The notes beneath the pieces were generated by a model. It was not told the origin of the DNA and did no database searches. It saw nothing but the letters and a program-made list of their open reading frames with translations. 38,193 bases of DNA from a virus. Positions 1-38,193 of this stretch are shown piece after piece. Both the position numbers and the translations under genes were made by a program. Each line of letters opens with the position of its first letter. Positions within the stretch are counted from its first letter, which is position 1. The stretch lies in the IMG/VR virus record IMGVR_UViG_3300034073_002656, positions 1 to 38,193 of that record. One strand, written 5' to 3'.

Positions 1-246
1 AGAAGAAATTACAAGGCGTTACTCCATTCCCCTTGCGCCCGCTGAGAAGCAAAGAAAGTTTGAATACATTGAGCTATTAAACGATGCGCTTCGTACGCAA
101 AGGTTTATGGCTAAAAAGGAATCGAGATTTGCTGAAGACAGTAAGCTTTTGGAATGGGACCGGGATGATCCAAATCCTGATAAATTAAAGATAAAAGACA
201 CGTTTCACTCAGACATTTGCGACGCGGTTCTTTATGCATTTAGAGA
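1..246. repeat. Left copy of 246-bp terminal direct repeat
   Basis: Bases 1-246 are repeated at 37948-38193 with a single difference (G at 119, A at 38066). The repeat lies wholly inside the terminase large subunit gene and keeps its reading frame. It is either an assembly overlap of a circular or circularly permuted genome or a real short terminal redundancy. The mismatch changes one terminase codon (Glu here, Lys in the right copy), which points to variation among the genomes assembled. Confidence 0.97.
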
Positions 247-394
247 AGCGTATCATTGGGTCTACAAAGAAGAACCTAAAGCCCCTGAGCCATATACCGA
301 TAGATGGTACTCACAACAGGAACAAGAGATGTACCAGCAAGCTTGGGATAGACAGCGTCAATTGGAAGCCATCGAAGAACCTTGGTTTGAATAG
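1..394 (+). CDS. terL: Terminase large subunit, C-terminal part (continues from 36908-38193)
   Basis: This is the 3' end of the gene that starts at 36908; the frame here begins at base 2 and ends with TAG at 392-394. It carries the end of the nuclease domain, with the acidic HSDICDAVLYAFRE segment that normally supplies the last metal-binding aspartate of the RNase H-like terminase nuclease, then a tail of about 50 residues rich in Gln, Glu and Trp that ends EEPWFE. Such a tail is a plausible portal-contacting region (inference). Taken across the circular junction, TerL is 477 aa, a usual length. The ATG at 107 is internal, not a start. Confidence 0.93.
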   Translation, partial: EEITRRYSIPLAPAEKQRKFEYIELLNDALRTQRFMAKKESRFAEDSKLLEWDRDDPNPDKLKIKDTFHSDICDAVLYAFREAYHWVYKEEPKAPEPYTDRWYSQQEQEMYQQAWDRQRQLEAIEEPWFE

Positions 395-431
395 TACAAT
401 ATCTTTTTCCACAACAAATAGGCGGTGAACT

Positions 432-1184
432 TTGAGTAACCTTAAAAGGGTTTTACACGTTTCCGACTGTCATCATCCGTTCGTTAATAAAGCTGCGTGG
501 AAGTTATTGCTCGATGTAGGTAAAGCGCTCAAACCACATTTGATTGTTATTCACGGAGACTTCTTTGATTTCTACTCAGTCTCTCGTCATTTGCTTGACC
601 CGCAAATGGATTTTAAAACGTGGAAAGATGAAATGGCGGCAGCTAGGGAGGGGCTTGATGAACTCATACGAGAAGTGCCACACAAAGAATTAGTTTATTT
701 AGAAGGCAATCACGAAAAGAGATTGATAAAATACATCCATGAAAAAGCGCCGAAACTCTCAGGGCTCTTTAAAGCCGAAGAGTGCATGGGATTACCTCGA
801 GATATTAAATACATCCCCTATGGCCAAATGGGTAAATACGTTATTGGCAATCTTGTATGCGTGCATGGTTCTCGTGCTGGCGAAAACCCAGCTGCCTCAA
901 TGGTCAAAAAGTTTAGATCGTCTGTTATCTTCGGACACACACACAAAATCCAGGAATACCACATTCAAAACGCCCACGGAGAAGACTTCGTTGCCCTAAA
1001 CATTGGATGGCTTGGAAATCAGCGCCAGGCGGCCGACTACATACAAGACATATCCGACTGGACCCTAGGCTTTGGAATTACCTGGCATAAGCCGAGCGGC
1101 GCGTTTTTTCATCAATTAGTACAGATTTATGTTGAGAAGGGGACACATCAATGCCTATTCAAAGACGTAGTCTACAAAAGATAA
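432..1184 (+). CDS. Calcineurin-like metallophosphoesterase
   Basis: A 250-aa protein with all the metal-binding motifs of the calcineurin-like phosphoesterase fold: SDCHHPF (Asp12, His14), HGDFFDF (Asp43), EGNHEKR (Asn93, His94), CVHGS (His145) and FGHTHK (His169, His171). It should be a di-metal enzyme cleaving phosphomonoester or phosphodiester bonds; the substrate cannot be read from sequence. The start is a TTG preceded by an AGGCGGTG Shine-Dalgarno. It follows TerL by 37 bases and overlaps the next gene by 34. Phage enzymes of this family include DNA-repair nucleases of the SbcD/Mre11 type and protein phosphatases, but the short length and lack of a capping domain favour a simple phosphoesterase. 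Confidence 0.9.
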   Translation: MSNLKRVLHVSDCHHPFVNKAAWKLLLDVGKALKPHLIVIHGDFFDFYSVSRHLLDPQMDFKTWKDEMAAAREGLDELIREVPHKELVYLEGNHEKRLIKYIHEKAPKLSGLFKAEECMGLPRDIKYIPYGQMGKYVIGNLVCVHGSRAGENPAASMVKKFRSSVIFGHTHKIQEYHIQNAHGEDFVALNIGWLGNQRQAADYIQDISDWTLGFGITWHKPSGAFFHQLVQIYVEKGTHQCLFKDVVYKR

Positions 1185-1405
1185 AAAAGGGCGACCTAGT
1201 AGAAATCAATTTTTACGACCATGTCTCAACCGTCGGAGGCATCAGTGAGCCCATACTCTGTCGGGTGATTGGTGAAGTCGTGGCGGTTGATAAAAAGGCA
1301 GTATATACAGCTAGTTGGCTTACGACAGAACAAGAACAGCACAACCTCGATACGCATACGATACTTAAAAGTGTCATTCAGAAATTAAAGAAATTAAAAA
1401 GATAG
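1151..1405 (+). CDS. Small basic hypothetical protein, possible SH3-like barrel
   Basis: An 84-aa protein starting in another frame inside the end of the phosphoesterase gene. The ATG has a good Shine-Dalgarno (AGAAGGGG), so translation is probably coupled. The middle (about residues 12-55) alternates hydrophobic residues around KKGDLVEI and CRVIGEVVAVD, a pattern seen in small SH3/KOW-like beta barrels; the C-terminus is a Lys-rich helix. No function is recognised. Confidence 0.7.
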   Translation: MPIQRRSLQKIKKGDLVEINFYDHVSTVGGISEPILCRVIGEVVAVDKKAVYTASWLTTEQEQHNLDTHTILKSVIQKLKKLKR

Positions 1406-1547
1406 GGCCGCCCCGTTTTCGTGTTTTGGGTTTAGGGACTGACTGTGCTTGCTAGACCGGAGCAACCCTATCTCAGTGCTGTTTCCTGGGGGAAACGTGA
1501 GCCCTTTTTACTTTGTTTTGATTAAATTTCAACAAAATTTATCCAAA
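1401..1547 (+). other. Structured intergenic region with tRNA-like acceptor/T-arm fold and a downstream hairpin
   Basis: GATAGGG (1401-1407) and CCCTATC (1466-1472) are perfect 7-base complements. Directly inside the 3' strand lies a 5-bp/7-nt hairpin, TTGCT-AGACCGG-AGCAA (1449-1465). This is the spacing of a tRNA acceptor stem stacked on a T arm within 72 bases, but there is no TTCRA T-loop and no convincing anticodon arm. A second hairpin, GTTTCC-TGGG-GGAAAC (1481-1496), is followed by TTTTT at 1505-1509 and might terminate transcripts coming from terL. The remainder is A+T-rich up to the motif at 1548. Confidence 0.4.
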
Positions 1548-1574
1548 TTTGTCTTAAAAACACAGTTTTGTAAC
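1548..1574 (+). promoter_or_regulatory. Late promoter-like 27-nt motif, copy A
   Basis: First of four ungapped copies (others at 8423, 21480 and 34949). 16 of 27 positions are invariant: TTTG at 1-4, C6, AAA at 9-11, A13, CAG at 16-18, T20, T22 and TA at 24-25. Copy A matches copy B at 23 of 27 positions. It ends 14 bases before the ATG of the first head gene, with an AAGGA Shine-Dalgarno between. It does not fit sigma70 spacing. A phage-specific promoter or activator site is inferred. Confidence 0.65.
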
Positions 1575-1588
1575 GAAAGGAACTCCCA

Positions 1589-1816
1589 ATGTCCCTACCC
1601 TTTGTACTCAAAGAAGAAGATAAAAAAGCTGGCGGCGTAGTTGTAGAGCACCGAAGTGAGCGAGAACCTCGCCCACGAAACCTTGGCCTTGAAGCTGCTG
1701 CTGAAGAACTACTAAAATCCATGGAGAGAAAAGACGTTCAAGGCATGGCAAATGCTTTGACGAGCGCATTCTATCTACTAGACGCAATGCCACACGCTGA
1801 AGGAGAGCATGAGTAA
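1589..1816 (+). CDS. Small hypothetical head-region protein
   Basis: A 75-aa acidic protein with a predicted helical C-terminal half (AAAEELLKSMERKDVQGMANALTS region). Its ATG has an AAGGA Shine-Dalgarno and it is the first gene after motif A. The stop overlaps the next start as TAATG. Its position just ahead of the portal cluster suggests a minor head-assembly or regulatory role, but no family is recognised. Confidence 0.75.
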   Translation: MSLPFVLKEEDKKAGGVVVEHRSEREPRPRNLGLEAAAEELLKSMERKDVQGMANALTSAFYLLDAMPHAEGEHE

Positions 1817-2511
1817 TGCCTCTAATCCAAGGTAAGTCTAAAAAGACTTTAGAAAAGAACATTAAGACAGAAATTGATGCGGGCCGTGACCCTAAGCAAG
1901 CAGTTGCTATTGCCTACGCAGTAAAGCGCAGAAACATGGCAAAGGGCGGCGGGTTATACGCAAACATACACGCCAAGCGTGAAAGAATTGCCGAAGGAAG
2001 CGGCGAAAAGATGAGAAAGCCTGGAAGCGAAGGGGCTCCTACGGCTGATGCATTTAAACAAGCAGAAAAAACAGCCAACATGGCTGAAGGGGGAATGATG
2101 AAAGAAGCAATGTGCGCCCATGGCGGAAGAGTAAAATGCAACCAAGGTTGCTACGCAGAAGGTGGAATGGTTGAAAACCAAAAACTAAACCCACACAATC
2201 AACCCCCAATGGACGCAAGACTAAAGCATCAAATTGCTACCATGAAAAAGCCCGGCATGAATTTAAGTGAAGTTGCAAAGCTTGCAATGGGCGGAGTGGT
2301 TGATCAAATCATGAGCGAAAGAAAGAAAATGGCCGAAGGCGGAATGGTTGACGAAGAAGAAAGATTAAGAGAGCCAGATTTTGAACCCGCAATGGATTTT
2401 TCTAATTACAACTATGTTGAAGACGATGAGCACGATGCTGAGCCTGTTGAGATGAGCAATAAACTTGTTGGTCAAATCATGACTGATAGAAAGAAACGAG
2501 TATCTCGCTAA
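1816..2511 (+). CDS. Putative virion-associated protein with AEGGMV repeats
   Basis: A 231-aa protein. The first 40 residues carry a pattern common in phage structural clusters, GKSKKTLEKN followed by DPKQAVAIAYAVKRR. After that come four spaced short motifs: MAEGGMM, YAEGGMV, LAMGGVV and MAEGGMV, separated by polar segments. The same AEGGMVE-[DN]-QK-x-NP block occurs in the portal extension, and AEGG/EEGG motifs recur in the 15483 gene, so these proteins probably share a virion-linked module. A Cys cluster (CAHGGRVKCNQGC) could bind metal. Coupled by TAATG on both sides. Function unknown. Confidence 0.75.
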   Translation: MPLIQGKSKKTLEKNIKTEIDAGRDPKQAVAIAYAVKRRNMAKGGGLYANIHAKRERIAEGSGEKMRKPGSEGAPTADAFKQAEKTANMAEGGMMKEAMCAHGGRVKCNQGCYAEGGMVENQKLNPHNQPPMDARLKHQIATMKKPGMNLSEVAKLAMGGVVDQIMSERKKMAEGGMVDEEERLREPDFEPAMDFSNYNYVEDDEHDAEPVEMSNKLVGQIMTDRKKRVSR

Positions 2512-2738
2512 TGGAATTAAAGGACTTAAAAGAATTATTAAAAGTCCTTCGTGACAAAGGCGTTACCGAGTACGAATGCAACGGGGTAAAGCTAAAGCTT
2601 TCTGAAGAAGTGCCTGTTTCTAAATACAAAAGAAGGCAGGAAGCGGAAGAGCAGATTGAACCTGAAATGACCGAAGAAGAAAGGTTGTTTTATTCTGCGA
2701 TTCACCCCATGACACCGATTGAAGAAACCGCACAATGA
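2511..2738 (+). CDS. Small acidic hypothetical protein
   Basis: A 75-aa protein with a helical start (MELKDLKELLKVLRDKGV) and an acidic tail (EEQIEPEMTEEER). It is coupled to the upstream gene by TAATG and to the portal by an ATGA overlap. Small acidic proteins directly ahead of portals are common in short-tailed phages, but none with a known role is recognised here. Confidence 0.72.
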   Translation: MELKDLKELLKVLRDKGVTEYECNGVKLKLSEEVPVSKYKRRQEAEEQIEPEMTEEERLFYSAIHPMTPIEETAQ

Positions 2739-5700
2739 GCCTAAAAACTACATTAAAGTCAAATTCCGGTAGAGCTACAAGAGTTTACAAAACCACTGAC
2801 ATGGGTATGCAATTGAATAAAGGCTACCGTTGGTGGGAAGCGAAAAGTGCAACCGAACGAAAAAACCAACTTCTTGCTACGGTAGCTTTTCTCAAACAAG
2901 GGCAAAAGTTTAGAACGGAAGAAACGAGGGTTTACAGTCAACTATATACTGGAAAGCCCATGGTCGGTTATGCGGGCCCGGCATTCAGCAAAGTAAGTAA
3001 TCCACTCAACATTGCTCCCGGAAGACCCACCTACAATCTTATTTCATCGGTCACTGACACTCTTGTCAGTCGATTGACACAGGATAGACCCGTTCCTGTA
3101 TTCCTAACTGACAACGGCGATTACAAAGAAAGAAATTTAGCTAAAAAGCTTAATGACTTTATCTTGGGGGAGTTCTACCGGACTAAGGCATACGAGATAG
3201 GAGAACAAATCCTAACCGATGCTTTAGTCCAGGGAACAGGCGTATTAAAAATCCATGAAACCATGGACAAAAAGGTTGGCATCGAGCGCGTTTTGCCTAT
3301 CGAGCTATTTGTAGACCTTGAGGAATCAAGATTCGGTGACCCAAGAAGAATGTATCAAGTTAAGTACATGGATCGCGCCATGGTTGAGAGCGCATTTCCT
3401 AAGCACAAGGCGATGGCCGCTGCTGCAGACAAAGGAATCTTAGAACAAAGTGATGCATCAAGAAGTGTTGCTGATTTAGTTGTTGTTGTAGAGGGCTGGG
3501 CACTTCCAAGCGGAGAAGACACAAACGACGGATGGCATTCGATTGTTTGTAGTGAGGGTGAGCTATTCGGCGAAAAGTGGACCAAGCAAAAGTTTCCTTT
3601 TGTATTTTTGCACCACAAAAAAAGACCTGAAGGATTCTGGGCCCAAGGCGTTGCCGAATCTTTAATGGGCACGCAATTAACGCTCAATGATTTATTAATT
3701 ACTATTGCACAATCAATTAGGACGATGGGTGTACCAAGAGTGTTTGTTGAGGAAGGTTCTAAGTGCAACACGGCAAGTTTTGTAAATAAAGTAGGAACAG
3801 TGATAAAGTATAGGGGTGCCGCTCCTATTTTTGCTACTAGCCCATCAAATGCTCCCGAGTTGTACGAAGAAAGAGCACGACTCATACAATTCGGTTTTGA
3901 GCAAGAGGGCTTGTCCATGCTTTCGGCGACAAGCCAAAAGCCATCGGGTCTCAATTCAGGAGAGGCACAACGAGTATATCAGGACATCAACTCGGATAGA
4001 TTTGCGTCGTTAGAAAGAAGGTATACAAACTTTTATGTGGATCTGGCTTACCAGCTTATTGATAAGGCCCTTGATATCGCGGAGCGAGATGGAAGCTATA
4101 CTACAATCTTTACAGACAGAAAAAAGGGATGCAAACAAATCGAGCTTCCTAAAATCAAAATGCTCAAAGACCCGTTCGTTATTCAGGCCTACGTTCAATC
4201 GTCGCTTCCAAAAGACCCCGCAGGACGACTGCAAAAAGTAACTGAGATGATTCAAAGTAACATGGTGACGATTCAAGAAGGGCGTCGCCTGCTTGATTTT
4301 CCTGATCTTGGCCAAGTTGAAACGCTTGCAAATGCTTCTGAAGAAAGAATTTACTACATTCTTGATGAAATAATTGAAAATGGCGTTTACGAAGGGCCTG
4401 ATCAGTTTATGAACCTTGCAAAGGCTACTGAAATCGTAACTCAGTACATAAACCTGTACTCCACTTGCAAGCTCGAAGAAGAAAAAGTGCAAATGCTTCG
4501 AGACTTCTTTGCTGAGATTCAAGATTTACAAATGGCAGCAATGCCACAGCCGCCGATGATGCCGCCTGAACCAAGTAATCAATTAGCTGTACCGCAAGGA
4601 CTTCCCACTAGTGAGCTATTGCCAATGGGACCTGGACCCGCGCCCACTGGCGGAGGCATCCCAATGATGGCTGAGGGCGGTATGGTGGAAGATCAAAAAA
4701 AAAATCCTTCTTTAGCTGAATCAGACCTTCCAGGCTGGCTACAAGGCATTAGACAAACAACGGTTCCAGCATTCCAACAAGCAAGTGAAACACTTCAAAA
4801 CGTTCCAGGCTTAGACTTTGCAACCTCTGCATTTAATCTCACATCTCCTGCCGCTTATGCATTTACCGAAGCGGGTAAGCCAGAGCCACAAGGAGGAATA
4901 CTTGAACAAATCTCCCATGTGCCTGGCGCTCAAGCTGCTGCAAACATTCCCACTGGTTGGAAGGTGTTGAGGGGCGAAGGAAAAAGCGCGTTTGATATAG
5001 CGAGAAAATACCAAGACGAAATTAAAAAAATAGAACAAGAAATTGCAGCGAAAAACTTAAAGGGCGAAGCAAAAGAAATGGCAATGATGGATATTATTGC
5101 AAGAGAAAGGAAACTTGAACAATTTGAGGGAATGAAAGAAAAGGCAAAACAAGCTTTTGAAGTCACTCGCACGCCGGAAGAAATTGCGGCAAAAGCACAA
5201 AAAGACGCCTTAGACAGGGTTACCAATATTGGGGGCGGCACGGTTGAAAGTCTTTTAAAACAAGGAAAGCCGATTGATGAAGTTGCCAAAGAGGTAATGA
5301 GCTGGAGAAAAAGAAATTTAGAAGAACAATTAAATAGATGGAAAAAAGATTTAAGCAATCCAAGAAGCTCTGCAGATGAAGTTAAATATGCAAAAAGGCG
5401 ATTGGAGGAATTAACTCAAGAATTGAAAGATTTTGAAAATGTTCCACTTGACCAAGTTGAAAGAGAGTTAATTGAAGATCAAAGGCGCTGGGAATTAATT
5501 ACAGGAGAAACTAAAAAAATAAACGAAAAAAGAGCCGAGCTACGAGCCGCAGAAGAAGAACGCTTGAAGAACGTTGTTGTTCCTATTGAGATTGAAGGCG
5601 GACCAAAGCCAAAGGGAAGGCCGTCAACAAAGCAAGTTGATCCGTATGAAAAAGAATGGACCAAATTAAATACAGAAAAAAGCAAGTTGTATGATGATTT

Positions 5701-5821
5701 TCACAATCCAAACAAAAAATCAAAACTTACCCAACAAGAATTTATTAATAAAAGAAATGAATTAGCAGAAAAAATAAACAAACTGGTTGAAACCAGAAGA
5801 AAGTTTAGAAGAAAAGACTAA
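2735..5821 (+). CDS. Portal protein with a 380-residue C-terminal extension
   Basis: A 1028-aa protein. Residues 1 to about 600 look like the portal (head-tail connector) of short-tailed phages: the long helical core includes LISSVTDTLVSRLTQDRPVP, ILTDALVQGTGVLKIHE and a segment around QKPSGLNSGEAQRVYQDI. A Pro/Met-rich linker (about 605-645) leads to an AEGGMVEDQK motif at 646-655 and a Lys/Glu-rich, coiled-coil extension (about 740-1028). Family portals are usually some 500-730 aa, so the extension is unusual. A run of ten A (4695-4704) sits exactly at the start of the extension. Losing one A gives TAG at 4713-4715 and gaining one gives TGA at 4717-4719, so slippage would release a normal-sized portal of about 660 aa. 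Confidence 0.85.
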   Translation: MSLKTTLKSNSGRATRVYKTTDMGMQLNKGYRWWEAKSATERKNQLLATVAFLKQGQKFRTEETRVYSQLYTGKPMVGYAGPAFSKVSNPLNIAPGRPTYNLISSVTDTLVSRLTQDRPVPVFLTDNGDYKERNLAKKLNDFILGEFYRTKAYEIGEQILTDALVQGTGVLKIHETMDKKVGIERVLPIELFVDLEESRFGDPRRMYQVKYMDRAMVESAFPKHKAMAAAADKGILEQSDASRSVADLVVVVEGWALPSGEDTNDGWHSIVCSEGELFGEKWTKQKFPFVFLHHKKRPEGFWAQGVAESLMGTQLTLNDLLITIAQSIRTMGVPRVFVEEGSKCNTASFVNKVGTVIKYRGAAPIFATSPSNAPELYEERARLIQFGFEQEGLSMLSATSQKPSGLNSGEAQRVYQDINSDRFASLERRYTNFYVDLAYQLIDKALDIAERDGSYTTIFTDRKKGCKQIELPKIKMLKDPFVIQAYVQSSLPKDPAGRLQKVTEMIQSNMVTIQEGRRLLDFPDLGQVETLANASEERIYYILDEIIENGVYEGPDQFMNLAKATEIVTQYINLYSTCKLEEEKVQMLRDFFAEIQDLQMAAMPQPPMMPPEPSNQLAVPQGLPTSELLPMGPGPAPTGGGIPMMAEGGMVEDQKKNPSLAESDLPGWLQGIRQTTVPAFQQASETLQNVPGLDFATSAFNLTSPAAYAFTEAGKPEPQGGILEQISHVPGAQAAANIPTGWKVLRGEGKSAFDIARKYQDEIKKIEQEIAAKNLKGEAKEMAMMDIIARERKLEQFEGMKEKAKQAFEVTRTPEEIAAKAQKDALDRVTNIGGGTVESLLKQGKPIDEVAKEVMSWRKRNLEEQLNRWKKDLSNPRSSADEVKYAKRRLEELTQELKDFENVPLDQVERELIEDQRRWELITGETKKINEKRAELRAAEEERLKNVVVPIEIEGGPKPKGRPSTKQVDPYEKEWTKLNTEKSKLYDDFHNPNKKSKLTQQEFINKRNELAEKINKLVETRRKFRRKD

Positions 5822-5843
5822 ACCTTTTTAGCAAAACAACAAT

Positions 5844-5857
5844 CTCGTAGCTACGAG
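5844..5857. repeat. Perfect 14-bp palindrome in front of the scaffold gene
   Basis: CTCGTAG followed immediately by CTACGAG, located 13 bases before the ATG at 5871 and next to its Shine-Dalgarno (GAGGAAAGGA). As RNA it could form a short hairpin close to the ribosome site; as DNA it could be an operator. Neither is proven. Confidence 0.5.
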
Positions 5858-5870
5858 GAAAGGAAAAACA

Positions 5871-6977
5871 ATGCCACTAACTGTAGAACCAAAAGCAAAC
5901 CCTGCTGCACCACAAGCACCAACTCCAACAGGTAGACATCAAGTCAGTTACGGAACACCAACGCCTACGACTGCAAGAGTTGAAGCATTAAAACAAAGAT
6001 TAAATAACCCAAGTGCTACGCAACAAATGGCAGCACCGAGGGTTGCAGGAAGCACCGCAAGACAAGAGCAATATTCTAAACAGCCGCACCAAGCTCCAAG
6101 ACAAGTTCAACAACAAAATCAAGAATATACGCAGCCGATGCAGGACATTGAGCCACCTCCAAGCGGAATGCCTCCTGTAAATACACAAGCTGAAGCACCG
6201 CAAGAATTGGCGCAGCAAACCAATATTGTTGAGGAACAAGCGGAACCATCTTCGGAAGCGACCGAGAAGCCCTTAAGTCCTCAATTTGTCGCCTTGGCAA
6301 AACAAGAGCGCGCGATTCGGAAAGCCCGGCAGGAGCTAAAAGCTCAGCAAGAGACTTGGGAACGTGATAAAGCAAGTTACGTTAATCTCGAGCAACTCAA
6401 AGCTGATCCGCTTAAAGCACTTGCTGAAGCTGGCATCTCTTACGATCGCCTGACCGAGTTACAGCTAGGCCAGGTCAATCCAGATCCTAATCAACAACTT
6501 CTCGACAAGATTCAGGAACTAGAAACTAAACTTGCAGCAGTAGACGAGCAATTCACGAAACGTGATACAGCTCAATACGAAGCTGCGGTTAACCAGATTC
6601 GTAATGATGTAAAGCTTTTGGTCGATTCTGATCCTACGTTTGAAACAATCAAGGAAACTGGCGAGACAGAATCCGTGGTTGAACTTATTAGAAAGGTCTT
6701 TGACGCCGAAGGAACCATCCTCGCTGTAGAGGAAGCCTCTCGGTTAGTTGAAGATAAGCTCCTTGAGAATAAGCTTGCTGAAATCGAGAAGCTATCTAAG
6801 CTTTCTAAATTTAAGTCGCGTTTAGGAAAGCCGGCAGAGATACCGGCAGAAGCAAGTGAGTTGCAGCAACAACAACCCGCTGCCACAACTCTAACGAATC
6901 AAGGAACGGTTAGCCGGCCCTTGAGCGCTAGAGAGCGGGCAATTCAGGCATTTGAAAAAGCTAAGTCCCAAGGTTGA
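5871..6977 (+). CDS. Putative scaffolding (capsid assembly) protein
   Basis: A 368-aa protein directly upstream of the major capsid gene, the usual place for a scaffold. Residues 1-130 are Pro/Gln/Ala-rich and disordered. Residues 135-175 and 205-235 form charged helices with coiled-coil character (KQERAIRKARQELKAQQ; LLDKIQELETKLAAVDEQF). A further helix follows, and the end is basic (ARERAIQAFEKAKSQ), as expected for contact with the coat protein. The composition fits podovirus scaffolds; no protease is seen, so removal by exit rather than cleavage is possible. GAAAGGA precedes the ATG. Confidence 0.8.
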   Translation: MPLTVEPKANPAAPQAPTPTGRHQVSYGTPTPTTARVEALKQRLNNPSATQQMAAPRVAGSTARQEQYSKQPHQAPRQVQQQNQEYTQPMQDIEPPPSGMPPVNTQAEAPQELAQQTNIVEEQAEPSSEATEKPLSPQFVALAKQERAIRKARQELKAQQETWERDKASYVNLEQLKADPLKALAEAGISYDRLTELQLGQVNPDPNQQLLDKIQELETKLAAVDEQFTKRDTAQYEAAVNQIRNDVKLLVDSDPTFETIKETGETESVVELIRKVFDAEGTILAVEEASRLVEDKLLENKLAEIEKLSKLSKFKSRLGKPAEIPAEASELQQQQPAATTLTNQGTVSRPLSARERAIQAFEKAKSQG

Positions 6978-7025
6978 ATGGTTCAGCCTTTTAGGGGCTA
7001 CAGCTTAAACTAAAGGACTAAAACA

Positions 7026-8333
7026 ATGGCTACATATGCTAGCAGTTCGAGTTCTATTGCAGTTCTTAAAGAATTGTATGTAGACAATTCGGACTTCATG
7101 AAAGACTTAGTCTATTCGAAAAATCCGCTTTTTGCTTTGATGCCAAAAAACGAATCTACGGATGGACTAGCTGGAAAATATATTCCAGTTCCAATTCAAT
7201 ATGGTAACCCCATGGGCCGTTCGCATACATTTGCGGATGCTCAAGGAAACCAAACACCTAACGCTTACCAAAGCTTTTTCGTGTATGTGATCCAAGATTA
7301 CCAACTTGTGACCATTACGAATTTGCTTATTGAGCAAACCAAGTCCAACGCTGGCGCTTTCGTTGACGAAATGAAGCGACAAATGGACGGCGGTATCAAG
7401 AACCTTTCAAACAACATGGCGTTTGAATTGTTTGGTTCGGGAACCGCTACTCGTGGACGCATTGGATCTGCTATTACTAACCCTTCGGGAAGTATTTATC
7501 AGTTCACTTTGCAAAATCCACAAGACGTTGTTCAGTTTGAAGTCGGAATGACTATCCAAGCTGCTGCAACTGATGGCGGCGCTCCTATTAACGCTGGAAC
7601 TGACTTAGCGTTGGTTTCTTCGGTCAATCGATCAACTGGCGTAATCCAGTTCACGGTTGTATCGGGCGCTCCTCAATCTAACTGGTCAAACGGTAACTTC
7701 TTAACAGTAGAAGGTGATATTCCTGCTGCTGGGGGTTCCGGATCTGGTCCTTTAGGTTCTGTTGGATCTTACCTTGCTGCTTCTGGGCTTTCAGCCTGGG
7801 TGCCTGCAACTGATCCATCTCTTTCAGATTCATTCTGGGGAGTAAACAGAAGCGTAGACCCAACTCGTTTGGCAGGTCTTCGTTATGACGCTTCTTCGTA
7901 CTCAATCGAAGAAGGCGTTGTTAACGCTCTTGCATTTGCAAACCGAGAAGGAGCTGATCCAGATACGCTCATTCTGTCATTCCAAAGCTACAGCGCACTA
8001 GAAAACGCGCTCGGAGCTAAAGTGCAGTATGTAGACGTAAAACACGAAGAAGCTAACATTGCCTTCGAAGGCATTCGCTTCCACAGTGCTTACGGATATG
8101 TAACTGTAATGGCCGACAGAAGCTGCCAGCCTTTAACCGGCTGGTGCTTGAGCATGGATACTTGGAAGCTGCGCTCTTTGGGCAAGGCTCCTCATATTCT
8201 TACTTACGGACTTGAAGGCTTAGAAGGTCTTCGAGTTGGTAACTCTGACGCGCTCGAAGTACGCGTCGGCGCTTACTACAATTACACTTGCAATGCTCCA
8301 GGGTATAACCTTAGAGTTACATTGTCGGCATAG
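7026..8333 (+). CDS. Major capsid protein
   Basis: A 435-aa protein placed after the scaffold and followed by a strong terminator, as expected for the most abundant virion protein. The N-terminus (SSSSSIAVLKELYVD...LVYSKNPLFALMPK) and the middle (MDGGIKNLSNNMAFELFGSG; TLILSFQSYSALENALG) match the style of HK97-fold coat proteins in short-tailed phages, with a Gly/Ser-rich inserted region around residues 150-250. Codon use is cleaner and less A-rich than in the internal proteins, consistent with high expression. AAAGGA precedes the ATG. The lack of a long N-terminal delta domain fits the separate scaffold gene. Confidence 0.88.
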   Translation: MATYASSSSSIAVLKELYVDNSDFMKDLVYSKNPLFALMPKNESTDGLAGKYIPVPIQYGNPMGRSHTFADAQGNQTPNAYQSFFVYVIQDYQLVTITNLLIEQTKSNAGAFVDEMKRQMDGGIKNLSNNMAFELFGSGTATRGRIGSAITNPSGSIYQFTLQNPQDVVQFEVGMTIQAAATDGGAPINAGTDLALVSSVNRSTGVIQFTVVSGAPQSNWSNGNFLTVEGDIPAAGGSGSGPLGSVGSYLAASGLSAWVPATDPSLSDSFWGVNRSVDPTRLAGLRYDASSYSIEEGVVNALAFANREGADPDTLILSFQSYSALENALGAKVQYVDVKHEEANIAFEGIRFHSAYGYVTVMADRSCQPLTGWCLSMDTWKLRSLGKAPHILTYGLEGLEGLRVGNSDALEVRVGAYYNYTCNAPGYNLRVTLSA

Positions 8334-8380
8334 TGCCGATCGAGTTTGAGCGACTCGACAGGATGCGTAAAGAACACTAG

Positions 8381-8425
8381 CTTAAGGCGGGAAGGGATAA
8401 AACCTTTCTCGCCTTAAGTTTTTTT
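8381..8425 (+). terminator. Rho-independent terminator after the capsid gene
   Basis: CTTAAGGCG (8381-8389) pairs perfectly with CGCCTTAAG (8410-8418), with a further partly paired inner stem (GGAAGG/CCTTTC), and is followed by seven T. It closes the 1589-8333 unit. The downstream promoter-like motif B overlaps the T-run. Confidence 0.92.
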
Positions 8426-8449
8426 GGCTTAAAAATACAGTTGTGTAAG
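8423..8449 (+). promoter_or_regulatory. Late promoter-like 27-nt motif, copy B
   Basis: Second copy of the motif family described at 1548; it matches copy A at 23 and copy C at 22 of 27 positions. It begins inside the T-run of the capsid terminator and lies 85 bases upstream of the 8535 gene, so it should restart transcription directly after termination. Confidence 0.65.
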
Positions 8450-8534
8450 CCCAAGATGTCCTTGGGATACTACTCGCCGGGGTTTCTGCCTACCTCGTTG
8501 CTGGGTTTATTAAAGGCAGACAAGGACACTCATC
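8450..8534 (+). promoter_or_regulatory. Foldable 5' leader able to hide or expose the Shine-Dalgarno of gene 8535
   Basis: Two exclusive folds are visible. In one, CCCAAG (8450-8455) pairs with CTTGGG (8461-8466) as a local hairpin. In the other, TGTCCTTG (8457-8464) pairs with CAAGGACA (8521-8528), burying the AAGGA Shine-Dalgarno (8522-8526) 8 bases before the ATG, and the neighbouring TCTGCC (8485-8490) pairs with GGCAGA (8515-8520). The local hairpin forms first during transcription and would leave the ribosome site open. No known riboswitch class is recognised. Confidence 0.55.
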
Positions 8535-9185
8535 ATGGCTAATCGAAATTGGCTTTCTAATAAAATGTACCAAATGCAAGCTTACCCTTGCTTGGTCACC
8601 GTATCATTCGTAGTAGATAACACACTTCCTGACGGCGTGAATTTTGTAAAAGGCGGCGGAGTTAAAAACGTGTACATGAACACCGTTGGAACTCCCTCTG
8701 CTGGAAATCCTAATCCAGAAGCTGGAATCATTGTCGTTGAGCTTCAAGATTCTTACGAAAGACTTCTTGGCGGATTCGGTCAAGTAGCCTCTCCTCTAGA
8801 TGGCTCAACTCAAACCTCTACAACTGCAGGACAACTTTGCGTAATCGTTTCTTTGGGAACTGCAACTGATGCTCAATGGCGTGCAGCCGGACTTCCAGCA
8901 GGAATCGAGCCTGCTGTTGGAGTTGCTTTCGTTCCTACTGCAACTGGAACGATTGGTGGATCAGCTGCCGTACAAGGAGTGGGAGTTTCGGGAGCTACTC
9001 ACGTCGAAGCCTGCGGTAACGGCAATTTAAGCATTAATCGAAAAAACAGCACGGTAAACGGGGGGGGACTTGTGTACCTTCAAGCCTTAGATGCATCGGG
9101 AGCAAAAGTGGCTCCGGCTCTAAATAGTGTTTTTGTGCTAAGCCTTTACTTGTCTAACAGCTCCGTGACTGTTCAAGGCTTGTAA
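8535..9185 (+). CDS. Putative capsid decoration / minor head protein
   Basis: A 216-aa, beta-rich, Gly/Ala/Ser/Thr/Val-rich protein with no strong charge clusters. It has its own promoter-like motif, leader and terminator, so its dose is set separately from the capsid protein. Position next to the major capsid gene and composition (SFVVDNTLPDGVNFVKGGGVKN; VFVLSLYLSNSSVTVQGL) suggest an abundant outer head protein, by inference. A run of eight G (9060-9067) encodes Gly-Gly-Gly near residue 176. Confidence 0.7.
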   Translation: MANRNWLSNKMYQMQAYPCLVTVSFVVDNTLPDGVNFVKGGGVKNVYMNTVGTPSAGNPNPEAGIIVVELQDSYERLLGGFGQVASPLDGSTQTSTTAGQLCVIVSLGTATDAQWRAAGLPAGIEPAVGVAFVPTATGTIGGSAAVQGVGVSGATHVEACGNGNLSINRKNSTVNGGGLVYLQALDASGAKVAPALNSVFVLSLYLSNSSVTVQGL

Positions 9186-9193
9186 AACCTACT

Positions 9194-9234
9194 AGGGGTA
9201 GCTTGCAGTCTCCGGCAGGCTACCCTTAAATTTT
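9194..9234 (+). terminator. Rho-independent terminator after gene 8535
   Basis: GGGTAGCTTGC (9196-9206) pairs with GCAGGCTACCC (9215-9225) over 11 bp with one U-G wobble and an 8-nt loop, followed by TTAAATTTT. The Shine-Dalgarno of the next gene (TAGGAG) follows at once, so some read-through or an unseen promoter must feed the tail genes. Confidence 0.88.
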
Positions 9235-9243
9235 AGGAGTTGT

Positions 9244-10302
9244 ATGCCAATTCCTCTTTCTCCAAATCCGCAAGTTACTTATCTACAACAAGGCAACGGC
9301 AAAGTTCTTTTGTCTTGGAATGCGGTTCCAGGCGCTACAAATTACCGAGTTGAAAGAAGCGTAGACGGCGTTACTTACTCGTTACTTGCAAGTCCCACAG
9401 TAAATAAATATTTAGATTCTGCGGTTACGGCTAATACTCAGTATTGGTACCGAGTTGCTTCTGAAGACACTAATCCTGGCGGCGGAGTATCTGGATATGT
9501 GTATCCAACGCCTGATTCTATTATCCCTGTCATTGCTGGGCATATGAGCTTGCAGCAATTGCGACTTATGTCTCAACAAAAGGCAGATAGAATCAATTCT
9601 AACTTTGTCACTTTGCCCGAGTGGAACTCTTATATCAATTTAGCAGCGGATGAACTTTATGACCTTATTACAACGACGTATGAGGATTATCAGGTACATG
9701 ATCCGGTTTACTTTACAACGAACGGTTCGACTGCAACCTATCCGCTACCGGACGGCATTACTACTTTTCAAGACCGGCAGGGTAACAACATTGTTCCTCC
9801 GCCTATTTATAAACTAGCAGGAGTTGATCTTGGACTTAACAACGCTCCGAATGGGTTTGTCACCGTTCAGAAGTACAACTTTATTGATCGAAACCGCTAC
9901 ATTTTCCCCAACACTTCAAGCACGCTTTATGGTGTCTTTGGTTTGCAGTACCGACTTGTCGGAGATGCTATTCGTTTCATTCCACAACCCGCAGCTAATC
10001 AGCCTATTGGGTTATGGTACGTTCCTAGAAGAGCTCAGCTCCTAGAAGAAACAGACACCACTGACGGATTCAATGGCTGGACAAATTACATCATTGCAAG
10101 AGCTGCTAAATACGCTCTCGACAAAGAAGAATCTGATACGAGCAAACTCGATATGGAGATTGCGTATTTAAAACAACGAATTGAGGAATCTGCACCCAAC
10201 AGAGACGAAGGACAGGCTGACACTGTAAGCGATGTAAGAAGCGTTTACGGATTTGGACCTAACGGCGGCGGTTGGGGAGGTCCTTTCGGATCGGGTTGGT
10301 AA
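9244..10302 (+). CDS. FN3-fused tail-tube adaptor (head-tail connector)
   Basis: A 352-aa protein. Residues about 8-92 form a fibronectin type III domain (VLLSWNAVPGATNYRVERS, a tyrosine-corner-like NTQYWYRVAS). From about residue 98 comes an adaptor-like region (MSLQQLRLMSQQKADRINSN, then PEWNSYINLAADELYDLITT and the helix AKYALDKEESDTSKLDMEIAYLK) of the type found in T7 gp11/P22 gp4-like tail adaptors. The end is Gly/Trp-rich. The FN3 domain would sit on the outside of the neck and may bind sugars or the cell envelope. TAGGAG precedes the ATG. The next gene starts directly after the stop. Confidence 0.75.
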   Translation: MPIPLSPNPQVTYLQQGNGKVLLSWNAVPGATNYRVERSVDGVTYSLLASPTVNKYLDSAVTANTQYWYRVASEDTNPGGGVSGYVYPTPDSIIPVIAGHMSLQQLRLMSQQKADRINSNFVTLPEWNSYINLAADELYDLITTTYEDYQVHDPVYFTTNGSTATYPLPDGITTFQDRQGNNIVPPPIYKLAGVDLGLNNAPNGFVTVQKYNFIDRNRYIFPNTSSTLYGVFGLQYRLVGDAIRFIPQPAANQPIGLWYVPRRAQLLEETDTTDGFNGWTNYIIARAAKYALDKEESDTSKLDMEIAYLKQRIEESAPNRDEGQADTVSDVRSVYGFGPNGGGWGGPFGSGW

Positions 10303-10965
10303 ATGGCCGACATAAAGAAAATTAAATCGCTTCTCCCAATTAATTTATCTACCAGTTTACAAACAACTCGTTGGAAATCGATTTTAGATCAATCAATTAA
10401 ACAGGGAAATGAGCTTAGCACTAACGTAAATAACCTTAATCAAGAAGTGAATACATTAAATCAAACAGTAAATAATTTATCAGTTACTCCAAGCGGCTCA
10501 GTGGTTATGTTTGCTGGCTCAGGTGTACCTTCGGGCTGGCTTGTGTGTGACGGTTCTGTTGTTAGCCAAACAACTTATGCAAATCTGTATTCCGCAATAG
10601 GAACAACTTACAATACAGGGGGAGAAGGAGCCGGCAATTTTAGGCTTCCAAACACATCTGGTATTTTTGTAAGGGGCGTTGGGCAGCAAACCATTAGCGG
10701 AACCAATTTTCCTCCAACCGCAGCAACGCTGGGACAAAAACAAGATGATGCAACAGCAGTAAATGGATTAACAGCAACAGATAGTGGTCACAGTCACGGA
10801 ATATCGGGAAGCAACACAACTGGCGGACTTGGCTCTGAATTAGGGGTGCCAACAAATCCAAATATTTATTCGACGTCAAGCGGCACAGCAAATATTACAG
10901 TAAATAGCACAGATGCGGAAACAAGACCCGCTTGCATAGCGTTTTATTACATAATTAAAACTTAG
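10303..10965 (+). CDS. Short tail fibre with phage tail-collar domain
   Basis: A 220-aa protein. Residues about 30-60 are an Asn/Leu heptad coiled coil (NVNNLNQEVNTLNQTVNNL), fitting a trimeric shaft. Residues about 63-130 match the phage tail collar domain: PSGSVVMFAGSGVPSGWLVCDG, then FRLPNTSGIFVRGVG. The end (ETRPACIAFYYIIKT) is the usual closing strand of collar fibres. It follows the adaptor with no gap and is probably attached to the neck or tail. Confidence 0.88.
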   Translation: MADIKKIKSLLPINLSTSLQTTRWKSILDQSIKQGNELSTNVNNLNQEVNTLNQTVNNLSVTPSGSVVMFAGSGVPSGWLVCDGSVVSQTTYANLYSAIGTTYNTGGEGAGNFRLPNTSGIFVRGVGQQTISGTNFPPTAATLGQKQDDATAVNGLTATDSGHSHGISGSNTTGGLGSELGVPTNPNIYSTSSGTANITVNSTDAETRPACIAFYYIIKT

Positions 10966-10976
10966 GAGTATTTTAA

Positions 10977-12113
10977 ATGGCATCACCAAACATGGGTTTA
11001 ACAATACCGGTACCAACGACAACTCCGGGTCCACAGTACGCACAAGAAATACAGCAAAATTTTAATCTTATTGATTCGCACAATCACACAAGCGGGCAAG
11101 GTGCATTAATTCCATTAAACGCACTGACCATTGCGCAAAATCTGAACATGAATGCGTATTCGGTGACTAACTTAAAATCAACCGCTCTTGTTAATCAAGT
11201 ATTAGCTCCTTCTGAAAACGGCTCTGTATACATGAGCGGAGATAATCTTTATTGGAAAGACGGGACTGGCGCATACAACGTACAAATTACCAATGGCAAT
11301 TCTTTGGCTGGAGCAGCGGGAACTATTTCAGGTCTTCCTTTTGGTACCGCAAGTGCAGCCTACTTATCTGGCTCTGGAACATTTAGATTTCAATCTGCGA
11401 CAAATGTGGGAGCCGATGTTGATTGCAGAACGATTACTTTAAGAAACAACGTTGTGTCTTCTTTCGGTATGCAAGTTCTTCCTCCCAGCCTTGCAGCAAA
11501 TCTTCAAGTTACTTTACCGATTCCTCCAGCAAGCACAAAGATTGTTACAATGAGTTCTGTTGGAGCTATGTCAGCAAACATAGATGCAGATAATTCAAGC
11601 ATTGAAATTGTTACAAATAATTTACAAGTAAAAGATGACGGAATCACAACAGCTAAAATTCTTAATGGTGCCGTTACAAAGCCAAAGCTAGCAGCCCTTG
11701 GAGAACAAATTAGCTCAAGTTCAGGAACCTTTACCACAACCAGCTTAACGCCGGTCGGGGTAACAAATTTAAGCGTGTCAATTACTACAACTGGTAGGCC
11801 AATCATGATTTTACTAATTGCTGACGGTTCTGGCGGAGCCAATGCTTTTATTGGCGTTTCTAGATCAACCGGAGCAACGTCTGCATCGGCTACTTTTTAT
11901 GTTGAAATTACTGGCGTAACGCCAAACTCAATCAATCAAGAAATTTCTATTGCTGGCGCTAGCGGAAATTTATCAAACAGAGTTTTGCCTGGCACCCTAA
12001 ATCACGTTCATGTGGCAGTGGCCGGAACTTACACCGTAAGCATCGGAGCAAGTGCAGGGTTTGGAAATACGGCAGAAGTAAATAACTGTAAACTTGTGGT
12101 GTACGAGCTATAA
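10977..12113 (+). CDS. Tail fibre / appendage protein
   Basis: A 378-aa beta-rich protein. The first 50 residues (GLTIPVPTTTPGPQYAQEIQQNFNLI, DSHNHTSGQG) are typical of a fibre attachment domain; the middle contains DDGITTAKILNGAVTKPKLA, a short pattern frequent in phage fibre shafts; the end is a Ser/Thr/Gly/Ala-rich beta domain, possibly receptor binding. TAGGAG precedes the ATG. The stop is followed directly by the next ATG. Confidence 0.78.
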   Translation: MASPNMGLTIPVPTTTPGPQYAQEIQQNFNLIDSHNHTSGQGALIPLNALTIAQNLNMNAYSVTNLKSTALVNQVLAPSENGSVYMSGDNLYWKDGTGAYNVQITNGNSLAGAAGTISGLPFGTASAAYLSGSGTFRFQSATNVGADVDCRTITLRNNVVSSFGMQVLPPSLAANLQVTLPIPPASTKIVTMSSVGAMSANIDADNSSIEIVTNNLQVKDDGITTAKILNGAVTKPKLAALGEQISSSSGTFTTTSLTPVGVTNLSVSITTTGRPIMILLIADGSGGANAFIGVSRSTGATSASATFYVEITGVTPNSINQEISIAGASGNLSNRVLPGTLNHVHVAVAGTYTVSIGASAGFGNTAEVNNCKLVVYEL

Positions 12114-15107
12114 ATGGCATTACAAAAACAACAAGTAGCTGTCAATTTTGGGCGGGGTTTGGACACCAAGACTGATCCATGGCAAGTGCCCGTTGGTAAC
12201 TTTCTAAATCTAGAAAATACCGTTTTTAATAAAATTGGCAGATTAGAAAAAAGAAATGGCTTTGAGCAAATTGGCTCACTTCCAAACGAAAATGTTTATG
12301 GTCTTGCAACATTCAAAGACCAATTAACGCTTCTTGGAGACAGTCTTTTTGCTTATCAAGATGGGGGCACATTTTTAAATCGAGGCCCCTACAGGCCCTG
12401 CAAAGTAGAATCAAAGTCACTTCTTAAAAACATCTTTAATCACATTCAATCTGATTCTGCCGTTTCAGGCGACTTGACCTGCGTGGCCTACACAACAAGC
12501 CTTGGCGGCGGTTCATTTGGTTACGAATATGCAATTCTAAATGCAAACACCGGACAAATGATTTTGAACAGAACGGCCCTAACCGGCGTTGGGGGAAATC
12601 CTAACGGAAGCCCTAGGGTAATTTTGTACAACAATCACTTTGTAATTGTTTACAGCGTTCTTGTTGGGGCAGCAGACCAACTGCAGTTTATTCGAATTCC
12701 TGTAAACAATCTCACCCCAACCGCGCCAAGCACAATTTCAACAGACTTTGATTATTTATCTGGCGGCAACTTTGATTTGGTTGTTGGTCAATCAAACCTA
12801 TATGTTGCCTGGAACAGAGCAAGCGGAAACGGTGTTTACGCAGCAATTATTGATGTTGGATTTAACGTAGGCTCTCCCGTCTTAGTGGAAGCGTCCATAA
12901 CAGCCTATTTTATGTCCTTGTCTTTTGATTCTGATCCTTCTTTCAACAATTTGAGCGTTGTTTATTACGATAGCGCTGGGATTCCAGCCGAAGGAAAAGT
13001 TGCAATTTTAGATTTAAATCTAAATTCTGTTTTAGCACCAACAACATATTTTACTTCTCTGGGATTTTTTAACATTGAAAATATAACTTCTTTGTCAAAA
13101 TCTGGCGTCTGCACAATTATTTATGAAGAACAGGGTGAATATTCCTATAATACCGTTGCAAATAACTCGACAAGAAAAGTAGACGTCAATACCGCTGGAA
13201 CAGTTGGAAGCACAACGCTTGTTGTAGACGGCAACGGCCTTGGCTCTAAAGTATTTGAAATTGATAATGTTCCATACGTCGTAACAACCCATCAAGATGT
13301 AAATCAAGACGGTTATTTTGTTACAGACCTATCTGGAAATGTGATTGCGCAATTTGCGTACACAAACGGTGATGGATATGTGACCAGAGGGGTTCCAAGC
13401 GTTTCAGTTGTCGATAATGTTGCAAAGCTATCTTTCTTAAGAAAAACCGCTGTTGCTGCTGGAGCAACCGGAGCAACAGAGCCCGCAGGAATAAATCAAT
13501 TAAGCCTAACCGTTGGCGGTGTTCCTGTTTATTCAGCAGAGCTTGGCAGCAACCTAAATATTTCAGGCGGGATTCAGTGGTCATACGACGGAGTTTTGCC
13601 TGTAGAAAATAATTTTCTACTTTATCCAGAAAACGTGGCTCTTAGCCCCCTTACAACAGGGAGCATGACCCCGCAACAGTACCAGTATCAAGTTGTTTAT
13701 GAGTGGATAGACAATCAAGGAAATGTGGTTACAAGCGCCCCGTCAGAACCAGTAGCAATTACTTTAGTGGCTCCAGATGATGCCGTACAAATTGATGTTG
13801 CAACTCTGAGGCTTGGTTACAAAACCTCAAATACTTATATTAAAATTTTTCGTTGGTCACAAGCCGAACAAGTTTTTACTTTTGTTGGGGAAGCTTTAAA
13901 TGACACAAGCGTAAATTTTATTACATTTACCGACACACAAGCTGATGCATCGATTATCGGTAACGAAATTCTATACACCAATGGCGGAATCTTACCGAAT
14001 CAATCAGGTCCTCCTTGTTCCGCAATTACGATTTTTGACAATCGATTGTGGGTTGTTAGCTCTGAAAATCCGGACATTATTTATTACTCAAAGCTAGTTG
14101 TTCCTGGCGAGCCTGTTGAAATGACTGATTTTCAGTCCCTCTACATTTCTCCTACTCAAAGCGCTCAAGGCACAACGGGAAGCGTTACCGCTCTTGCGCC
14201 CATGGACGATAAGCTCATTATTTTTAAAGAAGATGCTATTTATTATTTGAACGGCACGGGACCCGATGCAACGGGAGCTAATAGCCAATACAGCGAGCCC
14301 ATATTCATCACAAGTACCGTTGGTTGCAGATACCCAAAGTCGATTGTGTTTATTCCTAACGGCCTGATGTTTCAGTCTGACAAAGGCATTTGGTTGTTGG
14401 GAAGGGATTTATCGACCAATTACATCGGCTCCCAAGTTGAAGATTATACGACAACAGCCGAAACGATTACGGCACTAAACATTCCAAACACCAATCAAGT
14501 GCGATTTATCATGGATAGCGGCATCACGCTTATGTATGACTATTTTTTCCAGCAATGGGGTAGTTTTACTGGCATTGGCTCAATAGCTGCTACGTTATAC
14601 AACCAATTACACACTTATTTTGACCAATACGGGCGTTTGTTTACTGAGAACCCCGGAAGCTACCTTGACGGTCAAAACCCCGTAGAAATGCGTTTTAAAA
14701 CGAATTGGTTCGCAATGGCGGGCATTCAGGGCTTTCAAAGAGCTTATTTCTTATTTATCTTAGGCCAATATCTTTCACCGCATAAATTATTCATCAATGT
14801 TTCGTACGATTTTAACCCGAATGCGACGCAGCAGCTCATCGTTACACCTGACAACTACGCGTCGGTCTTTGGCGGAAATCCTGTATTTGGCTCTGGTTAT
14901 GTGTTTGGTGGCCCTTCTCAAGTTGAAAAGTGGCGCTTGATGCTTCAGCAACAAAAGTGCGATTCAGTTCAATTTGAGTTCATTGAGCAGTATGATCCAA
15001 CATATGGGGTTCAACCTGGGGCAGGACTTACCATGTCAGGACTTAACTTTGTCGTTGGAGTTAAATCTGGCTACTCAACAATTAGTAGATTTAATACAGC
15101 GGGATAA
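12114..15107 (+). CDS. Tail nozzle-like (tail tubular protein B-like) protein
   Basis: A 997-aa mostly beta protein. The opening (VAVNFGRGLDTKTDPWQVPVGNFLNLENTVF, with GRLEKRNGF) is the usual start of phage nozzle/stabilisation proteins that form a propeller at the tail end of short-tailed phages, and the end (WRLMLQQQKCDSVQFEF) fits the same group. Internal segments such as PQQYQYQVVYEWIDNQGNVVTSAPS look like FN3 or Ig-like inserts. The order adaptor, fibre, fibre, nozzle supports a podovirus-type tail. Confidence 0.75.
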   Translation: MALQKQQVAVNFGRGLDTKTDPWQVPVGNFLNLENTVFNKIGRLEKRNGFEQIGSLPNENVYGLATFKDQLTLLGDSLFAYQDGGTFLNRGPYRPCKVESKSLLKNIFNHIQSDSAVSGDLTCVAYTTSLGGGSFGYEYAILNANTGQMILNRTALTGVGGNPNGSPRVILYNNHFVIVYSVLVGAADQLQFIRIPVNNLTPTAPSTISTDFDYLSGGNFDLVVGQSNLYVAWNRASGNGVYAAIIDVGFNVGSPVLVEASITAYFMSLSFDSDPSFNNLSVVYYDSAGIPAEGKVAILDLNLNSVLAPTTYFTSLGFFNIENITSLSKSGVCTIIYEEQGEYSYNTVANNSTRKVDVNTAGTVGSTTLVVDGNGLGSKVFEIDNVPYVVTTHQDVNQDGYFVTDLSGNVIAQFAYTNGDGYVTRGVPSVSVVDNVAKLSFLRKTAVAAGATGATEPAGINQLSLTVGGVPVYSAELGSNLNISGGIQWSYDGVLPVENNFLLYPENVALSPLTTGSMTPQQYQYQVVYEWIDNQGNVVTSAPSEPVAITLVAPDDAVQIDVATLRLGYKTSNTYIKIFRWSQAEQVFTFVGEALNDTSVNFITFTDTQADASIIGNEILYTNGGILPNQSGPPCSAITIFDNRLWVVSSENPDIIYYSKLVVPGEPVEMTDFQSLYISPTQSAQGTTGSVTALAPMDDKLIIFKEDAIYYLNGTGPDATGANSQYSEPIFITSTVGCRYPKSIVFIPNGLMFQSDKGIWLLGRDLSTNYIGSQVEDYTTTAETITALNIPNTNQVRFIMDSGITLMYDYFFQQWGSFTGIGSIAATLYNQLHTYFDQYGRLFTENPGSYLDGQNPVEMRFKTNWFAMAGIQGFQRAYFLFILGQYLSPHKLFINVSYDFNPNATQQLIVTPDNYASVFGGNPVFGSGYVFGGPSQVEKWRLMLQQQKCDSVQFEFIEQYDPTYGVQPGAGLTMSGLNFVVGVKSGYSTISRFNTAG

Positions 15108-15108
15108 C

Positions 15109-15483
15109 ATGAACGTAAGGATTTTAAATAAAAAGACCGAAATGGACAAAGTTAATAAATTTGTTCCATTTGAGGTAAAGGCATCTGATTTGCCGGGCCA
15201 TACTTATGCAGCAATTTACAAAGATGAGATTGTAGCGATTGCAGGACTGAGGCTTATGGAAGGTGAAGTTTGTTTTATTGATTCCATGGCAAGCAACCAA
15301 AACTTTGAAAGCACAGTTAGGCATGAAGCTTTAGATTTATTAACTAAAACTATTTTAGATTTAGCTAAGTCTTTGGGCTTTAAAAAGATTTTTGCAACTA
15401 CAAGAGAAGAATGCATTATTAAGCGAGCCGAAAGGCATGGATTTAAAACTTCAAAAGAAAAAATCATACTGAGGGCGTTATAA
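15109..15483 (+). CDS. GNAT-like small protein in the tail cluster
   Basis: A 124-aa protein starting at the ATG two bases after the nozzle stop; an earlier in-frame start at 14974 would overlap the nozzle by 130 bases and is rejected. The strand pattern YAAIYKDEIVAIAGLRL, EVCFIDSMAS and LAKSLGFKKIFATT, followed by AERHGF, resembles the GNAT acetyltransferase fold, but the usual acetyl-CoA P-loop (R/Q-x-x-G-x-G/A) is not seen, so activity is doubtful. Similar small GNAT-like genes occur between tail and internal-protein genes in some short-tailed phages. TAATG links it to the next gene. Confidence 0.65.
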   Translation: MNVRILNKKTEMDKVNKFVPFEVKASDLPGHTYAAIYKDEIVAIAGLRLMEGEVCFIDSMASNQNFESTVRHEALDLLTKTILDLAKSLGFKKIFATTREECIIKRAERHGFKTSKEKIILRAL

Positions 15484-16769
15484 TGATTACTAGAGATAAA
15501 TTACAAAATAGACCCATGAACTTTTTGGGTGGTCTTTTCGGCGGAAGCTCTGGGGCTAACTGGCAAGCAGAATATGCTGCAAGTCCCGCTCAAGCACAGC
15601 AGCTATACAATCAACAACAACAAGCCTTAAGAAACCAACAAGCATTTACTCAAGCGCTTCAAATGCAAACTCCACAAGCTATTCAACAACAAATGATGCT
15701 TGGAAGAGAATTATCAGGAGCTGTTCAAGGACAAGGACCAAGTGTCGCGCAAGCGCAATTAGCAGAGACGACAGGGCAGAACGTTGCAAGACAAGGCGCG
15801 ATGTTAGCTGGACAAAGAGGAGCAAGCGCCAACGTTGGTTTAATGGGAAGAAACATTGCTCAACAAGCTGCTCAAACGCAACAACAAGCGGCAGGACAAG
15901 CAGCAACTCTAAGAGCACAAGAACAATTAGCAGCAAGACAGCAATTAGCAGCATTATCGGGACAACAATTAGGACAAGTTCAAGGCGCTCAGCAATTAGG
16001 AATACAGGGAACAACAGCAGCACAGCAAAACATTTTAGATGCAATCGCACGAAGAAATGCAACTCAAGCAGCAATAGCTTCTGGTAATCAACAATTTCAA
16101 TCTGGACTTGTTGGCGGTTTGATTGGAGGGGTTGGACAGGTTATTGGACTTGCAGAGGGTGGCGAAGTTACAAAAGACAAAGAAGACGAAAAAGAAAAAG
16201 AAGAAACAGCAGGACAAAGGTTTGCAAAAGGTTTTCAATCAGGAATGATGGGCGCCCAAACAAATTACCAAACTGGAGCACAAGCGGGCATGGGTGCCGG
16301 TAAAGCTGTTGGAAGCGCATTAGCTGGGTTATTTAAACCTGGAGTTAAAGGTCAAACTCAAGGCGGATATGCTGGAGCAAATTTAGGTGTACCAACTCAA
16401 ATGCCCGCTCCTGTAAATCCCATGGTAACGCCGCAGACAATCGGGCAAATGCAAATACCACAATACCAACCAGGATTTGCCGAAGGCGGTAAAGTTCCCG
16501 CCATGGTAAGCCCCGGTGAAAAATACTTGCCACCGCAAGAAGTAAAAAAGGTAGCAGCCGGACAAAAAGAACCCCATAAGGCCGGAGTAAAAATCCCAGG
16601 ACAAGCAAAGGTTGCTGGAGACAGTCTTAAAAACGATACGGTTCCAATGACGCTTGAAGAAGGCGGAATTGTAATTCCAAGAAGTGTCATGAACTCTAAA
16701 GACCCAGCAGAACAGGCAAGAAAGTTTGTAGCAGCCGTTCTTGCAAAAAAACAATCAAAGAGGAAGTAA
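15483..16769 (+). CDS. Gln/Ala/Gly-rich internal virion protein
   Basis: A 428-aa protein. Residues about 30-200 are very rich in Gln and Ala (QQQQALRNQQAF; QQAAQTQQQAAGQAATL), predicted as a long helix. A glycine-rich hydrophobic stretch (GLVGGLIGGVGQVIGLAEGG) follows, then a charged KDKEDEKEKEE segment. The C-terminus carries AEGGKVPAMVSPGEKYLP and DSLKNDTVPMTLEEGGIVIPRSVM, a motif pair widespread in phage structural proteins. A DNA-ejection or tape-measure-like role is inferred. The start overlaps the previous stop (TAATG); Met12 is a possible alternative start. Confidence 0.68.
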   Translation: MITRDKLQNRPMNFLGGLFGGSSGANWQAEYAASPAQAQQLYNQQQQALRNQQAFTQALQMQTPQAIQQQMMLGRELSGAVQGQGPSVAQAQLAETTGQNVARQGAMLAGQRGASANVGLMGRNIAQQAAQTQQQAAGQAATLRAQEQLAARQQLAALSGQQLGQVQGAQQLGIQGTTAAQQNILDAIARRNATQAAIASGNQQFQSGLVGGLIGGVGQVIGLAEGGEVTKDKEDEKEKEETAGQRFAKGFQSGMMGAQTNYQTGAQAGMGAGKAVGSALAGLFKPGVKGQTQGGYAGANLGVPTQMPAPVNPMVTPQTIGQMQIPQYQPGFAEGGKVPAMVSPGEKYLPPQEVKKVAAGQKEPHKAGVKIPGQAKVAGDSLKNDTVPMTLEEGGIVIPRSVMNSKDPAEQARKFVAAVLAKKQSKRK

Positions 16770-16770
16770 A

Positions 16771-18537
16771 ATGCAAGACCTGTATAAGGGCTTTAAAAAA
16801 ATTAATGAGGATGATTCTCGTGCCGTATTAAAGCATGAAAACGGTCATGAGCTTGTCATTGCTAAGGGTGGTATAAGCAAAAAACAAAGAAGGGCTTTAG
16901 ACAAATTACCTATTCACCAAGCAGAAGGAACGCCGACAGAAGAAGAAAATCAAATGCCGGTGCCTGAGTTGGATTCAGGAGATGCCCTAAAAAACATTGG
17001 CGCACAAATTACTGAGGCTGTTGCGCAAAAAGTAATTCAAGGCGCAGAAGAAAGCATTAGCCCACAACAAATTGCTGCTATGCCAGAGCCCACGGCAACA
17101 GACGTTGCAACTGGAGAGCCTGTGTATCGCGGCGCTGGGGCAACTCCAGCCGAAGAGCCGGGTCCCAGATTTGCTCCTAAAGGGCCATTGCCCCCGGGTC
17201 CTTTGGCCTCAATAAATCCGTTAAATGTTCCAGATTATTTGCCAGGAGAAACCGGTGATCAATATGCTGCAAGAAAGCAAAGAGAATATGATGAATACCA
17301 GGCAGCACAAAGGGGCGAAGTAAGAGAACCTGTTGCCATGGAGCCTGGAGAACAAGGGCCCGGAATCTTGGGCGCAGCCGCTCCGTCTTTACAAGAGCCT
17401 GTACCAACAACAACAGAAGAAGTGGCGGAACAAGTAGAGCCAACGCCAGAAAGACGGCCATTAGATTTAAGTAGGCCACTGCAAGCGCCCGCAATAGTAA
17501 GAAGTCCAGAAGAAGTAATGGTTGACCCAAATGTCAGTGAAGCAGACAGGGCCAATGCATTTATTATGGCAGCTCAAAACGTGCAGGCGAGAATAGAACA
17601 AGCGGATTTGGATTTTAGAGCAGAAATGAGAAAACCAGAAAATCAAATTAATCCAGATAGGCTTTACGAAAATATGTCTACTGGAAAAAAGATTAGAACC
17701 ATGATTGGAATTTTGTTGGGTGGCGCAGCCGGAGGAATATTGCGACAAGAAAATCCTGTCATGGCAATGCTAAATAAACAGATTGAAAGAGACATTGAAT
17801 CGCAGAGGGCATCCCGCGCTGATAAAATGAATTTGTATAAGCAAAATTTGGATATTCTTAAAGACGGTAGGGCTGCTTATTTTCAAACCGCAACACAACT
17901 TCGAGGAATTGTGGAAATGAGGTTGCAAGACGCCAAATTGAAATTAGACCCAAATAATATTGCAGGCAGAACTGCTATCGATGCTGCTATTGCTGAAAAT
18001 AGGCTTAAGGCTCAACAAGCAAAAGAGGGCCTGGCAAAATTTGAAATGAGAAAGGCTTATGATCAAGCACAACAAGAAGGAAAACTAATTGAGGTGCCCG
18101 ATCGACTTGATGAAAGATTGGAATCCGCAGTAAGGGTAACTGACCAAAAAGGAAGGTCTGTAAAGCTATATGCAAGAAACAAAGGTGCGGTTTCTGACCT
18201 ACAAAAAAGAAGTGATGCGATTGCCGCAGCAGAATCTGCGTTAAGAAGAATTATAGATTTTAATAACAAATACGGTAGACAGCTAGAGGTTGCAGGAATT
18301 GATGTATTAGGAGAAATGCCGGCGGCGGCAGAGGCTTTAAATGCAGAGGCAAGAATTGCGATTAGTTCATTGCTATCAACCGGACAAATAAGCGAAAGAA
18401 ACGTTAAGCTTTTTGAAGACATTTTACCAAAAGCCGGACAAATTAAATTATCAGACGCGGCACAAAAGGCAGCTCAGTCTGCAAAGTTATTAAAGGACAT
18501 GAAAGACCTTTTAATTAAAAACAATTTAACCAGGTAA
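16771..18537 (+). CDS. Putative internal virion protein (588 aa)
   Basis: Start chosen at the ATG after AGAGGAAG; an in-frame TTG at 16741 lies inside the previous gene. Residues 1-50 form a basic domain (MQDLYKGFKKINEDDSRAV; AKGGISKKQRRALDK). A Pro/Glu-rich disordered part spans about 60-250. One hydrophobic Gly-rich segment (TMIGILLGGAAGGIL, about residue 315) could insert in a membrane. The remainder is helical. Together with its neighbours it fits a set of ejected internal proteins in a short-tailed phage, by context rather than recognised family. Confidence 0.62.
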   Translation: MQDLYKGFKKINEDDSRAVLKHENGHELVIAKGGISKKQRRALDKLPIHQAEGTPTEEENQMPVPELDSGDALKNIGAQITEAVAQKVIQGAEESISPQQIAAMPEPTATDVATGEPVYRGAGATPAEEPGPRFAPKGPLPPGPLASINPLNVPDYLPGETGDQYAARKQREYDEYQAAQRGEVREPVAMEPGEQGPGILGAAAPSLQEPVPTTTEEVAEQVEPTPERRPLDLSRPLQAPAIVRSPEEVMVDPNVSEADRANAFIMAAQNVQARIEQADLDFRAEMRKPENQINPDRLYENMSTGKKIRTMIGILLGGAAGGILRQENPVMAMLNKQIERDIESQRASRADKMNLYKQNLDILKDGRAAYFQTATQLRGIVEMRLQDAKLKLDPNNIAGRTAIDAAIAENRLKAQQAKEGLAKFEMRKAYDQAQQEGKLIEVPDRLDERLESAVRVTDQKGRSVKLYARNKGAVSDLQKRSDAIAAAESALRRIIDFNNKYGRQLEVAGIDVLGEMPAAAEALNAEARIAISSLLSTGQISERNVKLFEDILPKAGQIKLSDAAQKAAQSAKLLKDMKDLLIKNNLTR

Positions 18538-18539
18538 CC

Positions 18540-21479
18540 ATGGCCGATACACCAAACAAAATACCTTTACTTACTGGCGGGCAGCTTTACGAAGCAGTTT
18601 CAGAAGAAGCGGAATATTTAACAGGTCTTGGGTTTGAAACCGTTGCCCCAGAAGACGTCCCATTTTATCAAGCAAGCCAAACAGGTATTGGCGTATTAGA
18701 GGCGGGTGCCAGGGGTTTGTTTGGGCCACTCGCAACAGCTGCCGAAGTTGCTTTGGGAGTAGAACCGGAAGCAATTAAAAAAAGAGAAAAGATTTCTGTT
18801 GGCGAAGGGCTCTCTACAGCAATTGAGTTGGGCGGTTTAATACTTCCTGGGATGGCCATAACAAAAGCAGCATCCCTTGCCCAAAAAGGGGCCCAATTAC
18901 CAAATTATTTAAGTAGGCTTGCTACGGCTTCAAAATACACACTTGGCGGAGCTGCAGAAATTGCTGGAAGTGCAGCTGCCGCAGGAGTTGAAGGTCAAAT
19001 TGCACGTCTTACCACTAAATACGGACTTGAAAACGCTATATTTGGCGCAGCTGATGAGGTTGATAAATTGCTCTTGTCTGATGAACCACAAGACGCATTA
19101 CAAATTGCTGAAAACGTTGCAAGCGGCGCAGGGTTATCGTTTTTAATCGGGGCTGGACTTGGTGCCGGAGCCGGTAAAGTAAGTGAACTATGGAAGGCAA
19201 GAAAAGGCGGAAAAATTGCCCAAGTTTTAAACCAAGCAAAAAAAGATGCTGATCAGGTTATTACTGAAGCAGACATTTTGGCACAACAAGGAATCGTAAC
19301 ACCAAAAGTTCCGCCAACAGCAGAGGACTTAGGGCAAGCCGCTTCCCAAACGATCAAATCTTCTGATGATTTAATGAAGGTTGTAGAGGGGCTTCCAGAA
19401 TTAGAAAGCGTTCCATTAGAAACAAGAAAAATTGTTGAGGAAGCACAAGATAGGCTTAGGGCCCAGGGTTTATTAAAAATAGAAGCTCACGAAGGAATGC
19501 TTCGAGCATTAGAAGATGTAGAGCTTGCAAAGGTTTTAAATGTCGCAAAAGAGCGCGGCGATGATCTGGCAAAAGCACAAATTACGTTTGAACAGCACAT
19601 AAAAAAACAATCTGTTGAGGGGGTTGCTGACACAATAACTTCTTTATCCCCAAACCCAATTTCCGATTCAGTTCAAGCCGGTCAAAAGTTTGTTGATTTG
19701 GTAACTGACACATACGAAAAAACAAAAAAAGGATTTGAATCATTTTTTAAACAATTTGATACTGTTGGAACAAATAAACTTGATGACGTGTCGGCTCTCG
19801 CAACTTCTTTAGATCAATCTATTCCAGGCGTTGCAAACACTATAGAAATGCTTGAAGACGGAATTTTAAAATTAAAACCATATGATTCTACTTTCCCATA
19901 CTTAAGACAAACACACAGGGCAATTGGTGACGTTGTAAAAGCATTAAACAAAAAAGATTTAACCATTGGACAATTAAGATCTGTCAGAAAAAATTTAGAC
20001 AATTACTTAACCATGGCAACCCCGCCAGAAGCCCGTGGACAAATTTCTAGATTAAAAAAATCTTTAATGGACGTAATTCAAGATAACGTTCAAAAGGTGG
20101 ACGATAGCTTGCAGGTAAGAGAAAGCTTTAAGGCGTATAGACAAAATGAAGAATTTAGAGAAGCGCTTGAATCAATATTGGGCGGCAGATTTGGAGCTGA
20201 AGGAGTTTTAGAAAAACAAATAAAACCCGAAAACGTTTTAAAAAGACTTTTTGCAAATACGGTTGCCGTTCAGGATGCAAAAGCATTGCTTGGAGATAAA
20301 TGGAATAGTGTTCTTGCCGATTATTTAGCAATGGTAGAAAAATCGGTTATCGATAGAAACACTGGCGTTTTTAGTTCTGCAAACTTTAAAAACTTTCTTA
20401 AAAACAAAGAAGCCGTTTTAAAAGTTGCTTTTGAGGGTCAAGAACAAAAGCTTCAAAATCTTTATGATTGGAATGCTTTGATGAGAATCATTCCTGACAG
20501 AACTCCAGCAAACCCATCAAGGACGGCTCCAACGTTATTGGAGCTCGGAAAACAGTTGTTGGGAATCGGGGATTTATTAACGCCAACAGGGGCCGCTCAA
20601 AAAGCAGCTGACTTGGCAATGAACAAACTTAATCAACGCGCGATGAAACAAGGATTTGATTCGTTATTTAAAGACAAGGCAGCAAAGCCCGGCCTTGGAA
20701 TGTATCGATTTTTAGAATCAGCAAAAGAAGTAAGCGCCACAGCATTTGAGGCAATGCAGGATTTTATTAAGCAATCCGCAAAAGGCGCCTACTTAGTTAA
20801 AAATTCAGTAAACAGCATTTTTGAAGAAGAAAAGCCAAGCCCCGTAAAAGTTCCAAGTGAAAGAAGTTTGCAGTCTCTTGATAAAAAATTAATGGAAATG
20901 GAACAGGACATGGAGCAGATTTTAGATGCCGGAGGAGATGTTGGTTATTATATGCCAGAACAAAACACGGCCATCGGTGTTATCAATGCAAGGGTCATGA
21001 ATTATTTGGCTTCTCAAAGACCCGGGGTAAAGCAAGCCGGTTTGTTAAACGTTGAAAGACAACCGACAAAACCAGAAATGCAAAAGTATTACAGAACTTT
21101 GCAAATTGCAGAACAGCCCGCCATGGTTTTAAAAAGAATTAAAGAAGGAAGTTTAATTTCTAAAGACGTGCAAGACATTCAAGCGATGTACCCAGAATCA
21201 TACAATTATTTTTTAAATGTTTTGACCGAAGAAATTATCGATAGAAAATCAGAAAATAAGCCCATACCGTTTAGAACAAGAAAATCATTGTCTTTGTTCT
21301 GTGGAATGCCACTAGACACAACTTTAACACCACAAGCAATACAGGCAGCGCAAAGCACATTTGCTCCTAAAAACTTGCCGCCCCCTCAAACTCCACAATT
21401 TGCCCCAAAATCGGGAAGAAAGTCTCAAGTTCCTTCTTTGACTGAAACAGAGCAGCAAAGACGTCAAAGACAAGATTAG
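18540..21479 (+). CDS. Large internal virion / DNA-ejection protein (979 aa)
   Basis: Starts two bases after the previous stop. It has two hydrophobic Gly/Ala-rich segments, about residues 91-112 (LSTAIELGGLILPGMAITKA) and 192-213 (VASGAGLSFLIGAGLGAGAG), that could cross a membrane, followed by some 700 residues of Lys/Glu-rich helix. Size, position after the other internal proteins and this hydrophobic-then-helical layout fit the largest ejection protein of a podovirus. No transglycosylase or protease motif is seen. Codon use is A-rich as in 15483-18537. Confidence 0.62.
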   Translation: MADTPNKIPLLTGGQLYEAVSEEAEYLTGLGFETVAPEDVPFYQASQTGIGVLEAGARGLFGPLATAAEVALGVEPEAIKKREKISVGEGLSTAIELGGLILPGMAITKAASLAQKGAQLPNYLSRLATASKYTLGGAAEIAGSAAAAGVEGQIARLTTKYGLENAIFGAADEVDKLLLSDEPQDALQIAENVASGAGLSFLIGAGLGAGAGKVSELWKARKGGKIAQVLNQAKKDADQVITEADILAQQGIVTPKVPPTAEDLGQAASQTIKSSDDLMKVVEGLPELESVPLETRKIVEEAQDRLRAQGLLKIEAHEGMLRALEDVELAKVLNVAKERGDDLAKAQITFEQHIKKQSVEGVADTITSLSPNPISDSVQAGQKFVDLVTDTYEKTKKGFESFFKQFDTVGTNKLDDVSALATSLDQSIPGVANTIEMLEDGILKLKPYDSTFPYLRQTHRAIGDVVKALNKKDLTIGQLRSVRKNLDNYLTMATPPEARGQISRLKKSLMDVIQDNVQKVDDSLQVRESFKAYRQNEEFREALESILGGRFGAEGVLEKQIKPENVLKRLFANTVAVQDAKALLGDKWNSVLADYLAMVEKSVIDRNTGVFSSANFKNFLKNKEAVLKVAFEGQEQKLQNLYDWNALMRIIPDRTPANPSRTAPTLLELGKQLLGIGDLLTPTGAAQKAADLAMNKLNQRAMKQGFDSLFKDKAAKPGLGMYRFLESAKEVSATAFEAMQDFIKQSAKGAYLVKNSVNSIFEEEKPSPVKVPSERSLQSLDKKLMEMEQDMEQILDAGGDVGYYMPEQNTAIGVINARVMNYLASQRPGVKQAGLLNVERQPTKPEMQKYYRTLQIAEQPAMVLKRIKEGSLISKDVQDIQAMYPESYNYFLNVLTEEIIDRKSENKPIPFRTRKSLSLFCGMPLDTTLTPQAIQAAQSTFAPKNLPPPQTPQFAPKSGRKSQVPSLTETEQQRRQRQD

Positions 21480-21506
21480 TTTGGCGCAAAAAACCAGTTG
21501 TATAAG
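21480..21506 (+). promoter_or_regulatory. Late promoter-like 27-nt motif, copy C
   Basis: Third copy of the family described at 1548, matching copy B at 22 of 27 positions. It begins at the base after the stop of the ejection protein gene and precedes the fibre cluster. In this copy the 3' part reads TTGTATAAG, closest of the four to an extended -10 box. Confidence 0.65.
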
Positions 21507-21510
21507 TAGG

Positions 21511-21534
21511 CCCACAAGGCCCTAACCCACAAGG
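21511..21534 (+). repeat. Direct repeat CCCACAAGG in the leader of the fibre cluster
   Basis: CCCACAAGG occurs at 21511-21519 and 21526-21534, 15 bases apart. The second copy holds the Shine-Dalgarno (AAGGA at 21531-21535) of the gene at 21545. The first may be a decoy ribosome site or a chance repeat. Confidence 0.45.
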
Positions 21535-21544
21535 ACGGTTCAAA

Positions 21545-21931
21545 ATGTCTTCAAGAGTTCTTTTAAAGCCCCAAAAAGTCATGGACGCTGTAGTAGCTGA
21601 TCAGAATAGAACAAGCCTTGTTACAAACGTAAATATGATTTCGCTAGCCTCCTACACAATTGCCTGGGGAAATAGCGTTACCGGCGATTTTGATGTTGAA
21701 GTATCTAACGACTACATTGCACCCGTCGGCGTGCAACCAGAGCAAATAGATTCTGGTACCTGGGTTCCTGTTACTCTTAGCACTCCAGTCTCGGCTTCTG
21801 GAACCGCTGACACAGCTTTTATTGATGTTGCTTTAACCGGAGCAGCTTACATCCGATTGAAATTTACTGATACAAGCGGCGGCGCTGGCACTGGTACAAT
21901 TACGGCAACACTTGCAGGGAAGGTTAGCTAA
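21545..21931 (+). CDS. Small beta-sandwich fibre-associated protein, copy 1
   Basis: A 128-aa protein with an all-beta pattern ending in DSGTWVPVTLS, AAYIRLKFTDTSGG and GTGTITATLAGKVS. The same end pattern recurs in the 118-aa protein at 24877, and both sit directly ahead of a long fibre gene, so they look like paralogues. A role as fibre-binding chaperone, collar or carbohydrate-binding module is possible; no family is recognised. Coupled to the fibre gene by TAATG. Confidence 0.65.
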   Translation: MSSRVLLKPQKVMDAVVADQNRTSLVTNVNMISLASYTIAWGNSVTGDFDVEVSNDYIAPVGVQPEQIDSGTWVPVTLSTPVSASGTADTAFIDVALTGAAYIRLKFTDTSGGAGTGTITATLAGKVS

Positions 21932-24864
21932 TGCCTACTTACTCAAAATATTCTCCTGTTGGCGGCGGGGGCGGTGGAATTACATCTATTAATGGCGATA
22001 CAACAGCGGCTCAATTGATTGTCGGCGGTACAGGAATCAGCGTTGCAACAGCCCTTGGCACAACGACAATTACAAATACTTCTCCTGCTCCAGCTACTGG
22101 AAACCTAACAGAAACGATTTCAAGTATTTTAACCATTACTGGCGGAACGGGTGCAGTAGTGGGAAGCGGTACCACGATTCAAGTATTGCAAGCAGGAGCT
22201 GCGCAAGACGGGTTTTTATCTTCAACCGACTGGAACACTTTTAACAACAAGCAAAATACTCTTTCTTTTGGAAATCTTACCGAAACAGTTTCTTCTGTTT
22301 TAACAATTACTGGCGGAACCGGAGCGGTCATTGGTTCTGGCACAACCATTCAAATGTCACAGGCTGGGGCCGGAAGTGACGGCTATTTATCAAGCACCGA
22401 TTGGAATACTTTTAATAATAAACAACCTGCTGGAACTTACGTCACAAGCGTTACTGGAAGCGCTCCTATTGCAAGTTCTGGGGGTACAACTCCCGCAATT
22501 TCAATTACTCAATCGGGCGTAGCAACTGACGGATATTTATCTTCAACAGATTGGAATACGTTTAACAATAAAGCAACCTATCCTGCTTTTTCTGATGACC
22601 AAGTTTTGTATTCAACAACCACTGGCGCTGAATGGAGAATTGTAGGAACCGGATCAACTACAGCTGCATATCCGACTGATACTGTTATTGTGGGAAGAAC
22701 TAAGCCCGCTGGATTAACCGGAGTTGGAAACTTTATTATTGGTGATGGGGCTCTTAATTCTTTAACCACACAAACAAACAACATAGCAATCGGCAAAAAT
22801 GCCGCTTCCTTGGTTGCAAACACAGGCCTTGTTGGAAACACGATTGCCATTGGTTTTGAAGCGTTAAAAAATGCAACCGCTTCTTATCAAGATGCTTCTG
22901 CCTCTTCTTTTGGATCGATTTGTATTGGATATCAGGCTGGCTCTAACATAACTTTATCATACGGAAATCTATATGTTGGTTATCAAGCTGGTAGAGGAGC
23001 GGGTAGACACGATGCCAATGTAGCGGTTGGACACTTATCTGGAAATGCAGGAGCCGGTAACACTTGTGTCGGAACTGGCGCCGGATTAAGCTCTACTAAT
23101 TTTTCGATGACTGCAATTGGATTCTCAGCTTTACGAGCTGCGAACGCTTTATCTAATTCTGCTTTGGGTTCTCAAGCGGGAAGGGCCATAACTAGCGGAA
23201 GTCACAATACGTTAATCGGAACAGACACCTGTTTTTATACCGGAGCAGGTGGAATTAATTTAACAACCGGAAATTCTAACACCTTGCTTGGAACTGAATC
23301 GGCAACGTTAGCAAATAATTCTGTTGGTGCAATTTCCCTGGGCAGAAGAGCTGCGGCAGCCTCAAAAGAGTTTGCTGTTGGTTCTGATGCATATGACATA
23401 GAAACCGTTCTACTTGGTCGAGGCGGAGCATCTCAAACTGTAGCCAATGCTGTAAAGATTCAGACCATGCGTGCTTCTGGAACAGATACCAGCATGACCG
23501 TTGGTACTTTAACCCTTGCTGGAGCACAGGGAACGGGCACGGGGGCAGGGGGAGATGTTATCATTGCAACAGCTCCTGCAGGCGCTTCTGGATCTTCTCT
23601 TAATTCTCATGTGGATAGATTAAAAGTTACTGCAAGCGGAGAAACTCAACTTCTAGGCTCAACCTCTGGTTATGTAGGTCTTTCATCTCCTGCGGCCCCA
23701 ACTTCTTATTCTTTGGTTCTTCCAAGTGCTCAAGGCGCTGCAAGTTCGGTTCTCACAAACGACGGTTCTGGAAACTTAAGCTGGACCGCTGCTTCATCAC
23801 CTTCACTTCAAACATATTTTGGCGATGGCTCTGACGGTTCTTTAACCGTGACTACATCAAGCACAACAAGCGGGCCGCTTGTTAGTGGCGCACTAACCAG
23901 AGATGCTTATTTTGATAATTTAACTATTTCCGGCTCTGGGCAAATTTTTACAAATGGCTGGAGAATTTACGTTAGGGGCACTCTTGATATAACTAATGCT
24001 GGTACTTTTGCAATTAATTACACTGGATTTAATGGCGTAGATGCACTGACAAATACCGGCGGTTCCGCCCCAGTAGCTCAAGGAAATGCTGGTTTTGTAG
24101 CGGGTAATTACCAGGGAAAAGCAGGCACAAACGGAACGACGGGAGCGGGTTCTGCTGGAGTTTCTGGCACTGGGCCTATTGCTGGAAATAGCGGTGGTGC
24201 TGGTCTTGGTGGGCCGGGCGGAAGTGGTGCCGCGGGTTCTGGGGGATCGGCTGGGACCGCCCCGCCAAGTCCGGGGCGAGCGATTATAAGAAAACAAACA
24301 GATTTGCTTTTAGCAATTAGTTCAATTGGCCCACTCGCTCTTGCTGGGGGGGCTGTTGGAGGAAGTGGGGCGAGCGGAGCGGGAAATGGGTCTTCGGGTG
24401 CTGGCGGTGGCGGTGGAGGTTCTGGAAACAGTGGAGGCGTCGTTTACATTGCTGCAAATGAAATTGATCGGGGCGCAAGCACTGCTGCTGGAGCAATTAA
24501 TGCAAGGGGGGGGAGTGGCGGAGATGGCGGTAACATTGCCGGTTCCAACTGTGGCGGTGGCGGCGGCGGTGGAGGAAGTGGCGGAGGTTATGTTTATTTG
24601 TATTACGCAAGCTTAGCGGGAAGCACTGCAACAAATGCGATTATTGTGAGCGGGGGAGACGGCGGTGATGGCGGAAACGGTGTTGGGACTGGAACCGGGG
24701 GCACTGGAGGATCTGGCGGCGGCGGTGGATGTATTTTAATTTTGGATTTATCAACCGGATCTGCAACAAGCGTTGAAGGAACCGCCGGAAGCGTTGGAAC
24801 CGGACCCTCTGGAACGCTAGGCGGATCGGGTGGAGCCGGAGCAACAACACAAGCAAACTTGTAA
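21931..24864 (+). CDS. Large tail fibre with repeat shaft, YadA-head-like repeats and polyglycine tip
   Basis: A 977-aa protein. Residues about 45-215 contain three repeats, each ending DG(Y/F)LSSTDWNTFNNK, the first two preceded by NLTET-(I/V)-SS...LTITGGTGAV. Residues about 250-490 hold YadA-head-like repeats (NIAIGKNAASL, SICIGYQAGSNI, NVAVGHLSGNAG, NTLIGTD), as in left-handed beta-roll adhesins. Then follow a block shared with the 25237 fibre (NAVKIQTMRASGTDT; AGGDVIIATAP) and an end of about 240 residues in Gly-rich runs. The tip resembles polyglycine-II adhesin tips such as those of T-even gp38-type adhesins in style only. Poly-G runs at 24346-24352 and 24506-24513 lie inside the tip-coding part. 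Confidence 0.82.
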   Translation: MPTYSKYSPVGGGGGGITSINGDTTAAQLIVGGTGISVATALGTTTITNTSPAPATGNLTETISSILTITGGTGAVVGSGTTIQVLQAGAAQDGFLSSTDWNTFNNKQNTLSFGNLTETVSSVLTITGGTGAVIGSGTTIQMSQAGAGSDGYLSSTDWNTFNNKQPAGTYVTSVTGSAPIASSGGTTPAISITQSGVATDGYLSSTDWNTFNNKATYPAFSDDQVLYSTTTGAEWRIVGTGSTTAAYPTDTVIVGRTKPAGLTGVGNFIIGDGALNSLTTQTNNIAIGKNAASLVANTGLVGNTIAIGFEALKNATASYQDASASSFGSICIGYQAGSNITLSYGNLYVGYQAGRGAGRHDANVAVGHLSGNAGAGNTCVGTGAGLSSTNFSMTAIGFSALRAANALSNSALGSQAGRAITSGSHNTLIGTDTCFYTGAGGINLTTGNSNTLLGTESATLANNSVGAISLGRRAAAASKEFAVGSDAYDIETVLLGRGGASQTVANAVKIQTMRASGTDTSMTVGTLTLAGAQGTGTGAGGDVIIATAPAGASGSSLNSHVDRLKVTASGETQLLGSTSGYVGLSSPAAPTSYSLVLPSAQGAASSVLTNDGSGNLSWTAASSPSLQTYFGDGSDGSLTVTTSSTTSGPLVSGALTRDAYFDNLTISGSGQIFTNGWRIYVRGTLDITNAGTFAINYTGFNGVDALTNTGGSAPVAQGNAGFVAGNYQGKAGTNGTTGAGSAGVSGTGPIAGNSGGAGLGGPGGSGAAGSGGSAGTAPPSPGRAIIRKQTDLLLAISSIGPLALAGGAVGGSGASGAGNGSSGAGGGGGGSGNSGGVVYIAANEIDRGASTAAGAINARGGSGGDGGNIAGSNCGGGGGGGGSGGGYVYLYYASLAGSTATNAIIVSGGDGGDGGNGVGTGTGGTGGSGGGGGCILILDLSTGSATSVEGTAGSVGTGPSGTLGGSGGAGATTQANL

Positions 24865-24876
24865 AAAGGAAAAACA

Positions 24877-25233
24877 ATGAGATACGCACCAATAGACATT
24901 GTAGAAGCTGGGGACATGGCCTCTTCTATTACTTCTGAAACCGTTCCTTTAGATCAAGTTTTTGGTCTTTCGGTGCAAGCGGTTTACACCACCGTGGGAA
25001 CTCTGGCAGGAGTACTTTCTTTGCAAGGGTCAAACACCCACGAAGAAGACAATGAAAAAAACGTTCTTGTTCCAGGAACCTGGACAACGATTAGTTCAGT
25101 CACCCTGTCTGGCAATGGCGATACTTTATGGAACGTAGAAAATTCAAACTATCTTTGGCTTAGGGTTGTTTACACGCCCGCTGGCGGTGATTCTGGAACT
25201 TTAAATGTTGTTTGCGTAACTAAGGGAGTTTAA
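24877..25233 (+). CDS. Small beta-sandwich fibre-associated protein, copy 2
   Basis: A 118-aa protein with a strong AAAAAGGA Shine-Dalgarno. Its second half (VPGTWTTISSVTLSGN, NYLWLRVVYTPAGGDSGTLNVV) follows the layout of the 128-aa protein at 21545, and it again precedes a long fibre. It appears to be a diverged duplicate; identity is low, so this rests on pattern and position. Confidence 0.65.
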   Translation: MRYAPIDIVEAGDMASSITSETVPLDQVFGLSVQAVYTTVGTLAGVLSLQGSNTHEEDNEKNVLVPGTWTTISSVTLSGNGDTLWNVENSNYLWLRVVYTPAGGDSGTLNVVCVTKGV

Positions 25234-25236
25234 CAA

Positions 25237-27132
25237 ATGCCTTTTATCAATATTCCTTCCTATGGTTCTGCAAGCTGGAAAGATGCTGTAGCTGATCCGG
25301 CAAGTTTACCTACTAGTGGAAATGAGGTGGGTGACGCACGAGTAACAGAATCCACAAGCGAGATTTATGTTTGGGACGGAAGCGCCTGGCAAAATGTAGG
25401 AGGAAGCGCTTCTGCAATCACCGCTCTTACAAATGATGTAACTGCTACAGGACCCGGAAGCGTTGCTGCTACTGTTGCATTTGTTGGAGGAGAAACCGCT
25501 GCTGATGTAGCAACAAGCGTGCAAGACACACAGGCCGCAACTGATTTATCAACTGTATCAACAATCGTAAAAAGAGATGCATCTGGAGAAACTTCTTTAG
25601 ACGGTCTTAATTTAGATGGGTCTGTAAGCGGTTCAATTAATATTAAAGCTGCTGATACAACCACAGGTTACACAATTAAAATGCCCAATGCTCAAGGGGG
25701 CGCAACAACTTATTTAGAAAACGATGGCAGCGGCAATTTGTCTTGGGGAACCGTATCTGCCGGAATGACAAATCCCATGACTACTCAAGGGGATTTAATT
25801 ACTGGCGGAGCTGCTGGAGCTCCTCAAAGACTGGGATTAGGAACGACTGAATATGTTTTGGCAGCAGGGGCTACTGATCCTTACTGGACAATCGAAGGCG
25901 TTAAAACTGGTTATCCTACTGATACTGTAGTTCTTGGAAGAACCAAGCCAACAAGCATAACAGGGCAGAGAAACATAATTCTTGGAACAGGAACTTGTGG
26001 GAACGCCTTAACCACAGGATCTGACAACGTACTAATTGGAGATGATGTATCGCCAACAAGCACGACTTTACCCCAATCCGTTGCTATTGGTTCTTTGTCT
26101 AGGGTAACTAACAATAATGGCGGCAGCGTATCCATTGGGTATGATGCACAAGCCGGGTTGGGTTCTGTTTGCGTTGGAATTTCCACAAGAACTTGGGGCG
26201 GAAACGATGCAAATGGGGTTTCAATAGGAAGGCTTGCAAACTCTGGCGCTGGCTCTTGTGCTGTGGGCGGACAAGCTAATGCTTCTGCCAATTTTACTCT
26301 TTCCGTGGGAACGCAATCAACGTCGTCTGGCTCTGCCACAACTGCACTTGGATACGGCGCGCAAGCAAATTCAACCGCATCTATTGCGATTGGAAGATCT
26401 GCAAGCACAAACTCAATCGCAAACTGTTTGGCAATTGGCTCTTCTACTGCATCAATTTCCACTATGTATTTGGGCAGGGGGGCGGCAGATCAAACAACTG
26501 CCAACGCCGTAAAAATCCAAACCATGCGAGCTTCCGGCACTGACACAGATATGTCAGTTGGAACGCTTACTATTGCAGGAGCGCAAGGAACTGGAACCGG
26601 TGCTGGCGGTGATGTGATCATTGCTACTGCTCCCCCTGATGTTGCGTCAGGATCAACATTAAACGCGCATTTTGAAGTAATGAGAATTACTGACGACGGT
26701 CTAGTTGGTATTCAAACTTCTACCCCTAGTGATCCATTAACTGTACAGGGGTCAATCAATTACACAACTGGAATTTCTGATTATAAAATCAGTCCCGCAC
26801 ATCATGATCACGGGACCGAAACCACAAACTTTACGATTAATTGGTCAACCTCCCCTGTTCAAACGGTTACACTAAACGGAACAACAAACGCAGTTGTTAC
26901 AATGAATAACCCGCTACAGGGCGGCGCTTATGTATTAAGAATTATTCAGGGCGCAACTCCTGGCACAATTGATTTTACTGCTGGAAGTTTTGCTGATGCT
27001 GTTTGGCCCGGCGGTACTGCACCTACTTTGTCTGGTTCAACTGGAAATGTAGACATTATTAATTTACTCTACATTGATGATGGCGGGGGAACGGTTACAT
27101 ACTACGGAACCTTTGCAACAGATTTTAGCTAA
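25237..27132 (+). CDS. Second tail fibre with YadA-head-like repeats
   Basis: A 631-aa protein. The N-terminal domain (residues 1-55, GDARVTESTSEIYVWDGSAWQNV) is typical of phage fibre attachment segments. The middle shares PTDTVVLGRTKP and the NAVKIQTMRASGTDT/AGGDVIIATAP block with the fibre at 21931, separated by YadA-like repeats (SVAIGSLS, SVSIGYDAQ, ASIAIGRSAS). The C-terminus is a different beta domain (TVTLNGTTNAVVTMNNPLQGGAYVLRI) in place of the polyglycine tip. So the two fibres share a shaft but carry different tips. Coupled to the next gene by TAATG. Confidence 0.82.
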   Translation: MPFINIPSYGSASWKDAVADPASLPTSGNEVGDARVTESTSEIYVWDGSAWQNVGGSASAITALTNDVTATGPGSVAATVAFVGGETAADVATSVQDTQAATDLSTVSTIVKRDASGETSLDGLNLDGSVSGSINIKAADTTTGYTIKMPNAQGGATTYLENDGSGNLSWGTVSAGMTNPMTTQGDLITGGAAGAPQRLGLGTTEYVLAAGATDPYWTIEGVKTGYPTDTVVLGRTKPTSITGQRNIILGTGTCGNALTTGSDNVLIGDDVSPTSTTLPQSVAIGSLSRVTNNNGGSVSIGYDAQAGLGSVCVGISTRTWGGNDANGVSIGRLANSGAGSCAVGGQANASANFTLSVGTQSTSSGSATTALGYGAQANSTASIAIGRSASTNSIANCLAIGSSTASISTMYLGRGAADQTTANAVKIQTMRASGTDTDMSVGTLTIAGAQGTGTGAGGDVIIATAPPDVASGSTLNAHFEVMRITDDGLVGIQTSTPSDPLTVQGSINYTTGISDYKISPAHHDHGTETTNFTINWSTSPVQTVTLNGTTNAVVTMNNPLQGGAYVLRIIQGATPGTIDFTAGSFADAVWPGGTAPTLSGSTGNVDIINLLYIDDGGGTVTYYGTFATDFS

Positions 27133-28676
27133 TGAATCTTTTAAGACTAATTACATTTAGGCAGCAAGCCGCCGCTGGTTTTGATCCAGATGCGCAAGCC
27201 TTTATTACCGCTGCTGGAATTACAGATTTAACACAGCAATCTGCAATTAACACATTGGTTCTTGATTTAAAGGGTTACGGCATTTGGACAAAAATGAAAG
27301 CTGTTTACCCTTTTGTTGGCGGAACAGCCACGACACACAAATATAATTTAATGGACCCCAGAGATTTAGATGCTGCATTTAGGTTAAGCTTTATTAATAG
27401 TTGGACTCACGATAGCGATGGCGCACAAGGAAATAGCACTAACGGATATGCTGATACATTTTTAAATGGCTCAACCGAGTTGTCGGCAACTAGCACTCAT
27501 TTGTCCGCATATTCTTTTTTAGACATAAACAACAACACTTATGACTTAGGAAATCTAGTCACTTCACCGGCAATTTTAGGAACTCATTTAGGATTAGGAA
27601 CACTAGCAGGAAGCAACAGAACTTTACGAGTTCGCTTAGCAAGCGGCACAGCTTCTGATGATAACGTAATATATAATACAATTGGTTTTTTTGTGGGAAA
27701 CAGAGAGCCTTCTTCTACAAATATTAAAACGTATCAAAATGGATTTCTAAAAACAGATTACGCTTCTACAAGTTCTTCTCATTTAAATGAAACTATTATT
27801 TTAGGATCTGTTCGTTTCAATGGTTCAGTTATTACACCATCTAACAGAAAATATTCTTTTGTTTCGATTGGAGACGGGTTGTCGGCTATCGAAGTTCAAG
27901 ATTTAACAACCGCTGTAAATTCTTATCAACAAACGCTAGGAAGATTTTGGGTGCCTTCAGGGCTTGATGCAGATGCAGAAAACTTTATTTACGCGGCATC
28001 AATTACAGATTCCACTCAACAAAGCGCAGTTAATCAATTAGTGCTTGATTTAAAATCTTATGGTTTGTGGTCAAAAATGCTTGCAATTTATCCCGCCGTA
28101 GGAGGAAACTCAATTCCCCATTCTTACAATTTGAAAAATCCAAATACGTTTCGGTTAATTGGAGTCGGAACTGATACGGCTAATGGATTTACGGGTCAAA
28201 GAAATACGCAATTTAACCCCGTTACAGAATCTCTTTCAATTTCTGATTGTCATATTTCCTATTATTCAAGATCGGTTGGTGCCGCCGGACAAGTTGAATT
28301 TGAGGTGGGTGCTTTTGTAAGCCCAAACGGGACGCATTTAGGAACAAGATATCAAGACACCATCAGAACAAGGCTTGCCTCTTCCGCGGTTTTAAATCCA
28401 GCAAACACAAACGCACAAGGATTTTATCTGGCTTCAAGAGTTGATGCCACAACAGTAAGTATTTACAAAAACGGTTCCTCTGTTTTATCGGGAACCGCAG
28501 CATCAAGCGCGCAACCAAATTTACCTATTTATGTAAACGGCATTAACGGGGTTACGGGCGCGTCTTCAAAGGAATGTGCTTTTGCTAGCATAGGGCTTGG
28601 ACTAGACGCGACTGAAGCCTCTAACTTTTATACTGCCGTACAAGCATACCAAACGACTTTAGGTAGGCAGGTATGA
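27132..28676 (+). CDS. Tail tip / receptor-binding candidate made of two tandem homologous domains
   Basis: A 514-aa protein in which about residues 17-268 and 274-514 are homologous. Both begin D-DAQ/DAE-x-FI-x-A-A-x-IT, then TQQSA(I/V)N-x-LVLDLK, YG-(I/L)-W-(T/S)-KM and YP-x-VGG, continue with an H-(K/S)-YNL block and end SFVSIGDGL or AFASIGLGL and Y-QTLGR or Y-QTTLGR. The pattern is common in fibre regions of environmental phages. It is last in the fibre cluster and likely binds the receptor or caps a fibre. An ATGA overlap leads to the holin candidate. Confidence 0.75.
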   Translation: MNLLRLITFRQQAAAGFDPDAQAFITAAGITDLTQQSAINTLVLDLKGYGIWTKMKAVYPFVGGTATTHKYNLMDPRDLDAAFRLSFINSWTHDSDGAQGNSTNGYADTFLNGSTELSATSTHLSAYSFLDINNNTYDLGNLVTSPAILGTHLGLGTLAGSNRTLRVRLASGTASDDNVIYNTIGFFVGNREPSSTNIKTYQNGFLKTDYASTSSSHLNETIILGSVRFNGSVITPSNRKYSFVSIGDGLSAIEVQDLTTAVNSYQQTLGRFWVPSGLDADAENFIYAASITDSTQQSAVNQLVLDLKSYGLWSKMLAIYPAVGGNSIPHSYNLKNPNTFRLIGVGTDTANGFTGQRNTQFNPVTESLSISDCHISYYSRSVGAAGQVEFEVGAFVSPNGTHLGTRYQDTIRTRLASSAVLNPANTNAQGFYLASRVDATTVSIYKNGSSVLSGTAASSAQPNLPIYVNGINGVTGASSKECAFASIGLGLDATEASNFYTAVQAYQTTLGRQV

Positions 28677-28879
28677 ACAACAACTCTCTCAATGATTTTC
28701 ATTTAGAAAAACTCTACGAGAGGTTAAATCGTATTGAGGAAAAAATAGATAAGCTTCAAGAGTTTAAAGTAACAAGTCTTGCAACGGTAAGAACAGCCTC
28801 CCTTGTAGTCTCAAGTTTTTGCGGTTTTGTGACGATGATTGTGACTTCAATCGTAAACTATTTAATCAACAAAACATAA
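28673..28879 (+). CDS. Putative holin (XhlA-like: coil plus one membrane helix)
   Basis: A 68-aa protein. Residues 8-32 are a charged amphipathic helix (LEKLYERLNRIEEKIDKL) and residues about 43-64 a hydrophobic helix (SLVVSSFCGFVTMIVTSIV), ending in a short charged tail. This layout is that of XhlA-type small lysis proteins, and the endolysin candidate lies about 0.6 kb downstream. Confidence 0.7.
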   Translation: MNNNSLNDFHLEKLYERLNRIEEKIDKLQEFKVTSLATVRTASLVVSSFCGFVTMIVTSIVNYLINKT

Positions 28880-28888
28880 AGGAGATTT

Positions 28889-29239
28889 ATGTCACCTAAC
28901 TTAGAAAAGCTTATTAAAGATTTAATTGATATCGGACTTGCTGCAAGAGATTTAGCTAATGGAAAGTTCTTATCAGCAATTAGAAGGGGCGTTGCTTTAG
29001 CTGGAGAGCTAGACGGAAAAAGAAACTGGAAAGCTTGCGGTGAAGAATTCTTAGCTCTTTCACATAAAGACAAAGAGCCTATTATAAAAGTGGTCAAAGA
29101 AAAGCTAGCAGCATTAGAAGATAAAAAACTAGAAGACAAAATTGCAAAAGGATTTGAATTGGCCGTTGAGTTGTCTGATCAGGTTGAAGATAGCGTCGGG
29201 GTTGGTAAAAAAATCGCAGATTTTATTAAGGAGGCCTAA
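28889..29239 (+). CDS. Helical hypothetical protein in the lysis region
   Basis: A 116-aa, mainly helical, Lys/Glu/Ala-rich protein with a canonical AAAGGAG Shine-Dalgarno. Residues 10-45 are amphipathic (LIDIGLAARDLANGKFLSAI) without a clear membrane helix. Between holin candidate and small hydrophobic gene, it may be a lysis accessory or virion protein; no family is recognised. The stop overlaps the next start (TAATG). Confidence 0.68.
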   Translation: MSPNLEKLIKDLIDIGLAARDLANGKFLSAIRRGVALAGELDGKRNWKACGEEFLALSHKDKEPIIKVVKEKLAALEDKKLEDKIAKGFELAVELSDQVEDSVGVGKKIADFIKEA

Positions 29240-29454
29240 TGCCTACTTGGTTAATTCCCATTTTAAAATTACTAGGCCCTATTGCCCTACGTCTTGCTTT
29301 AAAGTTTTTAGAAAGCAAGTACCCTGGCATTAAAGACCTATTAGACCAAATCATTAATTACGTTGGGGATGACAACAAAGAGCACAATGTCGAAAGCGTG
29401 AAAGAGGCGCTAACACCTTGTATTGGTTGTGTCACTGAAACAAAAAAAGTATAA
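29239..29454 (+). CDS. Small protein with hydrophobic N-terminus (possible second lysis protein)
   Basis: A 71-aa protein. Residues 1-24 (WLIPILKLLGPIALRLALKFL) are a hydrophobic, Lys/Arg-dotted helix that could sit on or in the membrane; the rest is polar, with a CIGC pair near the end. It has an AAGGAGG Shine-Dalgarno. A holin, antiholin or membrane-active peptide is possible but unproven. Confidence 0.62.
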   Translation: MPTWLIPILKLLGPIALRLALKFLESKYPGIKDLLDQIINYVGDDNKEHNVESVKEALTPCIGCVTETKKV

Positions 29455-29461
29455 TACTTCA
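29427..29461 (+). promoter_or_regulatory. Sigma70-like promoter candidate upstream of the endolysin
   Basis: TTGTGT (29427-29432), a 17-base spacer and a perfect TATAAT (29450-29455). The -10 box overlaps the stop codon of the previous gene. It lies directly before the GTG start preferred for the endolysin, which would make a leaderless or near-leaderless message, so the promoter may be fortuitous. Confidence 0.4.
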
Positions 29462-29818
29462 GTGCTGACACTGGTTGAAAAACAACAGCAGTTCAGTTTA
29501 TTTCTCTCTCGTTTCATTGCAGACCTAAGAAAAAGGAACTACTACGTCACGCTCGGGGAGGCTTACCGCCCCGAGCAGATGGCGGAAATTTACGCTTCTA
29601 CCGGTAAGGGCATTCTCCAATCCAATCACAGAATCCGACTTGCAATTGATTTAAACATTTTTTACGAGGGCGGCCTTCTTACCACAAAAGAAGACTTAGA
29701 AATCCCAGGAAGATTGTGGAAAAGCTATTCAACTGATTTAATTACTTGTTGCTGGGGCGGCGACTTTAAACGCGTTGACGCCTTTCATTTTAGCTTTCTC
29801 CACAATGGAATTAAATAA
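29462..29818 (+). CDS. Endolysin: M15-type peptidoglycan peptidase
   Basis: A 118-aa protein with the zinc-peptidase pattern of the VanY/M15 family: GEAYRPEQM (32-40), SNHRIRLAIDLNIF with His56 and Asp63 as zinc ligands (H-x6-D), and WGGDFKRVDAFHF with His109 as third ligand and Asp106 as a likely acid. It should cut a peptide cross-bridge or stem peptide, either L-Ala-D-Glu or D-Ala-D-Ala. The start is uncertain: GTG at 29462 gives the usual family length, whereas TTG at 29423 adds 13 residues and overlaps the upstream gene; neither has a clear Shine-Dalgarno. Confidence 0.85.
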   Translation: MLTLVEKQQQFSLFLSRFIADLRKRNYYVTLGEAYRPEQMAEIYASTGKGILQSNHRIRLAIDLNIFYEGGLLTTKEDLEIPGRLWKSYSTDLITCCWGGDFKRVDAFHFSFLHNGIK

Positions 29819-30011
29819 ACCAAAATACAAAGCCTATCTTATTTTAGGTAGAAAAGTTTGGCAGGTAAAACACATCGTTGGAGACATCCCCGAATACCAA
29901 GAGTTTGGAAACAAAAAACTAAAACTAAAAATGGTTCTTTGGAACTGCAATAACAAAGCAAACTTAGACAAATATAAGTTTGTAGAAATTCAAGCTTTAA
30001 TCTATCGGTGA
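29805..30011 (+). CDS. Small hypothetical basic protein
   Basis: A 68-aa protein; ATG at 29805 is preferred over an upstream TTG at 29775. It overlaps the endolysin end by 14 bases. Lys-rich and probably beta (KAYLILGRKVWQVKHIVGDI; LKMVLWNCNNK). No family is recognised. Its stop codon TGA falls within the left 9-bp repeat that flanks the tRNA gene. Confidence 0.55.
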   Translation: MELNKPKYKAYLILGRKVWQVKHIVGDIPEYQEFGNKKLKLKMVLWNCNNKANLDKYKFVEIQALIYR

Positions 30012-30103
30012 CAATTTATGGCTGGGTCGGACCGGCTCGAACGGTCATAAACCGAGTTAACAGCTCGGGGCTTTACCAATTAAGCTACAACCCAGTGACA
30101 ATT
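30008..30103. repeat. 9-bp direct repeats flanking the tRNA gene
   Basis: GTGACAATT occurs at 30008-30016 and again at 30095-30103, one copy on each side of the tRNA, 87 bases apart. The arrangement looks like a target duplication or recombination scar, but 9 bases alone can arise by chance. Confidence 0.6.
30019..30094 (-). tRNA. tRNA-Asn (anticodon GTT)
   Basis: On the minus strand the 76 bases fold as a complete tRNA. The acceptor stem is TGGGTTG with CGACCCA, including one T-G wobble, followed by discriminator G and an encoded CCA. The D arm has GCTTAATTGGTAAAGC. The anticodon stem CCGAG/CTCGG closes the loop CTGTTAA. The T arm GACCG-TTCGAGC-CGGTC is standard. The anticodon is GTT (Asn). 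It is the only gene found on the minus strand, between the lysis and early blocks, and lies antisense to any transcript reading from the lysis genes into 30171. Confidence 0.95.
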
Positions 30104-30129
30104 ATTGCGTCTGGATTTTAATTATCGAG

Positions 30130-30140
30130 TTTTGTATAAT
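30130..30140 (+). promoter_or_regulatory. Extended -10 promoter candidate for the early block
   Basis: TTTTGTATAAT (30130-30140) contains TG-n-TATAAT-like extended -10 spacing with a perfect TATAAT (30135-30140), 30 bases before the ATG of the Cas4-like gene. The -35 region is weak (TGGATT at 30112), as tolerated with an extended -10. It differs from the late motif and would be read by host RNA polymerase. Confidence 0.6.
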
Positions 30141-30170
30141 ACTTCAAGCCGGAAGCGAGGTCGGCAACAC

Positions 30171-31046
30171 ATGAAGCTTACCAACAAATTAAACTTACCA
30201 GAACCGTTTGTAAGAGCGGTATCAGAAAAAACATACGACAATCAAGGCAGCTGGAGAACGGTCACAGAGCTTATCGGCCCTCCTAAAATTGCTGCATTAA
30301 AACGAAAACATGAAGAAGAAATTGAGGTAGACGCAAGTGAACTTGTTTACACTTTTCAGGGCGAAACCGCCCATGCGACGATTGAGCGCGCTGCCAAAAC
30401 AATGTGCAAAGAAGGTTGGCAAGCTGAAGAGAGATTGTTTAAGACGGTACAGGGAAAGAAGATATCGGGTGCTTACGATTTATACAATCCAAAGACCGGA
30501 GAATTGATTGATGTTAAAAACTCGACGGCCTGGAAAGCTAAGCGTGGAGAAGCTCCTATCGAGTGGGTGCAACAGTGTAACTTACTGGCGCATCTTATAC
30601 GCGAAAAAGGACACGACGTTACAAGCATACGAATTATTCTCATTATTAGAGATCATTCAAAACCTGAATCTAGGCGAGACCCTGAATATCCGCAAACTCC
30701 CGTTGTGCAACTCGAAATCCCAATCTGGACGGACGAAGAAGCAAAAGCGTTCCTTGAAGATAGAGTCAGACTTCACCTACTTGCTGAAACTGAAGAAGTG
30801 GAGTGTTCTCCCGAAGACCGATGGGCAAAGCCAACGATTTGGGCGATCAGGAAAAGAGGAACTGCCCGGGCAATACCCGGAGGGCTTTACGCCGACAAAG
30901 AAAAAGCCAAAGAAAAATTAGAGCAATTAGGTAACGCATACGAGATTGACTATCGCCCTGGAGAAAACACAAGATGCGCTCTCTACTGCCCCGTTGCTAA
31001 GTTTTGTGCGCAGTATCAAAAGCTATTGACACAGCAAGGCAAATAG
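30171..31046 (+). CDS. Cas4-like PD-(D/E)XK nuclease with iron-sulphur cysteines
   Basis: A 291-aa protein; ATG at 30171 is preferred since an upstream TTG (30105) would place the promoter inside the gene. The nuclease motifs are His68 in FQGETAHATIE, Glu87, Asp103 in SGAYDLY and Asp114-Val-Lys116 in GELIDVKNS. Four cysteines, Cys212 (EEVECSPEDRW) plus Cys269, Cys273 and Cys279 (RCALYCPVAKFC), have the spacing of the 4Fe-4S cluster in Cas4/AddB-type exonucleases. A role in recombination, DNA end processing or host DNA breakdown is expected. First gene of the early block; no CRISPR genes lie nearby. Confidence 0.85.
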   Translation: MKLTNKLNLPEPFVRAVSEKTYDNQGSWRTVTELIGPPKIAALKRKHEEEIEVDASELVYTFQGETAHATIERAAKTMCKEGWQAEERLFKTVQGKKISGAYDLYNPKTGELIDVKNSTAWKAKRGEAPIEWVQQCNLLAHLIREKGHDVTSIRIILIIRDHSKPESRRDPEYPQTPVVQLEIPIWTDEEAKAFLEDRVRLHLLAETEEVECSPEDRWAKPTIWAIRKRGTARAIPGGLYADKEKAKEKLEQLGNAYEIDYRPGENTRCALYCPVAKFCAQYQKLLTQQGK

Positions 31047-31190
31047 TGTTTGAAGCATTGTCCCATTGGTTCCGTAGTGCACAGGGCCAAAGGCGAATAG
31101 GCGTACCCGCGCCTTAAGAAATCTGGGGTAACGCATCTTGACCCGAATGCGGTTCTCAATCGGGTCTTAAAAACCTTTTATGGAGACATC
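31047..31190 (+). promoter_or_regulatory. Structured 144-base leader between the nuclease and the zinc-ribbon gene
   Basis: Several hairpins are visible: AGGCG-TACCCG-CGCCT (31099-31114), AACGCAT (31130-31136) with ATGCGGTT (31147-31154, one bulge), and GACCCGA (31140-31146) with TCGGGTC (31160-31166), the last followed by TTAAAAACCTTTT and then the ATG at 31191. The second and third overlap and cannot form together, an attenuator-like or riboswitch-like layout. No late motif is present and no known riboswitch is recognised. Confidence 0.45.
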
Positions 31191-31445
31191 ATGCAATTAA
31201 CTAATCTCGAGCGAGCTTTATTACGCGCTGCTAATGCGTTTATTCAGTCCTACAATGAATCGAAAGGGGACGGGCAAGGGGTAGGTAGCGGGTCACTTAA
31301 ACAAACGGCCCAAAGCGCTCCTACGCCAACTTCAAACGGAATCCCTGTTTGTAATATTCACGGCAAACCAAACCGACCAAGTAAAAAGGGCAATGGTTAC
31401 TATTGCTTAGATTGTTTCTTAGAGCGCAAGAACGCAAGGAACTAA
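31191..31445 (+). CDS. Small zinc-ribbon protein
   Basis: An 84-aa protein. The N-terminal helix (LTNLERALLRAANAFIQSY) is followed by a Ser/Gly/Thr linker and a metal-binding end, CNIHGKPNRPSKKGNGYYC-LDC, i.e. C-x2-H...C-x2-C. Such small fingers are frequent in phage early regions and usually bind DNA or protein. It follows the structured leader and is separated from the next gene by three bases. Confidence 0.7.
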   Translation: MQLTNLERALLRAANAFIQSYNESKGDGQGVGSGSLKQTAQSAPTPTSNGIPVCNIHGKPNRPSKKGNGYYCLDCFLERKNARN

Positions 31446-31448
31446 GAA

Positions 31449-31691
31449 ATGAAAAACCAAACTGGCTATTTTGTTTACTTTGATGCGGTCGACGATTGGC
31501 AGATAGTTCACGAAACAGAAATACCCCTTGATAAGCTTAAAGAAGCATTCAAAACCCAAAAGTGGTTTGAGGATTATGAAACCGCAGCTGACTATGTAAT
31601 CTTTCAATTAAACTTTTACAGCAGGGTAATTGCTAAGCACAAAAAAGAGCTACAGAAATCCATAAATGGAATCCATAACCCTAACAATTAA
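31449..31691 (+). CDS. Hypothetical early protein (80 aa)
   Basis: An aromatic-rich alpha/beta protein (GYFVYFDAVDDWQIVHET; KWFEDYETAADYVIFQLNFY). Its final 26 bases overlap the start of the replication gene in another frame, suggesting coupled translation. No family is recognised. Confidence 0.65.
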   Translation: MKNQTGYFVYFDAVDDWQIVHETEIPLDKLKEAFKTQKWFEDYETAADYVIFQLNFYSRVIAKHKKELQKSINGIHNPNN

Positions 31692-32415
31692 AAACTGGAA
31701 GAAATACCAGGTTAGGGGAGATTACAAATCCCCTTGGTGGTTTGCTTTTCACAACAAATTTTGGCGTACAGAAAAGTACGATATTTTAACCCACGAACAG
31801 AAGTGGGCATGGATTTGTTTGCTCAGTCATGCCTCAGAACAGCGTTATAAATCGTCTATAACAATACGCGTTGATTGGTTTTGCAGGACCGCAAATGTTG
31901 AAAAAGCATCATTTTTAGGGGCATTAAAAAAGCTAATAAATTTAGATGTTTTGGAGTGCAAAGAAGAAATCTGTACGGAATCTGTACAGAATCTTGCCAG
32001 AATCTCTCCAGAAAATGGATCGTCCACAATTAAACAATCTAACAATTTAACAATTAAACAATATAACAATAATACAAAAAACAATTCTTTTAGAGTTTGC
32101 GTCGAACCAAAACAAGTTTTGGTTACAACGCCTACTGTTATTAAAAATGATCTTTCATTTTTTATTAATAAAAAGCTTTTAGAACTTTATCCGCAGGAGT
32201 ACATCGATCGTGAAAAAGTCAAAATGGAGATGTGGCTTGCTACCAACGGACATAAAAAGCCCAAATCCGATCGGGGTATGGTTCGGTTTGTAACAGGGTG
32301 GTTATCCCGGGGATGGGAGACTTATCGGCGCGGGCTTTCATCTAACAAACCAAAAGAACGCGGTATTGCAGAAATTTTAGCGGAGGATGAACAAAATGGA
32401 TCTATCGACCTATGA
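31666..32415 (+). CDS. Replication initiator candidate (winged-helix, lambda O-like organisation)
   Basis: A 249-aa protein. Residues about 10-105 (WWFAFHNKFWRTEKYDILTHEQKW, ITIRVDWFCRTANVEKASFLGALKKL) have the layout of the winged-helix N-terminus of phage replisome organisers. A low-complexity linker (about 106-148: TIKQSNNLTIKQYNNNTKNN) is encoded by two direct-repeat arrays. The C-terminal region (LYPQEYIDREKVKMEMWLATNG, GMVRFVTGWLSRGWETYRRG) is a conserved end in such proteins. The putative origin lies inside the gene, as in lambda O. The helicase-loader candidate follows with a 20-base overlap. Confidence 0.75.
   Translation: MESITLTIKNWKKYQVRGDYKSPWWFAFHNKFWRTEKYDILTHEQKWAWICLLSHASEQRYKSSITIRVDWFCRTANVEKASFLGALKKLINLDVLECKEEICTESVQNLARISPENGSSTIKQSNNLTIKQYNNNTKNNSFRVCVEPKQVLVTTPTVIKNDLSFFINKKLLELYPQEYIDREKVKMEMWLATNGHKKPKSDRGMVRFVTGWLSRGWETYRRGLSSNKPKERGIAEILAEDEQNGSIDL
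31968..32011 (+). repeat. Four tandem 11-bp repeats (iteron candidate)
   Basis: Units begin at 31968, 31979, 31990 and 32001 and share AATCT followed by six bases that end C-R/A-G: AATCTGTACGG, AATCTGTACAG, AATCTTGCCAG and AATCTCTCCAG. The 11-base period is not a multiple of three, so protein-level selection alone would not keep it in register. They lie inside the initiator gene. Confidence 0.8.
32025..32072 (+). repeat. Six tandem 8-bp A+T-rich repeats
   Basis: ACAAT-centred units begin at exact 8-base intervals, 32025, 32033, 32041, 32049, 32057 and 32065. Each is AACAAT plus two bases, the first having C for A; another AACAAT lies at 32080. The block is almost pure A/T plus the central C and could be the DNA-unwinding element beside the 11-bp iterons. 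Confidence 0.8.
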
Positions 32416-32878
32416 TATTGAAATGCAAAGATTGATGAGCCAATGGCCACACTCGTACTCGGAGCAAAGAAGAAAGATTTTTTTTAATGCCTTACGAGAT
32501 GTATCAAACCACGATTTTAGGGAAGCGGTAACTCATTGCCTTGCGACGTGTAGATCAGCTCCCCTGCTCGGAGAACTGACAGAAGCCGTCCATGTTGCGA
32601 GAACAAATTATATACAACAAAAAAGAATGGACGATGCCGCCCGGTCGATGTTTGATGGCATCCCAGAAACCAACTGGGCGGACAGGGAATTTGTGGATAG
32701 GTGTATGCAGCTTGTGAATGACAAGCTTAGCAATAAAATTACCTCGAAACAATTTTACCAGGGTTGCGATTTGTTAGATCAAGCAGCGCTGTTGTACAAA
32801 AATAATAAAAAAGGCCCGAATAAAAAACCGCCCGAGAAAAGAAAAGATCCGTACAAAGACGACGATGCAACAATTTAA
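32396..32878 (+). CDS. Helicase-loader candidate
   Basis: A 160-aa protein. The ATG at 32396 is nine bases from GCGGAGG and is preferred to the ATG at 32387, which abuts it. The N-terminal half is helical (MSQWPHSYSEQRRKIFFNAL; SNHDFREAVTHCLATCRS; LLGELTEAV), a pattern seen in small phage helicase loaders/inhibitors of the G39P type; the C-terminus is Lys/Pro/Asp-rich. Its place directly after the initiator supports the call. No ATPase motif is present. Confidence 0.6.
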   Translation: MDLSTYDIEMQRLMSQWPHSYSEQRRKIFFNALRDVSNHDFREAVTHCLATCRSAPLLGELTEAVHVARTNYIQQKRMDDAARSMFDGIPETNWADREFVDRCMQLVNDKLSNKITSKQFYQGCDLLDQAALLYKNNKKGPNKKPPEKRKDPYKDDDATI

Positions 32879-33071
32879 AACCGTGCACATAATTCGCAGC
32901 ATTTTGAAAGAAGCACGCATTCCATGGTACCGAATTCAGTACAAACTTATGGATGAAAAAGAATGGGTGTTGTTAATAAAGAGTGCCGCTAACCACATGG
33001 ATAGATTAAATTATCCAAACGAAACAAAAAAAATAATTAGGCAATTTATTTTCGATTACGAAAAAAACTAG
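32865..33071 (+). CDS. Small hypothetical early protein (68 aa)
   Basis: Its ATG overlaps the end of the loader gene by 14 bases. It is helical and basic (HIIRSILKEARIPWYRIQYKL; KKIIRQFIFDYEKN), has no recognised domain, and may bind nucleic acid or a replication partner. Confidence 0.62.
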   Translation: MQQFKTVHIIRSILKEARIPWYRIQYKLMDEKEWVLLIKSAANHMDRLNYPNETKKIIRQFIFDYEKN

Positions 33072-33114
33072 TAGACAAAACTAAAATCATCGCCCAACAT
33101 TTTTTGTTCAAGCG

Positions 33115-33474
33115 ATGAGAAGCAACCTGAAATACCGCAGCAAGAGGGTTAATCACGAAGGATTTTCCTTTGCCTCCCAATTAGAAGCCGCAGTTTATCA
33201 GCACCTAAAACTTCGTGAAAAGTGCGGCGAAATAAAAGACATTCAAAATCAAGATCATGTTTATCTAACCGACGCCCGAATTTGTTACATCCCGGACTTT
33301 AAATTTTTTGACATATCTCGAGACGAGTTTTCCTGGGCCGAAGCAAAAGGATTTGAAACAGACGTGTGGAAAATCAAAAAAAGACTTTGGCAACATTACG
33401 GTCCAGGAAGGCTTGAGATTTACAAAGGCAGCGCAAAACGAGTGACGCTATTTGAAACGGTGATTCCAAAATGA
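33115..33474 (+). CDS. DUF1064-type PD-(D/E)XK endonuclease (resolvase-like)
   Basis: A 119-aa protein starting KYRSKRVNHEGFSFASQLEA, close to the DUF1064 pattern. Active-site candidates are Glu24, Asp61 (YIPDFKF) and Glu76-Ala-Lys78 (WAEAKGFET), with a following KIKKRLWQHYG helix. Members of this fold are endonucleases similar to T7 gp3 that act on branched DNA, so a role in resolving recombination or replication intermediates before packaging is likely. The Shine-Dalgarno is weak. An ATGA overlap links it to the next gene. Confidence 0.8.
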   Translation: MRSNLKYRSKRVNHEGFSFASQLEAAVYQHLKLREKCGEIKDIQNQDHVYLTDARICYIPDFKFFDISRDEFSWAEAKGFETDVWKIKKRLWQHYGPGRLEIYKGSAKRVTLFETVIPK

Positions 33475-33686
33475 GCTTGGCCAATGAAATGAAATACTGG
33501 CAGTCACTTATTACTTTTAGCGAAGAAGCTTGTTGCAGAAGCAGTCATGAGTATTACAATTCAGCTTTGAAAATAATTCCAAAACCTGACGAGTACGTTT
33601 GCGAAAGAGAAAGGGCGTGGAGAAATTATGTAAGAAAGCGCGACAACAATCCGCGTTTTCCGTTCGACAGGAAGTGGAAAGAATGA
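33471..33686 (+). CDS. Small hypothetical early protein (71 aa)
   Basis: Overlaps the nuclease stop (ATGA). Helical, with a CC pair and an Arg-rich end (CERERAWRNYVRKRDNNPRF). No family is recognised. Confidence 0.6.
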   Translation: MSLANEMKYWQSLITFSEEACCRSSHEYYNSALKIIPKPDEYVCERERAWRNYVRKRDNNPRFPFDRKWKE

Positions 33687-33820
33687 AGAAAAGACGCGAA
33701 CACATGAAGGTTGCTGACAAGGTAAAAAGAATATGCCTAAGATGCTGTAAACATTTTTTGTCGTTGCACAAACACAATCGGCTTTGTGATTCGTGCGCGA
33801 CTAAACAAGACTACGAGTGA
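33683..33820 (+). CDS. Small zinc-finger protein (45 aa)
   Basis: The ATG at 33683 overlaps the previous stop (ATGA) and follows GTGGAAAGA; a longer reading from 33599 would lie mostly inside the previous gene. It has a classic phage zinc ribbon, ICLRCCKHFLS followed by RLCDSC, i.e. C-x2-C...C-x2-C, with a basic N-terminus. Likely a DNA-binding regulator or accessory protein. Confidence 0.72.
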   Translation: MKKRREHMKVADKVKRICLRCCKHFLSLHKHNRLCDSCATKQDYE

Positions 33821-33827
33821 GGAAATT

Positions 33828-34046
33828 ATGAGCGAAGAAAAAAAGTTAGTGCCCTTAAAAGTTGTTGTAGACGCAGCAACTCTTGATCCAGAAACCGGCA
33901 AAGTTGAAGTGCTAAGTGGATTAGAAAAAATTTTGATTGAGCAGCTGGTCAGAGAAATCGGGGCTCTTTCAAACCAAGTAAAAGACCTGCAAGAAAAACT
34001 AAAGCCCGTTGAAACAAAAGAAGAAGATAAAGGCGAGCAACTGTGA
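33828..34046 (+). CDS. Small acidic coiled-coil protein (72 aa)
   Basis: The ATG at 33828 follows GAGTGAGGA and is preferred to the upstream frame extension at 33786. Residues 24-60 form a helix with coiled-coil features (EKILIEQLVREIGALSNQVK). No function is recognised. The stop overlaps the GTG start of the next gene. Confidence 0.65.
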   Translation: MSEEKKLVPLKVVVDAATLDPETGKVEVLSGLEKILIEQLVREIGALSNQVKDLQEKLKPVETKEEDKGEQL

Positions 34047-34309
34047 GCATATTTAAAAAAGAAAAAAAAGAAGAAACGCTGCAAGAAGTGGAGCAAGCTT
34101 TTAGCGAGCTTCAGTTTGCAGTTGGCCAATATTATTATTTAGCGCACATCAAAAGCGAAGAAGCCAATCAGTATCAGGACAAGGCAAATGAGGCGGCTGT
34201 TCAAATGCAAAGATTAGCGCAAAAAGGATTGGCGTTAAGAAAACGAATTGAAAGCGAAGTAAAAGAAACAATCGAGAAGGGACAAAAAGTTGAAAGCCCG
34301 CTTAACTAA
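34043..34309 (+). CDS. Helical hypothetical protein (88 aa)
   Basis: GTG start overlapping the previous stop. It is entirely helical and charged (EEVEQAFSELQFAVGQYYYL; NEAAVQMQRLAQKGLALRKR), with the look of a small coiled-coil dimer. Function unknown. Confidence 0.62.
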   Translation: MSIFKKEKKEETLQEVEQAFSELQFAVGQYYYLAHIKSEEANQYQDKANEAAVQMQRLAQKGLALRKRIESEVKETIEKGQKVESPLN

Positions 34310-34628
34310 ATTATTAATTTGGTTGAATTCTTTTATTCCTGAAAGACTTCCTCAAGGAATGACCGAGTTTAACCGATGGGTGGAAGAAATTAGTGAGCTA
34401 AGTGGCTTACCAATTAACGACAAGCTAAAAAAAGTTATCGGCACTTTGATTCTGCAATTGCCCCCGCAAGTGGCTTATGTCCCAAAAAGACACGTTGCCA
34501 ATCTTGTAAAAAAGGCCGCTGCAAATCAAGTGAGCGTCGAGGTTTTAAATCTCATCGATGAAAAACAAAAACAACAAAGTGACGCTGCAACAACTGACCA
34601 AAATCTGGGACAAGAAACTAAAGGATGA
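34290..34628 (+). CDS. Hypothetical early protein (112 aa)
   Basis: TTG start after GAGAAGGGA, overlapping the previous gene by 20 bases. The segment GMTEFNRWVEEISELSGLPINDKLKKVIGTLILQLPP resembles a helical domain common in small phage early proteins. The last 71 bases are shared, in another frame, with the HTH gene at 34558. Confidence 0.62.
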   Translation: MKARLTKLLIWLNSFIPERLPQGMTEFNRWVEEISELSGLPINDKLKKVIGTLILQLPPQVAYVPKRHVANLVKKAAANQVSVEVLNLIDEKQKQQSDAATTDQNLGQETKG

Positions 34629-34962
34629 TGGCTTTGTCGACATCGAAAACCGCCAAACAGGATTGTTAAATACCTGGAGCGGAAAATTCTTTTACGGCAC
34701 AGATACCACATTTGCCGAAAAGATAAACAGAGAAGCAATGAGGCGCTTTGGTTCAACCCACAAAGAATCTGAGGCTGAGTATTTTAGGCTCGCAAGCCAT
34801 TGCTTACATGAGCAAGAATTCAAATCCGTCCGTCATAGAATTATCTGGCAGCTCCATGCTGAGGGTTATAGTTACAACGAAATCGCTAAAGAATTAAATA
34901 CTACCACAAGAAAAGTTAGATACGCGATTGAGATGATGGCAAAGGCTTTTTGTCTCAAATAA
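34558..34962 (+). CDS. Sigma-region-4/ArpU-like HTH protein, candidate late-gene activator
   Basis: A 134-aa protein. Residues about 92-131 form a helix-turn-helix of sigma-factor region 4 style (HRIIWQLHAEGYSYNEIAKEL followed by NTTTRKVRYAIEMM). The N-terminal 90 residues are helical and basic with no further domain. Length, HTH at the C-terminus and position at the end of the early block, upstream of terS, match the RinA/ArpU late regulators of phages. The late motif D overlaps its stop codon. Direct regulation of the four motifs is inferred, not shown. Confidence 0.72.
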   Translation: MKNKNNKVTLQQLTKIWDKKLKDDGFVDIENRQTGLLNTWSGKFFYGTDTTFAEKINREAMRRFGSTHKESEAEYFRLASHCLHEQEFKSVRHRIIWQLHAEGYSYNEIAKELNTTTRKVRYAIEMMAKAFCLK

Positions 34963-34975
34963 CCAGCTTTGTAGC
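34949..34975 (+). promoter_or_regulatory. Late promoter-like 27-nt motif, copy D
   Basis: Fourth copy of the family described at 1548, matching copy A at 21 of 27 positions. It overlaps the last codons and stop of the HTH gene and ends 11 bases before the ATG at 34987. It would drive the block that ends with terS and terL. Confidence 0.62.
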
Positions 34976-34986
34976 AAAACAAAGCA

Positions 34987-35310
34987 ATGAAGCAACTAAT
35001 CACATATCGACCCCATCAAACAGACGACGAAGCATTCCTGTTTGCAACTTACCTAAAAAATAATTGGTACCGCCAAGAATCTAGCACCATGCTGCCTAAA
35101 AAGATTTGGATGTGGGCCCAGCACAAAAGATTAGAAAAAGTAATGAAAAACCAAGTAATTACAGTTGCTTGTTTAAAAGATGACCCTGATGTGATTTTGG
35201 GTTATGGGTTTTGGGATGAGGAGAGGCCTTTTACTTACATCAAGCTTGCTTGGAGAAGCGACAAATTAAATTTAGAAAAAGAACTAACTGAAAGGATAGA
35301 AAAGCCATGA
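34987..35310 (+). CDS. Truncated GNAT-like protein (107 aa)
   Basis: The sequence (ITYRPHQTDDEAFLFATYLKNNWY, VITVACLKDDPDVILGYGFWD, FTYIKLAWR) follows the N-terminal two thirds of a small acetyltransferase-like family seen in phages, but it ends shortly after the AWR strand and lacks the acetyl-CoA-binding part. It is probably a reduced, non-catalytic version. An ATGA overlap leads into the next gene. Confidence 0.65.
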   Translation: MKQLITYRPHQTDDEAFLFATYLKNNWYRQESSTMLPKKIWMWAQHKRLEKVMKNQVITVACLKDDPDVILGYGFWDEERPFTYIKLAWRSDKLNLEKELTERIEKP

Positions 35311-35543
35311 AGAAACTGAGCCATATTTATTTGCACAAAGCATTTATGATGCCCGTACTAAAACAAGAAATTAAGCGCACGCTGGATGACAGGACTTATC
35401 CAGGAATCGAAATGCATTTGGACGATTACGGCAATGTGCACATCAAGTGGAATGACGTCGAGTTTGGTTTTGATAAAGGCAACATCATGTGCTGGATTGC
35501 TGAGAAAACAGATAAGAAAACAAGAACACAAAAAAGTGCTTAA
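35307..35543 (+). CDS. Hypothetical protein (78 aa)
   Basis: Coupled to the upstream gene by ATGA. Mixed alpha/beta (HLDDYGNVHIKWNDVEFGF) with a Lys/Thr-rich end. No family is recognised. Confidence 0.6.
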   Translation: MKKLSHIYLHKAFMMPVLKQEIKRTLDDRTYPGIEMHLDDYGNVHIKWNDVEFGFDKGNIMCWIAEKTDKKTRTQKSA

Positions 35544-35925
35544 GCTTATTACAAATACCGCGCAGGCATTAATTTTTTATCTAAGCGTTTTACTTACGCG
35601 CTTTAAAGAATTTTCATGGCGGCCATTTACAAAGCAGCAGCACAAAGTAAAGGCGACAAAGATTGCATACAAGCCTGGGGAAAGTTACCGGCTTGGTCAA
35701 TGCGTTGTTACTCTTGCAACATTTGGCATCGAAGGAAAAGAAGAAGTCAGGAAGAAAATTGAAGCTTATAACGCTCTTAAAATATTAAGGCATCAAGAAT
35801 TAACTGAGAGAGCCGAAAAGATAATGCTTATGAACCCAGAAGAACTTAAACAATTTCAGATCGATGAATGGTTAGAACAACGAAGGGCATTCAACGAAAA
35901 GAAATATTACGAGAACACGAAATGA
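35536..35925 (+). CDS. Hypothetical protein with N-terminal hydrophobic segment (129 aa)
   Basis: The GTG at 35536, overlapping the previous gene by 8 bases, is the sensible start; the earlier in-frame ATG would overlap it by 158. Residues 9-20 (AQALIFYLSVLL) are hydrophobic and may anchor the protein. The rest is Lys/Glu-rich helix (EVRKKIEAYNALKILRHQEL; PEELKQFQIDEWLEQRRAF). Function unknown. Confidence 0.55.
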   Translation: MLKLITNTAQALIFYLSVLLTRFKEFSWRPFTKQQHKVKATKIAYKPGESYRLGQCVVTLATFGIEGKEEVRKKIEAYNALKILRHQELTERAEKIMLMNPEELKQFQIDEWLEQRRAFNEKKYYENTK

Positions 35926-36614
35926 AATATTTGATATTATTTATCACAAGCCTTTGTTTTGGTGTAACAAACAATCAAAACTTTACCGAAATCCATGGTG
36001 ATTTTACTTATACAAAAGAGCAAGAAGTTGAAGCCCAGCACCGCATTGAAACGGTTGCTCGACGAATCGACAATGTTGTTGATCTATCTGACTGGAGTAA
36101 TCGGGCTCTGGGATCTATTATTGGAATAGCCGTTCTTAATTTAAGAAAAAATCATTATTACCAAGAAGCTGATGAAATCGAAAAGGGGTGGGGATTAATC
36201 GACGGCCGGATAGTAGACATTGCAAAGGGAAGAAGAGACATCGGAGACTTTGAGCCCATCTCAGAATGGCTTGCCCTTGCGTATGAAGTAATCGAACTAG
36301 CGTTAGGATACCAAACCTGCTCGCTTCTTCGAATTACCGATATTAAAACAATCAACTTTGGCCTTCGCGTTGTGTTAAATCCCTGCAAGTATGGTCCTGT
36401 AGAATTTAATAAACATTTTTGCGGCGACAAGTATCGAGGTTTGGGCCCCGTAGTCGCTTACTGGAGCGTGGTGACATCATGTTCAATTGGAACCTTTGGC
36501 GCTGGGTACTTCTTTGTATGCTCGCCGCTTGGCTGGCTTATCGAGCGGGGAGTTAACAAGGTTGTGGCCCCAAAGCTATCGCCAAGAATATATAACCGAG
36601 CCTGTAGCATATAA
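35922..36614 (+). CDS. Exported cysteine-containing protein of unknown function
   Basis: A 230-aa protein whose ATG at 35922 overlaps the previous stop (ATGA). Residues 1-18 (MKYLILFITSLCFGVT) form a signal peptide or membrane anchor. The mature part has a segment rich in acidic and aromatic residues and six cysteines in the C-terminal half (TCSLL, PCKYG, FCGDK, SCSIG, VCSPL, ACSI), with a hydrophobic stretch around SVVTSCSIGTFGAGYFFVCSPLGWL. It may act in the periplasm or cell envelope, for example in superinfection exclusion or as a membrane protein, but no family is recognised. Confidence 0.68.
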   Translation: MKYLILFITSLCFGVTNNQNFTEIHGDFTYTKEQEVEAQHRIETVARRIDNVVDLSDWSNRALGSIIGIAVLNLRKNHYYQEADEIEKGWGLIDGRIVDIAKGRRDIGDFEPISEWLALAYEVIELALGYQTCSLLRITDIKTINFGLRVVLNPCKYGPVEFNKHFCGDKYRGLGPVVAYWSVVTSCSIGTFGAGYFFVCSPLGWLIERGVNKVVAPKLSPRIYNRACSI

Positions 36615-36645
36615 CGCGCGTCAACTATTTTAGTGGGGGAATAGT

Positions 36646-36930
36646 ATGCCATTTGAAAAGGGACATAAGAAATTAGGCGGAAGAAAAAAAGGAACAAAAA
36701 ACAAAAGTAACCTCATGGCAAAGTTTGAAGAATGCAATTTCGACGTGGTTGCAGCAATTATCGAAAGCATTGCAGCTCAGCCTGATTACATGAGAGCTGA
36801 TACGCTGATAAAGCTTTTGGAGTTTATGTATCCAAAGAAAAAAGCAATGGACGTCAATATGCTTACACCTCAAGACGTCGTGCCATTGGTAAGGGGTTGG
36901 CTCCAGGATGGAACAACACTTGAGCAATGA
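36646..36930 (+). CDS. terS: Terminase small subunit candidate
   Basis: A 94-aa protein directly upstream of terL and overlapping it by 23 bases. The N-terminus (KKLGGRKKGTKNKSN) is a basic AT-hook-like DNA-binding segment; residues 25-75 are helical (FDVVAAIIESIAAQPDYMRADTLIKLLEFM). This fits small terminase subunits that recognise packaging sites, although it is shorter than most. A GTGGGGG sequence lies upstream of the ATG. Confidence 0.7.
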   Translation: MPFEKGHKKLGGRKKGTKNKSNLMAKFEECNFDVVAAIIESIAAQPDYMRADTLIKLLEFMYPKKKAMDVNMLTPQDVVPLVRGWLQDGTTLEQ

Positions 36931-38193
36931 AGAAATCGCTTTATTCAAAGCGTTTCTTTCAAAGACAGAAAAGAAATCCTTCAACCTCGCAGATTTTTGT
37001 TTTGGTAAACAACTCGCGTTTGTGCAAGACCCATCGCCATTTGCCACGGCCGTTTGTAGTGTTAGGGCTGGAAAGACGGTCGGGTGTGCCGCTGACTTGG
37101 TTCACACGGCACTGGGGCGAGAAGGAATCGTGTGCTTGTATATTACACTTAATCGCCTGTCAGCTAAACGAATCATCTGGCCGGACCTACTTAGAATTTG
37201 CAGAGAATACAACTTAGGAGCAAAGATTAATGAATCTGAGTTATCACTTACGTTTCCAAACCGCTCAGTTATTTATATTTCTGGCGCTAAAGATAAATCT
37301 GAAATTGAGAAGTTTCGGGGTTTGGCTCTTGCACTTTGTTATATCGACGAATGCCAAGCTTTTAGGGATTACATCAGAGAACTTGTCGACGAAGTTATCG
37401 CGAAACGACTATTCGACTATGCTGGCCGTTTACGACTTATCGGAACTCCAGGCCCCGTCCCTGTTGGATATTTTTATGAATGCTCTGTATCGAAACAATG
37501 GTCGCATCACTACTGGACAATGTTTGACAACCCCTGGCTCCCAATCAAATCAGGGCTCAGCCATGAACAAATCCTGCAGCGAGAACTTGACAGAAAAGGT
37601 GTTACACGAGAAGACCCAAGCATCCAGCGAGAATGTTTCGGAAGATGGGCTTTTGATCCTAACTCGCTTGTCTTCAGATACAACGATTCATTAAATGATT
37701 ATGCAGACCTTCCACATTATGGAACTAGTTGGAATTATGTTATTGGGTGCGATTTGGGGTATGACGATAGCGACGCTATGGCTGTACTTGGCTGGAATGA
37801 TTCAGACCCAAAACTGTACTTGGTTGAAGAAGTGGTTAAAAACAAACAAGGAATCACAGAATTTGCCTCCCAACTCGACGCACTTATTAAGAAATATTCT
37901 CCACAAAAAGTAGTGGTAGACACCGGCGGTCTTGGAAAAAAGATTACAGAAGAAATTACAAGGCGTTACTCCATTCCCCTTGCGCCCGCTGAGAAGCAAA
38001 GAAAGTTTGAATACATTGAGCTATTAAACGATGCGCTTCGTACGCAAAGGTTTATGGCTAAAAAGAAATCGAGATTTGCTGAAGACAGTAAGCTTTTGGA
38101 ATGGGACCGGGATGATCCAAATCCTGATAAATTAAAGATAAAAGACACGTTTCACTCAGACATTTGCGACGCGGTTCTTTATGCATTTAGAGA
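36908..38193 (+). CDS. terL: Terminase large subunit, N-terminal 428 residues (continues at 247-394)
   Basis: The packaging motor ATPase and nuclease. The ATG at 36908 lies inside terS. The ATPase shows Walker A SVRAGKTV (51-58), Walker B LCYIDE (143-148) and coupling motif LIGTPGP (177-183). The nuclease domain has Asp282 (GCDLGYDDSD), Asp338 (VVVDTGG) and Asp418/Asp421 (HSDICDAV). The gene has no stop before the window ends and resumes in frame at base 2/247, giving 477 aa in total. The mismatch at 38066 makes this copy KKKS where the left copy has KKES. Confidence 0.95.
   Translation, partial: MEQHLSNEEIALFKAFLSKTEKKSFNLADFCFGKQLAFVQDPSPFATAVCSVRAGKTVGCAADLVHTALGREGIVCLYITLNRLSAKRIIWPDLLRICREYNLGAKINESELSLTFPNRSVIYISGAKDKSEIEKFRGLALALCYIDECQAFRDYIRELVDEVIAKRLFDYAGRLRLIGTPGPVPVGYFYECSVSKQWSHHYWTMFDNPWLPIKSGLSHEQILQRELDRKGVTREDPSIQRECFGRWAFDPNSLVFRYNDSLNDYADLPHYGTSWNYVIGCDLGYDDSDAMAVLGWNDSDPKLYLVEEVVKNKQGITEFASQLDALIKKYSPQKVVVDTGGLGKKITEEITRRYSIPLAPAEKQRKFEYIELLNDALRTQRFMAKKKSRFAEDSKLLEWDRDDPNPDKLKIKDTFHSDICDAVLYAFR
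37948..38193. repeat. Right copy of 246-bp terminal direct repeat
   Basis: Same sequence as 1-246 except A at 38066. Joining the copies gives a circle of 37,947 bp and restores one uninterrupted terminase gene. Confidence 0.97.

Follow-up and report, generated by a model that had tools for sequence, protein, structure and literature searches.

Genome-specific spelling of 27-bp sites that are probably late promoters read by a phage protein in an uncultured phage group

We describe a 27-bp motif lying upstream of the late-gene blocks of an uncultured phage and its relatives, the copies of which are probably late promoters read by a trans-acting factor of the phage, the likeliest being the HTH protein encoded at 34558-34962, together with host RNA polymerase. 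The window, meaning the whole stretch of DNA that was analyzed, is the 38,193-base IMG/VR record IMGVR_UViG_3300034073_002656. Its ends overlap by 246 bases with 1 mismatch, which means that either the map is circular or the record wraps, and the ORF of the terminase large subunit runs unbroken across the record ends. The sequence-only reading of this DNA had proposed that the motif is a late promoter or an activator site specific to the phage; that proposal is supported by the retention of the sites at the same places in relatives, by their co-variation within genomes, by the terminator and leader at one of them and by the failure to match a phage polymerase. Promoter activity, the start position, the use of host RNA polymerase and the identity of the reader are the parts that we infer.

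The four copies, all on the coding (plus) strand, lie at 1548-1574 (A), 8423-8449 (B), 21480-21506 (C) and 34949-34975 (D). As reported earlier, 16 of the 27 columns are invariant, with 23 positions shared between A and B, 22 between B and C, and 21 between A and D. Each site consists of an imperfect dyad, TTG-N11-CAA/G (positions 2-18), followed by TG(T/A)A(A/G) at positions 22-26. When scored with leave-one-out position weight matrices, the copies reached 30.4, 31.1, 27.6 and 24.3 bits, the best remaining place in the record reached 11.6-13.9 bits, and the best score in 60 Markov-simulated genomes was 19-20 bits. No equally good copy exists elsewhere in the record (24-31 bits for the copies versus at most 14 for the rest), and the four 27-mers are far above chance. 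The motif was not cleanly retrieved by a de novo clique search, not even from the window itself.

Gene assignments were taken from PHROGs and Pfam scans. Copy A lies 142 nt past ORF 1151-1405, and 14 nt separate it from the gene at 1589; the block downstream of it comprises the genes at 1589, 1816 and 2511, the portal gene (2735), the scaffold gene (5871) and the capsid gene (7026). Copy B is found 89 nt past the capsid gene, with 85 nt between it and the gene at 8535, and copy C abuts the stop of ORF 18540-21479 and precedes a 128-aa gene at 21545 and the tail-spike/fibre block. Copy D overlaps the HTH gene by that gene's final 14 bases and ends 11 nt before the gene at 34987, with TerS and TerL downstream. 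The earlier description has each copy starting right where a gene ends or directly behind it, which holds exactly for C only; A and B are set off by the distances given above, and D begins inside the HTH gene. The portal ORF carries a C-terminal extension of ~390 aa (window 4637-5821), which is also present in L007 and missing from most relatives.

At the start of the early block is a tRNA-Asn gene on the minus strand (30019-30094). A TATAAT element of the early region was read from the sequence at 30134-30141 on the plus strand; the late sites, in contrast, have no -10 hexamer. A scan for TTGACA/TATAAT with 16-18 bp spacing returned none of A-D, in agreement with the earlier view that they are unlike standard sigma70 promoters. 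Sigma54 was rejected on reading the sites, which have no GG/GC elements.

A search of IMG/VR with the capsid protein yielded 46 loci. Capsid or portal relatives were absent from 50,697 phage records (known isolates), and a host search found no capsid relative in GTDB genomes. In the near relatives, whose capsid proteins are 84-96% identical, the motif stands before the orthologues of those four genes, though the set has gaps and several of these records are fragments; it is conserved in relatives at the same syntenic places. Counterparts of copy A were found in G002, G004, G005, G006, G007, G019, G026, G028 and L119, those of copy B in G002, G004, G005, G006, G007, G019, G026, L006, L007 and L010, and those of copy C in G002, G004 (where it is degenerate), G006, G007, G019 and G026. 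Copy D occupies the same overlap or place in G002, G004, G007, G019, G026, G027, G028 and L119, and is missing in G005 and G006, though both have the HTH gene.

The spelling of the motif differs by genome, as illustrated by GCCTTAATTAAACAA in G006, GCCTTGAATAGACAA in G019 and TGTCTCAATTACACAA in G026. Mean core identity of the sites was 0.80 within a genome versus 0.63 between genomes, a gap that none of 5000 label permutations reached and that is somewhat favourable, since some copies of C and of a fifth site, E (described below), were chosen by resemblance near a fixed place. Peculiarities are shared within genomes as well: the stretch from CC to TGTA is one base longer at B in both G005 and L007, and at A in G005 too, and C6, invariant elsewhere, is T in both sites found in L119. 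The agreement within genomes and these shared oddities are what would be expected from a shared trans-acting reader. More distant genomes appear to have motifs of their own. A clique search suggested TACACCATCCTATAC in G008 (L077, L078) at the places that correspond to A, B and C and also where one virion gene ends, and in a second distant clade (G011, G022, G010 and G013) sites resembling AGCA-N-TTT-N-GAY-N2-CTA, seeded by eye, were seen at the A and B places, with a CCTAGG hairpin after the B-place site.

All four sites of the sequence-only reading are real, but its count overlooked a conserved intragenic fifth site. Site E (6206-6232, plus strand) falls within the scaffold gene and upstream of the capsid gene. 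The copy in the window is weak, scoring 12.2 where the next place scores 12.1, and the claim for E therefore rests on the relatives: 13 related records, several of them near-identical, keep it in the same codon frame and at the same position, and by each genome's own model it is the top-ranked place genome-wide in 7 of 11 cases (one tied). Given that D and E overlap coding sequence and that E encodes part of the scaffold, one could envisage that these two are by-products of conserved protein sequence. We consider this very improbable: E sits in a poorly conserved linker of the scaffold, yet it matches the spelling of each genome (0 of 5000 permutations when only pairs with E were used), and where D falls with respect to the HTH protein's conserved end differs in G007, G026 and G004.

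The surroundings of site B bear on where RNA would start. An intrinsic terminator with an 18-pair stem and a U tract follows the capsid gene (8379-8420, plus strand), and B begins 2 nt further on; from the 3' end of B, the leader of the gene at 8535 (8450-8534, plus strand) folds into a hairpin and an H-type pseudoknot and carries a Shine-Dalgarno sequence. In hand-aligned strands of this leader from 11 genomes, double changes were found in 12 of 18 pairs, and 93.9% of cells were paired versus 79.5% in shuffles (0 of 5000 as high). The 5' hairpin showed little covariation, chiefly one compensatory pair in G007. An Rfam search gave no match at the motif sites or at the 8450-8534 leader, which is possibly a new cis-regulatory RNA. 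Since the terminator abuts B and a structured leader runs from its 3' end, transcription probably begins there. At site A, the Shine-Dalgarno sequence falls in the first ~10 bases past the motif, and this position and the leader hairpin at B together suggest an RNA start at, or close to, the motif's 3' end. Two elements stand in the leader of gene 21545 (21507-21544): a short hairpin, GGCC, and a Shine-Dalgarno sequence, CACAAGGAC, that is kept in relatives.

The presence of every copy on the coding strand and of structured leaders at B and C would also suit sites that work in RNA, as signals for processing, antitermination or translation, instead of as DNA promoters. The partial dyad symmetry, however, is typical of DNA sites, one copy stands mid-gene in the scaffold ORF, and the strong terminator right before B would let little upstream RNA arrive; we regard an RNA function as very unlikely indeed. 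A start at the motif end does not fit TG(T/A)AR as a sigma70 -10 element, which would be too close, and the polymerase contact is then unexplained. The geometry is T7-like, with TGTA and then a purine at the start, and the leader hairpin and Shine-Dalgarno positions point to a start right where the motif ends, an arrangement seen in T7-type promoters. The sites could accordingly be promoters of an unrecognized phage RNA polymerase acting in place of host polymerase and the HTH protein, particularly as the virion block encodes big proteins with no family match, such as 18540-21479. This possibility appears improbable. The domain PF00940 was unmatched in the window and ten relatives, while the T7 control matched at 9.9e-110, in support of the earlier statement that no phage RNA polymerase is encoded, and the called ORFs lack a DxDxD motif; a single-subunit phage polymerase was rejected on these grounds. 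The product of 18540-21479 lies among virion genes and is poorly conserved beyond the nearest relative.

We favour instead the reading in which a phage protein directs host RNA polymerase to the sites, and the likely candidate for that protein is the product of the plus-strand gene at 34558-34962. It is a basic protein of 134 aa (pI 9.5; 9.1-9.8 among the HTH proteins) with a C-terminal HTH at residues 91-130 that weakly matches Sigma70_r4_2, GerE and late-activator families. With respect to homology to a described Ltr family, its matches, phrog_836 (0.006) and phrog_3855 (8.5e-6), together with Pfam hits under the cut-off, are weak and cover the HTH domain only. The AlphaFold model is confident for the HTH domain only, and this predicted domain resembles the GerE-type and sigma4 folds. 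A homologue was found in 16 of 25 related records, near-complete ones included, and was marginal in G008; searches of viral contigs returned none with the single sequence and ten with an alignment. Between the window and G002, the HTH protein is 60% identical, compared with 96% for the capsid and 92% for the portal, which places it among the faster-diverging genes; equal or greater divergence is seen in the tail-fibre genes and in a handful of small early genes (32865, 34043 and 33786).

A link between this protein and the spelling is likely. In a small sample, C at position 5 was seen only in genomes with the recognition helix DKxRRxxER (G006, G019 and G027). Mantel tests against spelling distance in nine genomes gave weak correlations, with r 0.18 (p 0.20) for the HTH protein and r 0.24 (p 0.11) for the helix. 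The weak Mantel result and the three small early genes that diverge at the rate of the HTH gene are consistent with another phage factor, sigma-like or otherwise DNA-binding, reading the sites while the HTH protein does another job. That arrangement is unlikely, given the DNA-binding domain of the HTH protein, the late-activator position of its gene, the site D at the gene's own end and the accompaniment of C5 by the DKxRR helix in three genomes.

With the HTH protein as reader, the switch would work as follows. Each site of ~27 bp would be a late promoter, with RNA starting at its 3' end or no more than a few bases from it. Host RNA polymerase would be recruited or redirected by a phage DNA-binding protein, for which the 134-aa HTH protein, the last product of the early cluster, is the likeliest candidate, and the blocks for terminase (D), portal and scaffold (A), capsid (E), post-capsid functions (B) and fibre (C) would be switched on together. 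Extending this to the lineage is more tentative: late promoters may stand at fixed places, one of them within the scaffold gene, while their letters and their reader change together and fast, such that close relatives (96% in the capsid) differ, distant ones use unrelated motifs, and the start-abutting core matches no described class of bacterial or phage polymerase.

New here are the spelling private to each genome, the fifth site within a gene and the layout that probably sets the site next to the start. A switch of late genes is predicted for an uncultured phage group that has no capsid or portal relative among the isolate records searched, and the genomes of the group form a natural series of regulator and site pairs. 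Should the HTH protein be the reader, their comparison would reveal which helix residues choose which bases, and would provide small promoter-activator pairs, which may not cross-react. Site E would exemplify a regulatory signal retained within changing coding sequence.

The repeated coding-strand site before several late operons that marks the class of phage late promoters is present here, and the arrangement is closest to P2 Ogr, the Ltr proteins and phiEco32/7-11, none of whose sets of defining features it shares in full. It differs from T7-type promoters in that no gene for a PF00940 single-subunit polymerase was found. Phage P2 has four late promoters with TGT-N12-ACA, activated by Ogr (PMC3931495); common to both are four late operons with a short dyad site each and, as proposed here, one small phage activator working with host polymerase. 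Unlike in P2, the dyad is TTG-N11-CAA/G, the HTH protein has no CX2CX22CX4C zinc finger, the site appears to adjoin the start, and the spelling is strongly different among close relatives. Ltr proteins are small and basic and are encoded last in the early cluster, and the repeats that they target lie at the 3' end of the gene that encodes them (PMC13123087). The HTH gene resembles those of Ltr, RinA and ArpU in being small, basic in its product, last in the early cluster and upstream of the terminase genes, with a site at its own 3' end; however, Ltr acts on a set of imperfect repeats before one promoter that yields one long transcript, whereas single sites occur here at four or five blocks. 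Phage P1 has no RNA polymerase of its own and redirects the host enzyme to its late genes by a small factor, Lpa (PMC8201110), much as we propose. The late promoters of phiEco32 and 7-11 are similarly placed in the genome, but their letters differ, and so do the phage sigma factors (PMC8948821). Those two phages have a recognizable sigma factor and a start 6-9 bp from the element, where we find a 134-aa protein with only a sigma4/GerE-like HTH; what they share with the group described here is that related phages keep the places of their late promoters, proposed ones in the present case, and differ in the letters.

Follow-up and report, generated by a model that had tools for sequence, protein, structure and literature searches.

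A two-part repeat array inside the initiator gene of a viral genome as a probable replication origin

The stretch of DNA analysed here (hereafter, the window) is a viral record of 38,193 bp. Within the gene for a putative replication initiator, P0001, it carries two adjoining tandem-repeat arrays and, judging from the sequence, these repeats are very probably the site at which the phage starts replication of its DNA. In the reading proposed here, to which we assign a probability of roughly 0.8, the origin lies inside the initiator gene, the N-terminal part of the protein binds the repeats of the first array (iterons), the second array melts, and the C-terminal part together with the product of the neighbouring gene, P0002, loads the helicase. 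Intragenic origins of the lambda and pSK41 type are already known; the one proposed here is a variant, combining iterons spaced by one helical turn with an unwinding array of exact short period. It is in the form of such a lambda/pSK41-type variant that the original prediction of an origin at this position is supported. Arrays of 11 or 12 bp combined with arrays of 5, 7 or 8 bp in phage initiators were not found described in the full-text literature searched, a coverage that leaves out most subscription journals.

The first array (array 1) consists of four 11-bp units at 31968–32011 on the + strand (AATCTGTACGG, AATCTGTACAG, AATCTTGCCAG and AATCTCTCCAG, in this order), which are proposed to be initiator-binding iterons placed one per helical turn. 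It is followed on the same strand, at 32026–32073, by six 8-bp units of the type ACAATNNN (array 2; in order, ACAATTAA, ACAATCTA, ACAATTTA, ACAATTAA, ACAATATA and ACAATAAT), the proposed DNA-unwinding element, which runs on as a degenerate tail as far as 32085. Four 11-bp and six A+T-rich 8-bp units had been predicted; they are evident from direct reading of the units and both arrays were independently reported by TRF (array 1: 31968–32013, period 11, score 50; array 2: 32026–32070, period 8, score 62), whose top row for the whole window is a period of 24 within array 2 (score 78). The predicted gap of 13 bases between the arrays holds if the 8-bp unit is taken to begin one base earlier; otherwise the gap is 14 bases.

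All 38,193 bp were scanned for repeats at lags of 5–25, with the three best sites kept for each lag. Both arrays gave 27 of 33 matches; among the other sites at lags not divisible by three, the best gave 21 of 33. In the 38 kb, no repeats of non-codon period are stronger than arrays 1 and 2. Neither 11 nor 8 is a multiple of three, so that neither period fits the codon length, as had been noted, and the encoded linker is indeed of low complexity. The segment 32026–32085 is the most A+T-rich 60 bp of the genome, with 85% A+T and no G on the + strand; this value is reached by 8 of 38,134 60-bp segments, all of which begin at 32026–32033. Nowhere else in the genome do repeats or A+T content reach a comparable level. 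When the P0001 gene was shuffled among synonymous codons (n = 1000; p values uncorrected for the 13 lags tested), the periodicities were significant at lag 11 (p = 0.002) and lag 8 (p = 0.008), and a second run covering 22 lags gave p values of 0.002 and 0.007, respectively. Since synonymous shuffling fails to reproduce the arrays, the repeats are kept at the DNA level beyond the needs of the protein.

Bases 1–246 and 37948–38193 of the window form a direct terminal repeat with one mismatch, as expected of a complete phage assembly that is terminally redundant or circular, and the genome ends fall inside what looks like a terminase gene. Nearly all genes are carried by the + strand, and the cumulative GC skew rises near-steadily with no switch, which makes it uninformative as to the origin. 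A DNA-level search against named phages returned a tRNA-Asn fragment only. The single tRNA gene, for tRNA-Asn (GTT), is located on the minus strand at 30019–30094, between a lysis-like gene and an exonuclease gene (phrog_2139; 30105–31046, + strand). ARAGORN found tRNA-Asn, every time on the minus strand, in seven of nine related loci (five distinct contigs), and the two loci without it stop short of its expected place.

The P0001 gene (31666–32415, + strand) encodes a protein of 249 aa. P0001 itself had no Pfam or PHROG match at E 0.1, RepA_N (PF06970) included. Searches for direct homologues in viral_contigs and genome_contigs yielded little or nothing, a sequence search of solved structures nothing credible, and the search against named phages one match (E 0.5); the match to plasmids (E 0.01, Aeromonas) is confined to the linker and the C-terminal part. 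The copy of the gene at locus L002, which resembles P0001 over its N-terminal half (E 2.7e-5), matches the PHROG annotations 'replication initiation O-like' (5.9e-18) and 'DnaD-like helicase loader' (4.3e-21), and the copies at L007, L009 and L011 have weak matches to phrog_186. Relatives of P0001 and most of the array-bearing ORFs described below match the O-like or DnaD-like PHROGs 345, 186, 9474 and 10469, unlike P0001 itself, which matches none of these at E 0.1. In addition, the N-terminal profile of the window family aligns with that of a separate phage initiator family, A9, over approximately residues 23–94, ahead of the arrays (hhalign probability 94.8%, E 4.9e-08); the first member of set A9 matches phrog_9474. 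Against the phrog_186-type set A8 the window-family profile gave 77% in hhalign. By these profile matches, the N-terminus of P0001 shares winged-helix homology with the phage DnaD-like/O-like initiator superfamily, and the predicted identity of the gene as an initiator gains support that is indirect but good from the L002 homologue and the N-terminal profile match.

A predicted model of P0001 displays a winged-helix-like N-terminal domain (approximately residues 1–100), a low-confidence stretch at 101–160 corresponding to a disordered linker, and a helical C-terminal part (approximately 163–221). The arrays cover codons 101–140, within the low-confidence linker. Sequence and model together show why the gene tolerates the arrays: what they encode is the disordered linker between its two folded parts. 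Foldseek searches with P0001 placed N-terminal structures of RepA-type initiators, presumably pSK41-type RepA, on top, albeit weakly (E 0.59–2.5; Z 5.5–5.8). CodY winged helices score level or better (Z 6.5), so that P0001 is assigned to no family by its fold; compared with RepA_N plasmid pSK41, P0001 has no RepA_N sequence match and the structural match is weak (Z ~5.8).

Relatives were located through the neighbouring exonuclease gene and a DUF1064/Holliday-junction-resolvase-like gene (33115–33474, + strand), which resulted in eight copies of the initiator gene, including that of the window. In each of them the linker sequence contains a short periodic array (p 0.001–0.017 by synonymous shuffling, uncorrected). 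Five copies (L002, L007, L009, L010 and L011) have a period of 5, two (L006 and L008) a period of 7, and that of the window one of 8; the unit sequences vary between lineages. Selection acting on the DNA, as had been proposed for the window, is thereby supported from two sides, by the shuffle test and by relatives whose arrays occupy the corresponding position but consist of other units. Significant 11-bp units adjoin the short array in five of the eight copies (the window, L002, L007, L010 with p = 0.050, and L011); the number is no higher because no significant 11-bp array was detected in L009 (p = 0.71) or L008 (p = 0.54) and the 11-bp match of L006 is ~115 bp upstream of the 7-bp array, within the sequence that encodes the winged helix. 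The highest TRF row falls in the initiator gene both in the window and in the six initiator-bearing loci run through TRF. At locus L012, positions 39–239 hold 33 copies of a 6-bp unit, CCATAC (TRF score 283).

N-terminal type and array type are linked across the relatives. The nearest genome found (L005/L006) is 88% identical to the window in the exonuclease, 76% in P0002, 91% in the DUF1064 protein and 77% in the initiator C-terminus, but the N-terminal domain of its initiator is unrelated to that of the window and its arrays are different. L010 represents the mirror case: the C-terminus of its initiator is 81% like that of the window, whereas the N-terminus is 33% like that of the window and 61–66% like those of L009 and L007, whose type of 5-bp array it carries. 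Judging from these two relatives, the N-terminal domain and the arrays seem to travel as one cassette, apart from the C-terminal part. Such modularity matches a plasmid precedent, described in passages of PMC5703833: the rep gene of pSK41 contains four central intragenic Rep boxes bound by the N-terminal domain, with the linker encoded by ori, and in the chimera pPR9 the N-terminal domain and the origin were exchanged as a block while the C-terminal domain was kept.

P0002 (32387–32878, + strand), a gene for a small all-helical protein, adjoins the initiator gene in seven of the eight loci compared. Its product found no match by sequence, solved structures included, and none with E below 0.6 in a fold search, while its profile retrieved little or nothing from genome_contigs. 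We infer that it may act as the helicase-loading partner. In L002, the place of P0002 is taken by a 349-aa gene (4715–5764) that reads like a RecA-fold, DnaB-like helicase, and the C-terminus of the L002 initiator is unrelated to those of the other copies. This locus suggests that the initiator C-terminus and the downstream partner may also be exchanged together.

The lambda-like design that had been proposed for the locus is borne out by comparison with lambda (gene O) and P22 (gene 18). As in these phages, the units of the window lie in the middle of the initiator gene and come before an A+T-rich, strand-asymmetric tract, which is followed by a gene for a (putative) helicase partner. With these two genes as positive controls, the shuffle test recovered the annotated iteron spacing of lambda O (lags 20, 23 and 24) and, for P22 gene 18, lags 23 and 24 as well as a 7-bp period in the A-rich array inside the annotated rep_origin. 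However, the units of lambda and P22 recur at about two helical turns (20–24 bp), whereas those of the window recur every turn (11 bp), and array 2, unlike the lambda tract, has an exact 8-bp period; the likeness is judged by layout and periods. Because of the difference in spacing, the site is not classed among the lambda/P22 origins proper and would only work like one. The winged-helix N-terminus would bind the four 11-bp iterons, all on one face of the helix; the assembled complex would then strain the adjoining A+T-rich 8-bp array and melt it, as in lambda, and the C-terminal part and the P0002 product would bring in the replicative helicase. In lambda, O is reported to bind both the iterons and A/T-rich single strands, and the A+T-rich tract, which is strand-asymmetric, to be required for unwinding (PMC7466680, PMC5043065). 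In phage P1, replication is reported to be impaired when an A/T-rich stretch inside repL is altered synonymously (PMC9948254).

Periods of 5, 7 and 8 hold no fixed helical face, which favours single-strand reading or tuned melting over double-strand operator sites; array 2 is accordingly more readily seen as an element that may be read as single-stranded DNA or tuned for melting. It is also possible, though less likely than not, that the site is an origin in which array 2 matters by its A+T content alone, the 8-bp period being incidental. In favour of this, no stretch of the genome is richer in A+T than array 2, and binding of lambda O to the iterons is reportedly unaffected by replacement of the AT-rich region (PMC7466680). 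Yet an exact period would not be needed for this, and separate lineages have retained periods of 5, 7 or 8 together with a composition that is specific to the strand. Single-strand reading would have a counterpart in oriC of B. subtilis, where the DnaA-trio/DnaD element is likewise a short periodic motif beside double-strand initiator sites and is read on one single strand. The period of the DnaA-trio is 3 nt, versus 5, 7 or 8 in the window family; array 2, with its period of 8, was therefore rejected as a DnaA-trio element, and no DnaA-type AAA+ protein was identified in the window. DnaD, as described in PMC10201434, binds pairs of TnnT, and the complement of array 2 is rich in TnnT, as any T-rich strand would be.

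Six initiators of named phages were chosen by protein likeness to P0001 or one of its relatives, without reference to repeats. Lag-11 repeats were significant (p≤0.05) in four of them (phiRgIBDN1, Shimadzu (Roseburia), BS-TP2 and Vibrio 1.154), and a 5-bp array lies downstream of the 11-bp units in three (phiRgIBDN1, Shimadzu and Vibrio 1.154). At p≤0.05, Marinitoga virus 2 and Pseudomonas D14O lacked lag-11 repeats as well as arrays of 5, 7 or 8 bp; in Pseudomonas D14O, lags 16, 17 and 22 reached this level instead. Among all 14 genes tested, lag 11 was significant (p≤0.05) in ten and the neighbouring control lag 13 in one. No significant period was obtained for TP901-1 rep in the shuffle test; repeats in TP901-1 rep and 8-bp repeats in pAD1 repA are present in the literature.

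The virus collection was also scanned blindly for arrays of the second type. Searches for five ACADR units found at least 120 stretches; among the 120 matches listed, 69 are in a same-strand ORF of ≥150 aa and 51 outside such an ORF, and 26 are in an antisense one. These 69 ORFs include 24 matches to phrog_9474 and 23 to phrog_3926 (both replication initiation), 21 to the DnaD-like family and 14 to the primosomal family, the categories being overlapping, as well as three DNA methyltransferases. ORFs redundant at 70% identity were reduced to single representatives for the lag tests, in which 47 of the 48 ACADR representatives were used (one was filtered out). The 66 bp before the ACADR array of these 47 ORFs gave a mean z of 1.60 at lag 11 and 1.26 at lag 22, with ≤0.52 at other lags; two control regions gave 0.45 and 0.14 at lag 11. 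Three units of the octamer type found in the window (ACAATNWA) occur in 58 stretches, 13 of them in long ORFs, and 12 of these 13 arrays begin at residue 126–166. Upstream of the octamer array, nine non-redundant ORFs gave z values of 1.97 at lag 11 and 3.00 at lag 12. Ten of the 13 ORFs were scanned for families (L185, L187 and L188 were left out): six match initiator-type PHROGs, L155 is an HNH endonuclease, L148 and L200 have no PHROG match and L150 matches an unknown-function family only, the last three clustering with L175, an O-like match.

The permuted pentamer AACDR also yielded at least 120 stretches, and 70 of the 120 listed lack an ACADR array. ORFs of ≥150 aa contain 32 of these 70; 23 of the 32 match phrog_186 and most are initiators, of another lineage than those reached with ACADR. 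Since most of its long-ORF matches are initiators too, AACDR is no negative control, and ACADR was rejected as the recognised word, periodicity alone being retained. In the AACDR-only set (29 non-redundant ORFs), the mean z at lag 12 upstream of the array was 4.18. Synonymous shuffling gave p<0.01 at lag 11 or 12 for 15/47 (ACADR), 6/9 (octamer) and 15/33 (AACDR) non-redundant ORFs, and for 0/47, 0/9 and 1/33 at control lag 13; lag 10 was also raised (6/47, 0/9 and 4/33), perhaps as an effect of degenerate pentamers that continue further upstream. Blind searches for arrays of the second type led mainly to initiator genes in which units of 11 or 12 bp precede the array. A short array preceded by one-turn units is thus a layout that recurs, in a substantial minority by the strict test and with a lineage-specific unit length.

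We consider it improbable that the arrays, with no function of their own, merely arose by replication slippage in a linker that is rich in Asn, Thr and Gln and under no constraint. The linker is disordered, low-complexity linkers do gather tandem duplications, and 45 of the 58 ACAATNWA stretches are outside ORFs of ≥150 aa, many of them just before a start codon. However, the periods of 5, 7, 8 and 11 are not multiples of three, the arrays vanish on synonymous shuffling, and they recur, in the same position but made up of different units, in 8/8 homologues and in other initiator families, their spacing being kept while unit sequences diverge, unlike in fresh duplications. Still less credible is an operator in array 1, through which P0001 would repress its own operon while the true origin lies elsewhere: autoregulation also uses winged-helix domains and phased repeats, and the iterons of iteron plasmids often serve both autoregulation and replication, but the arrays are ~300 bp inside the gene, a promoter scan near them found nothing above the shuffle mean (3 found, 4.6 expected), and the genome offers no comparable site for an origin elsewhere.

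Beyond the intragenic origin proposed for the window, we tentatively suggest, at somewhat less than even odds, that many phage initiator genes share a cis-grammar, in which iterons of 11 bp (12 bp in the MNYIKE type) would be followed by a lineage-typical, strand-asymmetric array of 5, 7 or 8 bp, which the initiator or a DnaD-like domain would read in single-stranded form, as a phage counterpart of the DnaA-trio. Of more interest than the window alone is this wider pattern, which spans different initiator lineages. Phage origins are seldom mapped and, if the grammar is indeed shared, they could be located from sequence alone, the two-part signature predicting origins for many uncultured phages. 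The related cassettes, with arrays of 5, 7 and 8 bp and swapped N-terminal domains, constitute a natural test of the way in which the initiator reads the unwinding element.

Some further observations were made during the scans. In initiators of the MNYIKE type (phrog_186), units of 12 bp precede 5-bp arrays of the AACKA type (L211, L213, L228, L249, L264, L278 and others). DNA-methyltransferase-like ORFs at L077 and L128 contain (ACAGA)n-type arrays near the 3' end, and several G+C-rich ORFs look spurious. Octamer arrays of the ACAATTAA type outside long ORFs, often right before an ATG, are found at L152, L154, L156, L157, L183, L189 and other loci, and might in this position represent a leader or promoter element.

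Follow-up and report, generated by a model that had tools for sequence, protein, structure and literature searches.

The window analysed here is the whole of IMG/VR record IMGVR_UViG_3300034073_002656 (positions 1–38,193), labelled G000 or W among the genomes compared. Its two ends overlap by 246 nt (1–246 and 37948–38193) and differ there by one mismatch or more, so that the window very probably represents a circularised phage genome of 37.9 kb. The two copies of this terminal repeat differ, with one terL residue being either K or E, and the overlap is therefore not a perfect assembly copy. The genes lie on the plus strand, in the order early block (30105–34962), GNAT-like gene, terS/terL, portal, capsid, tail and fibre. 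The early block contains an exonuclease, a DUF1064 resolvase and small proteins, and its last gene encodes a helix-turn-helix (HTH) protein. A search of GTDB genomes with the capsid protein found no relative, and the collections searched contain no close cultured member of the phage group. The features discussed below are as follows.

1548–1574, plus strand: candidate late site A (TTTGTCTTAAAAACACAGTTTTGTAAC), before the gene at 1589 and the portal/capsid genes
8379–8420, plus strand: strong intrinsic terminator (18 pairs) immediately ahead of site B
8423–8449, plus strand: candidate late site B (TTTGGCTTAAAAATACAGTTGTGTAAG), starting inside the T-tract of the intrinsic terminator that follows the capsid gene
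8450–8534, plus strand: structured and conserved 5′ leader following site B; it contains a stem, an H-type pseudoknot and an SD–anti-SD pairing
21480–21506, plus strand: candidate late site C (TTTGGCGCAAAAAACCAGTTGTATAAG), before the gene at 21545 and the tail-fibre genes
30135–30140, plus strand: perfect TATAAT with a weak −35, possibly an early promoter driving the block from exonuclease to HTH gene
34558–34962, plus strand: candidate late regulator of 134 aa, with an N-terminal W-x2-KL-x3-GF-xDIE motif and a C-terminal sigma-4/NarL-type HTH
34949–34975, plus strand: candidate late site D (TTTGTCTCAAATAACCAGCTTTGTAGC), overlapping the HTH stop codon (34960–34962) and preceding the GNAT-like/terS/terL operon

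The first-pass annotation described a 134-aa HTH gene with a copy of a late motif overlapping its end, and both are present as described. It also placed the gene between the replication genes and terS; the gene is indeed the last of the early block, with several genes between it and terS/terL. The promoter proposed at 30130 did not hold up as a general feature: the perfect TATAAT lacks a good −35, was missed by a consensus scan, and was found in only one relative (G001).

Several further observations concern the gene layout. A lone tRNA-Asn (30019–30094, minus strand) lies at the late/early boundary of this plus-strand genome, and similar sequence is found at the equivalent place in G001 and G021. 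In most carriers, distant ones included, the next gene after the HTH gene is the GNAT-like one (34987–35310 in the window), so that the two form a conserved gene pair. The portal ORF (2735–5821) is 1028 aa long and its best matches in relatives span only about 630–660 residues; the rest looks like a fused or variable domain. The capsid gene is apparently broken in at least one place in G021 (L105/L106), L134, L098, L062 and L068, where tblastn pieces lie about 130–190 nt apart, which suggests introns or other insertions. A YPTDT-V-GRTKP segment (22659–22742 and 25902–25985) is repeated between two fibre genes.

The HTH protein, P0001, is encoded by an ORF with an ATG start and is basic (pI 9.5). 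Its HTH matches PHROG 3855 “HTH DNA binding protein” (E = 8.5e-6), Pfam Sigma70_r4_2 (E = 4.6e-4; 20.2 bits, under the cut-off of 25.7) and the ECF-sigma superfamily (E = 0.003), all of these profile matches being under the curated cut-offs. The AlphaFold2 model has pLDDT above 90 over approximately residues 71–130, which contain the HTH, and lower confidence in the N-terminal half. VIA-align of the model, whose match list mainly covers residues 79–134, gave Z 9.1 to UPF0122 and Z 6–7 to sigma-4 and NarL/LuxR-type domains, these last two being tied. On the basis of the model, the C-terminal half is predicted to be a tetrahelical HTH of the sigma-4/NarL class, with the recognition helix at about residues 113–130; the assignment to sigma-70 region 4 draws on this fold class and on sub-threshold Pfam and NCBIfam matches, and the NarL type is equally close. 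P0001 has no match in Pfam or NCBIfam to sigma-70 region 2, the part of a sigma factor that contacts core polymerase and the −10 element; the N-terminal half is again the part modelled at lower confidence. Whole-protein Foldseek returned nothing at E ≤ 0.001, and cultured phages gave no match at E ≤ 1.

The fetched loci contain 36 members of the protein family, in which the N-terminal W-x2-KL-x3-GF-xDIE motif is conserved, and orthologs of the gene are equivalently placed in at least 10 related records. The protein evolves faster than its surroundings: between the window and G001 it is 60% identical, compared with 79% and 86% for its neighbours and 96% for the capsid protein. Profile searches recognised no other HTH protein in the early block that the genomes share.

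Sites A to D make up the highest-ranking intergenic repeat family in the window, with the consensus TTTGnCYYRAWTAnACAA..WTGTAA over approximately 19–27 bp and a dyad, TTTG...CAA, around site position 10. When each copy in turn is left out, it ranks first of 75,842 positions in the window. Within the window by itself the family scores 63 matches, where sampled shuffles reached at most 57 and random seeds taken from the real genome gave 62. As a sequence pattern the motif is therefore only modestly above chance in this one genome; it is made certain by comparison across genomes. Readings of the sites as sigma-54 (−24/−12) or sigma-70 (−35/−10) promoters were considered and rejected, the spacing and the invariant bases being unsuitable in both cases.

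Relatives were obtained from terL, capsid and HTH-profile scans of viral contigs, and the best of these were retrieved as whole records. Nine uncultured phage genomes, including the window, share the motif at equivalent gene boundaries, with 31 sites in total: four plus-strand sites in each of W, G001, G002, G021, G022 and G029, three in G003, and two in each of G004 and G030. In six genomes no intergenic repeat family other than terminal repeats outranks the motif. A site left out is ranked first by the other sites of its own genome in 23 of 27 cases, among roughly 50,000–78,000 positions, and the remaining four rank 2, 2, 4 and 12. The four-copy motif reported earlier is thus upheld by its synteny and by these ranks, which refute the notion of a chance similarity of AT-rich sequence, a notion to which the modest excess over shuffles on the window alone might have lent itself and which we now regard as negligible. 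A collection-wide scan with the exact pattern found only the same clade, together with coding or chance matches in unrelated phages, and nothing comparable came out of a de novo motif search in G026, G009, G016 and G024, distant genomes that carry the protein family.

Over the 31 sites, G4 and A13 are invariant, and C6 and C16 nearly so. The centre varies between genomes: ACACAG, ATACAG or AACCAG in the window, AACCAA in G001, TAAACAA in G002 and G003, mostly TAGACAA in G021, and TACACA in G022 except at site C. The clearest case is G029, with TTTGTCTCAATTACACAGTATTGAACC at A, TTTGTCTCAATTACACAATGTTGTAGC at B, TTTGTCTCAATTACACAATGTTGAGTA at C and ATTGTCTCAATTACACAAAAAAGAAGC at D. Syntenic copies of site D occur in G001, G002, G021, G022, G029, G030, L008 and L117. 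A reading of copy D as not conserved, which came from comparison with the window's letters only, was rejected: D changes along with the other sites of its genome. G003 and G004 keep the HTH gene and sites A and B (G003 also C) and have no D, and the gene and site D are therefore separable. The converse case, in which the motif is kept and the gene is absent, and which had been named as evidence against a link, was not found among the fetched relatives covering the region.

Concerted change was assessed with site registers set by eye at orthologous places, using G4 as the anchor, and with genomes permuted inside each site class (20,000 trials). In columns 11–18, within-genome identity was 0.854 compared with a permuted mean of 0.645 and a maximum of 0.759, and the result was the same without the window. 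For both columns 5–8 and columns 11–18, the observed within-genome similarity was never reached in 20,000 permutations (P ≤ 5e-5). The sites in each genome therefore evolve in concert, which implies a trans-acting phage factor: a shared reader is called for because independent drift of four unrelated promoters would not give concerted change.

The identity of this reader is indicated by covariation, a check that had been suggested in the first-pass annotation and that succeeded for the left half-site, columns 5–8, and failed for columns 11–18. Site distances in columns 5–8 correlate with those in a 13-residue stretch of the recognition helix (Mantel r = 0.62, P = 0.001), in a sample of only nine genomes and with the DK-x-RR/GCC association having been noticed before the test was run. 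They do not track terL, portal, g34290, GNAT or g5871, both neighbours being included in this set (r ≤ 0.23). By terL, portal and g5871, G003 and G004 form a sister pair, but their helices (LDKARRTIE and VRQVWYSIQ) and their sites differ, while a DK-x-RR helix and a GCCTT half-site are common to G003, G021 and G030. Columns 11–18 do not track the recognition helix (r = −0.08). The dyad around position 10 permits a dimer, and a second reader is also possible; the likeliest readers of the co-evolving columns 11–18 are a dimer that binds the second half of the dyad, or the N-terminal domain of the protein.

The behaviour of columns 11–18 also speaks for an alternative in which the sites do serve as late promoters or operators while the co-evolving factor is some other phage protein, such as a small early protein that escaped recognition, and the HTH protein has a different role. 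Several small early genes without assigned function are shared between the genomes. However, columns 5–8 track the helix and none of the other proteins compared, and no DNA-binding domain was recognised in the remaining shared early genes, with the exception of a zinc-ribbon-like ORF (33599–33820) in the window, which was not found in G002 or G003. We consider this alternative unlikely, though it deserves to be kept in mind.

The sequence behind the sites gives some indication of what they do. The terminator upstream of site B runs into the site, and therefore the genes behind B need their own start. A conserved stem begins right after the motif; the hairpin loop TCTGCC of the pseudoknot pairs with GGCAGA adjoining the Shine-Dalgarno, and a GTCCTTG/CAAGGAC anti-SD pairing is nearly invariant. 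The pseudoknot has a covariation score of 0.239, compared with at most 0.085 when slid, and was equalled in 0 of 500 shuffles. This leader had no match in Rfam at the gathering threshold, and it looks like a translational control element or a riboswitch-like RNA. At site C a short hairpin lies within a few bases downstream (21507–21545 in the window, and in relatives), its stem bases appear to change together as read from the unscored alignment, and the leader has a conserved AACCCACAAGGACG Shine-Dalgarno region. At site A, a Shine-Dalgarno lies 2–12 nt behind the motif in several genomes. If the leaders are transcribed from the sites, this anatomy suggests a transcription start at the right edge of the site, at around position 24–28, which would therefore place TTTGnC close to −24 and the centre around −10. 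Because the start would lie at the right edge of the motif, the site would not be an ordinary −35/−10 pair.

These features also help to weigh the proposal that the HTH protein recognises the sites as a repressor, or that they are other non-promoter elements (operators, nicking or packaging signals). The dyad TTTG...CAA with its invariant G4 and nearly invariant C16 would suit such a role, and operators could equally change in concert. However, the sites are always on the coding strand and just ahead of late units, at B right after a terminator, and conserved leaders start at the site. We therefore think this proposal improbable.

About as improbable is a role for the HTH protein in Q-like antitermination instead of initiation, with loading at four promoters that each have a Q-binding element. 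Q antiterminators with a sigma-4-like HTH (PHROG 79, “anti-termination protein Q-like”) control late genes, their HTH is weakly similar to that of P0001 (E = 0.006), the genome position is equivalent, and hairpins follow immediately after the sites. However, PHROG 79 is matched by only one of 12 family members, and the clear terminator is upstream of site B, not downstream. Q systems usually have a single late promoter with sigma-70 elements, whereas no conserved sigma-70 promoter elements were found around the sites described here.

Other phage regulators show partial similarity. PHROG 836 and 532 (“late transcriptional activator”) are similar in the HTH, with a best E of 2.6e-4 for PHROG 836, which is matched in five of 12 family members; the match in P0001 covers only the HTH (88–125) and leaves the W-x2-KL-x3-GF-xDIE part uncovered. 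The sigma-4-like phage regulator NF005385, “Positive control sigma-like factor”, which we take to be of the PBSX Xpf type, matches three of 21 family members (best E = 1.7e-4), but P0001 itself is not among its matches at E ≤ 1. The proposed class of HTH is supported by AlphaFold2 and VIA-align. For RinA/ArpU there was no counterpart in NCBIfam: none of the six families matched by P0001 at E ≤ 1 is a RinA/ArpU model. The Ltr/RinA late activators of staphylococcal phages are basic proteins of about 130 aa, encoded by the last gene of the early cluster and adjoining the late promoter (PMC13123087). P0001 resembles them in gene size, basic charge and position, being followed by site D. The described Ltr/RinA regulators act at one late promoter, in phage Phi13 P23, which has a TATA box and whose start is preceded by four direct repeats (PMC13123087); the window phage differs in having four scattered compact sites with no recognisable −10/−35. 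By analogy, the HTH protein may work like the RinA/Ltr activators, a functional likeness without a family match.

We propose, with a probability of roughly two in three, that the HTH protein is an early-to-late switch acting via the four late sites on the structural genes. The protein would be made from the early block; its sigma-4-like recognition helix would read the left half of the approximately 19–27 bp site; and it would bring RNA polymerase, presumably that of the host, to four late transcription units, namely terS/terL (D), portal/capsid (A), the head/tail genes after the capsid terminator (B), and the tail fibre and following genes (C). DNA binding by the protein and the promoter function of the sites are predicted from sequence comparison. 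Use of the host polymerase is presumed because no RNA polymerase gene was found: within the subset of window ORFs scanned with PHROGs, none matched an RNA polymerase family, the single-subunit (T7-like) type included. Counting for the switch are the plus-strand sites at matching gene boundaries and their recovery when left out, the concerted change, the helix covariation, the faster evolution of the HTH protein and its being the sole recognised HTH protein of the shared block, the terminator running into B, and the likeness to Ltr/RinA activators in size, charge and position. Counting against it are the sample of nine genomes, the site centre, which does not track the helix, the absence of D in G003 and G004, the distant carriers without the motif, and a geometry unlike that of known sigma-70 activator promoters. 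The early-to-late switch put forward in the first-pass annotation thus gains from the concerted sites and the covariation, while an ordinary −35/−10 architecture fits the leader anatomy poorly.

A more specific and decidedly speculative version, which we rate as rather unlikely, is that the protein is a minimal promoter-specificity factor that redirects the polymerase to compact promoters with a bipartite layout that no sigma-70 promoter shows. The sigma-4-like domain would then read TTTGnC some 24 bp before the start, and the N-terminal domain would read or open the co-evolving centre at the −10 position.

The early-to-late switch reading would supply candidate late promoter sequences and their regulator for a phage group that lacks close cultured members, and the leader behind site B adds a new structured RNA. 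The nine genomes form a natural series, with 31 sites and HTH protein variants that are 42–66% identical, in which a switch protein and its promoters appear to shift specificity together. Such natural pairs make it directly testable how one regulator shifts several essential promoters at once.
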